DNA of 64,000 nucleotides from Stutzerimonas stutzeri (lineage in GTDB: Bacteria > Pseudomonadota > Gammaproteobacteria > Pseudomonadales > Pseudomonadaceae): positions 496,001 through 560,000 of the forward strand of contig NZ_JAMOII010000002.1 in NCBI RefSeq assembly GCF_024448985.1. The letters are read 5' to 3'. The notes beneath the pieces were generated by a model. That model had not been told where the DNA came from. It was given only the letters and a program-made list of their open reading frames with translations, and made no database searches. Of the stretch, positions 1 through 64,000 are shown one piece after another (the first letter of the stretch is position 1; every line of letters starts with the position of its first letter). Made by a program: the position numbers and the translations under genes.

Positions 1-351
<351 letters not shown>

Positions 352-397
352 CTAGGTTTGGCATGGCTCCGCTTTGGTGGGGCTTGCAGCTCTAAAT

Positions 398-428
398 AAA
401 AAACCCCGGCTTCGGTCGGGGTTTTTTT
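398..428 (+). terminator. Rho-independent terminator after the malic enzyme gene
   Basis: A CCCCGGC / GTCGGGG stem (one G-U pair) closes a TTCG tetraloop and is followed by seven T residues. An A-run on the other side could also let it work for the converging PBP1A transcript, whose stop codon lies about 75 bases away. Confidence 0.9.
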
Positions 429-501
429 GTGCTGCTTTTTAATGGAGAAGAATTGCCGTAAAAATCCTGAATAGCCCGGCCGCTGTCAAAGCTGAGTCAT
501 T

Positions 502-2943
502 CTAGAACAGGTCGATGGGTGCAGCTTCGGACGCAGGTAGCGGACTGCCAGGCAACGTGGAGCCTGGAATGATCTCGTCATCCATGTTGGGCGGTGAGTC
601 TTCACTTCGAAATACTTCAAAATAGGCATCCGGTGTGTCCGGCGATGCCGCACGGCCGCTTTTTGGGTCGATCCGCAGTGTCAGGATTCCTTCGGGCTCG
701 GCAGGTGCATGCTCGGGAGTGCCTTCCAGTACCGAGCTCATGTAGTCGATCCAGATAGGCAGCGCCACCGTTCCGCCATACTCCCGCCGACCAAGCGTTT
801 GTGGCTGATCGAAGCCGGCCCAGACCGTTGTGACGATGTCAGCGTTATACCCGGAAAACCAGCTGTCCTTGGACTCGTTTGTGGTGCCGGTCTTTCCGGC
901 GATATCGCTACGCCCCATGGCCAGCGCCTTTCGGCCTGTGCCGCGCTTGATAACGTCCTGCAGCATGCTGGTCATGATGTACGCGGTGCGCTCATCAATG
1001 ATCTGCTCGGCATGCAGCGGTTGCTGCGTGTCTGGCTCCGATGCGCCCATCTGCGGAGCGTCGCTCTGAGCGTAAGTGATCACTTGCGCGTTACCGTCTT
1101 CCGCTTGAGCTGCGCTGCGTTGCGGCACGCGCACTGGATTTGCCTCGAATACCGTTTTGCCGTCTCGATCCTCGATCCGCTCGATCAGATAAGGTTCGAT
1201 CTTATAACCACCATTGGCGAAAGCGGTCCAACCGATGGTGACTTCCATGGGGGTCAGGGTTGCGGTGCCAAGCGCGAGTGAGAGGTTCGGGGGCAGGTCT
1301 TCGCCTTTGAAGCCAAAGCGCTTGATGTAGTCAACCGTGTAGGGAATGCCCAGGGTTTGCAGAAGGCGAATCGAAACCAGATTTCGCGACTTGTACAGGG
1401 CTTCGCGCAGGCGTATCGGCCCTAAAAAAGTGTTGTTGTCATTCTTTGGGCGCCAAACGCGATCGAGGCCTTCCTCGACGAAGACGATTGGTGAGTCGTT
1501 TACCAGGGTTGCGGGGGTGAACCCTGCATCCAGTGCTGCGCTGTAAACGAAGGGCTTGAAGCTGGATCCAGGTTGGCGTTTGGCTTGGATAGCGCGGTTG
1601 TAATTGCTTTGGCCAAATGAGAAGCCACCGGTCAAGGCTTCGATAGAGCCATCACGAGGGTCGATAGATACTAGAGCGCCTTGTACTTGAGGCACTTGGG
1701 TGAACAGTGTTTCATCACCCCTGATGCTGACGCGGATCACATCCCCAACGTTTACTACATTCGATGGGGTTTTCGGTTGCGGCCCAAGGCTGTTGCTGTT
1801 GATGAAGGGACGTGCCCACTTCATGCTCTCCCATCCGATGCTCCGCTCGCTGCCGTCACGAAGGATGACCTTGACCGCGTCTTTTGAAATCGCACTGACT
1901 ACAGCGGGTAGCAGGCCGGACTGGCTGCGATAAGTGCCCAGTTCTTTCAACCATTCTTCACGATCTGTTCCTGCCAGCTGAGCTTCCGGACCACGATAGC
2001 CGTGACGCTGGTCGTATTCGATCAAGCCCTGCGTTAGAGCCTTATTGGCGGCAATCTGGCGCTCGCTGGTTGTAGTGGTATACACGCGGAAACCGTCGGT
2101 ATAGGCTGCGCTGCCGAAGCGGCCCACCATTTCAGCGCGCGCCATCTCGGCTATATAAGGGGCGTCGAGTTCGGGTGAGGAGCCGTGATAGGACGCGTCG
2201 ACAATTTCTGCCAGTGCTTGTTGGTAGCGCGTCTCGTCGATTCTTCCAAGTCGATACATCCGGCCCAGGATCCAGTCACGCCGCTCCTTGGCGCGTTCAG
2301 CGTTGGCCAGTGGGTTGAACGCCGAAGGTGCCTTGGGTAGCCCCGCGATCATGGCCATTTGCGCGAGGCTCAGCTCGTTCATTGACTTGCCATAGTAGAC
2401 GTGGGCCGCGGCCTCAATGCCGTAGGCGCGATTGCCTAGATAAATTTTGTTCACGTACAGCTCGAGAATTTCATCCTTGCTCAGCTCTCTTTCGATCTGG
2501 AGCGCAAGGAGTATCTCGTTGATCTTGCGCGAAAAGCTCCGCTCGCTGGTAAGGAAGTAATTTTTCGCGACCTGCATGGTAATGGTACTGCCGCCGGTCT
2601 GAATCTGGCCGGTTTTCAATAATTGCGTGGCAGCGCGCATCAGGCTTTTCACGTCGACGCCATAATGGTTAGCGAAGTTGTCGTCTTCGGCGGCCAATAG
2701 CGCGGCGATAAAGTCTTTGGGTATTTCGTCGAAGCCGATGGGGGAGCGACGCATTTCGCCATACTCGGCGATCAGCTTGTTGTCATTGCTATAGACGCGC
2801 AGCGGTATTTGAAGCTGAATGCTGCGCAGCGATTCGACCGACGGCAGGTTGGGGCTGAGATACAGGAAAGCGCCACTCAAGCTGAGCAAAAGCCCGCAGA
2901 AAATAGCCAGGCACGACCATAGGAAAAACTTCAGAAAACGCAT
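502..2943 (-). CDS. mrcA: Penicillin-binding protein 1A, bifunctional glycosyltransferase/transpeptidase
   Basis: Class A PBP that polymerises lipid II and cross-links peptidoglycan at the inner membrane (also called ponA). The 813-residue protein has one N-terminal membrane segment (about residues 5-28). A GT51 domain follows, with catalytic Glu86 in EDDNF and GGSTITMQ at 117-124. The transpeptidase domain carries SSFK (Ser460, Lys463), SRN (519-521) and KTG (684-686), so all catalytic motifs are present. The frame is open to a GTG at 3015, but the ATG at 2943 gives the usual family start (MRFLKFF). A TATAAT box at 3016-3021 would also place the transcript start inside the longer version. 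It is divergent from pilM, as in P. aeruginosa. Confidence 0.95.
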   Translation of the reverse strand: MRFLKFFLWSCLAIFCGLLLSLSGAFLYLSPNLPSVESLRSIQLQIPLRVYSNDNKLIAEYGEMRRSPIGFDEIPKDFIAALLAAEDDNFANHYGVDVKSLMRAATQLLKTGQIQTGGSTITMQVAKNYFLTSERSFSRKINEILLALQIERELSKDEILELYVNKIYLGNRAYGIEAAAHVYYGKSMNELSLAQMAMIAGLPKAPSAFNPLANAERAKERRDWILGRMYRLGRIDETRYQQALAEIVDASYHGSSPELDAPYIAEMARAEMVGRFGSAAYTDGFRVYTTTTSERQIAANKALTQGLIEYDQRHGYRGPEAQLAGTDREEWLKELGTYRSQSGLLPAVVSAISKDAVKVILRDGSERSIGWESMKWARPFINSNSLGPQPKTPSNVVNVGDVIRVSIRGDETLFTQVPQVQGALVSIDPRDGSIEALTGGFSFGQSNYNRAIQAKRQPGSSFKPFVYSAALDAGFTPATLVNDSPIVFVEEGLDRVWRPKNDNNTFLGPIRLREALYKSRNLVSIRLLQTLGIPYTVDYIKRFGFKGEDLPPNLSLALGTATLTPMEVTIGWTAFANGGYKIEPYLIERIEDRDGKTVFEANPVRVPQRSAAQAEDGNAQVITYAQSDAPQMGASEPDTQQPLHAEQIIDERTAYIMTSMLQDVIKRGTGRKALAMGRSDIAGKTGTTNESKDSWFSGYNADIVTTVWAGFDQPQTLGRREYGGTVALPIWIDYMSSVLEGTPEHAPAEPEGILTLRIDPKSGRAASPDTPDAYFEVFRSEDSPPNMDDEIIPGSTLPGSPLPASEAAPIDLF

Positions 2944-3015
2944 CGGGGTTCTTTGAATCCAGGGTGGGGAATGAGGTGTAAGTCGCAGACGATGCTGAAA
3001 GGAAAAACCGTTCAC

Positions 3016-3021
3016 ATTATA
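3016..3021 (-). promoter_or_regulatory. Predicted -10 box for the PBP1A gene
   Basis: Perfect TATAAT on the minus strand, about 73 bases before the chosen ATG. The -35 region at the right spacing (GGCTCC) is a poor match, so the assignment rests on the -10 and its position in the divergent gap. Confidence 0.5.
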
Positions 3022-3084
3022 AGCGGTTTTTTTGCCGGGGAGCCATTTGCGCTTCTGTCAAGGCTGTTATCTAATGCGGGCAAA

Positions 3085-3090
3085 TATAAT
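3085..3090 (+). promoter_or_regulatory. Predicted -10 box for the pilM operon
   Basis: Perfect TATAAT on the plus strand, 38 bases upstream of the GTG chosen for pilM. No good -35 sits at 17 bases. A start of transcription near 3097 would exclude the longer pilM reading frame that begins at 3101. Confidence 0.5.
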
Positions 3091-3100
3091 TAATCCGTAA

Positions 3101-4191
<1,091 letters not shown>

Positions 4192-4192
<1 letters not shown>

Positions 4193-4764
4193 TGGCCCGG
4201 ATCAACCTTTTACCTTGGCGAGAGCAGCTTCGTGAAGAGCGTAAGCAGCGCTTTCTGGTTTCCCTCGTCGGCGTTGCAGTCCTGGCGGCGGGCCTGCTGT
4301 TTCTCGCCGATCAATACTTCAATCACGCCATCGAGCGGCAGAACGCGCGGAACGAGTTCGTCCGCAAGGAGATCGCCGTACTGGATGCGCGAATCGCCGA
4401 GATCAAAGAGTTGCGTGAGCGTCGGCAGCAATTGCTCGAACGTATGAAGATCATTCAGGACCTGCAGGGCAATCGTCCCATCATTGGCAGGGTGTTCGAT
4501 CAACTGGTACGTACGCTTCCCGATGGCGTGTATTTCACCGAGCTGAAAATGACCGGCAAGAACATCGCCATCGTTGGCGGCGCAGAATCCAATAACCGGG
4601 TCTCAAACCTGATGCGCAATTTGGATGGATCTGAATGGCTGGAAGCGCCAAACCTGAACGAAGTGAAGGCTGTCACTGCTGGTGCAGTGGATCAAGAAAA
4701 CATGTTCCAGCTAACGGTGCAGCAGACGCAGCCGGCCGCAGCTGCTGAAGGAGATAAGCCATGA
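4192..4764 (+). CDS. pilN: Type IV pilus assembly protein PilN
   Basis: Bitopic inner-membrane protein of the pilus alignment complex. The cytoplasmic N-terminus carries the conserved PilM-binding motif INLLPWRE at residues 4-11. A single membrane segment lies at about 22-43, then a coiled-coil-like stretch rich in charged residues (about 45-90) and a periplasmic ferredoxin-like domain. At 190 residues it has the usual length. It overlaps the pilM stop by one base and the pilO start by four (ATGA), so translation is probably coupled. Confidence 0.95.
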
Positions 4765-5384
4765 GTCTGGCTAGTTCTCTGGAAAGCCTGCGCAGTATCG
4801 ATCTTGCCGACCTGGATATGAATAATCTGGGCTCGTGGCCCGCCGCGGCGAAGGTTATCGCCGCGATACTGCTGATGGTTCTGTTGCTCGGAGGGGGCTA
4901 TTACTTCCATCTCAGCGATCTGCAGGCCGGGCTTGATCAGCAGAGGGCCCAAGAGGAGACCCTGAAGCAGCAGTTCTCTTCGAAAGCGTTCCAGGCTGCA
5001 AATCTCGAGGCTTACAAAGCGCAGATGGTGGAAATGGAGGCGTCGTTTGGCGCGTTGCTGCGCCAGCTGCCCAGCGATACCGAAGTCCCAGGCTTGCTTG
5101 AAGACATCACCCATACCGGTTTGGGTAGCGGACTCGAATTCGAAGAAATCAAGCTGCAGCCAGAAGTTACCCAGCAGTTCTACATCGAACTGCCGATACA
5201 GATCAAAGTGGTAGGCGGTTACCACGATCTTGCGACCTTTGTCAGTGGAGTGGCGAGCCTGCCGCGGATCGTCACTCTGCATGACTTCGCAATCAAGCCG
5301 CTCAGCAAGGATTCGTCTTCCAAATTGCACATGAGCATCCTAGCCAAGACCTACCGCTACAACGACAAGGGGCTGCAGAAATGA
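4761..5384 (+). CDS. pilO: Type IV pilus assembly protein PilO
   Basis: Partner of PilN in the inner-membrane alignment complex that bridges PilM to PilP and the secretin. The 207-residue protein has a short cytoplasmic tail, one membrane segment at about 29-50, a coiled coil (about 55-95) and a C-terminal periplasmic ferredoxin-like domain with the FVSGVASLPRIVTLHDF region characteristic of PilO. It begins with an ATGA overlap on pilN and ends four bases into pilP. Confidence 0.95.
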   Translation: MSLASSLESLRSIDLADLDMNNLGSWPAAAKVIAAILLMVLLLGGGYYFHLSDLQAGLDQQRAQEETLKQQFSSKAFQAANLEAYKAQMVEMEASFGALLRQLPSDTEVPGLLEDITHTGLGSGLEFEEIKLQPEVTQQFYIELPIQIKVVGGYHDLATFVSGVASLPRIVTLHDFAIKPLSKDSSSKLHMSILAKTYRYNDKGLQK

Positions 5385-5908
5385 ATGGAGCCCGAAATAT
5401 CGCGCTGGGACTAGGTCTGGTTTTGCTGACTGGCTGTGGTGTCAGCGGCGACTTCGAGGATCTGCGCGCCTACATGGACGACGTGCGGGCTAAGCCGAAA
5501 GGAACGATCGAGCCATTGCCGGCGTTCTTGCCATACGAAGCCTTCACCTATAGCGCGGCATCGCTGCGGCACCCATTCCAGCCGCCGATGAAGATCGATC
5601 TGACCCAGCGGCAAAAAGGGTCGAAAGACATTCGGCCTGACGAGACTCGCATCAAGCAGTTCCTCGAAGAGTTCAATATCGAAAACTTCGTCATGGTCGG
5701 AACATTGACCAACGATGCCGGGAGATATGCCTTGATCAAAGGTGGTGACGGGGTTCACCGAGTCAAGGTCGGTGACTATCTGGGGCGCAACCATGGCCGT
5801 ATCGTTGATATCAGCGAAGCCGAGGTGGATGTGCTCGAAATCGTTCCGGACGGAGAGGGTGGTTGGCTTGAGCGCCCGCGGAGCCTGACCTTGAAAGAGC
5901 GCTCTTGA
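5381..5908 (+). CDS. pilP: Type IV pilus lipoprotein PilP
   Basis: Inner-membrane lipoprotein that connects PilN/PilO to the secretin PilQ. A lipoprotein signal peptide ends in LTGC with the lipidated Cys19. The disordered linker then contains the RHPFQPP-type motif seen in PilP, and the C-terminal beta domain (about 95-170) includes the ALIKGGDGVHRVKVGDYLG stretch typical of GspC/PilP HR domains. At 175 residues it matches the family. The start overlaps pilO by four bases, and pilQ follows closely. Confidence 0.95.
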   Translation: MNGARNIALGLGLVLLTGCGVSGDFEDLRAYMDDVRAKPKGTIEPLPAFLPYEAFTYSAASLRHPFQPPMKIDLTQRQKGSKDIRPDETRIKQFLEEFNIENFVMVGTLTNDAGRYALIKGGDGVHRVKVGDYLGRNHGRIVDISEAEVDVLEIVPDGEGGWLERPRSLTLKERS

Positions 5909-5959
5909 GTCATGGCAAAAATGGAAAACCTTTACCGGTCTGCACAACGGAATCCTTCT

Positions 5960-8032
5960 ATGAATACCACTCTCTCTCGTCTCGGCTTGTCCCTGCTGGC
6001 GGCGATGATTTCGCCCGCGCTGTTGGCGGCGAACCTCAATGCACTCGATGTTGCTTCGCTGCCCGGTGACCGCGTTGAGCTGAAACTGGCCTTCGATGAG
6101 CCAGTGCCCACCCCGCGGGGCTATACGCTCGACCAGCCGGCGCGGATCGCGCTCGACCTGCCAGGTGTTTCCAGCAAGCTGAAATCCAAGAACCAAGAGC
6201 TTGGTGTCGGTAATGCCCGCAGTGTGACCGTAGTCGAGGCCCAAGGTCGCACGCGCCTCATCGTAAACCTCACATCCTTGGTGCCTTATTCGACTCGGGT
6301 AGACGGAAACAATCTGTTCGTCGTGCTCGGCGAAAGCGGTGCAGCAGCCGCGGTTGTAGCGGCCGCTCCGGTGGCGCCGGTAATCAAGGCAAAATCGACC
6401 GACTCCGTGGCTGCGGGCAAGGCGATCAGTAATATCGATTTCCGTCGTGGGGAAGATGGAGCCGGTAACGTCATTATCACACTGTCGGACCCGTCGATCA
6501 GTCCGAGCATCGAAGAGCAGGGCGGCAAGATCCGCGTGTCATTCGCCAAGACGCAGCTGCCCGAGTCGCTTCGTGTCAGGCTGGACGTGCAGGATTTTGC
6601 TACGCCGGTCAAGTTCGTCGACTCCACTAGCAAGGCCGAGGGCGCAAACATCGCCATCGAGCCCAGCGGCCGTTACGACTATCTGGCTTACCAGACCGAC
6701 GACAAACTGACCATCAGCGTCAAACCGCTTAGCGAATCCGACGCCGAGAAGCGCAAGGCCGAGCACTTCACCTATTCCGGAGAGAAGCTATCGCTGAATT
6801 TCCAGGATATTGATGTCCGCTCGGTTCTCCAGCTGATTGCGGATTTCACGGACCTCAACCTGGTCGCCAGTGATACCGTGCAAGGCAACATCACGCTGCG
6901 TCTGCAGAACGTGCCATGGGATCAGGCGCTGGATCTGGTGTTGAAAACCAAAGGGCTCGACAAGCGTCAGGTTGGCAACGTGCTGCTGGTAGCGCCAGCG
7001 GACGAGATCGCTGCACGTGAACGTCAGGAGTTGGAGTCGCAGCGCCAGATCGCTGAGCTGGCACCTCTACGCCGCGAGGTCGTGCAGGTCAACTATGCCA
7101 AAGCTTCTGATATTGCCAGGTTATTCCAGTCGGTCACCGACACTGATGGAGCCAGTGGAGATCGTGGTTCGATCGCTGTTGACGACCGCACGAACAACAT
7201 CATTGCCTACCAGACTCAGGAACGGTTGGACGAGCTGCGGCGCATTGTGGCTCAGCTTGATATTCCGGTGCGTCAGGTGATGATCGAGGCACGCATCGTT
7301 GAGGCCAACGTAGATTACGACAAGAGCTTAGGTGTTAACTGGCGCGGTGCAAGAGTTGGCGATAACAATTTCGTCATAGGGGGGGCTGGTGGCAACAGGG
7401 TTGGAGCCACGGGTAACCCGGCCGATGCTTTAGGGACATTTGTTGACCTTGGAGCTACTGGGGCTACGACAGGAATCGGTATTGGCTTCATCACCGACAA
7501 CACGATTCTAGACCTGCAGCTATCGGCGATGGAGAAAACTGGTAACGGCGAAGTTGTGTCGCAGCCGAAAGTCGTCACAGCAGATAAAGAAACAGCAAAA
7601 ATCCTAAAAGGGTCTGAGGTCCCTTATCAAGAAGCCAGCTCAAGTGGTGCGACGAGCACCTCTTTTAAAGAGGCTGCACTTTCGTTGGAGGTTACTCCGC
7701 AAATTACGCCCGATAATCGCATCATCATGGAAGTTAAAGTTACCAAGGATGAGCCTGATTTTTCCCAGGTCGCGAGTACTGGAGGTGTGCCCTCGATCCG
7801 CAAAAATGAAGTTAATGCGAAAGTTTTGGTGACTGATGGCGAAACCATCGTCATTGGTGGTGTTTTCTCAAACACGCAAAGCAAGTCTGTAGACAAGGTG
7901 CCGTTCCTCGGCGATCTGCCTTTTGTGGGACGAGTATTCCGGCGTGACTTTGTTCAAGAGCGAAAGTCGGAACTCCTTGTATTCATCACTCCTCGGATCA
8001 TGAATAATCAGGCGATTCAGGCCAGTCGTTAA
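5960..8032 (+). CDS. pilQ: Type IV pilus secretin PilQ
   Basis: Outer-membrane secretin through which the pilus passes. From the N-terminus there is a signal peptide ([16 protein letters not shown]...LLAAN), two AMIN-type peptidoglycan-binding segments (about 25-260), an STN/N0 domain beginning near [18 protein letters not shown], a secretin N1 domain, and the C-terminal secretin barrel with VPYQEAS and the conserved [15 protein letters not shown]. The frame is open from an ATG at 5912, but that adds 16 polar residues before the signal peptide. The ATG at 5960 has GGA eight bases upstream and matches the P. aeruginosa start. Bases of about 7320-7950 look lower in GC than the rest of the gene (see findings). 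Confidence 0.93.
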
Positions 8033-8039
8033 GCAATCA

Positions 8040-8585
8040 ATGTCCAATATCATCCTTGTAGGCCCGATGGGGGCTGGCAAAAGCACCATCGGGCGCTTGC
8101 TCGCCAAGGAGCTTCGCCTGCCTTTTCGGGATTCCGACAAAGAGATTGAACAACGCACGGGAGCAAGCATCCCGCTGATATTCGATGTCGAGGGAGAGCA
8201 GGGCTTCCGTGAAAGGGAGCACGTTGCTATCAAGGAATTGTGCCAGATGGACGGCGTCGTGCTGGCAACTGGCGGTGGTGCGGTGCTCCGAGTGGACAAT
8301 CGTCAGGTGTTATGTGCTGGCGGGCGGGTGATTTACCTCTGTACCTCCGTTGAGCAGCAGCTCGACCGCACCTCTCGGGACCGCAACCGTCCGCTGTTGC
8401 AAACACCAAATCCCCGCGAGATTCTCACCAATCTGATGGCTGTGCGGGATCCGCTGTACCGTGAAATCGCGGACGTTGTGGTCCAGACGGATGAGCGCCC
8501 CCCACGCCTGGTTGTGGTGGAGATCATTGGGCAGCTTCAAGCTCTAGCGCCTCGTGAAAGCCAGGGTCGATCTGCGCTATCCTAG
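8040..8585 (+). CDS. aroK: Shikimate kinase
   Basis: Phosphorylates shikimate at the 3-position with ATP, the fifth step of chorismate synthesis in the cytoplasm. The Walker A motif GPMGAGKS is at residues 8-15, the shikimate-binding residues include the D-S-D and FR motifs near 33-60, ATGGGAV lies in the middle, and DRNRPLLQ forms the lid. The 181 residues match the family. It starts seven bases after pilQ stops and precedes aroB, the classical pilQ-aroK-aroB-damX order. Confidence 0.96.
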
Positions 8586-8608
8586 CTCCCTTTAACCGTG
8601 GGGCCCCT

Positions 8609-9712
8609 ATGCAGACTCTACATGTCGATCTCGGCGAGCGAAGCTATCCGATATTCATTGGCGAGCAGCTCATCGATCGCGGTGATCTGTTGTCCCGTCA
8701 CATTCGTGGCAAGCAAGTTGCGATCGTCACCAACGATACCGTTGCGCCGCTTTATCTTGACCGGCTTTCGCGCAGTCTCGCTGATTACTCGGTCACTTCC
8801 GTGGTCCTGCCAGACGGAGAAGCGTACAAAAACTGGCAAACTCTGCAGTCGATTTTCGATGCTTTGCTGACGGCCAGGCATGACCGCAACACCACGGTCA
8901 TCGCGTTGGGTGGCGGGGTCATAGGCGACATGGCCGGTTTTGCAGCCGCCTGCTACCAGCGTGGCGTTGATTTCATTCAAGTCCCGACGACATTGCTGTC
9001 CCAGGTCGACTCGTCCGTTGGGGGCAAGACGGGCATTAATCACCCGCTCGGCAAGAATATGGTCGGCGCCTTCTACCAGCCGCAGGCGGTGCTGATCGAC
9101 ACCGCGACCTTGTCGACCCTTCCGCCGCGCGAGTTGTCAGCCGGCCTGGCTGAAGTGATTAAGTATGGCCTGATCTGCGACGAACCGTTCCTGGGGTGGC
9201 TCGAAGATAATATCGACTCGCTTCGAAGACTTGATCAGGCGGCGCTTACCGAAGCTATACGGCGCTCTTGTGCGGCGAAGGCCAGGGTTGTGGGTGCGGA
9301 CGAGCGGGAGTCAGGTATTCGCGCCACGCTCAATCTCGGCCATACCTTCGGGCATGCCATCGAGACTCAGCAGGGCTACGGCGTGTGGTTGCATGGTGAA
9401 GCCGTATCGGCGGGTACGGTCATGGCCCTCGAAATGTCGCGGCAACTCGGGTGGATTTCCGTCAATGAGCGTGACCGGGCCGTACGTTTGTTGGCGCGCG
9501 CCGGCCTGCCTGTAATACCGCCAGTCAATATGAGCGCTGCGGATTTTCTACAACACATGGCGGTCGACAAGAAGGTTCTGAACGGGAAGTTGAGGTTGGT
9601 GCTGCTCAAGCGTTTGGGAGAAGCCGTAGTAACGGGTGACTTTCCTCGTCAGATGCTGGAAGCCACATTGAACGTCAACTACGACGCGTTTGCCCAAGCG
9701 TCGAACATTTAA
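8609..9712 (+). CDS. aroB: 3-dehydroquinate synthase
   Basis: NAD- and metal-dependent enzyme that cyclises DAHP to 3-dehydroquinate, the second step of the shikimate pathway. Visible signatures are [19 protein letters not shown] (nucleotide binding), [19 protein letters not shown], and the metal ligands in the E-V-I-K-Y and [11 protein letters not shown] segments. It is 367 residues long, the usual size. It lies in the same transcription unit as aroK and the following SPOR-domain gene. Confidence 0.97.
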
Positions 9713-9721
9713 GAGATGTCC

Positions 9722-11230
9722 ATGACCAGTTTGTCTGCTGACGATTCCTACCTGAACCATTACGGCTTCAGTCACGACCCTTTCGCCGCTCGTGTGCCAG
9801 GCTTCAAGTTCTTTCCTGCTCAGCGCAAGCCCGTGTTGGGGCAGCTGCATCACCTGGCCCGCTATAGTCAGTTGCTGTTGGTGGTAACGGGCCCGGAAGG
9901 AAGCGGCAAGACGCTGGTGCGCCAGGCGCTCGTTGCGAGCAGCAACAAGCAGGCGGTTCAGAGCGTGGTCATTTCACCGCAGGACACCCTCGATTCCAAT
10001 CTCGTCCTGCAGCAGATCGCGCAGGCGCTTGGCAGCCAGCGGGCCGACTTCGATTCGATCATGGCGCAGATCATTCAATTAGCGCTCACCGGGCAAGAGG
10101 TCTATCTGCTGGTCGACGACGCTGAGCGGCTGACGGGCGCTGCGGTTGAGACACTGTTGCGATTGGCCCAGGGTAACCCCGAAGGCAGGCCGCATGTCTT
10201 TCTGTTTGGTGAACAAGCCTTGGTGGCGCGCCTGGAGGCGCTGGTCGAAGGTGAGGAGCGCTTTCATGTGATCGCGCTTCAGCCGTACGAAGAAGACGAG
10301 ACCCGTGAATATTTGGCGTTGCGCCTGGAAGGTGCCGGGGGCACGCTGAAGTGCTTCAGCGAAGACCAGTTTTTGCGAATCCATGAGCATTCCGGTGGCT
10401 GGCCTGGTGCGATAAATCAGGTGGCGCGCGACGAGCTCGTCGATGCCATGCAGCAGTCCAAAGCGAGTCGGAAGTCGACTGGCTGGAGTCTGCCGCTGCC
10501 CATGAAGCATCTGCTGGCTTTGGCGGCGGTCGTTCTTGTCGTCGTCATTGCGTTGTTCATGCGTGACTCCAACGAGCAATCAGTGGCTCCGGCCACGACC
10601 AGCTTGCCGCTCGATGCAGGGGGCGCTGCGGAAACGGGTTCGCCGAAATCACCTACCCAGGAGCCGGGCGGTGAAAGCCCGGCCGATGTCGTTCAGTCCG
10701 TACCTGATCAGCCAATCGTCCGCGAACCTCTTGCCGCTGCCGGCGGCCTGGAGTCGGACAGTTCACCGGTCCTGATTGAGGAAGAGCCCGCAATCGTCAG
10801 CGAGCCGTTACGCAATACCGCGCCAGTACCTGCGGCTGCCGATAGCGCCACGATCCAGCGCCCTGCGGTTGAACCCGCTCCGCCAGTCGAGACGCCTCGG
10901 GAGCCGGTGCAGCCGGCGGTCGCGAAGCCTGATGCGCCTGCCTCTACGGCGAACTGGTACGCCAATCAGCCCAAAACCAACTACCTGATACAGGTGCTGG
11001 GGACACGCACCAAAGGCAACGCCGAGGCGTTGGTTAAACAGCACGGTGAAAGCTACCGGTATTTCGTCAAGCAGCATGAAGGCAAGCCGCTATACGTGGT
11101 TACTTATGGCTCTTTTTCCAGTCGAAATGCAGCGCTTGAAGCCATTAAGACTCTGCCTGCCTCGTTGAGGTCGGGTAAGCCGTGGGCGCGGAGTTTCGCT
11201 AGCGTGCAGCAAGAGATTCGAGCTCGCTGA
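9722..11230 (+). CDS. DamX-like AAA ATPase with a C-terminal SPOR domain
   Basis: Predicted inner-membrane cell-division protein. The N-terminal half is an ExeA-type AAA domain with Walker A GPEGSGKT at residues 57-64 and a Walker B-like VYLLVDDAE. One membrane segment lies at about 263-283. A long Pro/Ala/Glu-rich periplasmic linker follows, then a SPOR domain (about 415-500) expected to bind denuded septal peptidoglycan. The family occurs next to aroB in Pseudomonas and enterobacteria (damX). The first ATG (9716) abuts the ribosome-binding sequence, so the second ATG at 9722 is preferred; it gives the usual MTSL start. Confidence 0.88.
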   Translation: MTSLSADDSYLNHYGFSHDPFAARVPGFKFFPAQRKPVLGQLHHLARYSQLLLVVTGPEGSGKTLVRQALVASSNKQAVQSVVISPQDTLDSNLVLQQIAQALGSQRADFDSIMAQIIQLALTGQEVYLLVDDAERLTGAAVETLLRLAQGNPEGRPHVFLFGEQALVARLEALVEGEERFHVIALQPYEEDETREYLALRLEGAGGTLKCFSEDQFLRIHEHSGGWPGAINQVARDELVDAMQQSKASRKSTGWSLPLPMKHLLALAAVVLVVVIALFMRDSNEQSVAPATTSLPLDAGGAAETGSPKSPTQEPGGESPADVVQSVPDQPIVREPLAAAGGLESDSSPVLIEEEPAIVSEPLRNTAPVPAAADSATIQRPAVEPAPPVETPREPVQPAVAKPDAPASTANWYANQPKTNYLIQVLGTRTKGNAEALVKQHGESYRYFVKQHEGKPLYVVTYGSFSSRNAALEAIKTLPASLRSGKPWARSFASVQQEIRAR

Positions 11231-11235
11231 AACTC

Positions 11236-11270
11236 GCCCCAAAAAGGTGCGCAATGCACCTTTTTGGGGC
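11236..11270. terminator. Perfect 15-bp hairpin after the damX-like gene
   Basis: Arms GCCCCAAAAAGGTGC (11236-11250) and its exact complement (11256-11270) enclose a five-base loop. The sequence just after it is TTGC and then nine A residues, not a T-run. It is a probable but non-standard terminator ending the pilM-aroKB-damX unit; the T-tract lies inside the downstream arm. Confidence 0.6.
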
Positions 11271-11403
11271 TTGCAAAAAAAAATTGTGTCGTTCTAGCCG
11301 GCTTTGTAAACTGCTCCCCCTTTTGCCCACGTGTATGACGGGGTGGTTCCGTGCGCCGTCAATAAGGGGTTGATTTACAACGTATTTAGCTGGTGGAGTG
11401 CCT

Positions 11404-17385
<5,982 letters not shown>

Positions 17386-17390
17386 AACGC

Positions 17391-17442
17391 AGCTGGAAGC
17401 CTGAAGCAAGACTGCTTTGGGCTTCGGCCCACGCTTCCAGCT
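17391..17442. repeat. Inverted repeat after gltD
   Basis: The 10-bp arms AGCTGGAAGC (17391-17400) and GCTTCCAGCT (17433-17442) are exact complements separated by 32 bases. This is one copy of the dispersed GCTTCCAGCT/AGCTGGAAGC family. Confidence 0.75.
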
Positions 17443-17482
17443 AGCGCTTAAAGCACGCCTGACTTGAATCAAGCCCATAGAC

Positions 17483-17516
17483 AAAAGGCACGGCGCTCGC
17501 CGTGCCTTTTGTTTTG
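17483..17516 (+). terminator. Rho-independent terminator of gltBD
   Basis: A 12-bp perfect stem (AAAAGGCACGGC and complement) closes a GCTC loop and is followed by TGTTTTG. It lies 97 bases after the gltD stop and 43 bases before hemE. Confidence 0.9.
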
Positions 17517-17558
17517 TGCTTTGCGACAATGCCGCCACTCTTTTGCTGGAACCCAGAC

Positions 17559-18623
17559 ATGACTGCCTTGAAGAACGATCGCTTCCTCCGCGCCCTGCTC
17601 AAGCAACCTGTCGACGTCACCCCGGTGTGGATGATGCGTCAGGCCGGACGCTACCTTCCGGAATACCGGGCCAGTCGCAGCAAGGCGGGGGACTTCATGA
17701 GCCTGTGCATGAATCCCGAGCTGGCCTGCGAAGTCACGCTGCAGCCGCTGGATCGCTATCCGCTGGACGCCGCCATTCTGTTTTCAGACATTCTTACCGT
17801 GCCGGACGCCATGGGTCTGGGTCTGTACTTCGAAACCGGCGAGGGCCCACGCTTCAAGAAAGTCGTCAGCAGCCTGGCCGACATCGAGGCGCTACCGGTT
17901 CCAGATCCGGAAAAGGATCTGGGCTATGTCATGGACGCAGTGCGCACCATTCGCCGCGAGCTCAACGGTCGCGTTCCGCTGATCGGCTTTTCCGGCAGCC
18001 CCTGGACGCTGGCGACCTACATGGTCGAAGGCGGCTCCTCCAAGGACTTCCGTAAGTCAAAGGCTATGCTTTACGAGAATCCGCAGGCCATGCATGCGCT
18101 ACTCGACAAGCTGGCGCAGTCGGTGACTAGCTACCTCAATGGCCAGATACTGGCCGGCGCGCAAGCGGTGCAGATCTTCGATTCTTGGGGCGGCAGCCTA
18201 TCTGCCGCGGCCTATCAGGAATTCTCCCTGGCTTATATGCAGAAGATCGTCGATGGCTTGATCCGCGAGCATGACGGTCGTCGCGTCCCGGTGATCCTCT
18301 TCACCAAGGGCGGCGGGCTGTGGTTGGAATCCATGGCTGACTCGGGCGTCGAGGCGCTGGGTCTGGATTGGACATGCGATATCGGCAACGCGCGTGCTCG
18401 CGTGGGTGACAAGGTTGCCCTGCAGGGCAACATGGACCCCAGCGTGCTGTATGCCAAGCCTGACGCAATCCGCGCCGAAGTGGGGCGTATCCTGGCCAGC
18501 TTCGGCCATGGCGAAGGCCACGTGTTCAACCTGGGCCACGGCATCACGCCGGAAGTCGATCCGGCCCATGCCGGTGCCTTCATCGAGTCGGTGCACGAAC
18601 TCTCGGCGCAATATCACGGCTAA
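17559..18623 (+). CDS. hemE: Uroporphyrinogen decarboxylase
   Basis: Decarboxylates the four acetate side chains of uroporphyrinogen III to give coproporphyrinogen III in heme synthesis. The N-terminal signature [14 protein letters not shown] is present, as are [12 protein letters not shown] with the catalytic Asp, [13 protein letters not shown], and [13 protein letters not shown] near the C-terminus. I chose the ATG at 17559, giving the 354-residue family length. The frame is open to 17502, but that region is the gltD terminator. It lies downstream of gltD, as in P. aeruginosa. Confidence 0.97.
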
Positions 18624-18633
18624 GCAGATATGA

Positions 18634-18720
18634 GCTGCAAGTCATGAGCTCCAAGTAAAAGCAGGAAAAGCTTGGCGGCATTGCGGTGCCAGCCAAGCTG
18701 AACCACTTGCACCTTGCAGC
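18634..18720. repeat. Nested palindromic repeat after hemE
   Basis: Outer arms GCTGCAAG (18634-18641) and CTTGCAGC (18713-18720) enclose an inner hairpin AGCTTGGC...GCCAAGCT (about 18669-18699) that itself contains GGCA/TGCC. It is related to the other AGCTT-rich intergenic elements and may act as a terminator between hemE and the converging small gene. Confidence 0.65.
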
Positions 18721-18731
18721 AGTGAAGCCTG

Positions 18732-19025
18732 TCAAGGCTGCTGATAGTGTCCTGGCGTGGTGCCCGGCTCATGTTCATGAACCAGCCGGGTTACGCGGAT
18801 ATCAGTAATGCCCACGACCTCGGCCTGCCGTAGCAACTCGGTTTCTTCAGCATCCGCATCGGGCATGACCAAGCTATTTTCGGCATCGGCATTGTGGTGC
18901 TCGATCAGACGCCGGGCCGCCTCGCCCTGGGAGAGGCTCTCCTCTTCCGATTCGATGATTTGAGCGCGTGGGTCGTTCTGAAAGATGTAATTGACTTCGA
19001 ATTTATGCGACGAGTTACCGAACAT
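18732..19025 (-). CDS. Small acidic conserved hypothetical protein
   Basis: A 97-residue protein with no family I can name. It is acidic, with an EESEEES-like patch near residue 27, and has no signal peptide, membrane segment or cysteine. AGGAG lies eight bases before the ATG, so it looks genuinely translated. The sequence FEVNYIFQNDPRA and the long Glu/Asp-rich middle suggest a soluble cytoplasmic protein. It stands alone between hemE (convergent) and the small exported protein gene upstream, and I have the impression of similar small proteins in other pseudomonads. Function unknown. Confidence 0.75.
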   Translation of the reverse strand: MFGNSSHKFEVNYIFQNDPRAQIIESEEESLSQGEAARRLIEHHNADAENSLVMPDADAEETELLRQAEVVGITDIRVTRLVHEHEPGTTPGHYQQP

Positions 19026-19178
19026 GAGGCGGCTCCTGAAGTGATTGGCAGGTTCTGCTTCTGTTGACTTGTCGGTCAGCTATTCGTTCGCACGGAAGGA
19101 TGGTTGCGGCGACAGCCGGAAGACCGCCGCGCCGCTGCAAAGCTGGAGCGCCCATTACGGTTGGTATGGGCGCGGTCA

Positions 19179-19613
19179 CTATTTGACCTGGGCCAGATTA
19201 CCCTTGAGGGCGACGCCAGCGATGAGCGCGCCAGCATGGCATTCGTACTTTTCGCTGTCCTTGTACTCGACGTGCTTGTAGTTGCTGGCGAGGTCCACCA
19301 CCGCGTTGGCGCCGGCGGCCTTGGCGGCGCTCTGCAGATTGATCAGTGCTGACTGCAACACCCAGCGGCAGGCTTCTTCGTCGCTCTTGTTGAACGCGTT
19401 GGTCTTCTTGCTGGTGGTGACGCCGCTGCGGACGATCTTCGTCCCGGCCGGGCGCTTGGCGAGATAGAACTTCACGCTGCCGTCCAGTCGGCCCGCAGCG
19501 GTGGCTTCAGCGACCACTTCATCGAAGGGTAGATAGTGGACGGTGTCGCGGGCCTGGCTGATGCCGGGCAGAGCGCAGAGTACGAGCGCTGCGCCGATCC
19601 AGGTTTTTTTCAT
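19179..19613 (-). CDS. Small exported protein, possibly YbjQ/DUF74-like
   Basis: A 144-residue protein with a clear signal peptide (MKKTWIGAALVLCALPGISQA). The mature part contains two cysteines (in EEACRWV and KYECHAG) and the run AAGANAVVDLASNY, reminiscent of the YbjQ-like fold with G-A-N-A-V. Such proteins are sometimes mislabelled 'excinuclease ATPase subunit' in databases; there is no ATPase motif here. AAGGAG lies seven bases before the ATG at 19613; an ATG six bases upstream is too close to it. It begins 45 bases after the last aryl-polyene gene on the same strand, so it may be cotranscribed with that cluster. Function unknown. Confidence 0.75.
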   Translation of the reverse strand: MKKTWIGAALVLCALPGISQARDTVHYLPFDEVVAEATAAGRLDGSVKFYLAKRPAGTKIVRSGVTTSKKTNAFNKSDEEACRWVLQSALINLQSAAKAAGANAVVDLASNYKHVEYKDSEKYECHAGALIAGVALKGNLAQVK

Positions 19614-19658
19614 GTGCATTCTCCTTGCATTGTTTTTTGGTGTGAGGGGGAACGGCGA

Positions 19659-20885
19659 TCAGACCCAGCGGCGGAAGATCAATGAGGTATTGATACCGCC
19701 GAAGGCGAAATTGTTGTTCATGACGTACTCGTGCTGCATGGTCCGCGGCGCGCCGACGATATAGTCCAGCTCGCCACAGCGCGGATCGATCTCGTCAAGA
19801 TTGAGCGTGTGGATATAGCGGTCGCGGTTCATCATTTCGATACTGAACCAGGACTCCAGAGCCCCGCAGGCGCCCAGCGTGTGCCCGAAAAAACTCTTCT
19901 GCGAACTGATCGGCATACGCGAACCGAATAGCGCCTGAGTCGCGTGGGTTTCGGCGATGTCGCCCTGCTCGGTGGCAGTGCCATGGCCGTTGACGTAGCC
20001 GATGGCATCGGCTTGCAAACCCGCATCCTCCAGCGCCAGCTCCATGGCCCGGCGCATGGTCAGCTGTTCGGGTTTCGTCGCATGCTGGCCGTCGGCATTG
20101 CTGCCGAAGCCCACTAGCTCGGCATAAATGGTAGCGCCGCGGGCGAGGGCATGTTCGAGCTCTTCGAGCACCAGCATGCCGGCGCCTTCGCCGATCACCA
20201 GGCCATCACGGCCGCTGTCGTAGGGGCGTGGCGTGGTATGGGGCGCATCGTTTTTCAAACTGGTGGCATAGAGGGCGTCGAAGACCATGGCCTCGGTGGC
20301 GCAGAGTTCCTCGGCGCCACCGGCGAGCATCAGCGGCAAGCGCCCGTACTTGATCGCCTCGTAGGCGTAGCCAATGCCCTGGCTGCCGCTGGTACAAGCG
20401 CTGGATGTAGGAATCACCCGGCCGGTCAGGCCGAAGAAGATGCTGATATTGGCGGCCGTGGTGTGCGGCATCATGCGGATGTAGGAGTTGGCGTTGAGGC
20501 CATCGGCGACCGAATTGAGCAGCATGTTGCCGAAGGCCTTGATTTCTTCGGTGCTGCCGGTGGAAGAGCCGCAGGCGACGCCCATGCGCCCGTCACGAAT
20601 GCTCTGATCGTCGAGCAGCCCCGCTTGCTGCAGGGCCTGCTCAGCGGCTTTTACCGACAACCGTGAGACGCGGCCCATGCTGCGCAGTTGCTTGCGCGTC
20701 CAGTGCGAGGGCACGACGAAATCATCCACCGGGCCGGCCAAGCGGGTATTCAACTCGCTGAAACGGTCCCACTCGTCCATGCGCCGGATGCCGCTGCGGT
20801 TGGCATTGAAGTTGGCCTCAATGGACGCCCAGTCGCTGCCCAGCGAAGTGATGCCGGCCATGCCGGTGACGACGACGCGTTTCAT
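19659..20885 (-). CDS. apeR: Aryl-polyene cluster ketosynthase (FabF-like), last gene of the cluster
   Basis: A 408-residue beta-ketoacyl-ACP synthase II-type enzyme that condenses malonyl-ACP with an acyl chain. The catalytic triad is complete: Cys164 in SSACTSGSQ, His301 in NGHGTAT and His335 in FGHTLGAC, with a conserved Lys330. By position it matches ApeR of aryl-polyene clusters, the second ketosynthase after the reductase. The start at 20885 overlaps the stop of the ketoreductase gene (TGATG), so translation is probably coupled. A housekeeping FabF is unlikely given the surrounding genes. The ape symbol is inferred from collinearity with the E. coli and Xenorhabdus clusters as I remember them. 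Confidence 0.85.
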   Translation of the reverse strand: MKRVVVTGMAGITSLGSDWASIEANFNANRSGIRRMDEWDRFSELNTRLAGPVDDFVVPSHWTRKQLRSMGRVSRLSVKAAEQALQQAGLLDDQSIRDGRMGVACGSSTGSTEEIKAFGNMLLNSVADGLNANSYIRMMPHTTAANISIFFGLTGRVIPTSSACTSGSQGIGYAYEAIKYGRLPLMLAGGAEELCATEAMVFDALYATSLKNDAPHTTPRPYDSGRDGLVIGEGAGMLVLEELEHALARGATIYAELVGFGSNADGQHATKPEQLTMRRAMELALEDAGLQADAIGYVNGHGTATEQGDIAETHATQALFGSRMPISSQKSFFGHTLGACGALESWFSIEMMNRDRYIHTLNLDEIDPRCGELDYIVGAPRTMQHEYVMNNNFAFGGINTSLIFRRWV

Positions 20886-21613
20886 CAGCACAGCCCGCCA
20901 TTCACGGCTAGGACCTGACGGGTGATATAGCCTGCCTCATCCGACATCAGGAAGTTCACGGCTCCGGCGACCTCCTCGGGCGTTCCCATGCGCTGGGCGG
21001 GGACCATCTTGAGCATCTCCTCGATGGGCAGGTGTTCGTCGAGCATGTCGGTTTCGATCAGTCCTGGTGCGACGCAGTTGACGGTGATCCGGCGCTTGCC
21101 CAGCTCCACCGCCAGCGCCTTGGCCGCGCCGATCACCCCGGCTTTGGAGGCACTGTAGTTGACTTGGCCGCGATTGCCGATCAGTCCCGATACGGACGTG
21201 ATGCAAACGATTCGGCCCGGCTGGCGCCGACGGATCATTGGCATCGTCAGCGGCTGCAGCACGTTGAAAAAGCCGTCCAGATTGGTACGCAACACCTGAT
21301 CCCAATCGTCTTCGCTTAGCGCCGGAAAGGCGCCGTCGCGGGTCAGACCGGCGTTGCAGACTACCCCGTAGTAGGCGCCGTATGACTCGATATCGGCCTC
21401 CAGCCGCATGCGGCATTGAGCACGGTCCGCAACGTCGAACTGCAGGATGCGCGCCTGACGTCCCATTGCCTGGATTTGCGCTTGCACGGCTTCGGCCTCG
21501 TCACGCCGGGCGCGGCAATGCAGGACGATATCGTGGCCGCTCTGGGCCAGACGCAAGGCGATGGCACGGCCAATACCACGGCTGGAGCCGGTGACGAGAA
21601 TGGTTTTGCTCAT
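20885..21613 (-). CDS. apeQ: Aryl-polyene 3-ketoacyl-ACP reductase (FabG-like)
   Basis: Short-chain dehydrogenase that reduces the 3-keto group of each newly extended acyl-ACP with NADPH. The 242-residue protein has TGSSRGIG at residues 8-15 and the catalytic Ser140, Tyr153 and Lys157 (ITSVSG...YSASK), all intact. The ATG at 21613 overlaps the dehydratase stop by four bases. A long in-frame extension to 21706 is not supported. It sits between the dehydratase and second ketosynthase, giving a P-Q-R order like other aryl-polyene clusters. Confidence 0.87.
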   Translation of the reverse strand: MSKTILVTGSSRGIGRAIALRLAQSGHDIVLHCRARRDEAEAVQAQIQAMGRQARILQFDVADRAQCRMRLEADIESYGAYYGVVCNAGLTRDGAFPALSEDDWDQVLRTNLDGFFNVLQPLTMPMIRRRQPGRIVCITSVSGLIGNRGQVNYSASKAGVIGAAKALAVELGKRRITVNCVAPGLIETDMLDEHLPIEEMLKMVPAQRMGTPEEVAGAVNFLMSDEAGYITRQVLAVNGGLC

Positions 21614-22062
21614 GGAGTGGGCTCTTGAAGATAGCTCGCCACCTCGGGCGGGCGAAACACGTTGAGACGCGCCTCGGCATGGATATCGGGCCCGTCGAGA
21701 TGGCATTCGAACACGCCCATGCCGTTGTCATCCTGCAGTGAGCGCAGCGCACGGATGCGCAGCGTGACGCCAGCCGGAAAGTGTTCGACATTGCATTGAT
21801 AGTTGCGAGTGCCGAGCAGGAAACCCAGCTCGACCGGCAGCCCGGCCAGGCGTGACTGACAGCCGGCGAACGCGGCGACGGCCTGCGCCATGATTTCCAC
21901 GCCGACCCAGGCCGGCAGATTGCCGTCGGGCAGATTGAGCAGACCGGTGGGCTTCACTTGCAGGCTGGCCTCCAGGCTTTCCGCGTCGAAGGCTTCAACC
22001 GCATCGAGCAGAATCATGTTGCCGGCGTGGGGCAGCAGTTCGGCGATTGGCCAGTCGATCAT
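21610..22062 (-). CDS. apeP: Aryl-polyene 3-hydroxyacyl-ACP dehydratase (hotdog fold)
   Basis: A 150-residue hotdog-fold protein expected to remove water from 3-hydroxyacyl-ACP, giving the conjugated double bonds. The opening LLPHAGNMILLD carries the FabZ-like catalytic His, and AWVGVEIMAQAVAAFAG matches the central helix with the acidic residue (Glu). It overlaps both neighbours by four bases. A second dehydratase domain is fused to the acyl ligase at 31809-33488, so the cluster appears to encode two. Confidence 0.85.
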   Translation of the reverse strand: MIDWPIAELLPHAGNMILLDAVEAFDAESLEASLQVKPTGLLNLPDGNLPAWVGVEIMAQAVAAFAGCQSRLAGLPVELGFLLGTRNYQCNVEHFPAGVTLRIRALRSLQDDNGMGVFECHLDGPDIHAEARLNVFRPPEVASYLQEPTP

Positions 22063-23246
22063 GACGCGTCTCCGAGTATCAGGCTGATGTTGTTGCCGCC
22101 GAAGGCGAAGGAGTTGCTCATCATCGTTCGCCGGCCCGCCACGGCCATGGTCGTACCGTCGGTGACCAGATTCAGGCGCGGCAAGTCGGCATCCTGCTGG
22201 TTGTCCCAGCGATGCGGTGGCAGCAGGCGTGCGGGATTGCCATCGGACAGCGCCAGCCAGCAGAGCGCAGCTTCCAACGCCCCGGCGGCGCCCAGAGTGT
22301 GCCCGGTAAGCGGCTTGCTTGAAGAGCAGGCCACACCGCCCGGAAATACCGTGTCCACCGCCAGACTTTCCATCGCGTCGTTGTGCCGGGTGGCGGTGCC
22401 GTGCAGATTGAGATAGCCGATCTGCTCCGCCTGGATCGATGCACTGGCAATCGCCTTGCGCATGGCCTTGATGGCGCTCAGCCCTTGCGGATCGGGGGCG
22501 GAGATGTGGTGGCCATCGGAGCTGGCACCACCGCCGAGCAGGGCGATAGGGGCTGGCTCGCGGGTCATTAGAAATACGGCCGCGGCTTCGCCGATATTGA
22601 TCCCGTCGCGGTTGGCCGAAAACGGATTGCAGATGCGCTCGCTGATCGCCTCCAGGGCGCTGAAGCCCTGCAGCGTGAGGTCGCAGAGGGTGTCCACGCC
22701 GCCGCAGATCACCGCATCGCAGATCCCTGCGTCCAACAGGCGTTTAGCGCTGAGCAGCGCGCGTGCGCTCGAGGTGCAGGCGGTGGAGATGGCGTAACTC
22801 GGACCGCTTAGCTGCAGCCGTTCGCTGAGAAAGCTCGCCGGGGCGCAAAGCTCCTGATGGCCGTAGTGGTAGCTGGCCGGAAGTTGTCCGTCGCGAGTCA
22901 GCTCGGCGATGCCCTGGCTGGCTTCTTGGATGCCGGTGGTGCTGGTGCCCATGACCACGCCGATACGCGCAGGACCGAAGCGGGCTATGGCTTCATGCAG
23001 CTCGGTCTCGATCTCCTCGACAGCGGCCAGCAGCATCTGGTTGTTACGTGTCGCATGGCGCTGCGGGCAATCGCCGAGAGAAGGCAGCTCGCAGGTGACG
23101 GCACCGACCGGAACGCGCCGGCCGACAACCGGCTGCGGATGCGGCTGCATGGCTGAACCGTCACCTGTCAGCAGCCGTCGGGTCACCTCGGCCTTACCGC
23201 GACCCAGCGCGCAGATCACCCCGAGGGCGTTCAGGTAGGCGGTCAT
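22059..23246 (-). CDS. apeO: Aryl-polyene ketosynthase, probable partner of the chain-length factor
   Basis: A 395-residue FabB/FabF-type ketosynthase with Cys157 in STACTSSA, His282 in LHGTAT, Lys311 and His316 in LTGHTLGAAG, so it is catalytically complete. It follows the DUF3261 lipoprotein gene, the position of ApeO, which pairs with the chain-length factor ApeC in characterised clusters (established for Xenorhabdus). The start at 23246 is an ATG inside the ATGA overlap with the lipoprotein stop. The frame stays open upstream to 23516, but that part only overlaps the lipoprotein gene. Confidence 0.86.
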   Translation of the reverse strand: MTAYLNALGVICALGRGKAEVTRRLLTGDGSAMQPHPQPVVGRRVPVGAVTCELPSLGDCPQRHATRNNQMLLAAVEEIETELHEAIARFGPARIGVVMGTSTTGIQEASQGIAELTRDGQLPASYHYGHQELCAPASFLSERLQLSGPSYAISTACTSSARALLSAKRLLDAGICDAVICGGVDTLCDLTLQGFSALEAISERICNPFSANRDGINIGEAAAVFLMTREPAPIALLGGGASSDGHHISAPDPQGLSAIKAMRKAIASASIQAEQIGYLNLHGTATRHNDAMESLAVDTVFPGGVACSSSKPLTGHTLGAAGALEAALCWLALSDGNPARLLPPHRWDNQQDADLPRLNLVTDGTTMAVAGRRTMMSNSFAFGGNNISLILGDAS

Positions 23247-23776
23247 TTCTGGCGGGCTCCGGTAGCTGTCGCAATGGGGGCGACACCATAGGTCAGCGCC
23301 GACCCTACGTCGAGATCGAAGCGATCGTTCTCCCGATACCGGACATGCCATGCCGACAACGTATCGCTTGCCAGTGATCGCCCGTCCTGCTGCGGGCTCC
23401 AAGACGTATCGGAGTACAGGTCGTCCAGCTGATCGGCGGGCGTCAAGGCGAACAGCAGGGCAGCGAACAGCTCGCGCGCCTCGGCATTGGGCGGTAGCAG
23501 ACCATCCGCCCGCCATTGGCCATCGACCAACAGCTGGCGCGCCAGGGGAACGCCCAGCGGATCGAGCAGCGACCAGCGCAAGGCAGCGCCTTCCTGCTGG
23601 ATCACCAACCGCCAGGTACGCACGTCATCCTGGCTCCGGCGCTCGATGTGCAGCTGTAGCGGCAAATCGAGTCGTGGCATCTGAGTCGGCAGCGGCGCGC
23701 GTTGAGCGCAGGCGCCAAGCATCAGTGCCAGCGACAGCCAGACCAGGCAGCGCGCGTGACGGTTCAGCACATTCAT
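23243..23776 (-). CDS. DUF3261-type lipoprotein of the aryl-polyene cluster
   Basis: Predicted outer-membrane lipoprotein of 177 residues. The signal peptide ends in the lipobox LGAC, followed by AQRAPLPTQMPRLDLP. The body contains QQEGAALRWSLLDPLGVPLARQ, resembling DUF3261 proteins found beside aryl-polyene ketosynthases, and has LolB-like character. It probably helps place the lipid-linked pigment in the outer membrane (inference). The ATG at 23776 lies just after the stop of the flavoenzyme gene; a GTG at 23794 is also possible. The 3' end overlaps the ketosynthase start by four bases. Confidence 0.78.
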   Translation of the reverse strand: MNVLNRHARCLVWLSLALMLGACAQRAPLPTQMPRLDLPLQLHIERRSQDDVRTWRLVIQQEGAALRWSLLDPLGVPLARQLLVDGQWRADGLLPPNAEARELFAALLFALTPADQLDDLYSDTSWSPQQDGRSLASDTLSAWHVRYRENDRFDLDVGSALTYGVAPIATATGARQK

Positions 23777-23786
23777 GCAGGCAGAC

Positions 23787-25031
23787 TCAAACACTTGTCA
23801 CAGGCGCGGCGCACAGCTCAGCCAACACCCGAAGGCGGCGTTTGGGCTCGGCGACGTAGGGATTCTTTTCGTCCCAGGCATAGCCGGCAAGAATCGAACT
23901 GATCATCCGGCGGATCTCAGGTTGAGCGTGCTCGTAATAGATCACGTCTTGGAAGCTGCCGTCGTACCAGCCCTCGACATAGGTGCGGAAGGTATTTACG
24001 CCGCGCTTGAGGGGCACTGCGAACTCTGCTTCCCAATCCACCGTTTCGCCCGACAGCTGACGATGCAGCACCGCTGCCGCCATGCTTGCCGAGCGCATGG
24101 CGATGGTGACACCGGAGGAAAACACCGGATCGAGGAACTCCGCCGCATTGCCCAGCAGGGCGAAACCCGGACCGTGCAGCGACTTGACGTTGGCCGAGTA
24201 GCCACCGATCAGGCGCGCCGGTGTGTCCCACTCGGCATGCTTGAGGATGCGCTTGAGGTTGGGCGCCTCGAGCACGAGCTCCTTGAGGCAGGCATCCAGA
24301 TCCAGCGGGCGGCCTTCGTAGCGCTCGGCGCTGGCGACAACGCCGAGCGAGCAGCGACCGTTGCTGAAGGGAATGGTCCAGTACCAGACGTCGCGCAGCT
24401 CGGGATGGGTGGTGATGAGGATCTTGTCGCGGTCGAATTGCGGGTCGTCGATGTTGTCCTGGATGTGCGTGAACACGGCGCGACGCAGCGGAAAGTTCGA
24501 CGGCGCTTCCAGGTCGAGCAGGCGCGGCAGGACGCGACCGTAACCGCTGGCGTCGAGGACGAACGCTGCTTCGACGGCATATTCGCTGCCATCCAGGCGG
24601 CGCACCTGCAGACGCGGGCGCGGATTGGCGAAGTCCGCCGCGATGATTTCCTCTTCATAGCGGATCTCGACGCCCTGCAACCCGGCCTGATCGGCCAGCA
24701 ACTTGTCGAAGTCGGCGCGCAGAACCTGATAGGTGCTGCCGTGACCCTCGGTGAATTTGTCGCGGAAATCGAACTCGCTGTAGCGCTCGCCCCAACCGAA
24801 CGCTGCACCATGCTTGGTCTGGAAACCGGCGGCCTGGACCGCTTCGAGCATCCCGGCTTCCTCGACGAAATCCAGGCAGTGCGACAGCAGGCTCTCGCCG
24901 ATGGAGAAACGCGGAAAACGCTGGCGCTCGATGATCAGCACATCGTGCCCCTTGCGCTTGAGCAAGGCGGCAGCGATGGCACCGGACGGTCCTGCACCAA
25001 TGACGACGACGCTACGTTGTTCTGCATTCAT
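23787..25031 (-). CDS. Flavin-dependent monooxygenase, halogenase-like
   Basis: A 414-residue FAD enzyme. The dinucleotide-binding motif GAGPSG is at residues 12-17, GESLL at 45-49, a KHGAAF segment with Lys73, and WYWTIP at 216-221. The last fits the WxWxIP fingerprint, and Lys73 fits the K-x-G-A-x-F lysine of FADH2-dependent halogenases. A geranylgeranyl-reductase-type oxidoreductase is the alternative. Such genes occur in some aryl-polyene and xanthomonadin clusters, and xanthomonadins are brominated, so ring halogenation is plausible but unproven. AAGGATC lies nine bases before the ATG. The gene stands between the exporter and the lipoprotein, preceded by a 153-base gap. Confidence 0.8.
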   Translation of the reverse strand: MNAEQRSVVVIGAGPSGAIAAALLKRKGHDVLIIERQRFPRFSIGESLLSHCLDFVEEAGMLEAVQAAGFQTKHGAAFGWGERYSEFDFRDKFTEGHGSTYQVLRADFDKLLADQAGLQGVEIRYEEEIIAADFANPRPRLQVRRLDGSEYAVEAAFVLDASGYGRVLPRLLDLEAPSNFPLRRAVFTHIQDNIDDPQFDRDKILITTHPELRDVWYWTIPFSNGRCSLGVVASAERYEGRPLDLDACLKELVLEAPNLKRILKHAEWDTPARLIGGYSANVKSLHGPGFALLGNAAEFLDPVFSSGVTIAMRSASMAAAVLHRQLSGETVDWEAEFAVPLKRGVNTFRTYVEGWYDGSFQDVIYYEHAQPEIRRMISSILAGYAWDEKNPYVAEPKRRLRVLAELCAAPVTSV

Positions 25032-25184
25032 GAAGATCCGATCCTTGATCGACTCGGTTGGAAGGGTGGCCGCCGTAGGGCAACCGCGGAAAATGTTCAG
25101 CGCGGGGTCGAGGTGATGCGCAGCTCACGATGGATGTCGCCGCAGTTCAAGGAGGCAACGCCAGCGTGTGCGATGCTCGACCGC
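25032..25184. other. 153-base gap inside the otherwise gapless cluster
   Basis: Between the exporter stop and flavoenzyme start there is no credible gene. A 14-codon frame overlapping the exporter stop is too short to support. The AAGGATC ribosome-binding site of the flavoenzyme is at its left end. No hairpin or promoter was obvious. Confidence 0.5.
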
Positions 25185-27524
25185 TCAGCATGCGGTTTCT
25201 CTGTCAGGCTCGGCGGCCCAGGGCGCCAGCGAGAAGGCGAATACCAGCCCGAGTCCCACCGCCAGGCCGAAATTGCTCACCGCCGGTGTGCTCGATAAGG
25301 CTAGCAGCCCGAATGACAACCAGGTGGTGACGGCCGTCAGCAAGGTGCCGACCAGGCTCACCGCGGCTCCGCCGATGCGTTCGCGCATCAGGATGGCGTA
25401 GTCCACGCCGATTGCGGTGACCAACAACAGCCCGAACAGGCCGAACAGGGTCAGCGGCTGGCCCAGCCAGCCCAGGCAAGCCAGGCTGCCCATCGCGGCC
25501 AGCAGCGGTACGGCCAGGCAGCGCGATGCGCCGCGCCAACCGAACGGCAGGCACAGCAGGACGAAAATCAGCCCCGCCGCCAGCAGCTTGAGCAGCGCCG
25601 CCTGACCTTGGGTCTCGGCGAACAGGCGGTTGAGTTCGGCGGGTCGGTCGATGAGTTTCACCCCGCCGATGCCTTCGCCCAAGCCGTGAAGCGCCGCGCT
25701 GTCAAGAAGCCCTTGTAGGCTGACCAAGCCCGCGACCGAACCGTCGTTTTGGGCACCCAGCCATAACGGTTGCCAAGGTTCGGCGAGCGGCCCCGCCAGC
25801 ACCTGATCGAGACTGGCCACCGGCAACGTCAGCAGTCCGGCAAGTTCCTGTTCGAGCATTTCCTGGGTCACGCCGAGTTCCAGCAAGGGCTGGCTGGCTT
25901 CCAGCAAGCGTGGCAGCGCGGAATGCAGGCTTTCCTGTGCGGTGGCGGGCGCGACCAGCTGGCTCAGCGCCAGGTAGCCATGCAGCTTGTCTTCGGCGAC
26001 AAGAACGTCGAGGCGGGCGGCAAGTTCGTCCTGACGCGTCAGTAGCTCGTCGGGGTTGGCCGCGCGGACTAGAAAGTACTGGCTGGTCGGCTCGAATCCA
26101 GTGATCTCGCCGATGCGTTCGGTCTGCTGCTGCAGTGCGGGTGCACGGCTGATCCACTGGCGCAGGTCATCCTTGAAAGACACCTGGCTGATCCCGGCGA
26201 TGCAGAACAGGATGAACGCGGCCAGCAACCAGGGCGTTGGAACGCGGCGGAGCAGGGCGCCGCGCAACTTCATCCAGCGCTCGGCCCAGCCAAGCGGGGC
26301 GGCCCATGGCTGTAGCGACGCGTTCAGCAACGAGGGTAACAGGCAGGTGGCACAGAAGAAGGCGCCGAGCAGCCCCGCCGCGGAAAACACCGCCACCTGG
26401 CTCAACGCTGGAAACGGCGTAAACGACATTGCCAGATAGCCGATAACGTTGGTTGCCAAGGCCAGCGCCAAGCCTGGAAGCGTCAGGCGCAGCGCTCGAT
26501 ATGCATGCCAAGGTTGCAAGGTCCAGCTTTTGGATAGGTAATGCAGCGGGAAGTCGATACTGACCCCAACCAGGCTGGCACCGAGTACCAAAGTCAGCAC
26601 ATGGATCTGACCGAATAGCGCCACACAAGCGGCGGCACCGCTGAGGGCTCCGACCGCCACTGGCAGCGCGACCAGCAAGACACGAGGCGTGCGGAAAAGC
26701 AGATGCAGCAAGGCGAGCGTGGCGACCAACGAGATGCTGCCGATCAGCGTTGCTTCTTCACGGGCCTGGCGCTGTCCATGGGCGGCGTACAGCAGCCCAC
26801 CGGCGGCCAGTAGCTCGCCCTGGCTGGCTTCCACCCGGCTACGGGCCGCACGTACCTGGTCGTCCACCAGAACCGGCAGTTGGTCGTCGAAGGCATCACC
26901 CTGGGCTTGAGCATGGATCACCGCCCAGTGCTGCCCGCCATGCTCCGCGACCAGCAAGCCGTCCAGGCGGGGATGGATATTCCCCGGATGCGGCAGCTGT
27001 CGCTGCGCCAGATCGGCGAAACCGAACCAGTCCTGTTCGACGGGCACAAGGCTAGTGCTTTCGAACGGACTGTACAGACGCTGAAGGCGTTGCTGAATGA
27101 AGTCTTCCGGCGAGGCGATCAGTGCCTCGCGACTCGCTGGCCCCAGTAGCGCCAGACGTTGATCGAGCAGTTGCTGACGCACCGCAGGCAGGTCGGCTTG
27201 CACTGAGCGACGAACCTGGGTGAACAAGCCGCTGGCGCGAAGGGTGTCGGTAATTTCATTGCCCAGCGCGTGGGTTGTGTCCTCGTTCGCATGATGGATC
27301 AGCAGCATCAGATCGCGGTTCAACGGCTCCTGCATCCGTCGCTCGGCGAGTTGCTCAAGCTCGCCGGGCGCACCGCTGGGCAGCAACTGCAGCAGATCGG
27401 CACTGATCGGCGAGCCGTTGCGCCATTGCCATGTCGTCAGCCCCACCAGCCCAAGCAGCGCAACGAAAAACAGCGAGGAGAGCCAGGTCGGAAGCCTGAG
27501 CGCTTTGTCAGTTGGCGAAGTCAT
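25185..27524 (-). CDS. MMPL/RND-type lipid exporter of the aryl-polyene cluster
   Basis: A 779-residue inner-membrane transporter with about 12 predicted membrane segments arranged as two repeats. Each repeat is one helix, a large periplasmic loop, then five helices. An acidic residue sits in the SIDFPLHYLS and VDYAILM helices, as in MMPL and RND pumps. In aryl-polyene clusters this protein is thought to move the lipid-linked product across the inner membrane. It overlaps the LolA-like gene by 17 bases. The sequence ends at EPDRETAC; nothing recognisable follows before the flavoenzyme gene. Confidence 0.88.
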   Translation of the reverse strand: MTSPTDKALRLPTWLSSLFFVALLGLVGLTTWQWRNGSPISADLLQLLPSGAPGELEQLAERRMQEPLNRDLMLLIHHANEDTTHALGNEITDTLRASGLFTQVRRSVQADLPAVRQQLLDQRLALLGPASREALIASPEDFIQQRLQRLYSPFESTSLVPVEQDWFGFADLAQRQLPHPGNIHPRLDGLLVAEHGGQHWAVIHAQAQGDAFDDQLPVLVDDQVRAARSRVEASQGELLAAGGLLYAAHGQRQAREEATLIGSISLVATLALLHLLFRTPRVLLVALPVAVGALSGAAACVALFGQIHVLTLVLGASLVGVSIDFPLHYLSKSWTLQPWHAYRALRLTLPGLALALATNVIGYLAMSFTPFPALSQVAVFSAAGLLGAFFCATCLLPSLLNASLQPWAAPLGWAERWMKLRGALLRRVPTPWLLAAFILFCIAGISQVSFKDDLRQWISRAPALQQQTERIGEITGFEPTSQYFLVRAANPDELLTRQDELAARLDVLVAEDKLHGYLALSQLVAPATAQESLHSALPRLLEASQPLLELGVTQEMLEQELAGLLTLPVASLDQVLAGPLAEPWQPLWLGAQNDGSVAGLVSLQGLLDSAALHGLGEGIGGVKLIDRPAELNRLFAETQGQAALLKLLAAGLIFVLLCLPFGWRGASRCLAVPLLAAMGSLACLGWLGQPLTLFGLFGLLLVTAIGVDYAILMRERIGGAAVSLVGTLLTAVTTWLSFGLLALSSTPAVSNFGLAVGLGLVFAFSLAPWAAEPDRETAC

Positions 27525-28125
27525 GGAGTTCGGTGGGGCTCAACTGATCGTCGACCTGGTTGTCGCTCAATAACAACACGGTGCTGTCGCCCTGGGTTTC
27601 GAGGAGGTCGATGCGCTCAGCCGTGGCGCCGCCGCTGATGAGGATGGCGGTGAATATCTGCCCGAGCAGCTTCGAGCGCGGTGTCAGCGTCAGCGTCCAC
27701 GCCTGCGCGGTGCCGCTAAGCTCCAGCTCGAAATCACCCTGCAGGGCTTCGGTGTCGCCTTGCAGCACAGCAAGGAACAGGTCGTTCTGCCGTGCGGCGG
27801 GGCCTTGCTGGTCAGTCGGTTGCCAGCCGCTTGGATCGCGCCGGGCGATGCCTTTTTCACTGATGCGGTAATCCTGCTGCACCGGCTGCTGCAGGAGCCA
27901 GAGCAGACCGTGATCGCGAGCCAATACGAAGGTACCCAGGCTGACAATCGGCTGAGGTAGCGCGCGCAGGTACTTTTCCTGAGTGAAGGTGCCGCGAATG
28001 ACCTCGGGCCCGCCCAATTGCTGGCTGAGCTGCGTGAGATCGAAGACCTGGGCATGCGCTGCGGTCGCGAACAGCAGGCTTAGCGTCAGCAGGGCGCGCC
28101 GTGCGATCAGGTTGATCGTTGGCAT
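27508..28125 (-). CDS. LolA-like outer-membrane lipoprotein carrier of the aryl-polyene cluster
   Basis: A 205-residue periplasmic protein with a signal peptide ending in AAHAQ. The GTFTQEKYLRALPQPIVSLG region matches the opening beta strands of LolA-family proteins (F-x-Q-x-K/R with a later LLWLL...P segment). It probably shuttles the lipid or lipid-linked pigment across the periplasm together with the MMPL pump. The ATG at 28125 overlaps the thioesterase stop (TGATG). A GTG one codon earlier is possible but less likely. Confidence 0.83.
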   Translation of the reverse strand: MPTINLIARRALLTLSLLFATAAHAQVFDLTQLSQQLGGPEVIRGTFTQEKYLRALPQPIVSLGTFVLARDHGLLWLLQQPVQQDYRISEKGIARRDPSGWQPTDQQGPAARQNDLFLAVLQGDTEALQGDFELELSGTAQAWTLTLTPRSKLLGQIFTAILISGGATAERIDLLETQGDSTVLLLSDNQVDDQLSPTELHDFAN

Positions 28126-28550
28126 CACAATAAGGCCCGCTCTACGGCTTCGACAAAGACCTTCGGCGAGGCCAGCAGCATCTCACGGCTGGCCATGTCC
28201 ACCGCCACCTGAACGCTGCTGCCACGGGTCATGCGTTCGCCGGTCTCGGCGTCGCTGATCAGGTAATTGATCTTCAGACGGTTCTCCCATTCGATCAAGT
28301 CGGCACGCACGAGGATGCGCTGATTGAAGCGCGCACCGCGCATGTATCGCAGCTGCACGTCGATCACCGGCCAGGCGTAGCCGGCATCGCGCATCTGGGT
28401 GTAGTTGTGGCCGATGCGTTCGAGCAGCGCGCAGCGGGCGACCTCGAAGTATTTGATGTAGTGACCGTGCCAGACCACGTCCATCGAATCGACGTCGAAG
28501 AAGGGCACCAGGACTTCGACTTCCGCCTGCAATACGCCGCTCTTACGCAT
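28125..28550 (-). CDS. apeK: 4HBT-family acyl thioesterase of the aryl-polyene cluster
   Basis: A 141-residue single hotdog domain. The active-site region DVVWHGHYIKYFEVARC (residues 24-40) matches the 4-hydroxybenzoyl-CoA thioesterase type, where the acidic residue and His act on the thioester. It may release or proofread acyl chains from the carrier proteins. The ATG at 28550 overlaps the lyase stop by eight bases; an upstream start at 28571 would overlap further and lacks support. The symbol follows the position of ApeK in known clusters. Confidence 0.8.
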   Translation of the reverse strand: MRKSGVLQAEVEVLVPFFDVDSMDVVWHGHYIKYFEVARCALLERIGHNYTQMRDAGYAWPVIDVQLRYMRGARFNQRILVRADLIEWENRLKINYLISDAETGERMTRGSSVQVAVDMASREMLLASPKVFVEAVERALL

Positions 28551-30087
28551 AAAGCCCCCAATGTCGATCACGGATACGTTGCAGACACAGGCGCAGCTCG
28601 CCTTCCAGCGCGCGGTCTTCGATCAGCGGCGGGAAGTCCTCGCCCAACTCGGCATGCATGTCGCGCAGCGGTGCGGGCAACGGCCGCGCCTGTTCATCGC
28701 GCTGACGCAACCAGACGCCCTGGTTGGCCGCGATCAGTGTTGCCGCTGCCACTTGCTCGGCCAGCTCCAGGCTGCGCAGCGCGTCGCGGGCGGCGATGGT
28801 GCCCATGCTGACCTTGTCCTGGTTGTGGCATTCGGTCGAGCGCGAGAACACGCTGGCCGGCATGGTGTTTTTCAAGGCTTCGGCGGTCCAGGCGCTGGCG
28901 CCGATCTGCACCGCCTTGAAGCCATGATTGATCATCGCGGTGGACGCCGACGCGCCGGACAGGTTGCTCGGCAGGCCGTGGTTGTAGCGGGTATCGACCA
29001 GCAGCGCTAGTTGGCGGTCGAGCAGGTCGGCGACGTTGCCCACCAGGTTCTTCAGGCTATCCATGGCGAAGGCGATATGTCCGCCATAGAAGTGCCCGCC
29101 GTGTAGCACGCGCTCATTTTCCGCATCGATGATGGGGTTGTCGTTGGCGCTGTTCAGTTCGGTTTCGATGAATTGGCGCAGCAGCCCCAGGCTGTCGGCC
29201 AGCACGCCGAGCACGTGGGGTGCGCAGCGGATGGAATAACGGTCTTGTAAACGATGCAGCGGTGCGGTCGGCGCATCGATGGCCAAGTCCTGGCGAATCC
29301 AGGCGGCGACCTGAGTCTGGCCGGGATGCGGCTTGGCGGCGAACAGGCGCTCGTCGAAATGCTCCGGATTGCCTTCCAGCGCCACCACGTTGAGTGCGGT
29401 GATGCGCGTGGCCAGTTTGAGCAGGTAATCGGCGCGGGCATAGGCCAGGCAGGCCAGGCCGGTCATCACTGCGGTACCGTTCATCAACGCCAGCGCTTCC
29501 TTGGGACGTAAGGTCAGCGGCGTCCAGCCTAGCTGGCGATGCACGTCGGCGGCGCTGCGACGCTCGCCTTGGTACATCACCTCGCGCTCGCCAGCCAGGC
29601 TGGCGGCCACGTAGGACAACGGCGTCAGATCGCCACTAGCACCGACCGAGCCTTCTTCGGGAATCAGCGGCAGAATGTCGTGTTCGAGAAAGGCCTGCAT
29701 GCGTTCGAGCAGTTCGATGCGTACGCCGGACATGCCGTGGGTCAGCGAGCGCAGGCGCGCGGCGAGCACGGCGCGGGTCGCTTCAGCGTCGAGCAGCTTG
29801 CCCAGGCCGCAGCCGTGGAAGGTGAACAGGTGCTGCGGCAGCGCTTCGACCTGATGCAGCGGCACCGCCACCACGCAGGAATCGCCGTAGCCGGTGGTTA
29901 CGCCGTAAATCACGCCTTCGCGGTCGAGCAAGGTGTCGAGAAATTGCGCGCCACGCGCGATTTGCTGGCGGAAGTTAGGGTCGCCCTGCAACTGCGAGGG
30001 CGCGCGGCGCTCGGCCACGGCCAGCACATCCTCGATGCTCAGGTGGTTTTCGCCGAAGATCACCGGCTCAGCTGCAGCGTTGTTCAT
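28543..30087 (-). CDS. Aromatic amino acid ammonia-lyase (HAL/TAL/PAL family)
   Basis: A 514-residue MIO-enzyme that removes ammonia from an aromatic amino acid to give a cinnamate. Ala150-Ser151-Gly152 in GSVGASGDLTPL forms the MIO group, and the catalytic Tyr61 lies in IYGVTTGYGDS. The substrate-selectivity position reads F-H-G (His91). His there is found in tyrosine ammonia-lyases, while HutH has Ser-His and PAL usually Phe-Leu, so p-coumarate production is plausible (inference). There are no hut genes nearby. It probably supplies the aryl starter unit. The ATG at 30087 overlaps the acyltransferase stop by 20 bases; a frame open to 30246 is not supported. Confidence 0.85.
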   Translation of the reverse strand: MNNAAAEPVIFGENHLSIEDVLAVAERRAPSQLQGDPNFRQQIARGAQFLDTLLDREGVIYGVTTGYGDSCVVAVPLHQVEALPQHLFTFHGCGLGKLLDAEATRAVLAARLRSLTHGMSGVRIELLERMQAFLEHDILPLIPEEGSVGASGDLTPLSYVAASLAGEREVMYQGERRSAADVHRQLGWTPLTLRPKEALALMNGTAVMTGLACLAYARADYLLKLATRITALNVVALEGNPEHFDERLFAAKPHPGQTQVAAWIRQDLAIDAPTAPLHRLQDRYSIRCAPHVLGVLADSLGLLRQFIETELNSANDNPIIDAENERVLHGGHFYGGHIAFAMDSLKNLVGNVADLLDRQLALLVDTRYNHGLPSNLSGASASTAMINHGFKAVQIGASAWTAEALKNTMPASVFSRSTECHNQDKVSMGTIAARDALRSLELAEQVAAATLIAANQGVWLRQRDEQARPLPAPLRDMHAELGEDFPPLIEDRALEGELRLCLQRIRDRHWGLYA

Positions 30088-31015
30088 GGTTGTTCCAGAA
30101 AGGATAGAAATTGAACCATTGCAGGGGAGCGTCCAAGCAGTGCGCCGCCAGTCGGTCGGCGTAGCGTTGCACCCACTGCTGCACCACCGCATCGCGTTCG
30201 CCGCGGCGCCAGTGGATGCGTTCGGCGAAGGGCTCCAGATGGACATGGAAATGTTCGCCGTGTTTCAGGCAGAACAGCAGATTCACCGGGCATTGCAGCA
30301 GCCCGGCCAGTAGCCACGGACCCTGCGGAAAATTTGCCGGCTGGCCGAGAAAGTCTGCGCTGGCGATACGCGCGCCATGCAGCGGCACGCGGTCGCCGGC
30401 AATCGCCAGCCATTCGCCGTCGTCCAGCCGGCGCGACAGCTCCATCATGATGGCCGGGTCCAGCTCGCTGACCTGGATCAGGCGCAGGTTGACCGCGCCG
30501 GATTGGTCCAGCAATCGGTTGAAGCGCTCGGCGTGGCGAGTGTGCACCAGCACGTTCATCTTCACCTTGCGGCCCATTTCGGCCAGCGCGCGACAGATTT
30601 CCAGATTGCCTAGATGCGAGCCGACCAGCAGTTGGCCGCGCGGCGCCTCGAGCTCGGCTTCCAGATCCGTCTGGTCGTGCAGCACAAGACTGTCGAGGTC
30701 GAGGCGGCCGCCCCAGGCGTCTAGCTTGTCCAGCAGGGCATCGGCGAACGCCATGAACTGGCGATAAACGGAGCGCCGGCTGGGCGCCAGATCGTGGCGG
30801 CCGCTCCAGTTGGCAAGGTTGCGCTGATAGGTCCAGGCGCTCTGCCGCGCGCGGCCACCGAACAGGTAGAAGTACAGCACGATCAGGTACAGCAGCGGCG
30901 CCATGGCGCGGCGGCCGAGCAGGCACACGGCCTGAGCGGTGAGCTTCATCAAGACGAAGCTGCCGCGCTCGCGGTGCGCGGCCCAGTGCGAGTCGGCGGC
31001 GGCCTTGTCGGTCAT
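30068..31015 (-). CDS. LpxL/HtrB-type acyltransferase of the aryl-polyene cluster
   Basis: A 315-residue lysophospholipid acyltransferase-family protein with an N-terminal hydrophobic segment (about 27-52) and the catalytic H-x4-E motif SHLGNLE (His134, Glu139), as in lipid A late acyltransferases. It probably attaches a fatty or aryl-polyene acyl chain to a lipid precursor. It starts within the four-base overlap with the glycosyltransferase stop. In some clusters an acyltransferase is fused to the glycosyltransferase; here they are separate genes. A frame open to 31111 has no ribosome-binding support. Confidence 0.82.
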   Translation of the reverse strand: MTDKAAADSHWAAHRERGSFVLMKLTAQAVCLLGRRAMAPLLYLIVLYFYLFGGRARQSAWTYQRNLANWSGRHDLAPSRRSVYRQFMAFADALLDKLDAWGGRLDLDSLVLHDQTDLEAELEAPRGQLLVGSHLGNLEICRALAEMGRKVKMNVLVHTRHAERFNRLLDQSGAVNLRLIQVSELDPAIMMELSRRLDDGEWLAIAGDRVPLHGARIASADFLGQPANFPQGPWLLAGLLQCPVNLLFCLKHGEHFHVHLEPFAERIHWRRGERDAVVQQWVQRYADRLAAHCLDAPLQWFNFYPFWNNHEQRCS

Positions 31016-31812
31016 CCGCGCCACCGACGCCATAGCAATGCGGGCGCACGCAACAGCATGCCGCCGAACAGTCGGGCGTGCATCGAGGAAATCAGCAGGT
31101 TGTCGCGCCACAGGCGGAAGTGCGACACCCCATCTGCCGGGTAGTGAACATGGGTTGGTAGCCAGACCATCGGCTGCTCACGCCAATGCAGGCGCACCAG
31201 AATCTCGGTATCAAAATCCATGCGCTTGCCGAGTGCTGTGTCGTTGAGCAGCGTCAGGGTCGGCCCGAGCGGGTAGACGCGAAAACCACACATGGAGTCG
31301 CGGATCGACAGCGACAGCGTGTTGATCCACACCCAGACGTGGGTCAGGTAGCGCGCGTACAGCCGACCTTTCGGCACGCTGGAGTCGTACTCCGGATAGC
31401 CGCAGATCAACGCATCCGGCGCCTGGCTGGCGCGGTCGAGAAACAGCGCCACACGGCCGAGGTCGTGCTGGCCGTCGGCGTCGACCTGCAGCGCATGGCT
31501 GAAGCCCAGGCGGGAGGCCTCGCGAAGCCCGGAGGACACCGCCGCGCCCTTGCCCTGGTTGTGGCTGTGCCGCAGCAGATGCACCAATGAATGTTGCGCC
31601 AGCTCATCGATGATCTTTGCAGCAGCGGGGCTGGAGGCATCGTCGACGATCACGCACGGCAGATCTTCGGCGAGCAGCGCCCGGACCACCGCGGGCAGGC
31701 TGCGCTCGTGGTTGTACACCGGCACCACCGCGCAGGGTTTGAACCAGTCTTCATCGATCGCCAGCTGCAGTTGCCGATCGGCGCCGGATGCGATTGGGGT
31801 GAGCGTGGTCAC
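31012..31812 (-). CDS. Family 2 glycosyltransferase of the aryl-polyene cluster
   Basis: A 266-residue GT2 enzyme. AVVPVYNHERSLP opens the nucleotide-sugar domain, VDDAS (56-60) supplies the first acidic pair, and DADGQHD (111-117) is the DxD metal-binding motif. A short hydrophobic patch follows near the C-terminus. It likely adds a sugar to the pigment head group or lipid. The start is a GTG at 31812 in a GTGA overlap with the acyl-ligase stop. Longer frames to 32115 read over the ligase gene and lack support. Confidence 0.85.
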   Translation of the reverse strand: MTTLTPIASGADRQLQLAIDEDWFKPCAVVPVYNHERSLPAVVRALLAEDLPCVIVDDASSPAAAKIIDELAQHSLVHLLRHSHNQGKGAAVSSGLREASRLGFSHALQVDADGQHDLGRVALFLDRASQAPDALICGYPEYDSSVPKGRLYARYLTHVWVWINTLSLSIRDSMCGFRVYPLGPTLTLLNDTALGKRMDFDTEILVRLHWREQPMVWLPTHVHYPADGVSHFRLWRDNLLISSMHARLFGGMLLRAPALLWRRWRG

Positions 31813-33488
31813 GAGTATTCTCCCAGCAGAATGCGGCCGGACGAGCAGGGCGCGTCGCCGTTGCGGTACGCGAAATGCAGCTTGCTGCGCTCGCGATCGA
31901 AGCGAAGGGTCAGATATAACTGATCGCCAGGCCGGGCGAGCTGCTGGAACTTGAGCACTTCCATGCCCTGAAAACGCGGTGGCAGATTGTCGATCAATTC
32001 GCGTGCGAGGCTGATGGCCCAGTCGATTTGGACCACGCCGGGCAGCACCGGCGTCTGTGGAAAATGGCCGGTGAAATGCGCGAGATCCAGCGGCACGCCG
32101 AGCTTCAGCTGCCATGGGCCATCGTCCTGGTTTGCGCTGATTCGCTCGGGCAGCATCGGGCGTGGCGCCTGCAACACGGCATCGAGTTGCGCCTGCGGCA
32201 GTTTGCCTTGGGCGTTACAGGGCAGTAGTCGAACCAACCGCCAGCGGCGTGGCAGGGCCAGCGCCTCACAATGGCTCGCCAGGTGTTTGCGCAAGGCCTC
32301 GGTCAGGGCGCGCCGGCCACCGTTGCGCAGTGCATGCAGGCCGGCATCGCTAAGGGCGACCAGCGCTCCGAGGTAGGCCCGGTTGTCGGTGATCACGCCG
32401 AGGCGCGCTTCGCCGACGAACGGGTGGGTAGCCAGCGCGGCTTCCAGCATCGGCAGGGAAATCCGCTTTTCTTCGAGCTTGACGATGCGATCCAACCGGC
32501 CGAGCAGTTCGAAGCGGCCATCTGCCTCGATTCGCGCGGCATCGGCCGTCTGTTCGAGATGGCCGGGCGGCAAAAAAGGTGAGGCGACCTGCAGCGCGCC
32601 GTCGTCGTTTTGACTCAGCCGCACGGCGGCGAACGGCTGCCACAGCGTGCCGCCCTGGCGCCAGGCGATGCCACCGGTTTCCGAACTGCCGTAGATTTCC
32701 GTTGGCGCTTGGCCCAAGCGCTGTTGCAGCCGTTGCCCGGCGCCGGCATCGAGCGGGCCCCCCGAGGAAAATATCCGCCGTACGTCGCGCAGGGCTGGCC
32801 AGTCGAGGTTGTCGCCCATCCGCTTGAGCAGCGCCGGGCTGGCGACCCAGCAGAAGCTGGGGTGCTGACGGCTGGCCAGTTGGATGTCTTCGGCAAATGG
32901 CAGGGCACGGCGCAGAAAGAGGCGACCGGCGCACAGTGGCCAGAGCACGCGAAACAGCAGTCCATAGATGTGCTGCGCGGCGACGCTGGCGATTACGCAC
33001 GCATCGCCCAGATCGTCACCCCAGTGCGCTTCGAGCGCTTGTACTTCGTTCGCCAGCTGGCGCAGGCGCTTGTCGATCAGTTTCGGCTCGCCACTGGAGC
33101 CGGACGTGCAGAGCAACAGACGGCACTGGTCTAGGTCCAGCTTCGCCCCTTCGAGCGGTTCGGCCAGAAGATCCGAAAGCCGGGCGTCGCCGTCCTGATC
33201 CGTCAGCCAGAGATCGGCCTGATGTGCCAGGCGCGAGCGGCTCGCGGGCTGCAGGTCCGCCGGTAGCAATACCGTCACGCCGGCTCGCCAGGCGCCGAGC
33301 AAGGCGATAGCCAGCTCGCCGGCATCTTCCAGATGAACCGCGAGCCGGGCGACGCCGCGGTTGCGCAGGCCGGCAGCCAGGCGTAGCGCCTGCTGGCGCA
33401 GTTCGGCGTGGTCGAGGGCCCGCTCCAGGGTAACCTGACGCGACTTGGGCGCCTGCTCGAGCAGATGCTCCAGCGAAATCCAGTTCAT
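31809..33488 (-). CDS. Acyl-ACP/CoA ligase fused to a FabA/FabZ-like dehydratase
   Basis: A 559-residue two-domain protein. Residues 1-455 are an ANL adenylate-forming ligase with TSGSSGEPK (128-136) and the GRLDRIVK hinge. The C-terminal ~100 residues form a hotdog dehydratase with the catalytic His475 in TGHFPQTPVLPGV. The parts match ApeH and ApeI of described aryl-polyene clusters, where I recall them as separate genes, so the fusion is notable. The ligase would load a cinnamate-type starter onto a carrier protein. It overlaps the neighbours by four bases at each end. Confidence 0.86.
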   Translation of the reverse strand: MNWISLEHLLEQAPKSRQVTLERALDHAELRQQALRLAAGLRNRGVARLAVHLEDAGELAIALLGAWRAGVTVLLPADLQPASRSRLAHQADLWLTDQDGDARLSDLLAEPLEGAKLDLDQCRLLLCTSGSSGEPKLIDKRLRQLANEVQALEAHWGDDLGDACVIASVAAQHIYGLLFRVLWPLCAGRLFLRRALPFAEDIQLASRQHPSFCWVASPALLKRMGDNLDWPALRDVRRIFSSGGPLDAGAGQRLQQRLGQAPTEIYGSSETGGIAWRQGGTLWQPFAAVRLSQNDDGALQVASPFLPPGHLEQTADAARIEADGRFELLGRLDRIVKLEEKRISLPMLEAALATHPFVGEARLGVITDNRAYLGALVALSDAGLHALRNGGRRALTEALRKHLASHCEALALPRRWRLVRLLPCNAQGKLPQAQLDAVLQAPRPMLPERISANQDDGPWQLKLGVPLDLAHFTGHFPQTPVLPGVVQIDWAISLARELIDNLPPRFQGMEVLKFQQLARPGDQLYLTLRFDRERSKLHFAYRNGDAPCSSGRILLGEYS

Positions 33489-34063
33489 GTACGTTTCCTA
33501 ACTCGCTGGCGTACCAGCCACTCACCGGCAAACAGCAAGCCCATCAGCAGATAGGCGATAAGCCCGGTGTACAACGTCCACCAGCTCAGCGGCGCCCAAA
33601 GCACGAGCCCACTAGCGATGCCGGCGTTGATGATGAAAAAGCCTACCCAGACCCATGTCACCTGCCGCGTATAGCGCACCGCAGCCGGCGGCAATTCGGG
33701 CTCGCTCAGCCGCGCCAGGCGCTCGATGATCGGCATGCCGGAACACAGACTGCCGGCAAACAGGCCGAGCAGCGCGAGGCTGATCAACACCGGATACCAG
33801 GGCAGTAGCGCGGAGTCGTCCACGACCCCAAGCAGCAGGCAGAACAGCAGGGCCACCGCCGCGACTGTGCGGCTCAGGGGAGTCTGCTTAGCGCCGAGCA
33901 ACCGTGCCAGCCACAGCGCGCCCAGCAGCATGGCGAACAGCCGTGGCGACAAATGCTCCAGGCCCAGATACACCACGAACGGATAGGCGAGGCCGGCCAG
34001 CAGCAGGCCGAGACCAATCAGCCGGCTGGCGTTCGCCTTGCCTGTTCGAGCGGATACTTGCAT
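33485..34063 (-). CDS. COG4648-type integral membrane protein of the aryl-polyene cluster
   Basis: A 192-residue protein with about five hydrophobic segments (near residues 14-34, 42-52, 64-80, 87-107 and 135-180) and no enzymatic motif. Similar multi-pass proteins sit between the carrier-protein and ligase genes in aryl-polyene clusters (ApeG position). Function unknown; an accessory part of lipid export or attachment is possible. The start at 34063 leaves a 78-base gap to the carrier-protein gene, one of the few gaps in this cluster. Confidence 0.75.
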   Translation of the reverse strand: MQVSARTGKANASRLIGLGLLLAGLAYPFVVYLGLEHLSPRLFAMLLGALWLARLLGAKQTPLSRTVAAVALLFCLLLGVVDDSALLPWYPVLISLALLGLFAGSLCSGMPIIERLARLSEPELPPAAVRYTRQVTWVWVGFFIINAGIASGLVLWAPLSWWTLYTGLIAYLLMGLLFAGEWLVRQRVRKRT

Positions 34064-34141
34064 CGCATGCTGTCCGTTGGCGCGAGAAGACGCATCGTTC
34101 GGTCCGTGGCCGGCCGGCGCCTGGCTTCCCTGGGGTTTGGC

Positions 34142-34399
34142 TCAAGCCGTTTGCGTATTCACCAGGCGGTACACCGCCTCGACGACGTCGCCCACGGTAC
34201 GCACCGATTTGAATTCATCGGCGGCGATCTTCTTGCCGGTCTGGCGCTTGATGTGATCGATCAGGTCGACGGCGTCGATGCTGTCGATCTCCAGATCCTG
34301 ATAGAGGTTGGCCTCAAGGGTGATGCGCTCGGGTTCCAGCTCGAACAATTCGACCAGCGCGTCGCGCAAGGTCTGGAAAATTTCATCACGGGTGTTCAC
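34142..34399 (-). CDS. apeF: Acyl carrier protein (second of two)
   Basis: An 85-residue ACP. The 4'-phosphopantetheine attachment serine is Ser40 in the DLEIDSIDAVDLID context. It begins 12 bases after the first ACP stop. One ACP may carry the starter or growing chain and the other may serve the ligase or reductive enzymes (inference from the two-ACP aryl-polyene systems). No phosphopantetheinyl transferase gene lies in this cluster, so a genomic one must act on it. Confidence 0.9.
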   Translation of the reverse strand: MNTRDEIFQTLRDALVELFELEPERITLEANLYQDLEIDSIDAVDLIDHIKRQTGKKIAADEFKSVRTVGDVVEAVYRLVNTQTA

Positions 34400-34411
34400 G
34401 TTGGGCTCTCC

Positions 34412-34675
34412 TCAGGCGACGGCGCGGTTGGCGCTAACGTAGGCGGCCAGGCTGTCGACGCTGGCGAAATGCTTGCGGGTGTCTTTCGCATCGGCGTCGA
34501 TCTTGATGCCGAAGCGCTTCTGGATAGCCAGACCCAGCTCCAGCGCGTCGACCGAGTCCAGCCCGAGCCCTTCGCCGAAGAGCGGCTCATCGGTCGGAAT
34601 ATCATCTGGTCCGAGGTCTTCCAGACCCAGGGCGTCGATGATCAGTTGCTTGATTTCAAGCTGTAATTGGCTCAT
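34412..34675 (-). CDS. apeE: Acyl carrier protein (first of two)
   Basis: An 87-residue ACP with Ser41 in GLGLDSVDALELGL as the phosphopantetheine attachment site and the usual four-helix amphipathic pattern. Its 5' end overlaps the acyltransferase gene by 20 bases, and a second ACP gene follows. The two ACPs differ strongly in sequence, which argues for distinct partners rather than duplication. Confidence 0.9.
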   Translation of the reverse strand: MSQLQLEIKQLIIDALGLEDLGPDDIPTDEPLFGEGLGLDSVDALELGLAIQKRFGIKIDADAKDTRKHFASVDSLAAYVSANRAVA

Positions 34676-35480
34676 CGAGTGCGAGCTCCTTTATGAAGTG
34701 TCGATGCAGATGGTCGTTGAGTCGCCTCGAGGCGATGGGCGCCGCCCCCTGTGCGGCGAAAACCTGCGGGTCGATGTCTTCGCCCACGCGCAGGTGAAAA
34801 TGAAAACGTCGTGCCGGAATGCGATACCAGGGCTCGGCTTTGGTCAGTGTGGTGGGCGTCACGCTGATTACCACGGGCGTCACCAGGCGTGCGCCGCGCA
34901 GGGCAATCGCCGCCGCGCCGCGATGAAACTGCGGGGCTTGGCCGGGTGTGGTGCGCGTCCCTTCGGGGAAGATGATTAGCGTTTGGTCCTGTCGCAGCGC
35001 GTCGGCAGCTTCGTCGAGCATTTCGGCGCTGCCGTTGTTGCTGATGTACTGCGCCGCGCGAATTGGGCCGCGGGTGAAGGGGTTATCCCAGAGGCTTTGC
35101 TTGACCACGCAATTGGCATCGCGGATCAGCGAGATCAGCACCACCACATCGATCAGCGAAGGGTGGTTGGCTAGCACCAGCTGCCCGGGACGGCCGAGCC
35201 GCTCGGCCCCTTCGACTTCATAGGTCAGCACGCCGCTGCGATACATGAATTGGACGAACAGCCAGAACAGCCGGCTCACGGTCTGACGCGCTCGTCGGCG
35301 GTGTTTGGCCGCATCGCCGGGTAGCAGGTCGAGCAGAGGGAAAACGAGCAGCCGCAAACACAGACCGCCAACGCCGAACAGCGCAAAGGACAGTCCTGTC
35401 GCGATCAAACGCCACAGCCATGGCGCGTCGCGATGCTTGTTCAGCGAGTTCGCTGCCAGGTCCATCGACGTCTGTTCCAT
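34656..35480 (-). CDS. PlsC-type 1-acylglycerol-phosphate acyltransferase of the aryl-polyene cluster
   Basis: A 274-residue membrane-associated acyltransferase. The NHPSLID motif gives the H-x4-D catalytic pair (His106, Asp111), and FPEGTR (171-176) binds the glycerol phosphate. Hydrophobic segments precede the motif. It corresponds by position to ApeD. The start is uncertain: ATG at 35480 overlaps the upstream gene by 40 bases and ATG at 35465 by 25; neither has a strong ribosome-binding site. Confidence 0.82.
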   Translation of the reverse strand: MEQTSMDLAANSLNKHRDAPWLWRLIATGLSFALFGVGGLCLRLLVFPLLDLLPGDAAKHRRRARQTVSRLFWLFVQFMYRSGVLTYEVEGAERLGRPGQLVLANHPSLIDVVVLISLIRDANCVVKQSLWDNPFTRGPIRAAQYISNNGSAEMLDEAADALRQDQTLIIFPEGTRTTPGQAPQFHRGAAAIALRGARLVTPVVISVTPTTLTKAEPWYRIPARRFHFHLRVGEDIDPQVFAAQGAAPIASRRLNDHLHRHFIKELALDEPITA

Positions 35481-36166
35481 TGATGCGTGCAGGTGTGGCG
35501 ACCGTCGAGCAAAGCGCGAATCAGCTCGATGGCGTGTGGTCGGGGTGCCCGGGTGCTTTTTTCGTCGGCGGTTTCGAGGCTCAGCCGCCAACCGTGACCG
35601 GGTTTGAGCAATAGCGCCACGGCGTAGGGAAAGCTGATATCGCTGATCCAGGGGGCATAGACAGGTGGTGTCTGGTCTTCGGCAACGACCACCAGAACGG
35701 CTGGAGCACCTTCATCAAGCAGCATGGCCGCTTCGAGCACAGCATGCTCCAGGCCGTCGCCTTCAGCTGCGAGCGCCGTCATTTCGCTGGTGTCGCGTTG
35801 CTGAATCGACCAAAGACCGATAATCGCGTTATGCACCGACAGGCTGAATTGAGTCGGCGAAAGGGCTTCGTTGTGCGCAAGATCGCTAAGAATGGCAAAG
35901 GTGCGCGCGGTTTCGCCATGGCGGGAGGCGTAGACCAGCGGCATCTGCTCGGTAGCCAGCGGCGTGGACACCGCAAATACCATGCGCGCCAAGCGGCTCA
36001 GCCGACGCCGTTGCATAGCCGGCAGGAAGCTCACATCCGGCTGTGCCTCGCTGCTTTCGAGGTCGCGCGGATTCCGGGCCCAAATCGCCCAGTCATCAGC
36101 GCTTGCCAAGCCTGGAGCCCAGGCCTGCCATTGATCGATATCGAATTGAATCACGCGAGAACTCAC
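35441..36166 (-). CDS. apeC: Chain-length-factor-like beta-ketoacyl synthase fragment family (ApeC-like)
   Basis: A 241-residue protein of the short ketoacyl-synthase family (PF13723 type). It keeps the SVHNAIIGLWSI segment but has no active-site cysteine or second half, as expected for a chain-length factor. In Xenorhabdus the ApeC homologue forms a heterodimer with a ketosynthase. It is the first gene of the operon, 77 bases after a predicted promoter. The start was chosen for length and because the frame stops upstream. Identity rests on motif and position only. Confidence 0.78.
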   Translation of the reverse strand: MSSRVIQFDIDQWQAWAPGLASADDWAIWARNPRDLESSEAQPDVSFLPAMQRRRLSRLARMVFAVSTPLATEQMPLVYASRHGETARTFAILSDLAHNEALSPTQFSLSVHNAIIGLWSIQQRDTSEMTALAAEGDGLEHAVLEAAMLLDEGAPAVLVVVAEDQTPPVYAPWISDISFPYAVALLLKPGHGWRLSLETADEKSTRAPRPHAIELIRALLDGRHTCTHQWNRRRWTWQRTR

Positions 36167-36250
36167 CGGCTCGTCCGCGAGCCTTGTTGTTGGCGTGTCG
36201 ACGTCCCTGTACAGCGACTATCGGTAAATGTCCGCCGTGAAAGTGGCGGC

Positions 36251-36279
36251 ATTATCCAATCGAGGTCGGACAGAGGCAA
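36251..36279 (-). promoter_or_regulatory. Predicted sigma-70 promoter of the aryl-polyene operon
   Basis: On the minus strand TTGCCT (36279-36274) and GATAAT (36256-36251) are separated by 17 bases, giving four and five matches of six to consensus. It lies about 85 bases before the first cluster gene. No operator palindrome was obvious near it. Confidence 0.55.
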
Positions 36280-36417
36280 ACATTGCGTGCGATATCCAGA
36301 TAAGAGGTACGTGTGCCGGAGGGAACCATGGCGCGAAGTGTGTTGTCTGTTACAGGTTTTTCTAATGTACGGCAATCCCGAGAATTACCGTTCTGGCTAT
36401 TCGAAGCCTCCAGCGCC

Positions 36418-36846
36418 TTATTGCACGCCCTGCTGCTTGAGCCACGCCAGCAACTGGGGCAGCGGCAACGCGCCGCTCTGGCGGGCAATCTCGCGCCCGT
36501 CCTTAAACAGAATCAGGCTCGGTATCGAACGGATACCTAATTGAGGCTGCGGGTTTGCTTCGCTGTCCAGCTTGGCCAGCCGGCAACGGCCCTGTAGCTG
36601 AGCTGCTGCCTGTTCAAAGGTCGGCGCGAAGCTCCGGCATGGGCCACACCAGCTCGCCCACACATCGACCAACAACGGCAGGTCGCCCTTGATCTGACTG
36701 GCGAAGCTCGACTGATCCACTTTCAAGGATGTATTGGCCAGAACCTTGGCTTTGCAACGGCCGCAGCGCGGTTCCTCGGCCATCCGCTCGGCTGGGATGC
36801 GGTTGAGCCCGGCACAGTGCGCACAGGGTACGACGAGAGCGGTCAT
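36418..36846 (-). CDS. trxC: Thioredoxin 2 with an N-terminal zinc finger
   Basis: A 142-residue cytoplasmic disulfide reductase. Cysteines 8, 11, 28 and 31 form two CxxC zinc-binding pairs typical of TrxC, and the redox site is W-C-G-P-C (Cys67, Cys70). GGAG lies seven bases before the ATG at 36846; a GTG four codons upstream is less likely. It is separated from the aryl-polyene promoter by a short gap and has no evident role in that pathway. Confidence 0.92.
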   Translation of the reverse strand: MTALVVPCAHCAGLNRIPAERMAEEPRCGRCKAKVLANTSLKVDQSSFASQIKGDLPLLVDVWASWCGPCRSFAPTFEQAAAQLQGRCRLAKLDSEANPQPQLGIRSIPSLILFKDGREIARQSGALPLPQLLAWLKQQGVQ

Positions 36847-36967
36847 TGGAAGCTCCACGGTAGCGTGTTGATGTGATCAAGGTGGAGGCGAGACGCCGAA
36901 TATCAAGGCAGTCATCGATGCGGTGTGGCGGGTTTGCTGCCGCTAGACGCAGGGTGTGGCGGATTGG

Positions 36968-38758
36968 TCAGAACGGCGTCAGCGGCCAGAACAGCGGAAT
37001 CACCAGCGTGGCGACGACCCACAACAAAAGATTGAGCGGAATGCCTACCTTGAGAAAGTCAGTGAAACGGTAGCCGCCGGCGTTATAGACGAAGGTGTTG
37101 GTCTGGTAGCCGATGGGTGTCGCGAAGCTGGCGCTGGCGGCAAACATCACCGCGACGACAAAAGCCCGGGGGTCGATGCCGAACTGTTGGGCAAGGCCGA
37201 TGGCAATGGGCGTTACCAATACCGCTACGGCATTGTTGGACAGAATCTCCGTAAGCACTGACGTGAACAGGTAGATGAAAGCCAACATGAATAGAGGGCC
37301 TGCCCAAGGCGTCAGGTCGACGACGCCGGAAACGATCAGCTCGACCAGTCCTACCTTGTTCATCGCCACGCTGATGGCGAGCATGCCGAAGATCAGACTG
37401 AGAATTTTCCAGTCCACCGCTTTGTAAGCGTCTTCGACATTCAGGCAGCGCGTCGCCAGCACCGCTGCGGCGCCCATGATCGCCAAACCTTCGATCGGCA
37501 TCACGCCGAACGCCGCCAAAAGCATGACCGCCAGCGTCGCGCCAATGGCGATCGGGGCCTTGTCGCGTCGGAAGGCTCGCTCCTGCACGGCGTTGAGGCT
37601 GATCAGTTCACCGTTATCGGCAAAGCGCTTGATCTGTGCGGGAGTGCCTTCAACGAGCATCACGTCGCCGAACTGCAGCTGGAAGTCGTCGAGGTTGCCC
37701 TGAATATTCTCGTCCTGGCGATGCACGGCCAATACATTGATGCCGTAACGCGCGCGGAGATCGAGGTCGCGCATCGGCCTGTGGCTGTAACGCGAGTTGC
37801 GGCCGACAATGGCTTCGGCGAGCACTTCGTCTTCGCTGCTGATGGTTTCGAATGCATCGCCGCGGTTGAAGGTCAGGTGGCCGCTGCCACGCAACTCGAC
37901 CACATCCTTTACCTGTCCGTGAATTACTAGCACATCCCCCGCCTCAAGGCTGAAGTCATGCTCCGGTCGGCTATGCAGGTGCACGCCACGGCTGACCTGT
38001 AGAACCTGCAGGCCGCTGCCGCCATTGAGATTGGCCTCCGCAATGCTCTTACCGATCACCGGCGAACCTAGCGGAACCCGCAGCTCGCTCATGAACGTTC
38101 GCTCAAGACGCGGCCCTAGCAACTTGGACAGCGTGTCGCGTTCCGGTAGCAGTCGTTTGCCGATGGTCAGCATGTACAACATGCCTGCGGCTGCCAGAAT
38201 CAATGCGGCGCCGGTTATTTCGAACATGCCGAACGGCGGTAGGCCCGCCTTACGCGCCACACCATCTACCAGAATATTGGTCGAGGTCCCGATCATGGTC
38301 AGCGTGCCGCCGAGGATGGTGGCGTAGGACAGCGGGATCAGCAGCTTCGACGGCGTCGTCCCGGCGCGCTTGGCCAGTGAAATAGCTACAGGCGTCAGGA
38401 TCGCGACGACCGGCGTGTTGTTGAGAAAGGCCGATATGACCAACGCGGTGATGGTCAAACCGCCGAGCACCCGAGTCGGGCTGGTGCCCACCAAGCCGCC
38501 GAGCCAATTGCCCAGCGCATCGATGCAGCCGGTGCGCTCCAATGCTGCAGAGATCACGAACATACAGGCAATGGTGACGGGCGCGGAGTTCGACAATACC
38601 CCAAGAACCTCGGCCGGCGTCAGCAGCTGAGTAGCGATCAACACCGCCACCGCAATCCCCACGACGATATCCGGGCTCCAAGTCTCCCGCACGAATGACA
38701 CCAGTACCCACAGCAGCAGGGCACAGACGAACAGTAGCGGCAGCGAATCGAAGAACAT
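36968..38758 (-). CDS. SLC13/DASS-type transporter with two RCK-C domains
   Basis: A 596-residue inner-membrane protein. About 10-12 hydrophobic segments flank a central soluble region (about residues 200-390) that contains two TrkA-C/RCK-C-like repeats, each with the GDVLVIHG or GDVMLVEGTP motif. The membrane half carries ISAFLNNTPVVAILTPV and LTEILSNNAVAVLVTPI, the paired SNT-type motifs of the divalent anion:sodium symporter family. Substrate is unknown; sulfate or dicarboxylates are candidates. AAGGACG lies six bases before the ATG at 38758. Confidence 0.85.
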   Translation of the reverse strand: MFFDSLPLLFVCALLLWVLVSFVRETWSPDIVVGIAVAVLIATQLLTPAEVLGVLSNSAPVTIACMFVISAALERTGCIDALGNWLGGLVGTSPTRVLGGLTITALVISAFLNNTPVVAILTPVAISLAKRAGTTPSKLLIPLSYATILGGTLTMIGTSTNILVDGVARKAGLPPFGMFEITGAALILAAAGMLYMLTIGKRLLPERDTLSKLLGPRLERTFMSELRVPLGSPVIGKSIAEANLNGGSGLQVLQVSRGVHLHSRPEHDFSLEAGDVLVIHGQVKDVVELRGSGHLTFNRGDAFETISSEDEVLAEAIVGRNSRYSHRPMRDLDLRARYGINVLAVHRQDENIQGNLDDFQLQFGDVMLVEGTPAQIKRFADNGELISLNAVQERAFRRDKAPIAIGATLAVMLLAAFGVMPIEGLAIMGAAAVLATRCLNVEDAYKAVDWKILSLIFGMLAISVAMNKVGLVELIVSGVVDLTPWAGPLFMLAFIYLFTSVLTEILSNNAVAVLVTPIAIGLAQQFGIDPRAFVVAVMFAASASFATPIGYQTNTFVYNAGGYRFTDFLKVGIPLNLLLWVVATLVIPLFWPLTPF

Positions 38759-38945
38759 GAACGTCCTTAACGTAGCGAAACGACCGGCCACAGACAGCGG
38801 CCCCGCGCGAACGGTAGTAGACGATGCTTAGAGAGTCTAGGAACGTTTATTGCGGTTTATATTCGATTCGGCTATTAGCGGTGCGGCTATGTTTCTGCTC
38901 GCCTGGTGCCAGGCGCTCGCTCCGCCAGTACATGCAAGTAGGAAT

Positions 38946-38972
38946 AAAAAAGCCGCGCATTGCGCGGCTTTA
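38946..38972 (-). terminator. Rho-independent terminator after the tRNA gene
   Basis: On the minus strand AAGCCGCGC-AAT-GCGCGGCTT is followed by TTTTATT. It starts within five bases of the tRNA 3' end. Confidence 0.88.
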
Positions 38973-38976
38973 AAGG

Positions 38977-39053
38977 TGGTGGGCCCACACGGACTCGAAC
39001 CGTGGACCAAAGGATTATGAGTCCTCTGCTCTAACCAACTGAGCTATAGGCCC
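38977..39053 (-). tRNA. tRNA with CAU anticodon, probably tRNA-Ile2 (lysidine type)
   Basis: A full 77-base cloverleaf with encoded CCA. The anticodon loop reads CTCATAA, so the anticodon is CAT. The acceptor stem is GGGCCTA/TGGGCCC with discriminator A. C4-G69 and C5-G68 pairs match the tRNA-Ile2 identity elements recognised by TilS, whereas elongator tRNA-Met has a U4-A69 pair in E. coli. tRNA-Met remains the alternative. It lies next to rpoD. Confidence 0.85.
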
Positions 39054-39139
39054 TCAGAGGCCGGCGGATTATACCGGTGGTGTTGCGGGTGCGCCAAGCG
39101 AAGCTGAGCTCATGTCGCTGTTTTGCCTGGCCTTAAATG

Positions 39140-39169
39140 CAAAACCCCGGCGCGGGGCCGGGGGTTTTG
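39140..39169 (-). terminator. Rho-independent terminator of rpoD
   Basis: On the minus strand AAAACCCCCGGC...GCCGGGGTTTT forms a GC-rich stem that ends in TTTTGC, three bases after the rpoD stop. Confidence 0.85.
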
Positions 39170-39170
39170 G

Positions 39171-41024
<1,854 letters not shown>

Positions 41025-41071
41025 ATAACCCTATCCACTGACGGTTCTGGCGGGTTGAAAACAAGCTGAGC

Positions 41072-41077
41072 ATTATA
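41072..41077 (-). promoter_or_regulatory. Predicted -10 box of rpoD
   Basis: Perfect TATAAT on the minus strand, 48 bases before the rpoD ATG, flanked on each side by the heptamer GCTGAGC in the same (plus) orientation. The -35 at the expected distance is weak. Confidence 0.5.
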
Positions 41078-41118
41078 GCTGAGCAGGGACCTCACGCGCC
41101 AGTTGAGGTCGATTTAGT

Positions 41119-41251
41119 GCGCATCTAAAAACTATCTGCATTGGCAGTACTGCGTTAGAAACAGGCTCGGACTGCTCATTTAGACCACTAAATTCCGCGT
41201 CCTCGCCTGTTTTCCTTGTCTTGCCTGCCTCGCCTACGTTTTTAGATGTGC
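41119..41251. repeat. 133-bp nested inverted repeat between rpoD and dnaG
   Basis: The outer arms (41119-41132 and 41238-41251) are 14 bp with one mismatch. A second pair, AAACAGGC (41159-41166) and GCCTGTTT (41205-41212), and a central ATTTAG-ACCA-CTAAAT palindrome (41178-41193) are nested inside. The right arm supplies the last codons and the stop of dnaG. It looks like a small mobile or REP-like element; no transposase is encoded. Confidence 0.7.
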
Positions 41252-43164
41252 CCTATAGCGGGTGCTGAGTTGCGATTTAGCAGGTTGCGCAGTTGGTCTT
41301 TCTCCTCTGCGCTGAGTTCACCCTGGCGAGCTTTGCGGAGCAGCGATTCGAGGCTGCGTTCACGTTGTCTGGTGGCCAAGGTCTTAATGGTGTCGAAAAA
41401 CTGTTGTTCAAGGTTATCGGCCGAGATCAGCCATTCTTTCTCCGCAAGTGCACGTAAAAGACGCCCTTGGTCGGTTCCATGCCAGCGAGCGATCAATTGC
41501 AGGCTGCGTAGCTTGGGATTTTTCTGCAGCGCGCCGAGAAGCGCGACCAGCAACTGAGCGTAGGTGTCGTCTTCTGCGGCGAAATGACTCACATCTTCGA
41601 CTTTCTGGGCAAGCTCTGGGTGATGCAGCAGCGTGCGCAGTGTAGTCAGTGCCGGCGGCTCTACGGTGGCTGGTGTTCGTGGTGCTCGGGCTTTGAAGTC
41701 TGGCCGCTGGCCGGGCTTTTTCCAGTCTTTTTTCCACTCTTTCTTGGCGCTGCGTTTCGGCTGAGGCGGTTCGGACGGTACGTAGTAGTCGCCTTCGTCA
41801 TGTCCGGAGCTGGTGTCGTAATAGACGTTGTCGTTGTATTCCGAGGCTGCACTCGGTGATGCGGCACTCATCTGCTGAAGTGCTTCGCTATGCAATCCGG
41901 TGATCTCACCGAGGCGCTGGCGCATCAGGGCGCGAAGGTTGGTGCCCGGTATTTTTTCGATGAGTGGCGCGGCCAGTGTGGCCAAGTGCGCCTTGCCTTC
42001 CAATGAGCGTGGGTCTGCTTCTTCGCTGAGTTGCTGGAAAAAGTAATCGGCCAGTGGTTGGGCTTGTTGCTGCATTCGAGCCATGAAGGCATCGGTGCCC
42101 TCGCGGCGCACCAGGGTGTCAGGGTCTTCGCCTTCCGGCAGGAACAGAAAGCGTGCGCGTCGACCGTCCTGCAGATTTGGCAGTGCCGACTCCAGCGCCC
42201 GCCAAGCCGCCTTGCGGCCCGCTGCGTCGCCGTCGAAGCAGAAAAGCACGCTTGGCACGATGCGAAACAGTCGCTTGAGGTGTTCGTCGCTGGTGGCTGT
42301 GCCGAGGGTGGCAACGGCGTTGCGCAGGCCTTGCTGGGCCAGTGCGATCACGTCCATGTAGCCTTCGACGACCATGATCTCATCCAGGTCGCGGTTGGCC
42401 TTGCGGGCCTCGAAGAGCCCGTAGAGTTCCTGGCCCTTGTGGAAGACCGGTGTTTCCGGTGAGTTCAGATACTTCGGTTTGTCGTCGCCTAGTACCCGGC
42501 CGCCGAAAGCAATGATGCGGCCTCGACTGTCGCGGATGGGAAACATCACGCGGTCGCGGAAGCGGTCGTAGCTTCTTCCTGTTTCGGCGTTCTCGATCAG
42601 CAGGCCGGCGTCGATCATCGCCTTCTGCTGCAGGGCGTCGCCGCCCAGGTGCTTCATCAGGTTGTCCCAGCCGGGCGGTGCGAAACCGAGACCGAAATCC
42701 CGGGCGATGACGCCGGACAAGCCGCGGCCCTTGAGGTATTCCACCGCGGCCTTGCGGGCCGGGTGCCCCTTGAGTGCCTGGCGATAATACTCGGCGGCGG
42801 CATCCAGTAGTGGGTAGAGCGGCGAATCCACCGGCTGACGCGGTTTGCGGCCGGGGCCGCTTTCTTCGCGGGGCACTTCCATGCCGGCGCGCTTGGCCAG
42901 TTCCTCGACGGCCTGGGGGAATTCCAGGCTGTCGTGATCCATGACGAAGCCGAGGGCGTTGCCGCCGGCGCCGCAGCCGAAGCAGTAATAGAACTGCTTG
43001 TCGGGGCTGACGCTGAACGACGGGGTCTTCTCTTTATGAAACGGGCAGCAGGCGGTGTAGTTCTTGCCGGCTTTTTTCAGCTGGATACGCGAACTCACCA
43101 CTTCGACGATGTCGGAGCGGTTCAAGAGGTCATCGATGAACGATTGCGGTATCAGGCCGGCCAT
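41242..43164 (-). CDS. dnaG: DNA primase
   Basis: A 640-residue enzyme that makes RNA primers for replication. The N-terminal zinc-binding domain has Cys40, His43, Cys61 and Cys64 (CPFHKEKTPSF, CFGCG). The Toprim domain has EGYMDVIALAQ and FCFDGDAAGRKAAWRALE, with catalytic acidic residues. A long charged linker and the C-terminal DnaB-binding domain follow. The ATG at 43164 gives the family start; the frame is open to 43221, which lies in the rpsU-dnaG terminator region. The stop falls inside an intergenic repeat. Confidence 0.95.
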   Translation of the reverse strand: MAGLIPQSFIDDLLNRSDIVEVVSSRIQLKKAGKNYTACCPFHKEKTPSFSVSPDKQFYYCFGCGAGGNALGFVMDHDSLEFPQAVEELAKRAGMEVPREESGPGRKPRQPVDSPLYPLLDAAAEYYRQALKGHPARKAAVEYLKGRGLSGVIARDFGLGFAPPGWDNLMKHLGGDALQQKAMIDAGLLIENAETGRSYDRFRDRVMFPIRDSRGRIIAFGGRVLGDDKPKYLNSPETPVFHKGQELYGLFEARKANRDLDEIMVVEGYMDVIALAQQGLRNAVATLGTATSDEHLKRLFRIVPSVLFCFDGDAAGRKAAWRALESALPNLQDGRRARFLFLPEGEDPDTLVRREGTDAFMARMQQQAQPLADYFFQQLSEEADPRSLEGKAHLATLAAPLIEKIPGTNLRALMRQRLGEITGLHSEALQQMSAASPSAASEYNDNVYYDTSSGHDEGDYYVPSEPPQPKRSAKKEWKKDWKKPGQRPDFKARAPRTPATVEPPALTTLRTLLHHPELAQKVEDVSHFAAEDDTYAQLLVALLGALQKNPKLRSLQLIARWHGTDQGRLLRALAEKEWLISADNLEQQFFDTIKTLATRQRERSLESLLRKARQGELSAEEKDQLRNLLNRNSAPAIGHI

Positions 43165-43203
43165 AGGGGTATGAGAATACGCTCGCAGTGTTCGGGCCGG
43201 AAT

Positions 43204-43243
43204 GAAAAAAACTCCGACCATTCGCCGGCTGGCGAAGCGGAGT
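43204..43243 (-). terminator. Hairpin and T-run between rpsU and dnaG
   Basis: On the minus strand ACTCCG...TTCGCC-AGCC-GGCGAA...CGGAGT is followed by seven T residues. It sits 40 bases before the dnaG ATG. In E. coli a terminator between these genes limits dnaG expression relative to rpsU (established for the macromolecular synthesis operon). A second small hairpin lies at 43257-43278. Confidence 0.85.
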
Positions 43244-43301
43244 CTCCTTCAATGCAAAGCCCGGCATAGGCCGGGCTTGATGCAGGTTCAGTTGTACTGG
43301 A

Positions 43302-43517
43302 TCAGTACAGGCGAACGCTGCGGCGCTGTTCGCGCTGCACTTTCTTGGCGTGACGCTTGACTGCGGCAGCAGCTTTACGCTTGCGCTCGGCAGTGGGCTT
43401 CTCGTAGAACTCACGGCTGCGGACTTCGGCCAGCACGCCGGCTTTTTCGCAAGAACGCTTGAAGCGACGCAGAGCTACGTCGAATGGTTCGTTCTCTTTA
43501 ACTTTAACGTTGGGCAT
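43302..43517 (-). CDS. rpsU: Ribosomal protein bS21
   Basis: A 71-residue basic protein of the small ribosomal subunit. The sequence starts [21 protein letters not shown] and ends in a Lys/Arg-rich tail. It is the first gene of the rpsU-dnaG pair and lies divergent from tsaD. Confidence 0.97.
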
Positions 43518-43713
43518 CCAGGACGTACCTTCACTTGTTTACCGGTTACAACGCGCTTCGGCAAATGTTCGCGAGCACGCTGGTTTTAAGGGTTGCGGAT
43601 GTTAACGCCTTGTCACGGGGAATGCAAAGCCCGCTGAGCGAAAAGCGCTGGTCGGTCGAAGGTCGCGGCGATTAATATGCGCGGCTTCATTCGCTTCTCT
43701 GAAGGTTGTGCCC

Positions 43714-44739
43714 ATGCTGGTGCTGGGGCTGGAAACATCATGCGACGAGACCGGCGTCGCGCTGTACGACAGCGAACACGGCCTGCTGGCCGACGCCTTG
43801 TTCAGCCAGATCGACCTGCATCGCGTCTATGGCGGCGTGGTGCCGGAGCTGGCCTCGCGTGATCACGTCAAACGCATGCTACCGCTGATCCGTCAGGTAC
43901 TCGACGAAGCCGGACGCGATTCGAGCCAGATCGATGCGGTTGCCTACACGGCTGGTCCCGGCCTCGTCGGGGCGTTGCTGGTGGGCGCGTCCTGTGCGCA
44001 GGCGATGGCCTTTGCCTGGGGCATTCCGGCAGTCGGGGTGCATCATATGGAAGGGCATCTGTTGGCGCCGATGCTCGAAGAGCATCCACCGGCGTTCCCC
44101 TTCGTCGCGTTGCTGGTATCCGGTGGCCATACGCAGCTGGTTCGTGTCGACGGTATCGGTCGTTATGAACTGCTGGGCGAGTCGGTGGACGACGCCGCCG
44201 GCGAGGCGTTCGACAAGACGGCCAAGCTCATGGGCTTACGCTATCCGGGCGGCCCGGAAATCGCAGCGCTTGCCGAGCGTGGGACACCGGGCCGATTCAC
44301 CTTCCCACGGCCGATGACCGATCGCCCGGGGTTGGATTTCAGCTTCAGCGGCCTCAAAACCTCGACCCTGACTACTTGGCAGCACTGCCGTAACGCTGGC
44401 GACGACGGCGAGCAGACTCGTTGCGATATCGCGCTGGCCTTTCAGCAGGCCGTCGTCGAGACGCTGACCATCAAGTGCCAGCGTGCCTTGAAGCAGACGG
44501 GCCTCAAGAGTCTGGTGATCGCCGGCGGCGTGAGTGCCAATCTGGCGCTGCGTAAGAGTCTCGAAGCCATGCTCGGTGAGTTGAACGGAAAGGTGTTCTA
44601 TGCGCGGCCACGTTTCTGTACCGATAACGGCGCTATGATCGCGTACGCCGGCTGTCAGCGATTACTGGCTGGTCAGCAGGATGGCCCGGAAATCTCGGTT
44701 CAGGCGCGCTGGCCGATGGAGACGTTGCCAGCTGTATGA
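43714..44739 (+). CDS. tsaD: tRNA threonylcarbamoyladenosine synthase subunit TsaD
   Basis: A 341-residue ASKHA-fold protein that, with TsaB and TsaE, attaches the threonylcarbamoyl group to A37 of tRNAs reading ANN codons. It has the iron-binding [17 protein letters not shown] near the start, [10 protein letters not shown], and the C-terminal TDNGAMIAY. The start at 43714 has AAGG nine bases upstream; a GTG at 43708 is too close to it. It is divergent from rpsU. Confidence 0.96.
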
Positions 44740-44752
44740 CGTAGCAAACCGT

Positions 44753-45322
44753 CTAGAAATGCCGCTCCGTGCCTGCGAACAGGTCGCGCAAATTGATCCG
44801 GTGACGCCAGACGATAAGCGCGGCCAGCACGATCATGGGCAAGAGCGCGCCAGGCTGTTGCCAGGCCAGAAAGGGCAGGCAGAGCGGTAATGCAGCAAGT
44901 GCGGCCAGCGAGCTGGTGCGAGTCGCTTTGAGCACCAGCAGCCAGATGATCAGCGCGAGCAGTGCGGTCGGTGGGTGAAGTCCGAGCAGGGCGCCGGCGG
45001 CGGTAGCCACGCCCTTGCCACCATGAAAGCGAAAGTACAGTGGATACAGATGGCCGAGCACCGCTGCGAGCGCGATCCAGGCTTGCTGCTGGATAGAAAG
45101 GCCCAAAGCCGCAGCGAGCAAAACCGGCAGCAGGCCCTTGAGCAGATCGCCGATCAGGGTGGTGATTGCCAGACGTTTACCGGCAAGCCGCAGCATGTTG
45201 GTGGCGCCGGGATTGCCGGAGCCGCCGGCACGCGGATCGGGAGCACCCGCCAGGCGACTGAGTAGAATGGCGAATGATAGCGAGCCGGTCAGATAGGCGA
45301 GCAGTGTCAGTTGCCAGAACAT
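44753..45322 (-). CDS. plsY: Acyl-phosphate:glycerol-3-phosphate acyltransferase PlsY
   Basis: A 189-residue integral membrane enzyme that starts phospholipid synthesis. It has five or six hydrophobic segments and the three cytoplasmic loops [11 protein letters not shown], the [15 protein letters not shown] substrate loop, and a C-terminal Arg-rich end. It is convergent with tsaD and its start overlaps no gene. The ATG at 45322 fits the family, though an ATG at 45331 is also in frame. Confidence 0.94.
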
Positions 45323-45397
45323 GACATCCATCCGGGGCAGGGAGCTCCTGAGTCTAACGGCGCGTACTGGAATTGTCGTGCTGTGGGAGAGAGTTGC

Positions 45398-45751
45398 GTG
45401 GATACAGTTTTCATCGAGGGGCTGGAAGTGGACACGCTGATCGGCGCCTACGATTGGGAGCGCGGCATTCGGCAGTGCTTGCGTCTGGATCTGACGCTCG
45501 GCTGGGACATTCGCCCTGCCGCAGAGAATGACGAGCTGGACAAGGCGCTGGATTACGCCGAAGTGACCGCGGCCATCGATCGCTTCGCACAGGCTTCTCG
45601 CTTCGAGCTGGTCGAAACCTTCGTCGAGCGGTTGGCTGCCAGTCTGATGAGCCAATTCGGCATTCCTTGGCTGAGGCTGCGGGTCACCAAACCGGGCGTC
45701 AATACTCGCGCTTCGGCGTTGGGTGTGGAGATCGAACGCGGATGCCGCTGA
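45398..45751 (+). CDS. folB: Dihydroneopterin aldolase FolB
   Basis: A 117-residue pterin enzyme. Dihydroneopterin is cleaved to 6-hydroxymethyl-dihydropterin and glycolaldehyde in folate synthesis. The GTG start at 45398 has GGGAGAGAG nine bases upstream. [16 protein letters not shown] and the C-terminal LRVTKPGVN...GVEIERG match the family. The stop overlaps folK by ten bases. Confidence 0.92.
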
Positions 45752-46266
45752 CTCGCGTACTGCTCGGGCTGGGCAGCAACAACAGGCGTGAACATAACCT
45801 GACCGCCGGTCTCGATGCGCTGGAGCAGTTGCTTGGCGACATGCGCTGTTCGCCTGTCTTCGAAAGCTTGGCGGTGGGTTACAAGGGCGACAATTTCTAC
45901 AACCTGGTCGTTTGCGGAACTACCGAATTGCCGCTGATGGAGCTGGATCGTCGGCTCAAGTTCATCGAGGCGGACAACGGTCGCTACGCGCCGGATCGCA
46001 AAGGCCTGCCGTTGGATATCGACGTGCTGATGTACGGCGATCTGGTGGGTAATTTTCACGGGCTGGAATTGCCGCGCCCAGAAGTCCTGAAGAATGCCTT
46101 CGTGCTCTGGCCGTTGGCGCTGCTGGCGCCGGACGTACAGCATCCGATCGCGGGGTGCAATTTTGCCGAGCTTTGGCGGGATTCGGCGATCGAGCAAAAG
46201 CTCTGGCCTGTGGCTTTTCAATGGAAAGGAGCGGAGCTGACGCCGCTCGCCCTGTTGCACGGCTGA
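45742..46266 (+). CDS. folK: 6-hydroxymethyl-7,8-dihydropterin pyrophosphokinase FolK
   Basis: A 174-residue enzyme that transfers pyrophosphate from ATP to hydroxymethyl-dihydropterin, the step after FolB. It contains [14 protein letters not shown] at the N-terminus, the [19 protein letters not shown] segment with the metal-binding Asp residues, and LPRPEV. The start at 45742 overlaps folB by ten bases, and the pair is cotranscribed. Confidence 0.93.
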
Positions 46267-46330
46267 CGGCCACGCCAGCCACCATTTACGCCGCTGATCA
46301 ATCGCGCCTGTGGCGTTGGAGGGGCATGAG

Positions 46331-47539
46331 TCAGTCGGAGCGTGCTTTGTCGCAATATTGCCGAACCGCTTCCAAACGTTCGAGTTTGAGCGCCTCGCCC
46401 AGCTCCGCGCCCTTATAACCTCGCTCAATTAACGGTTTCACCTGTACCGCTCGAGCGGACTCAGCGGCGCCACGTAGATAATCGGCTTGGGGATAGCCGC
46501 CAATTGCAAAATCAACACGGACCCGCGCGTCCATTTCACAGGCGGCGAGAAATAGTTCGAAGCGCTCCGGGCGGCGGTAGATGTCGAAGTGCTGTAGCAG
46601 TTCGAACAGCATTAGCGCCGACAGCGTCAACGCGCCATGGCTGAGCGCGAGAAACTCACCAGCCAGCATGGCCAGTTCCTGGCAATCTCGCGGTGCCTTG
46701 TAACGGTTGCTGACGGCTTCGATCGGCTGCAATTCCCGTTTATTTGGCTCTGACGCCGAGGCGCCCGGCGTAGCCGACTGTCCTAGATGCAGCAATAAAC
46801 AGGCCCAGCGCACCGGCAGCGGTTGCTGGTGAGCCGCGCATTCATGCATCACTTTGAGCAGATGCTCGGCGGTGGGCGTGTCAGAGCCCTTTGCGTTGTA
46901 CAGCCGCTCGATTTCCGGAAACAGCTCTTGCAGCGCGCCGCAGTCATGCAATACCTGCACGAATACGTCTGGGCGGGGCTCCATCAGCGCACGCGAAATT
47001 TCCTTCCAACTGCGTTCCGGTGTCAGCGCCTGAAGCTCGCCTGATTCGGCAAGCTGGCGCATCAATGCCTGCGTTTCAGCGGCAACGCTGAAGCCGAGAT
47101 CGGCATAACGCGCGGCAAAACGGGCCACACGCAGTACCCTCAAAGGGTCTTCGGCGAAAGCGGAGGATACGTGGCGAAGTTGACGTGCCGACAGATCGGA
47201 TTGGCCGCCGTAGGGGTCAATTAGTTGGCCATGCTCGTCCTCGGCCATGGCGTTGATGGTCAGGTCCCGCCGGTTCAGATCCTCTTCCAGCGTGACGTCG
47301 GGGCTCGTATAGAAGATGAAACCACCGTAGCCCCGGCCACTCTTGCGTTCGGTGCGGGCCAGCGCATATTCCTCACCAGTAGCCGGATGCAGGAAAACCG
47401 GGAAATCCGCGCCCACCGGGCGAAAGCCCTTGGCCTGCATTTCTTCGGCGCTTGAGCCGACCACCACCCAATCCACCTCGGTTACCGGGCGCCCCAGTAA
47501 ACGATCACGCACCGCACCACCGACTTTGTAGATCTGCAT
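46331..47539 (-). CDS. cca: CCA-adding tRNA nucleotidyltransferase
   Basis: A 402-residue enzyme that repairs or adds the 3' CCA of tRNAs. It has [19 protein letters not shown] with the catalytic acidic residues, [10 protein letters not shown], and [16 protein letters not shown]. The position of the HD phosphohydrolase motif in the E. coli enzyme reads LLLHLGQ here, so the metal-binding Asp is replaced and that activity is probably absent. AGGAGG lies upstream of the ATG at 47539. It is convergent with folK. Confidence 0.94.
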
Positions 47540-47603
47540 GTAGTCCTCCTGTGAGCGGAGGATAAAGGATAACGGCGGTGAGGCCGCAAAAAGTGCTGGA
47601 GGC

Positions 47604-47613
47604 TGAAGCTTCA
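47604..47613. repeat. Perfect 10-bp palindrome TGAAGCTTCA
   Basis: A single core copy of the AGCTTGAAGC-type repeat in the gap between cca and spoVR. Confidence 0.5.
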
Positions 47614-47651
47614 AGCTCGGAGCTCGTTCGGTCAGCCTCTGGGTCTTATTG

Positions 47652-49187
47652 TCAGTTCATGCCAGGAAACCTGCTTTCGGCCTCCGGTTCGGCCCGCGGT
47701 GGCATATGGTGCGTGGTGACAAGCTTGTCGTCCTGCATCGAGTGCAGATGGACATCGAACCCCCAAAGCCGATGCAGGTGCTTGAGTATCTCGTCGGTGG
47801 AGCCGCCCAGTGGTTTGCGGTCGTGTTGCTGATGGCGCAGGGTCAGTGAGCGATCCCCGCGACGATCGACGCTCCATACCTGCACGTTGGGCTCGCGATT
47901 GCCAAGGTTGTACTGCGCTGCCAACAATTCGCGAATGGCGTGGTAGCCGTTTTCGTCATGAATGGCAGGGACCAGTAGTTCGTCTTTCTGATCGTCGTCG
48001 AGGATGCTGAACAACTTGAGATCGCGGATCACCTTCGGTGAGAGAAATTGCAGGATGAAACTCTCATCCTTGAAGTTGTTCATCGCGAATTTCACCGTGG
48101 TCAGCCAGTCGCTGCCGGCAATGTCAGGGAACCAGCGCTTGTCTTCCTCGGTGGGGTTCTCGCAGATCCGGCGGATGTCCTGGTACATGGCGAACCCAAG
48201 CGTGTAGGGGTTGATGCCGCTGTAATACGGACTGTCGAAGCCAGGTTGATAGATCACGCTGGTGTGCGACTGCAGAAACTCCATCATGAAGCCGTCGGTC
48301 ACCAAGCCCTCATCGTACAGGTCGTTGAGCAGCGTGTAGTGCCAGAACGTCGCCCAGCCCTCGTTCATCACCTGGGTCTGGCGCTGCGGATAGAAGTACT
48401 GCGCGATCTTGCGCACGATACGCACCACCTCGCGCTGCCAAGGCTCCAGCAGGGGAGCGTGTTTCTCGATGAAATAAAGAATGTTCTCCTGCGGCTCGGC
48501 CGGGAAGCGCTGGTCACGTTGGCGCTCGTCGTCCTTTTCACCGAATTTGGGAATGGTCCGCCAGAGGTCGTTGATCTGCTTCTGCAGATGCTCCTCGCGG
48601 TCCTTCTGGCGGCGCCGCTCCTCTTCGGCGGATATGGGATAGGGGCGCTTGTAACGGTCGACGCCGTAATTCATCAGGGCATGGCAGGAATCGAGCAAGT
48701 CTTCCACCGCATCGATGCCGTGGCGTTCCTCGCACTGGGTGATGTACTGCTTGGCGAAGACGAGGTAGTCGATGATCGAGCTGGCATCGGTCCAGGTGCG
48801 GAACAGGTAGTTGCCCTTGAAGAAACTGTTGTGGCCGTAGCTGGCATGGGCGATTACCAACGCCTGCATGGTGATGGTGTTTTCTTCCATCAGATAGGCG
48901 ATGCAGGGGTCGGAGTTGATCACGATCTCGTAGGCCAGCCCCATCTGGCCACGCGTGTAGGATTTCTCGGTGCTGAGGAAATGCTTGCCATAGGACCAAT
49001 GGTGGTAGCCCAGCGGCATGCCCACCGAGGCGTAGGCGTCCATCATCTGCTCGGCGGTGATGACCTCGATCTGGTTCGGGTAGGTATCCAGCGCATAGCG
49101 CTCGGCGATACGTCCGATCTCGCGGTCGTAGGTACGGATCAGGTCGAAGGTCCATTCCGAGCCGGTGGATATGGGCTGTCGTTTCAT
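47652..49187 (-). CDS. SpoVR family protein
   Basis: A 511-residue soluble protein. It matches the SpoVR family (YcgB in E. coli), with conserved [19 protein letters not shown] and GINPYTLGF. The biochemical role is not established; in E. coli ycgB is under stress and stationary-phase control. It is the last gene of the prkA-yeaH-spoVR cluster, ten bases after yeaH. Its Asp- and His-rich segments could bind a metal (inference). Confidence 0.92.
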
Positions 49188-49197
49188 GCTGCGTACC

Positions 49198-50469
49198 TCA
49201 GCTAGCCATGCGCCGCTGGAAGAGTTCGCGGAACACCGGATAGATGTCGCCTGCGGTCACCAGTTGCTGTTGGGCGAACGAGTCGCCGAAGGCTTCGGCC
49301 ACCTGGTTGTACTCGTACCACAGCGCCTGATGTTCGCGCGGCGTGATCTCGACGTAGGTGAAGTATTGGACAAACGGCATGATCTGGTTGATCAGGATGT
49401 CCCGGCAGATCGGCGAGTCATCGTTCCAGTTATCGCCGTCCGAAGCCTGCGCCGCATAGATGTTCCATTCATTGGCCGGATAACGCTCTGCCATGATCTC
49501 CTGCATCATTTTCAGAGCGCTGGAAACAATGGTTCCGCCGGTTTCCCGCGAATAGAAAAATTCCTCTTCATCGACCTCCTTGGCGCTGGTGTGGTGGCGG
49601 ATGAACACCACGTCAATCTTGTCGTAGTTCCGTTTGAGGAATAGGTACAAGAGGATGAAGAAGCGTTTGGCGATGTCCTTGGTCGCCTGGGTCATGGAGC
49701 CGGAAACGTCCATCAGGCAAAACATCACGGCCTTGGAGCTGGGGTTGGGATGCTTGACCAGCAGGTTGTACTTGAGGTCGAAGGTGTCGAGGAAGGGCAC
49801 ACGATGGATGCGTGCGCTGAGCCGCTCGATTTCCTCTTCGGCCGCCTGGATGTCGGTGAAATTGGCGGGCTCTTCCAGTTTCAACCGCGCCAGTTCGGCT
49901 TTCACTTCACGCAATTTGGCGCGGCTGCTACCGGACAGAGCAATGCGACGCGCATGAGCCGAACGCAACGTGCGCACGATGTTGATGCGCGACGGATTGC
50001 CCTCGTTGCTGATGCCGGCGCGCACCGTCTTGAAGGTGTCGGTACCGGTCAGGTGACGCTTGACCAGATTGGGTAGCTCGAGGTCCTCGAACATGAAGTC
50101 GAGAAACTCTTCCTGAGTGATCTGAAAAACGAAGTCGTCCATGCCTTCGCCGTTATTGCTGGCCTTGCCGGCACCCTGACCCCCGCCACCGCCCTGCGGT
50201 CGTGGAATGCGCTCACCGGCGATGAACTCCTTGTTGCCGGGATGAACAATGGTCTGCCGACCGCCGCGTCCGTGATGCAGGATCGGCTCGTCGATATCGC
50301 GACCGGGAATGCTGATCTGCTCACCATGTTCCATATCGGTGATGGAGCGGCGTCCCACGGCCTCCTCGACCGCTTTCTTGATATGCCCACGGTATCGCTG
50401 CAGGAATCGCTGGCGGTTCACCGTGCTTTTGTTCTTGCCGTTCAGGCGACGGTCGATCACGTAGCTCAT
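49198..50469 (-). CDS. yeaH: YeaH/DUF444 family protein
   Basis: A 423-residue protein with a von Willebrand-type fold near [22 protein letters not shown], a MIDAS-like motif with D-x-S-G-S. The N-terminus is basic with a [11 protein letters not shown]-like linker at about residues 90-105. It is always found with PrkA-type kinases and SpoVR, suggesting joint action in a stress response. A hairpin from two repeat copies lies between it and prkA. Confidence 0.92.
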
Positions 50470-50500
50470 ACGAGCCCTCCGGGTCGAGCTGGAAGTCGTA

Positions 50501-50543
50501 AGCTTGAAGCTGGAAGTGCTGCTTTGGCTCCCAGCTTCAAGCT
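50501..50543. repeat. Inverted repeat between prkA and yeaH
   Basis: The 13-bp arms AGCTTGAAGCTGG (50501-50513) and CCAGCTTCAAGCT (50531-50543) are exact complements with a 17-base loop. It is the clearest hairpin of the AGCTTGAAGC-type repeat family here and may stabilise or attenuate the prkA-yeaH transcript. Confidence 0.8.
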
Positions 50544-50553
50544 CTCAGCTGCT

Positions 50554-52476
50554 TTACTGTGATTTCCGTACCCGCAGATACCATTCCGAAAGCAGGCGAA
50601 CCTGTTTCTCCGTGTAGCCGCGCTCGACCATGCGCACGACGAAGTCGTTGTGCTTCTTCTGATCTTCCTTGCTGGCCTTGGCGTTGAAGCTGATGACAGG
50701 CAGTAGGTCCTCGGTGTTGGAGAACATCTTCTTCTCGATCACCACGCGCAGCTTCTCGTAGCTGAGCCAGCTCGGATTCTTGCCGTTGTTGTTGGCCCGC
50801 GCGCGCAAGACGAAGTTGACGATCTCGTTGCGGAAATCCTTCGGGTTGCTGATGCCGGCGGGTTTCTCGATCTTCTCCAGCTCCTCATTGAGCGCCATGC
50901 GGTTGAGGATTTCGCCGGTTTCCGGGTCGCGGTATTCCTGATCCTGAATCCAGAAGTCCGCGTAGAGCACGTAGCGGTCGAAGATGTTCTGGCCGTACTC
51001 GCTATAGGACTCAAGGTAGGCGGTCTGGATTTCCTTGCCAATGAAGTCGACGTAACGCGGAGCGAGGTACTCCTTGATAAAGCGCAGGTAGCGCTCGCGC
51101 ACCTCGGCCGGGAATTGCTCTTGCTCGATCTGCTGCTCCAGCACATAGAGCAGGTGCACCGGGTTAGCGGCGATTTCGTGCGGATCGAAGTTGAACACCT
51201 TGGAGAGGATCTTGAAGGCGAAGCGGGTCGATAGACCATTCATGCCCTCGTCGACACCGGCGGTGTCACGGTATTCCTGGATAGACTTCGCCTTCGGATC
51301 GGTATCTTTCAGATTCTCGCCATCGTAGACGCGCATCTTCGAGTAGATATTGGAGTTTTCCGGCTCCTTCAGGCGGCTCAACACAGAGAACTGCGCCAGC
51401 ATCTTCAGCGTATCCGGGGCGCAGTGGGCCTTTGACAGCGAGCTGTTGAACAGGAGTTTGTCGTAAATCTTGATCTCATCGGTGACACGTAGGCAGTACG
51501 GCACCTTGACGATGTAGATCCGGTCGATGAAGGCTTCGTTGTTCTTGTTGTTGCGGAAGGTGTGCCACTCCGACTCGTTGGAGTGGGCCAGCAAAATGCC
51601 GTTGTAGGGAATCGCGCCGAGGCCTTCGGTGCTGTTGTAGTTCCCTTCCTGAGTGGCGGTCAGCAATGGGTGCAGCACCTTGATCGGCGCCTTGAACATC
51701 TCGACGAATTCCATCATGCCTTGGTTGGCGCGGCAGAGTGCACCAGAGTAGCTATAGGCATCGGCGTCGTTTTGCGGAAACTCCTCGAGCTTACGGATAT
51801 CCACTTTACCGACCAGAGCTGAAATGTCCTGGTTGTTCTCATCGCCCGGTTCGGTCTTGGCAACGGCGATCTGATTGAGGATCGAGGGATAGAGCTTGAC
51901 CACGCGGAACTGACTGATGTCGCCGCCAAATTCCTGCAAACGCTTGGTGGCCCAGGGCGACATGATCGAGTTCAGATAGCGACGTGGGATGCCATAGTCT
52001 TCTTCGAGGATCTGCGCATCCTCGGCCGGGTTGAACAAACCCAGCGGCGACTCGAAAACCGGCGAGCCCTTGATGGCGTAAAAGGGCACCTTTTCCATCA
52101 GCTGCTTGAGCTTTTCAGCGAGCGAGGACTTGCCGCCGCCAACCGGACCGAGCAGATAAAGAATCTGCTTCTTCTCTTCGAGTCCCTGCGCGGCATGGCG
52201 GAAATAGGAGACGATTTGATCGATGCAGTCTTCCATGCCATGAAAGTCTTCGAACGCGGGGTAGCGGCGGATCACCTTGTTGGAAAAGATCCGGGAAAGG
52301 CGTGAGTCGGTCGAGGTATCGATCAGCTCGGGTTCACCGATTGCCATCAATAGACGTTCGGCTGCAGTGGCGTAGGTGCCCCGGTCTTCCTTGCACAGAT
52401 CGAGGTACTCCTGAAGCGAATACTCTTCCTGGCGGGTTGCTTCGAATCGTTGCTGGAAATGGCTGAAAATGCTCAT
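50554..52476 (-). CDS. prkA: PrkA-type AAA ATPase/serine kinase (YeaG)
   Basis: A 640-residue protein with an AAA domain carrying Walker A GPVGGGKSSLAE, then a C-terminal PrkA domain (NAP-like). In E. coli YeaG phosphorylates substrates during nitrogen or carbon starvation and is RpoS-dependent (established). The ATG at 52476 has GAGG upstream; the longer frame to 52566 lacks support. It is the first gene of the three-gene unit. Confidence 0.94.
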   Translation of the reverse strand: MSIFSHFQQRFEATRQEEYSLQEYLDLCKEDRGTYATAAERLLMAIGEPELIDTSTDSRLSRIFSNKVIRRYPAFEDFHGMEDCIDQIVSYFRHAAQGLEEKKQILYLLGPVGGGKSSLAEKLKQLMEKVPFYAIKGSPVFESPLGLFNPAEDAQILEEDYGIPRRYLNSIMSPWATKRLQEFGGDISQFRVVKLYPSILNQIAVAKTEPGDENNQDISALVGKVDIRKLEEFPQNDADAYSYSGALCRANQGMMEFVEMFKAPIKVLHPLLTATQEGNYNSTEGLGAIPYNGILLAHSNESEWHTFRNNKNNEAFIDRIYIVKVPYCLRVTDEIKIYDKLLFNSSLSKAHCAPDTLKMLAQFSVLSRLKEPENSNIYSKMRVYDGENLKDTDPKAKSIQEYRDTAGVDEGMNGLSTRFAFKILSKVFNFDPHEIAANPVHLLYVLEQQIEQEQFPAEVRERYLRFIKEYLAPRYVDFIGKEIQTAYLESYSEYGQNIFDRYVLYADFWIQDQEYRDPETGEILNRMALNEELEKIEKPAGISNPKDFRNEIVNFVLRARANNNGKNPSWLSYEKLRVVIEKKMFSNTEDLLPVISFNAKASKEDQKKHNDFVVRMVERGYTEKQVRLLSEWYLRVRKSQ

Positions 52477-52746
52477 GACTTCACCTCGGACGATGCTCGG
52501 AGCCGGTGTTGTCATCAGGCATTCAGGTGCGGCCGACTGATCGACCTGTGGAGTTCCCCCGAACACCTAATGGTTAAAACCTGAGGCCGGTAGCCAGTAG
52601 ATGGCTTCCACCTGTTTGGATGGCCTTAACTGAAGGATAGTTCGGATTCAGCAAATTCAAGGGAAGAGAGGGGCAATAACCGCTGCGTTTCGTCGGACGA
52701 ACAGCGCAAGGCCGCGCAATACGCGGCGTAACGGGAGATATTTTTT

Positions 52747-53076
52747 TTACAGCGGATCGCCTTGTTCGACGTCCTGAGGGAAGGTCTGCCGCCACAGCTC
52801 AAAGCCACCGTCGAGGCTGTAGACGTCGGAAAATCCTTGGTTGATGAGGTAAGCCGCGGCGCTCTGACTGGAGTGGCCGTGGTAGCAAGTGACGATGAGC
52901 GGATGATCCAAGTCCGCCGCCGCGATGAAATCGGGCAGCGATTGATTGTCGAGATGCGTCGATCCGCTGATATGGCCGTTGGCGTAACTGTTTGGATCAC
53001 GAATATCGACGATCACGCCGCCTTCGCTGCGCAGCGCCTGGGCCTGCTCTGGAGAGATGCGTTTGAAGTCGGTCAT
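52747..53076 (-). CDS. glpE: Thiosulfate sulfurtransferase GlpE
   Basis: A 109-residue single-domain rhodanese. The active-site loop is CYHGHSS with catalytic Cys64. It transfers sulfane sulfur from thiosulfate to cyanide or thioredoxin. It overlaps the apaH stop by four bases and lies downstream of apaG-apaH, so it may share their transcript. Confidence 0.95.
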
Positions 53077-53894
53077 GGTTTTGCCTCGCAGTCACAGTGG
53101 TGCAGTTCGTTGCTGTCGACGTTCATCAGGGTCATGGTGTTGCCCCATACGCAGCCGGTATCCAACGCGTAGACGTTGGGCTCGTCGCAATGACCCTCCA
53201 GCGCCGCCCAATGGCCGAAGATAATCTTGCATCCGCGGGCCTTGCGGTTGGGGTGGCTGAACCAGGGCTCGAAGCCCGGCGGCGCCGAATCCAACCCGTC
53301 CTTGGCCTGCAACTCCAGCGTGCCGTCGGCCTTGCAGAACCGCATGCGGGTGAAATAGTTAGTGATCAGGCGCAGCCGCGGCACGCCTTGCAGGTCTTTG
53401 TTCCACTTGGCCGGCTGGTTGCCATACATGCCGTCGAGAAAGGGCGGCAGCAAGGCGTCGTCGCGCAATGCCTGCTCGACTTCTGCGGCGCGCCGGAGTG
53501 CCTTGGCCAGCGTCCATTGGGGTGGAATGCCGGCGTGGACCATGGTTGTCTCGCGTTCGGCGTCGTGATGGATCAATTTCTGCTGGCGCAGCCAGTCGAT
53601 CAGCTCCGCTCGATCAGGTGCGTCGAGGATGGGTTTGAGCGTGTCGGATCTTTTTAGCCGCTCGATATTGTGCGCAACGGCTACCAGATGCAGATCGTGA
53701 TTGCCCAGCACCGTAACGCCCGAGGTGCCCAAGTCGCGCACGAAACGCAGCGCCTCGAGCGACTGTGGGCCTCGGTTGACCAAATCTCCGGCGAGCCACA
53801 GGCAATCGCGTGAGGGGCTGAAATCGACCCGCTGCAGCAGGCATCGAAGAGGTTCGAGGCAACCTTGCAGGTCGCCGACAGCATAGGTAGTCAA
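53073..53894 (-). CDS. apaH: Bis(5'-nucleosyl)-tetraphosphatase (symmetrical) ApaH
   Basis: A 273-residue calcineurin-like phosphoesterase that splits Ap4A into two ADP. Metal-binding motifs are [14 protein letters not shown] and GNHDLHL. There is no in-frame ATG at the right position; the start is a TTG at 53894 in a TTGA overlap with the apaG stop, with GGAG eight bases upstream. ApaH also removes caps from RNA in E. coli (established). Its 3' end overlaps glpE by four bases. Confidence 0.93.
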
Positions 53895-54274
53895 TGCAGA
53901 GCTCCGGGTACGGCCAGCCGGAAAGGCGCAATCGCGGCTTCGAAGCGGTGTCCATCTTCGGCCAGCATCTGATAGCTGCCCTGCATCGTGCCGACGCGGG
54001 AGGTCATCAGCGTGCCGCTGGTGTAGACGTGACGTTGGCCCGGTGCGATCACCGGCTGTTCGCCGACCACTCCGGCGCCGCGTACTTCCTGCACCTGTCC
54101 GTCGCCGTCGGTGATGATCCAGTGGCGAGACAGCAGTTGTGCGGTCAGCTGGCCTTTGTTTTCGATCGTTACCCTGTAGGCAAAGGCATAACGGTTTTGT
54201 TCCGGCTGCGACTGGTCGGCCAGGTATGTCGGGCTGACGCTGACGTCGAACCAGTAGCGGAGGTCTTCGGACAT
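53891..54274 (-). CDS. apaG: ApaG/CorD family protein
   Basis: A 127-residue protein with the ApaG beta-sandwich pattern: [20 protein letters not shown] and [10 protein letters not shown] followed by YTSGT. ApaG is usually encoded with KsgA and ApaH, as here, but its biochemical role is not settled. AGGAG is six bases before the ATG. The stop is within the apaH TTG start. Confidence 0.93.
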
Positions 54275-54300
54275 GGGGACTCCTGCGGTGGGCTTCGCCT

Positions 54301-55107
54301 TCAGACGCGGTCGCAGACGCGGTCGGAAAGTTGATCTGACAATCTGACGAACGCGGCCAGATCCAACTGTTCCGGGCGCAGGCTGCCGTCGACATCGGCT
54401 GCGGCGATTTCGTCCGCGTCGAGCAGACCTTTGAGTGTATTGCGCAGCGTCTTGCGGCGCTGATTGAAAGCCTGACGGACCACGATTTCCAACTGGCGAT
54501 GGTCGCGCGCCGGATGCGGCAGCACCTCGTGCGGGACTAGACGCACGATGGCCGATTCGACCTTGGGTGCCGGATTGAAGGAGCCAGACCCCACATTGAA
54601 CAGATGCTCTACACGGCAATGGTATTGCACCATGATCGACAGACGCCCCCAGTCTCCGCCGCCTGGCTGCGCAGCGAGTCGCTCGACTACTTCCTTCTGC
54701 AGCATGAAATGCATGTCGCGGATCAGCCCGGCATGGTCGAGCAGGTGAAAGATCAGCGGTGTGGAAATGTTGTACGGCAGGTTGCCGACGATGCGCAGGC
54801 TGCCGGGCTCTTGACTCAATTGGGCGAAGTCGAACTTCAGTGCGTCACCCTGGTTGAGCGCGAAGTTGTCTCGATCGGCGAATTTTTGCTGAAGGATTGG
54901 AATCAGGTCCAGATCGAGTTCAACCACATCCAGCTGCGCACCGCTGTCAAGCAGGCCTTCGGTCAGGGCGCCCTGACCCGGCCCGATCTCGACGATTCGC
55001 TCGCCCGGCTTGGCATGGATGGCGCGCAGGATGCGATGGATCACGCCAGCGTCGTGGAGGAAATTCTGGCCGAAACGCTTGCGCGCGCGGTGTTGGTAGT
55101 CGGACAT
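54301..55107 (-). CDS. rsmA: 16S rRNA (A1518/A1519) dimethyltransferase
   Basis: A 268-residue enzyme (KsgA) that dimethylates two adenines at the end of 16S rRNA. SAM-binding [15 protein letters not shown] is at about residues 39-53 and the catalytic [10 protein letters not shown] is present. GGAG lies just before the ATG. It is followed by apaG and preceded by a repeat-rich gap and pdxA, the usual surA-pdxA-ksgA-apaG-apaH order. Confidence 0.96.
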
Positions 55108-55428
55108 CGAAAGCTCCAGGGAGCAGCTTGAAGCAGAAGCTTGAAGCTGGAAGCGGATAAGGCGCGCATTTTAGCAGGCTGTAAGAAGGGAAAGACGATA
55201 ACGGCGCTGAAGGCTGAAAGGCGGAACGAGACGGCCGTGTGGGCGTAGGACGGGTGCAACCGCCGAACGGAGTTCGGCATCGGACAGTTAGCCGGCTGTA
55301 GCTCGTCCTATGATTCGCGACGAAAAAAAGAGATACATCTACTTACCGAGAAGTAGCGGCAGTAAGGCCAATCGCTACGCTATTCAGCTTCCAGCTTCCA
55401 GCTTCCAGCTTCCAGCTTCCAGCTTAGC
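55108..55428. other. 321-base gap between rsmA and pdxA with several repeats
   Basis: No gene. The right flank carries AGCTTGAAGC-type words (55117-55155), a 7-bp-armed hairpin GCCGAAC-GGA-GTTCGGC (55262-55278) inside a looser TAGGACG/CGTCCTA pair (55246-55252, 55304-55310), and a heptamer array at 55385-55425. A promoter for rsmA may be present but was not identified. Confidence 0.6.
55385..55425. repeat. Heptamer tandem repeat, five exact CAGCTTC units plus a partial one
   Basis: The plus strand reads CAGCTTC five times in a row and then CAGCTT. It ends three bases before the pdxA stop codon region. The unit is the same word as in the dispersed GCTTCCAGCTT repeats, so it may be a slippage-expanded copy. 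Confidence 0.85.
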
Positions 55429-56412
55429 TCAGCTCGGGCTGGCCATCTGATACGCCGTTTCCACCGCTACCTGCAGGCTACCGGTATCGATTCGCCCTGT
55501 GCCGGCGAGGTCCAGTGCGGTGCCATGGTCGACCGACGTACGTACGATCGGTAGGCCCAAGGTCACGTTGACGGCCGCGCCGAAGCCTTTGTATTTGAGT
55601 ACTGGCAAACCCTGGTCGTGATACATCGCCAGCACCGCGTCGCAGGTGTCGAGGTGCTTCGGTGTGAACAGGGTGTCGGCCGGTAGCGGGCCGATCAGAT
55701 TCAGGCCATCACTGCGCAGACGCTGCAGGGTCGGTTCGATGATGTCGATTTCCTCGCGGCCCAGATGCCCGCCCTCGCCAGCATGGGGGTTGAGCCCGCA
55801 GACCAGAATACGCGGCTGCGCAATGCCGAATTTGCCGACCAGATCGGCATGCAGGATGCGGGCGACACGTTCCAGCCGCTCGGTGGTGATCGCCGCCGCG
55901 ACGTCTTTGAGCGGCAGATGAGTGGTGACCAGCGCCACACGCAGGCCGTGAGTGGCGAGCATCATCACCACTTGCTCGGCGCCGGTTAGTTCGGCGAGGA
56001 ATTCGGTGTGACCGGAGAAAGGAATGCCCGCTTCGTTGATCACACCCTTGTGCACCGGCGCGGTGATCATGCCGGCAAAGACGCCATCGATGCAGCCCTG
56101 ACCAGCCCGCGTCAGTGTCTCCAGTACGTAGTCGCCGTTGTGCGGGTTCAGCTGACCCGCAGCTGCTGGCGCCTGAAGCGGCGTATCCCAGACATATAGA
56201 CTGTTGGGCAGTGCCGGTGCGGTTGGCCAAGCCCCCGGGCCGACATCGAGAAGGTCGATGGCCAGTCCCAACTGTTCGGCGCGCTCGGCCAGCAGTGCAC
56301 GGCTGGCGATGGCTACTAGCGCCCGGGGTTGGGCTTCGCGAGCCAGCAGCAGGCAAAGATCTGGACCGATGCCGGCCGGCTCTCCGGGTGTCAGGGCGAA
56401 GGGAAGGGACAT
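55429..56412 (-). CDS. pdxA: 4-hydroxythreonine-4-phosphate dehydrogenase
   Basis: A 327-residue NAD-dependent enzyme of pyridoxal phosphate synthesis. It has the N-terminal [10 protein letters not shown], metal-binding histidines in [29 protein letters not shown], and [18 protein letters not shown]. It lies in the surA-pdxA-rsmA row on the minus strand. The 302-base gap to surA suggests it may also have its own promoter. Confidence 0.95.
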
Positions 56413-56714
56413 AGGGCCTCCAGCGGTAGAGCGGCAAGCGAAGGGCAGCTACAAGCTGCAAGCGACAACTAAAGCAGGAGCCAAAGGCTAAAAGACGACA
56501 AAGACGCTAGAGGCCGAACGAAAAGCCCGCACTGACATGGGGCGGATGCAACCTTGCCGAGCGGAGCTGGAATCGTAGGGCGGGTTACACCCATCCTACG
56601 ATTCTTGATAGATCGCATGACCCACTGCACATCGAGAGCAGCGGTGAGCTTCAGGCCAGAAGCAGCAAACTGAAGCCAGCCACCACGCTAATTTGCTTCC
56701 AGCTTCCATAGAGC
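56413..56714. other. 302-base gap between pdxA and surA with palindromic repeats
   Basis: No gene. It contains AGCTACAAGCTGCAAGC-type words (56435-56475), a nested palindrome AATCGTAGG...CCTACGATT with GGGT-TAC-ACCC inside (56571-56603), and GCTTCCAGCTTCC at its right end. Similar GTAGG-type hairpins are common in gammaproteobacterial gaps. Confidence 0.6.
56571..56603. repeat. Nested 9-bp palindrome with inner GGGT/ACCC pair
   Basis: AATCGTAGG (56571-56579) pairs with CCTACGATT (56595-56603); GGGT (56582-56585) and ACCC (56589-56592) pair within. It forms a long hairpin in the pdxA-surA gap. Confidence 0.75.
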
Positions 56715-58028
56715 TTAGAGCTTGATTTCCACATAGGCTTCGTCGCGTATCTGACGCAGCCAAGCTTGCAGCTCTTCTTCGTATTTACGGTTGCGCAGCA
56801 GGTTAAGCGCCTGTTGCTCGCGAAACTCTTCGCTGGCGTCCGTCGCACGGCGCCCAAGGACTTCCAATATGTGCCAGCCGTACGGGGTCTTGAAGGCTTC
56901 GGACAGTTGGCCGCTCGGGGTGTTGGCCATCACTTCGCGGAATTCCGGTACCAACGAACTCGGGTCGATCCAGTTCAGATCGCCTCCGTTGAGCGCGGAG
57001 CCCGGGTCTTCGGAAAAATTCTTCGCCAGTTCAGAGAAGCTCTCGCCCGCGAGAATACGCTCGCGAAGACGCTCGACGAGGCGTCGGCTTTCTTCTTCAC
57101 TACGGATCTGGCTGGGCTTGATCAGGATATGGCGGACATGAATCTCGTCGCGAACCTGAGTATCTCCGCCGCGCTTGTCGAGCACCTTGACCATGATGAA
57201 GCCCGGTGGGGTACGCACCGGCTGAGTGAAGTCACCGACCTCCATGGTGCTGACTTCAGTGTCGAACGGTGGCGGCAGCTGAGCGGCTTTACGCCACCCC
57301 ATGTCGCCGCCTTCCAGCGCGTTTTCACTGGCTGAGCGCGACACCGCCAGTCTGGCGAAATCTGCGCCCTGTTGAAGTTGTTGATAGGTGTCCATCGCCA
57401 TTTCTTCGGCCGCCTGGATCGTGGCCGAATCAGCCGATTCGGGAACCGGGATCAGGATGTTGGCCAGCCGGTACTCTTCGGAAAGCTGCAGTTTGCCTAG
57501 GTCGGACGCCAGGAAGTTTTCGACTTCCTGATTGGATATCTGAATGCGTTCGGCGATACGGCGCTGGCGCACACGACTGATGACCATCTCGCGGCGAATC
57601 TGCTCGCGAGCGGTCTCCAGGCTCAAACCGTCTCGCTCCAGAGCCGCGCGGAACTGGTCCAGGGTCATGTTGTTGCGCTGCGCAATGGTCCCCATGGCCT
57701 GGTTGAGTTCTTCATCGGAGATGCGGATGCCCGAACGATCGCCGATCTGCAGCTGGAGATTTTCAGTGATCAGGCGTTCCAGCACCTGTTGCTGCATGAC
57801 GTCCTGCGGTGGCATTTCGGCGCCGCGCTTTTCGATGGTCTGCTCGACCTCGCGAAGACGCTGGTCCAGCTGGCTTTGCATGATGACGTCGTTATCGACG
57901 ATGGCGACGATACGGTCGAGCGGGCGCACTTGGGCTGAGACCGTCGTGGCGATAGTCGCGCAGCCCAGCAGGAGGGTGCCCGCCAGCAACGGGCGCAGGT
58001 AATCAGAAAGCTTGATCTTCACGTTCAC
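56715..58028 (-). CDS. surA: Periplasmic chaperone/peptidyl-prolyl isomerase SurA
   Basis: A 437-residue periplasmic chaperone for outer-membrane proteins. A signal peptide ([23 protein letters not shown]) is followed by an N-terminal chaperone helix region, then two parvulin domains near [13 protein letters not shown] and [12 protein letters not shown]. The start is uncertain between GTG 58028 (AAGG five bases upstream) and GTG 58022. It overlaps the end of lptD by 26 bases, so the pair is coupled. Confidence 0.93.
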
Positions 58029-60795
58029 GGTAGCCTTGTATGCCTTCGTCGAGGAATGTCTCGGCGGAGCTGCCGAACACGCCGCCGAGTCCCTTGAGGA
58101 CGATTTGCAGGAAGATGCCATTGTCTGGCTCGTCGTTCTGCGATGGATTGAGACTGGTTTCGTCGTAGTCGATCCAGTAACGATTGATCAGTCGCAGCTT
58201 CCAGCAGCAGCTGTCGTACTCGAAGCCGCCGAAGGCCTCCAGCGTACGGTTGCGGCTGTAGTCATGCTGCCAACGTGCGATCACGCTCCACTGTGGCACG
58301 ATTGGCCAGATGGTGGAGACGTCGTGCTGGTTGATCTTGTAGTAGTCCTTGATGTATTCGGGAGTGCCTGGCGTGCCGTAATCTCCACCATACGTCCATT
58401 GCCCTGTCGCCTGGTCGAAGCGGACAGTGTCGTTGCGGTAGCGGTAGCCGAAGTTGACGATCTTTCTTGGGTTGTCGGCCGGTTGGTAGTGAAACATGGC
58501 GCTTCCTGAGCGCGTACTGCCTGCATCCGGATCCCAGTTGAATGTCGAAGTGAAGCGCCAGTCACGGTTGTAGCGATACTGGTACTCAAGCGCATATGGC
58601 GATACGTCGGTGGTCGAGCCTGGACGGTTCTCAAGGTTTGGCAGCTGCACTTCACGGTCGCGGAAGTAGATTGTCTGACCAATGCTGAAACGCTGACGCT
58701 CCAAGCCGTTCGACTCTATCCAGCGGTTGGTCACGCCAAGTGAAACCTGATTAGCGTCACCGATCCGATCCTTGCCAGAGAAACGATTTTCGCGCCACAG
58801 CGAGGAATAGCTGAAGGTGCTTTCGCCGGTATCGAATATTGGAATGTCGTCCTGATCTTCTTCCGGTACGTATAAATAGAACAGACGCGGCTCTAGAGTC
58901 TGTCGGTAATCCTTGCCGAACCATTGAGTGTCGCGATCGAAGTAGAGACCACTATCGACGCTGAAGATCGGTACGCTGCGGTCGGGTGAATCATTAAAGT
59001 CGTCGCCGATGCCGCCGGCGCCAAACTTACCCTGGTTATCCAGCGTGAGGTCGTATCTTGTGTAAGCGTACTTCAGCGACGGCTTGACGAAACCCCACGT
59101 CCAGTTCAGCGGCAGACTGACCCCTGGCTCCAGGTGGAGGCGCTCGCCTTCAGCGCGTTTTAGTCCCCGAAGCCTTGTGTCGTACCAAGGTGTGCCAATG
59201 GCATTTCCAGACGCATCATAGGGGCCGCCGTCCTCATCGAAAAAATTTCCGCTACGCAGACTGCGCTGGAAACTGACGAACTCGGTGTTGTAGGCAAACC
59301 GCAAACCGCCTGGCTGGAACGGCAGCGCACCATTAAGGGTCAGCTGCGGTAGCCGCTCATAGGGCGTAATGTCTGTGACCGTAGCGCGTTCGTAAGCATG
59401 CACGCTCAGCCGCGCGGTATAGCTGTCGCCGCGCCAGGTCAGGGTGCCGCGCTGATCGAGATGATCCGGCTGGCTGATACCCAATTGGGTATCCAGATCC
59501 TGGAAGTAATAAGGATCGCTGATGTCCGTGTAGTCGACTTCGGCCAGCAGGCGTGAGTCCAAACCGGTCCGGTGCTGCCAGCTGTACATCCAGCGCTGGT
59601 CTTCGTATTCGGATTGCAGCTCACGATCATCGTTGCTGTCGTCCAGATAGGCTGCGCCGAACTGACCTTCGCTGCTGCGGGTCAGGTAGCGGAACTCGCC
59701 TTCCATCAACAGACCGCGATTGGACATGTAGTTCGGGTAGAGCGTGGCGTCGAAGTTTGGCGCCAGGTTGAAATAGTACGGCGTGACCAGCGAAAGCCCG
59801 CTATCGCTCGAGGAGCTGATGCTGGGCGCAAGAAAGCCGGACTGGCGACGGTCATCGATCGGGAAATGGATATAGGGCGTGTAGAACACCGGAATGTCCT
59901 TGACCCGCAGCGTCACGTTGGTCGCCGAGCCGAAGCCGGTGGCGGGGTTCAACGTGACGTTATTGCCCCTCAGGTGCCAGCTGTTTTCGCCTGGTTCGCA
60001 ACTGGTGTACGTCCCGTCCTTGAGGCGGATGATGGCATCGTCTGTGCGTTTGGCGTACAGCGCGCTGCCGCGGATCCTGCCTTCATGGACCACGTATTCA
60101 GCGTTTTCGACCTGGGCTTCGCCGGTGTCGAGGAATATCTCGGCACGATCACCGACCATCAGGGCACCCTGATCACGCAGGCGAACATTGCCTTTCAGCT
60201 CGCCGCGGTTTTCCAGCTGATAGAGACTGGCTTCATCGGCTTCGGCCTGGATGCTGCCCTGACGCAATACCACATCACCGGCCAGCGTCGCGATTTCCTG
60301 CTGCTGCTCGTAGCGCGTGGCTTTCGCCGAAACATAGGTCGGCGCCTCGCTCATTGGCGTGTCGTCGAACCGGCCGGGGCGGCTCGGCTCAACATAGGTG
60401 CCGGCGCAGTAGGGGCCTGTTTCCGCCAGCTGGGCATCGGTCAGCTGATCACGAGGTACCCAGTCCAGGTGGCTGTAATCGGCGCTGCGCGAGGCGAGCG
60501 CGCGACCCTTGCTTTCGGTGACCAGTTTGGTGGTGGCTGCCTGGCGCTCGGCCTTGTCGGTGCGAGGCTGGGCGGTGCTCGTGTCGCTGGCCGCGCTGCC
60601 ACGATGTACGGGGCGCGGTGGGAGGTTGGAGCTGGCGGTGTCGGATGCGCAACTCCAGCCCCCGTTGGGGCCAGGCTGACAGGCAAACTGTTCGGCTGCG
60701 ATAACAAGTGGAGTCGCTACAGGTTGCAATGCGAGCAGACCGCCAGTAACCAGTAGGGGGAATTTTTTACGAAAAGCGGGATATTTGACTGCCAT
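58003..60795 (-). CDS. lptD: LPS-assembly protein LptD
   Basis: A 930-residue outer-membrane protein that inserts lipopolysaccharide into the outer leaflet with LptE. It has a signal peptide and an N-terminal LptA-like jellyroll domain (about 170-330), then a large beta-barrel with many Tyr/Trp-rich strands. Cysteines near residues 38 and 48, one in YTSCEPGE, and the DSCCWKLR pair match the disulfide sites. The ATG at 60795 fits the family start; the frame is open to 60921 but upstream codons are not supported. Confidence 0.95.
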
Positions 60796-60925
60796 CTTGT
60801 TTTTTGGTCCGTGCTTACGGCGAGCCATCGGCCGGGCTGGGCCGCACGCCTCTCGATGGGCTGAAAAAGATGCTGGATAATAAAGCATGACCCGCCTATC
60901 GGCTAGCGCCGTGGAGAGCACTGAT

Positions 60926-62613
<1,688 letters not shown>

Positions 62614-63384
62614 ATGTTCTGGCCCATTACGCTGTTGGGTGCGCTGGCCGGTTGGTTGATCGCGAGCATTCCGGGGGCTCTGCTTGGTGCGCTGCTTGGG
62701 CAGGTGCTCGATCGCCGGTTCGGGTTGAATTCCTGGGCCAGGCTGCGCGATCGCATGACTGGTAACAAGGCGCTGATGCAGGGCGAGGAATTGCTGTTTT
62801 TCCTCCTCGGGCGCCTGGCCAAGAGCGGCGGTCGGATCAGTGAGGCGCACATTCAGGCCGCGCGCCGGGAGATGCAGCGGCTGCAGCTGAGCCCCGCGGC
62901 CCAGCGTTCAGCCATCGATGCGTTCTACCGGGGCAAGTCCAGCGGCGACGGCTTGCGCGAACCACTGCAGCGCCTGCAGGGGCAGCATGACGCGGCCAAG
63001 GCGGTGCTCCAGGCTTGCTGGCGGATGGCGCGCGCACAGGGGCCGATCGATGCGCGCGAGCATGAATTGATCATGCTCTGGGGTAAGTGGATGGGCTGGG
63101 ATTCGGCGGCCATCGCGGCGCTGGACCCCAGTGGTGGTCGACGCCAGGGCGCGCCAACTAGCCTGGGCGGCGCCTATGAGCAGGCCATGCGGTTGCTGGG
63201 CGTGCGCGCCGACAGCGAACCCCAGGCGATCAAGCGCGCCTATCGCCGATTGCTCAGCAAGCATCATCCGGACAAGCAGGCCGGAGCGGGTGCCACTGCA
63301 CAGCAGGTTCGCGAGGCGACTGAGCGAACCCGCGAACTGCACAACGCCTACACCCTAATCCGCGAGCGTCGCGGCTTTCGCTAA
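62614..63384 (+). CDS. djlA: DjlA-like J-domain protein with a TerB domain
   Basis: A 256-residue DnaK co-chaperone. An N-terminal hydrophobic segment (about 6-31), a TerB/DjlA central domain (about 55-165) with FLLGRLAKSGGRISEAHI, and a C-terminal J domain with the HPD tripeptide in SKHHPDKQAG (about 217-220). The start ATG follows the murU stop directly (TGAATG), so the three genes are cotranscribed. Confidence 0.92.
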   Translation: MFWPITLLGALAGWLIASIPGALLGALLGQVLDRRFGLNSWARLRDRMTGNKALMQGEELLFFLLGRLAKSGGRISEAHIQAARREMQRLQLSPAAQRSAIDAFYRGKSSGDGLREPLQRLQGQHDAAKAVLQACWRMARAQGPIDAREHELIMLWGKWMGWDSAAIAALDPSGGRRQGAPTSLGGAYEQAMRLLGVRADSEPQAIKRAYRRLLSKHHPDKQAGAGATAQQVREATERTRELHNAYTLIRERRGFR

Positions 63385-63393
63385 CGCTTCAAT

Positions 63394-64000
63394 TCACGGC
63401 TGCTTGCCCAGCCAGCCACGAACCCGCCGCAGCAGCTGCTCCTGTCCGGTTTCGAGATCGCCGTTCAACGGCTGCAACCCCACCTGTATATAAGCCGGAT
63501 GGCTATTTCGACGGCTGGCGTTGAGCCGCTCGCGGGCCGCGGAGCGCTGGCTGACGCTGTTCCTGTAATAGATGTCGCCGGTCGCCAGCTTGAGCGTCGC
63601 GATCAATCGCACGAGCGGCTCGTCCTGTCCGTCGGGTTGGCGTGGCTGGATCATCAACAGATGCCTGACATCGGCCGGCGCCAGTTGCTGCAGATAACGC
63701 GCGGCCCAATAGCTGCCGGTGCCCTGACCGAGCAGCACAATGGCCGCTGGTTGCTTGCTGCGGGCGAAGGCGAGTGCCGCTTCGATACGTTCAGCAATCT
63801 GCTCGGCCTGGTTTGGTTGCGCAACTGCTGGCTCGATGGGCGCATCCGCTTCGGTGAGCTCGATCGGCTGTTCATCCGGCGTGGCTGCGGTTTCCTCGGG
63901 CAGATAACCCGCTTCGCTGGGTGGCTCGTCTTCTACGGGCGGTTCTGCGTCGGCTTCGGTCTGTTCGACCGGTGGCTCCGCCGGTTCTTCCGGGGCGGCG
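63394..64000 (-). CDS. DUF3530-type alpha/beta-hydrolase protein (5' end outside the window)
   Basis: The frame is open to the right edge, giving at least 201 residues. It begins with a Glu/Pro-rich acidic linker, then IEAALAFARSKQPAAIVLLGQGTGSYWAARYLQQ. The GQGTG sequence sits where hydrolases have G-x-S-x-G, so the nucleophile appears changed (Thr or Gln instead of Ser). It is convergent with djlA, as in P. aeruginosa (near PA0599). Function unknown. Confidence 0.75.
   Translation of the reverse strand, partial: AAPEEPAEPPVEQTEADAEPPVEDEPPSEAGYLPEETAATPDEQPIELTEADAPIEPAVAQPNQAEQIAERIEAALAFARSKQPAAIVLLGQGTGSYWAARYLQQLAPADVRHLLMIQPRQPDGQDEPLVRLIATLKLATGDIYYRNSVSQRSAARERLNASRRNSHPAYIQVGLQPLNGDLETGQEQLLRRVRGWLGKQP

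Follow-up and report, generated by a model that had tools for sequence, protein, structure and literature searches.

Within a 64,000-nucleotide stretch of Stutzerimonas stutzeri DNA (the window), Pfam and NCBIfam profile searches identified 18 collinear minus-strand genes (19659-36166) forming an aryl-polyene (APE) cluster. Judged from its sequence, this is very probably a complete type II polyketide cluster for APE synthesis, in the form that Pseudomonas and Stutzerimonas commonly carry; its mechanism we infer. The ammonia-lyase, whose gene lies between those of ApeK and ApeJ, and the flavoenzyme, whose gene lies between those of ApeM and ApeN, are normal parts of this common Pseudomonas-type version and not a new combination. 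The genes are as follows:

19659-20891, minus strand: ApeR-type beta-ketoacyl-ACP synthase (NCBIfam PRK09116, 741 bits, above cut-off; Cys-His-His readable)
20885-21613, minus strand: ApeQ-type 3-ketoacyl-ACP reductase, FabG family (NCBIfam PRK05653.1-5, 399 bits, and fabG_rel, 391 bits, both above cut-off; start moved from 21706)
21610-22062, minus strand: ApeP-type dehydratase (Pfam ApeP-like, E 1.5e-21)
22059-23249, minus strand: ApeO-type beta-ketoacyl-ACP synthase (NCBIfam PRK09185, 511 bits, matching from residue 92 of the long ORF; start moved from 23516)
23243-23776, minus strand: small lipoprotein in the ApeN place (lipobox-like LGAC close to the N-terminus; no Pfam match of its own)
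23787-25031, minus strand: flavin-dependent halogenase-family enzyme (Pfam Trp_halogenase, E 4.9e-22; GAGPSG, K73, WYWTIP)
25185-27524, minus strand: ApeM-type MMPL/RND exporter (Pfam MMPL, E 7.3e-05)
27508-28128, minus strand: ApeL-type LolA-like chaperone (Pfam LolA_3, E 1.3e-06; NCBIfam flexirubin LolA2, E 4.8e-14, under cut-off)
28125-28571, minus strand: ApeK-type hot-dog thioesterase (Pfam 4HBT_2, E 7e-11)
28543-30090, minus strand: aromatic amino acid ammonia-lyase, MIO enzyme (Pfam Lyase_aromatic, E 5.3e-159; Ala-Ser-Gly in GASGDL; start moved from 30246)
30068-30949, minus strand: LpxL-like acyltransferase, one half of E. coli ApeJ (Pfam Lip_A_acyltrans, E 9.4e-07; start approximate)
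31012-31806 (start provisional), minus strand: glycosyltransferase family 2, the other half of E. coli ApeJ (Pfam Glycos_transf_2, E 8.2e-17)
31809-33488, minus strand: fused ApeH-type acyl ligase and ApeI-type dehydratase (Pfam AMP-binding, E 1.9e-22, and ApeI-like, E 2.4e-14, in one ORF)
33485-34063, minus strand: membrane protein placed as ApeG by position and hydrophobic sequence only (no Pfam match; weak IspZ match far under cut-off)
34142-34399, minus strand: acyl carrier protein in the ApeF place (Pfam PP-binding, E 1.4e-13; NCBIfam PRK05350, above cut-off)
34412-34675, minus strand: acyl carrier protein in the ApeE place (Pfam PP-binding, E 5.6e-10; NCBIfam PRK09184, above cut-off)
34656-35480, minus strand: ApeD-type lysophospholipid acyltransferase (Pfam Acyltransferase, E 1.1e-17; start approximate)
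35441-36166, minus strand: ApeC-type truncated ketosynthase/chain-length factor (Pfam Ketoacyl-synt_2, E 5.6e-75, N-terminal domain only)

A preliminary description had placed the parts of such a cluster at these positions on the minus strand; the profile matches and the residues read bear this out and set the count at 18 genes. The parts that it listed are all present, although it omitted the glycosyltransferase, and its ligase and one of its dehydratases proved to be a single gene. The biosynthetic core consists of ketosynthases with readable Cys-His-His residues, the truncated ketosynthase/chain-length factor, a reductase and two dehydratases, and both acyl carrier proteins carry a DS motif. 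Acyl ligase, glycosyl- and acyltransferases and thioesterase of the APE type were all recognised by Pfam or NCBIfam; in NCBIfam the ligase ORF scores highest against 4-coumarate--CoA ligase (TIGR02372), at 91 bits vs. a cut-off of 335. In the export set, the LolA-like and MMPL proteins were matched by Pfam. The third member, earlier termed a DUF3261 lipoprotein, is indeed a lipoprotein in the ApeN place, but it does not itself match DUF3261: Pfam searches with this protein and with the ApeG-place protein gave no match, and the family was reached only via lipoprotein homologues (two of the four members of alignment A3, the window protein not being among the two; best E 9.5e-16). The 5' ends of several mechanically predicted ORFs were overextended, the likely starts being 30090 for the lyase, 23249 for ApeO and 21613 for ApeQ. 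A plus-strand ORF of 507 aa (23775-25298) overlies the flavoenzyme gene and was taken as its mirror frame.

The assertion that the genes follow the apeC-apeR order was also correct, as their domain content and order match the published list for the APE Ec cluster of E. coli CFT073 (PMC8253772). Compared with that list, ApeH and ApeI are fused in the window rather than separate, ApeJ is split in two rather than encoded by one gene, and the methyltransferase that precedes apeC in E. coli has no counterpart among the 18 genes.

In the pathway that we propose, the lyase would remove ammonia from tyrosine or phenylalanine, giving 4-coumarate or cinnamate, and the ApeH domain would load the aryl acid onto an acyl carrier protein. 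The ApeO and ApeR ketosynthases would then work with ApeC, ApeQ (reductase) and both ApeI and ApeP (dehydratases) to build the conjugated polyene, whose aryl ring may be modified by the flavoenzyme (halogenation or hydroxylation). The acyltransferases probably attach the acid to a lipid carrier, and ApeM, ApeL and ApeN may carry the product to the outer membrane, where it would serve as an antioxidant yellow pigment. As previously noted, the cluster encodes no phosphopantetheinyl transferase (none of the 18 genes matches such a family in Pfam or NCBIfam), and the E. coli APE cluster likewise has no dedicated one according to PMC8253772. The genome contains one PF01648 (phosphopantetheinyl transferase) gene, located on another contig, whose product could activate the carrier proteins.

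The least certain step is the modification of the ring. An active-site lysine and WxWxIP are signature motifs of flavin-dependent halogenases. None of the 10 proteins in alignment A2 departs from GxGxxG, the lysine or WxWxIP, and both WxWxIP and QxKxG occur in each of the 89 flavoenzymes recognised by another motif among 95 loci. The lysine and WxWxIP are nevertheless not proof of halogenation. It is quite plausible, only a little short of evenly balanced, that the protein instead serves the same pathway as a flavin hydroxylase or dehydrogenase, a reading that rivals the halogenation step only and leaves the assignment of the cluster intact. It is favoured by the best solved relative, 3nix, which is named only flavoprotein/dehydrogenase and is closer (E 3.8e-106) than the best halogenase structure (E 2.8e-45), and by the NCBIfam CmlS halogenase score, which lies far under the cut-off (158 vs. 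900 bits). Against it stand the absence of variation in the lysine and WxWxIP across alignment A2 and the next 13 solved matches after 3nix, 11 of which are named halogenases and the remaining two are CmlS and ChlB4.

The preliminary description had regarded the lyase and the flavoenzyme as additions to the usual set from which a distinct pigment could result. It is very unlikely that they set this cluster apart as a rare type making a new ring-modified product, and the supposed rarity of the pair is contradicted by its distribution. In a survey of 119 sampled Pseudomonadaceae genomes (ApeO matches at E <= 1e-60), ApeO was found in 54, the lyase in 51, the flavoenzyme in 52 and both enzymes in 50; in 48 of these 50 (48 of the 119) the two lie on one contig, 4.5-6.9 kb apart. 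An ApeO match at the same threshold is present in 50 of the 51 lyase genomes and 51 of the 52 flavoenzyme genomes, and the co-occurrence of lyase and ApeO across the 119 genomes gives a Fisher p of 1.4e-27, which is a guide only because the genomes are related. Among named genomes (Pseudomonas/Stutzerimonas), 77 of the best 80 lyase loci also contain the flavoenzyme, and outside the family the pair was detected, 4.6-4.9 kb apart, in 4 of 274 genomes of the class (G258, G273, G275 and G385). Moreover, PMC8719888 lists ammonia lyase among the genes characteristic of Pseudomonas APE clusters. In favour of a special status, the E. coli list shown in PMC8253772 contains neither of the two enzymes present in the window, and both are missing from 2 of the 54 ApeO genomes, namely G029 and G053, the latter on a contig that is a 7.8-kb fragment. 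Elsewhere just one of the two is missing: the cluster is found without the flavoenzyme in G103, S. nosocomialis, and without the lyase in the family genomes G002 and G083, so that the starter can come from another source. The ApeO listing, which leaves out 45 genomes without a match, includes 13 Stutzerimonas genomes (counting the source of the window), of which 10 carry ApeO and G043, G080 and G110 do not.

The lyase, whose nearest named relative is from Stutzerimonas stutzeri, combines a PF00221 match with the Ala-Ser-Gly triad of MIO lyases. Across 95 loci, all 91 lyases picked out by other motifs contain GASGDL, and in the same 91 proteins the selectivity pair, located by alignment, is Phe-His (FHGCG). 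At these positions tyrosine lyases have His-Leu, whereas Phe-Leu is the pair of phenylalanine lyases and Ser-His that of histidine lyases; the window lyase does not carry the His-Leu pair, so that tyrosine and phenylalanine are candidate substrates only. That it is a relict histidine ammonia-lyase with no part in pigment formation is very unlikely. It does resemble HutH at the family level (E 7.3e-117; 391 bits, under the 524-bit cut-off), but it shares a contig with ApeO, at a distance of 5.5-9.2 kb, in 49 of the 51 lyase genomes, many of which encode separate lyases of 31-38% identity. A role as the histidine-degradation enzyme of the genome was rejected on this linkage and on the profile search of the draft genome, in which it was the only PF00221 match found. 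The idea that the genes form an unrelated fatty-acid or lipid cluster, prompted by the resemblance of single enzymes to fatty acid synthase parts, is scarcely conceivable in view of the ApeP-like, ApeI-like and Ketoacyl-synt_2 families co-occurring with the LolA/MMPL/lipoprotein set.

APE clusters are known from P. donghuensis SVBP6 (PMC5851621), marine Pseudomonadaceae (PMC10165715) and potato-field Pseudomonas (PMC8719888), and the Pseudomonas clusters described in PMC5851621 and PMC8719888 include an ammonia lyase, as in the window. By description (PMC5851621, PMC8719888), the APE Vf cluster of Aliivibrio (Vibrio) fischeri ES114 (MIBiG BGC0000837, cited in PMC8719888) likewise combines such a lyase with APE genes. 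Xanthomonadin and arcuflavin clusters share the APE core and a reported halogenase gene with the window type (PMC3691225, PMC3949708), and the arcuflavin starter is provided by a XanB2-type chorismate enzyme (PMC3949708). A XanB2-type enzyme supplying hydroxybenzoate would be expected in a xanthomonadin cluster; Pfam and NCBIfam recognised none in the 18 genes, which contain the ammonia-lyase instead. The gene order is that of E. coli apeC-apeR, and we rejected the earlier class label "xanthomonadin-like". Flexirubin profiles were matched by the lyase (FlxA), the SDR (FlxB) and the LolA-like protein (LolA2) at 317, 272 and 52 bits, all under the curated cut-offs of 700, 340 and 125, and neither Pfam nor NCBIfam revealed a dialkylresorcinol gene among the 18.

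Matches to all 18 query genes were obtained in 75 of the best 80 named loci, although in two of the 75 (L067 and L086) the ApeR match reaches just 31 and 35% and is probably the other ketosynthase; the other five either have no flavoenzyme (L048, L112) or lie on short contigs (L059, L075, L084). In contrast to the window cluster, a methyltransferase is present in 59 and an antiporter-like gene in 51 of the 80 Pseudomonas/Stutzerimonas loci. Both are missing from 12, including all 9 titled Stutzerimonas and counting L075, which stops short of the place of these genes. It is possible, but rather doubtful, that the Pseudomonas-type product is an aryl polyene primed with coumarate or cinnamate and halogenated on its ring, and that Stutzerimonas strains without the methyltransferase make an undescribed, unmethylated halogenated form. 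In the literature searched, represented by partial texts, we met no halogenated Pseudomonas aryl polyene, although we do not claim its absence from print.

Because clusters of this known kind are widespread, this case by itself adds little. It does draw attention to natural variants within one family (without the flavoenzyme, without the lyase, without either, with or without the methyltransferase), and a comparison of the pigments they make would show which enzyme carries out which ring-tailoring step in a very common bacterial pigment.

With respect to sequence context, promoter-like sites (1 vs. a mean of 2.6) and terminator-like sites (14 vs. a mean of 12.5, sd 3.4) were no more frequent than in shuffled sequences, and the repeat search yielded nothing judged noteworthy. 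In 2-kb steps, the G+C content is 62-67% across positions 20001-36000, 55-62% across 1-18000 and 57-65% across 36001-64000.

Eighteen tightly spaced genes, overlapping by a few bases at many junctions, occupy the minus strand of the window, and their Pfam and NCBIfam families support the aryl-polyene (APE) reading of the preliminary description. They encode ApeR- and ApeO-type ketosynthases, a truncated ketosynthase (N-terminal part, Ketoacyl-synt_2), a FabG-type reductase, ApeP-like and ApeI-like dehydratases, an AMP-binding ligase, two acyl carrier proteins (ACPs), two acyltransferases, one family-2 glycosyltransferase, one hot-dog thioesterase, a LolA-like protein and an MMPL exporter. Beyond these, Pfam confirmed the two additional enzymes originally noted, placing one among the aromatic amino acid lyases (E 5.3e-159) and the other, the halogenase-like flavoenzyme, in the tryptophan halogenase family (E 4.9e-22). 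The translations contain the ketosynthase catalytic residues, the ACP serine motifs and the Ala-Ser-Gly triad of the lyase.

19659-36166, minus strand, APE cluster (18 genes)
22059-23249, minus strand, ApeO-type ketosynthase
23787-25031, minus strand, halogenase-family flavoenzyme
28543-30090, minus strand, aromatic amino acid ammonia-lyase

As predicted, the gene order is that of the Escherichia coli apeC-apeR list, as given in the available text of PMC8253772, except that H and I are fused into one gene and J is split into two; the label "xanthomonadin-like" is thus not supported. A dehydratase motif was detected in 88 of the 95 loci compared, in 87 of them within an ORF of >450 aa, which indicates that the H-I fusion is general across this set. 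The chromosomal surroundings are ordinary (glutamate synthase genes, hemE, thioredoxin, a transporter and rpoD). Judged by the lyase, Stutzerimonas stutzeri 28a39 is the nearest named relative among the matches listed (99% identity), followed by entries titled Stutzerimonas or Pseudomonas.

The proposal that the lyase and flavoenzyme make this a distinct combination found no support, since the pair is present in 50 of 119 evenly drawn family genomes and the flavoenzyme in 77 of the 80 best named lyase loci (of at least 583 relatives), a sample selected by lyase and biased towards close relatives. In the family sample, ApeO (E <= 1e-60) was found in 54 genomes, the lyase (63% identity or more) in 51 and the flavoenzyme (51% or more) in 52. 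The two genes lie 4.5-6.9 kb apart, start to start on one contig, in 48 of the 50 genomes; G040 and G081 carry them on separate contigs, and G081 is the only one of the 50 without an ApeO match. The class sample (274 genomes; lyase E <= 1e-120, flavoenzyme E <= 1e-80) yielded 13 genomes with the lyase and 15 with the flavoenzyme, 7 having both, 6 the lyase alone and 8 the flavoenzyme alone. Spacing was 4.6-5.0 kb in six of these seven, four of them (G258, G273, G275, G385) from outside the genus, and 58 kb in G366. Taken together, the counts in the three samples identify the pair as a standard component of the Pseudomonadaceae APE version, with scattered occurrence elsewhere; the cluster belongs to a known, common kind. 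For the lyase, they agree with the available text of PMC8719888, where ammonia lyase is among the homologues defining Pseudomonas APE clusters, and of PMC5851621, which reports it in the P. donghuensis cluster and compares that cluster to the one in Vibrio fischeri. Halogenase genes are described in xanthomonadin (PMC3691225) and arcuflavin (PMC3949708) clusters; in the accessible parts of the literature on Pseudomonas APE clusters we found no mention of the flavoenzyme.

The two enzymes are separable among genomes. The flavoenzyme is missing, with cluster and lyase kept, from G103 (locus L025), S. nosocomialis (L048) and L112, the latter two being exceptions among the 80 named loci together with L075, which stops before the flavoenzyme position. 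Conversely, G002 (L028) and G083 (L029) keep the cluster and flavoenzyme, but the lyase is absent from its place between the genes for the thioesterase and the acyltransferase, while G029 has an APE core with neither enzyme. This is consistent with one enzyme serving in starter supply and the other in tailoring. GxGxxG, K73 and WxWxIP are kept in all 10 aligned flavoenzymes, and WxWxIP and QxKxG match in 89/89 of those recognised across the 95 loci. Among solved structures, 3nix, named just flavoprotein/dehydrogenase, is far closer than any halogenase, and the match to the NCBIfam halogenase model CmlS is far under cut-off; given these results, the halogenase assignment is not firm. The lyase carries Phe-His at what we take to be its selectivity residues, a pair that presumably fits none of the tyrosine, phenylalanine and histidine patterns, and for this reason we only infer that its product would be coumarate or cinnamate. 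Weak support for such a product comes from the ligase, whose top-scoring NCBIfam model is 4-coumarate ligase, at 91 bits against a cut-off of 335.

A profile search of the draft genome found just one phosphopantetheinyl transferase (PF01648) gene, on contig 8 (open frame of 243 aa), presumably Sfp-type from its length; one enzyme may thus serve all carrier proteins, and it probably acts both in fatty acid synthesis and for the pigment cluster. The E. coli APE cluster, in the available text of PMC8253772, is likewise without a dedicated one.

Among the 80 best named loci, 59 have a methyltransferase gene between the flavoenzyme and lipoprotein genes and 51 an antiporter-like membrane protein gene between the MMPL and flavoenzyme genes. 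Neither was found at the cluster in the window, and a search of the whole genome gave no close methyltransferase copy (best 31% identity over ~105 residues, E 3.9e-6), so that the pigment ring of this strain is probably not methylated by this route. Both genes are lacking from 12 of the 80 loci: nine titled Stutzerimonas, two Pseudomonas sp. (L037, L042) and the incomplete L075. Being common to all nine Stutzerimonas loci, their absence is a lineage trait and no peculiarity of the strain. In L030, the genes flanking the flavoenzyme gene (L030:12954-14114 and L030:15345-16070) encode an antiporter-like protein and a SAM methyltransferase; among the loci with equivalents, the former occurs in L024, L026 and L031 and the latter in L031.
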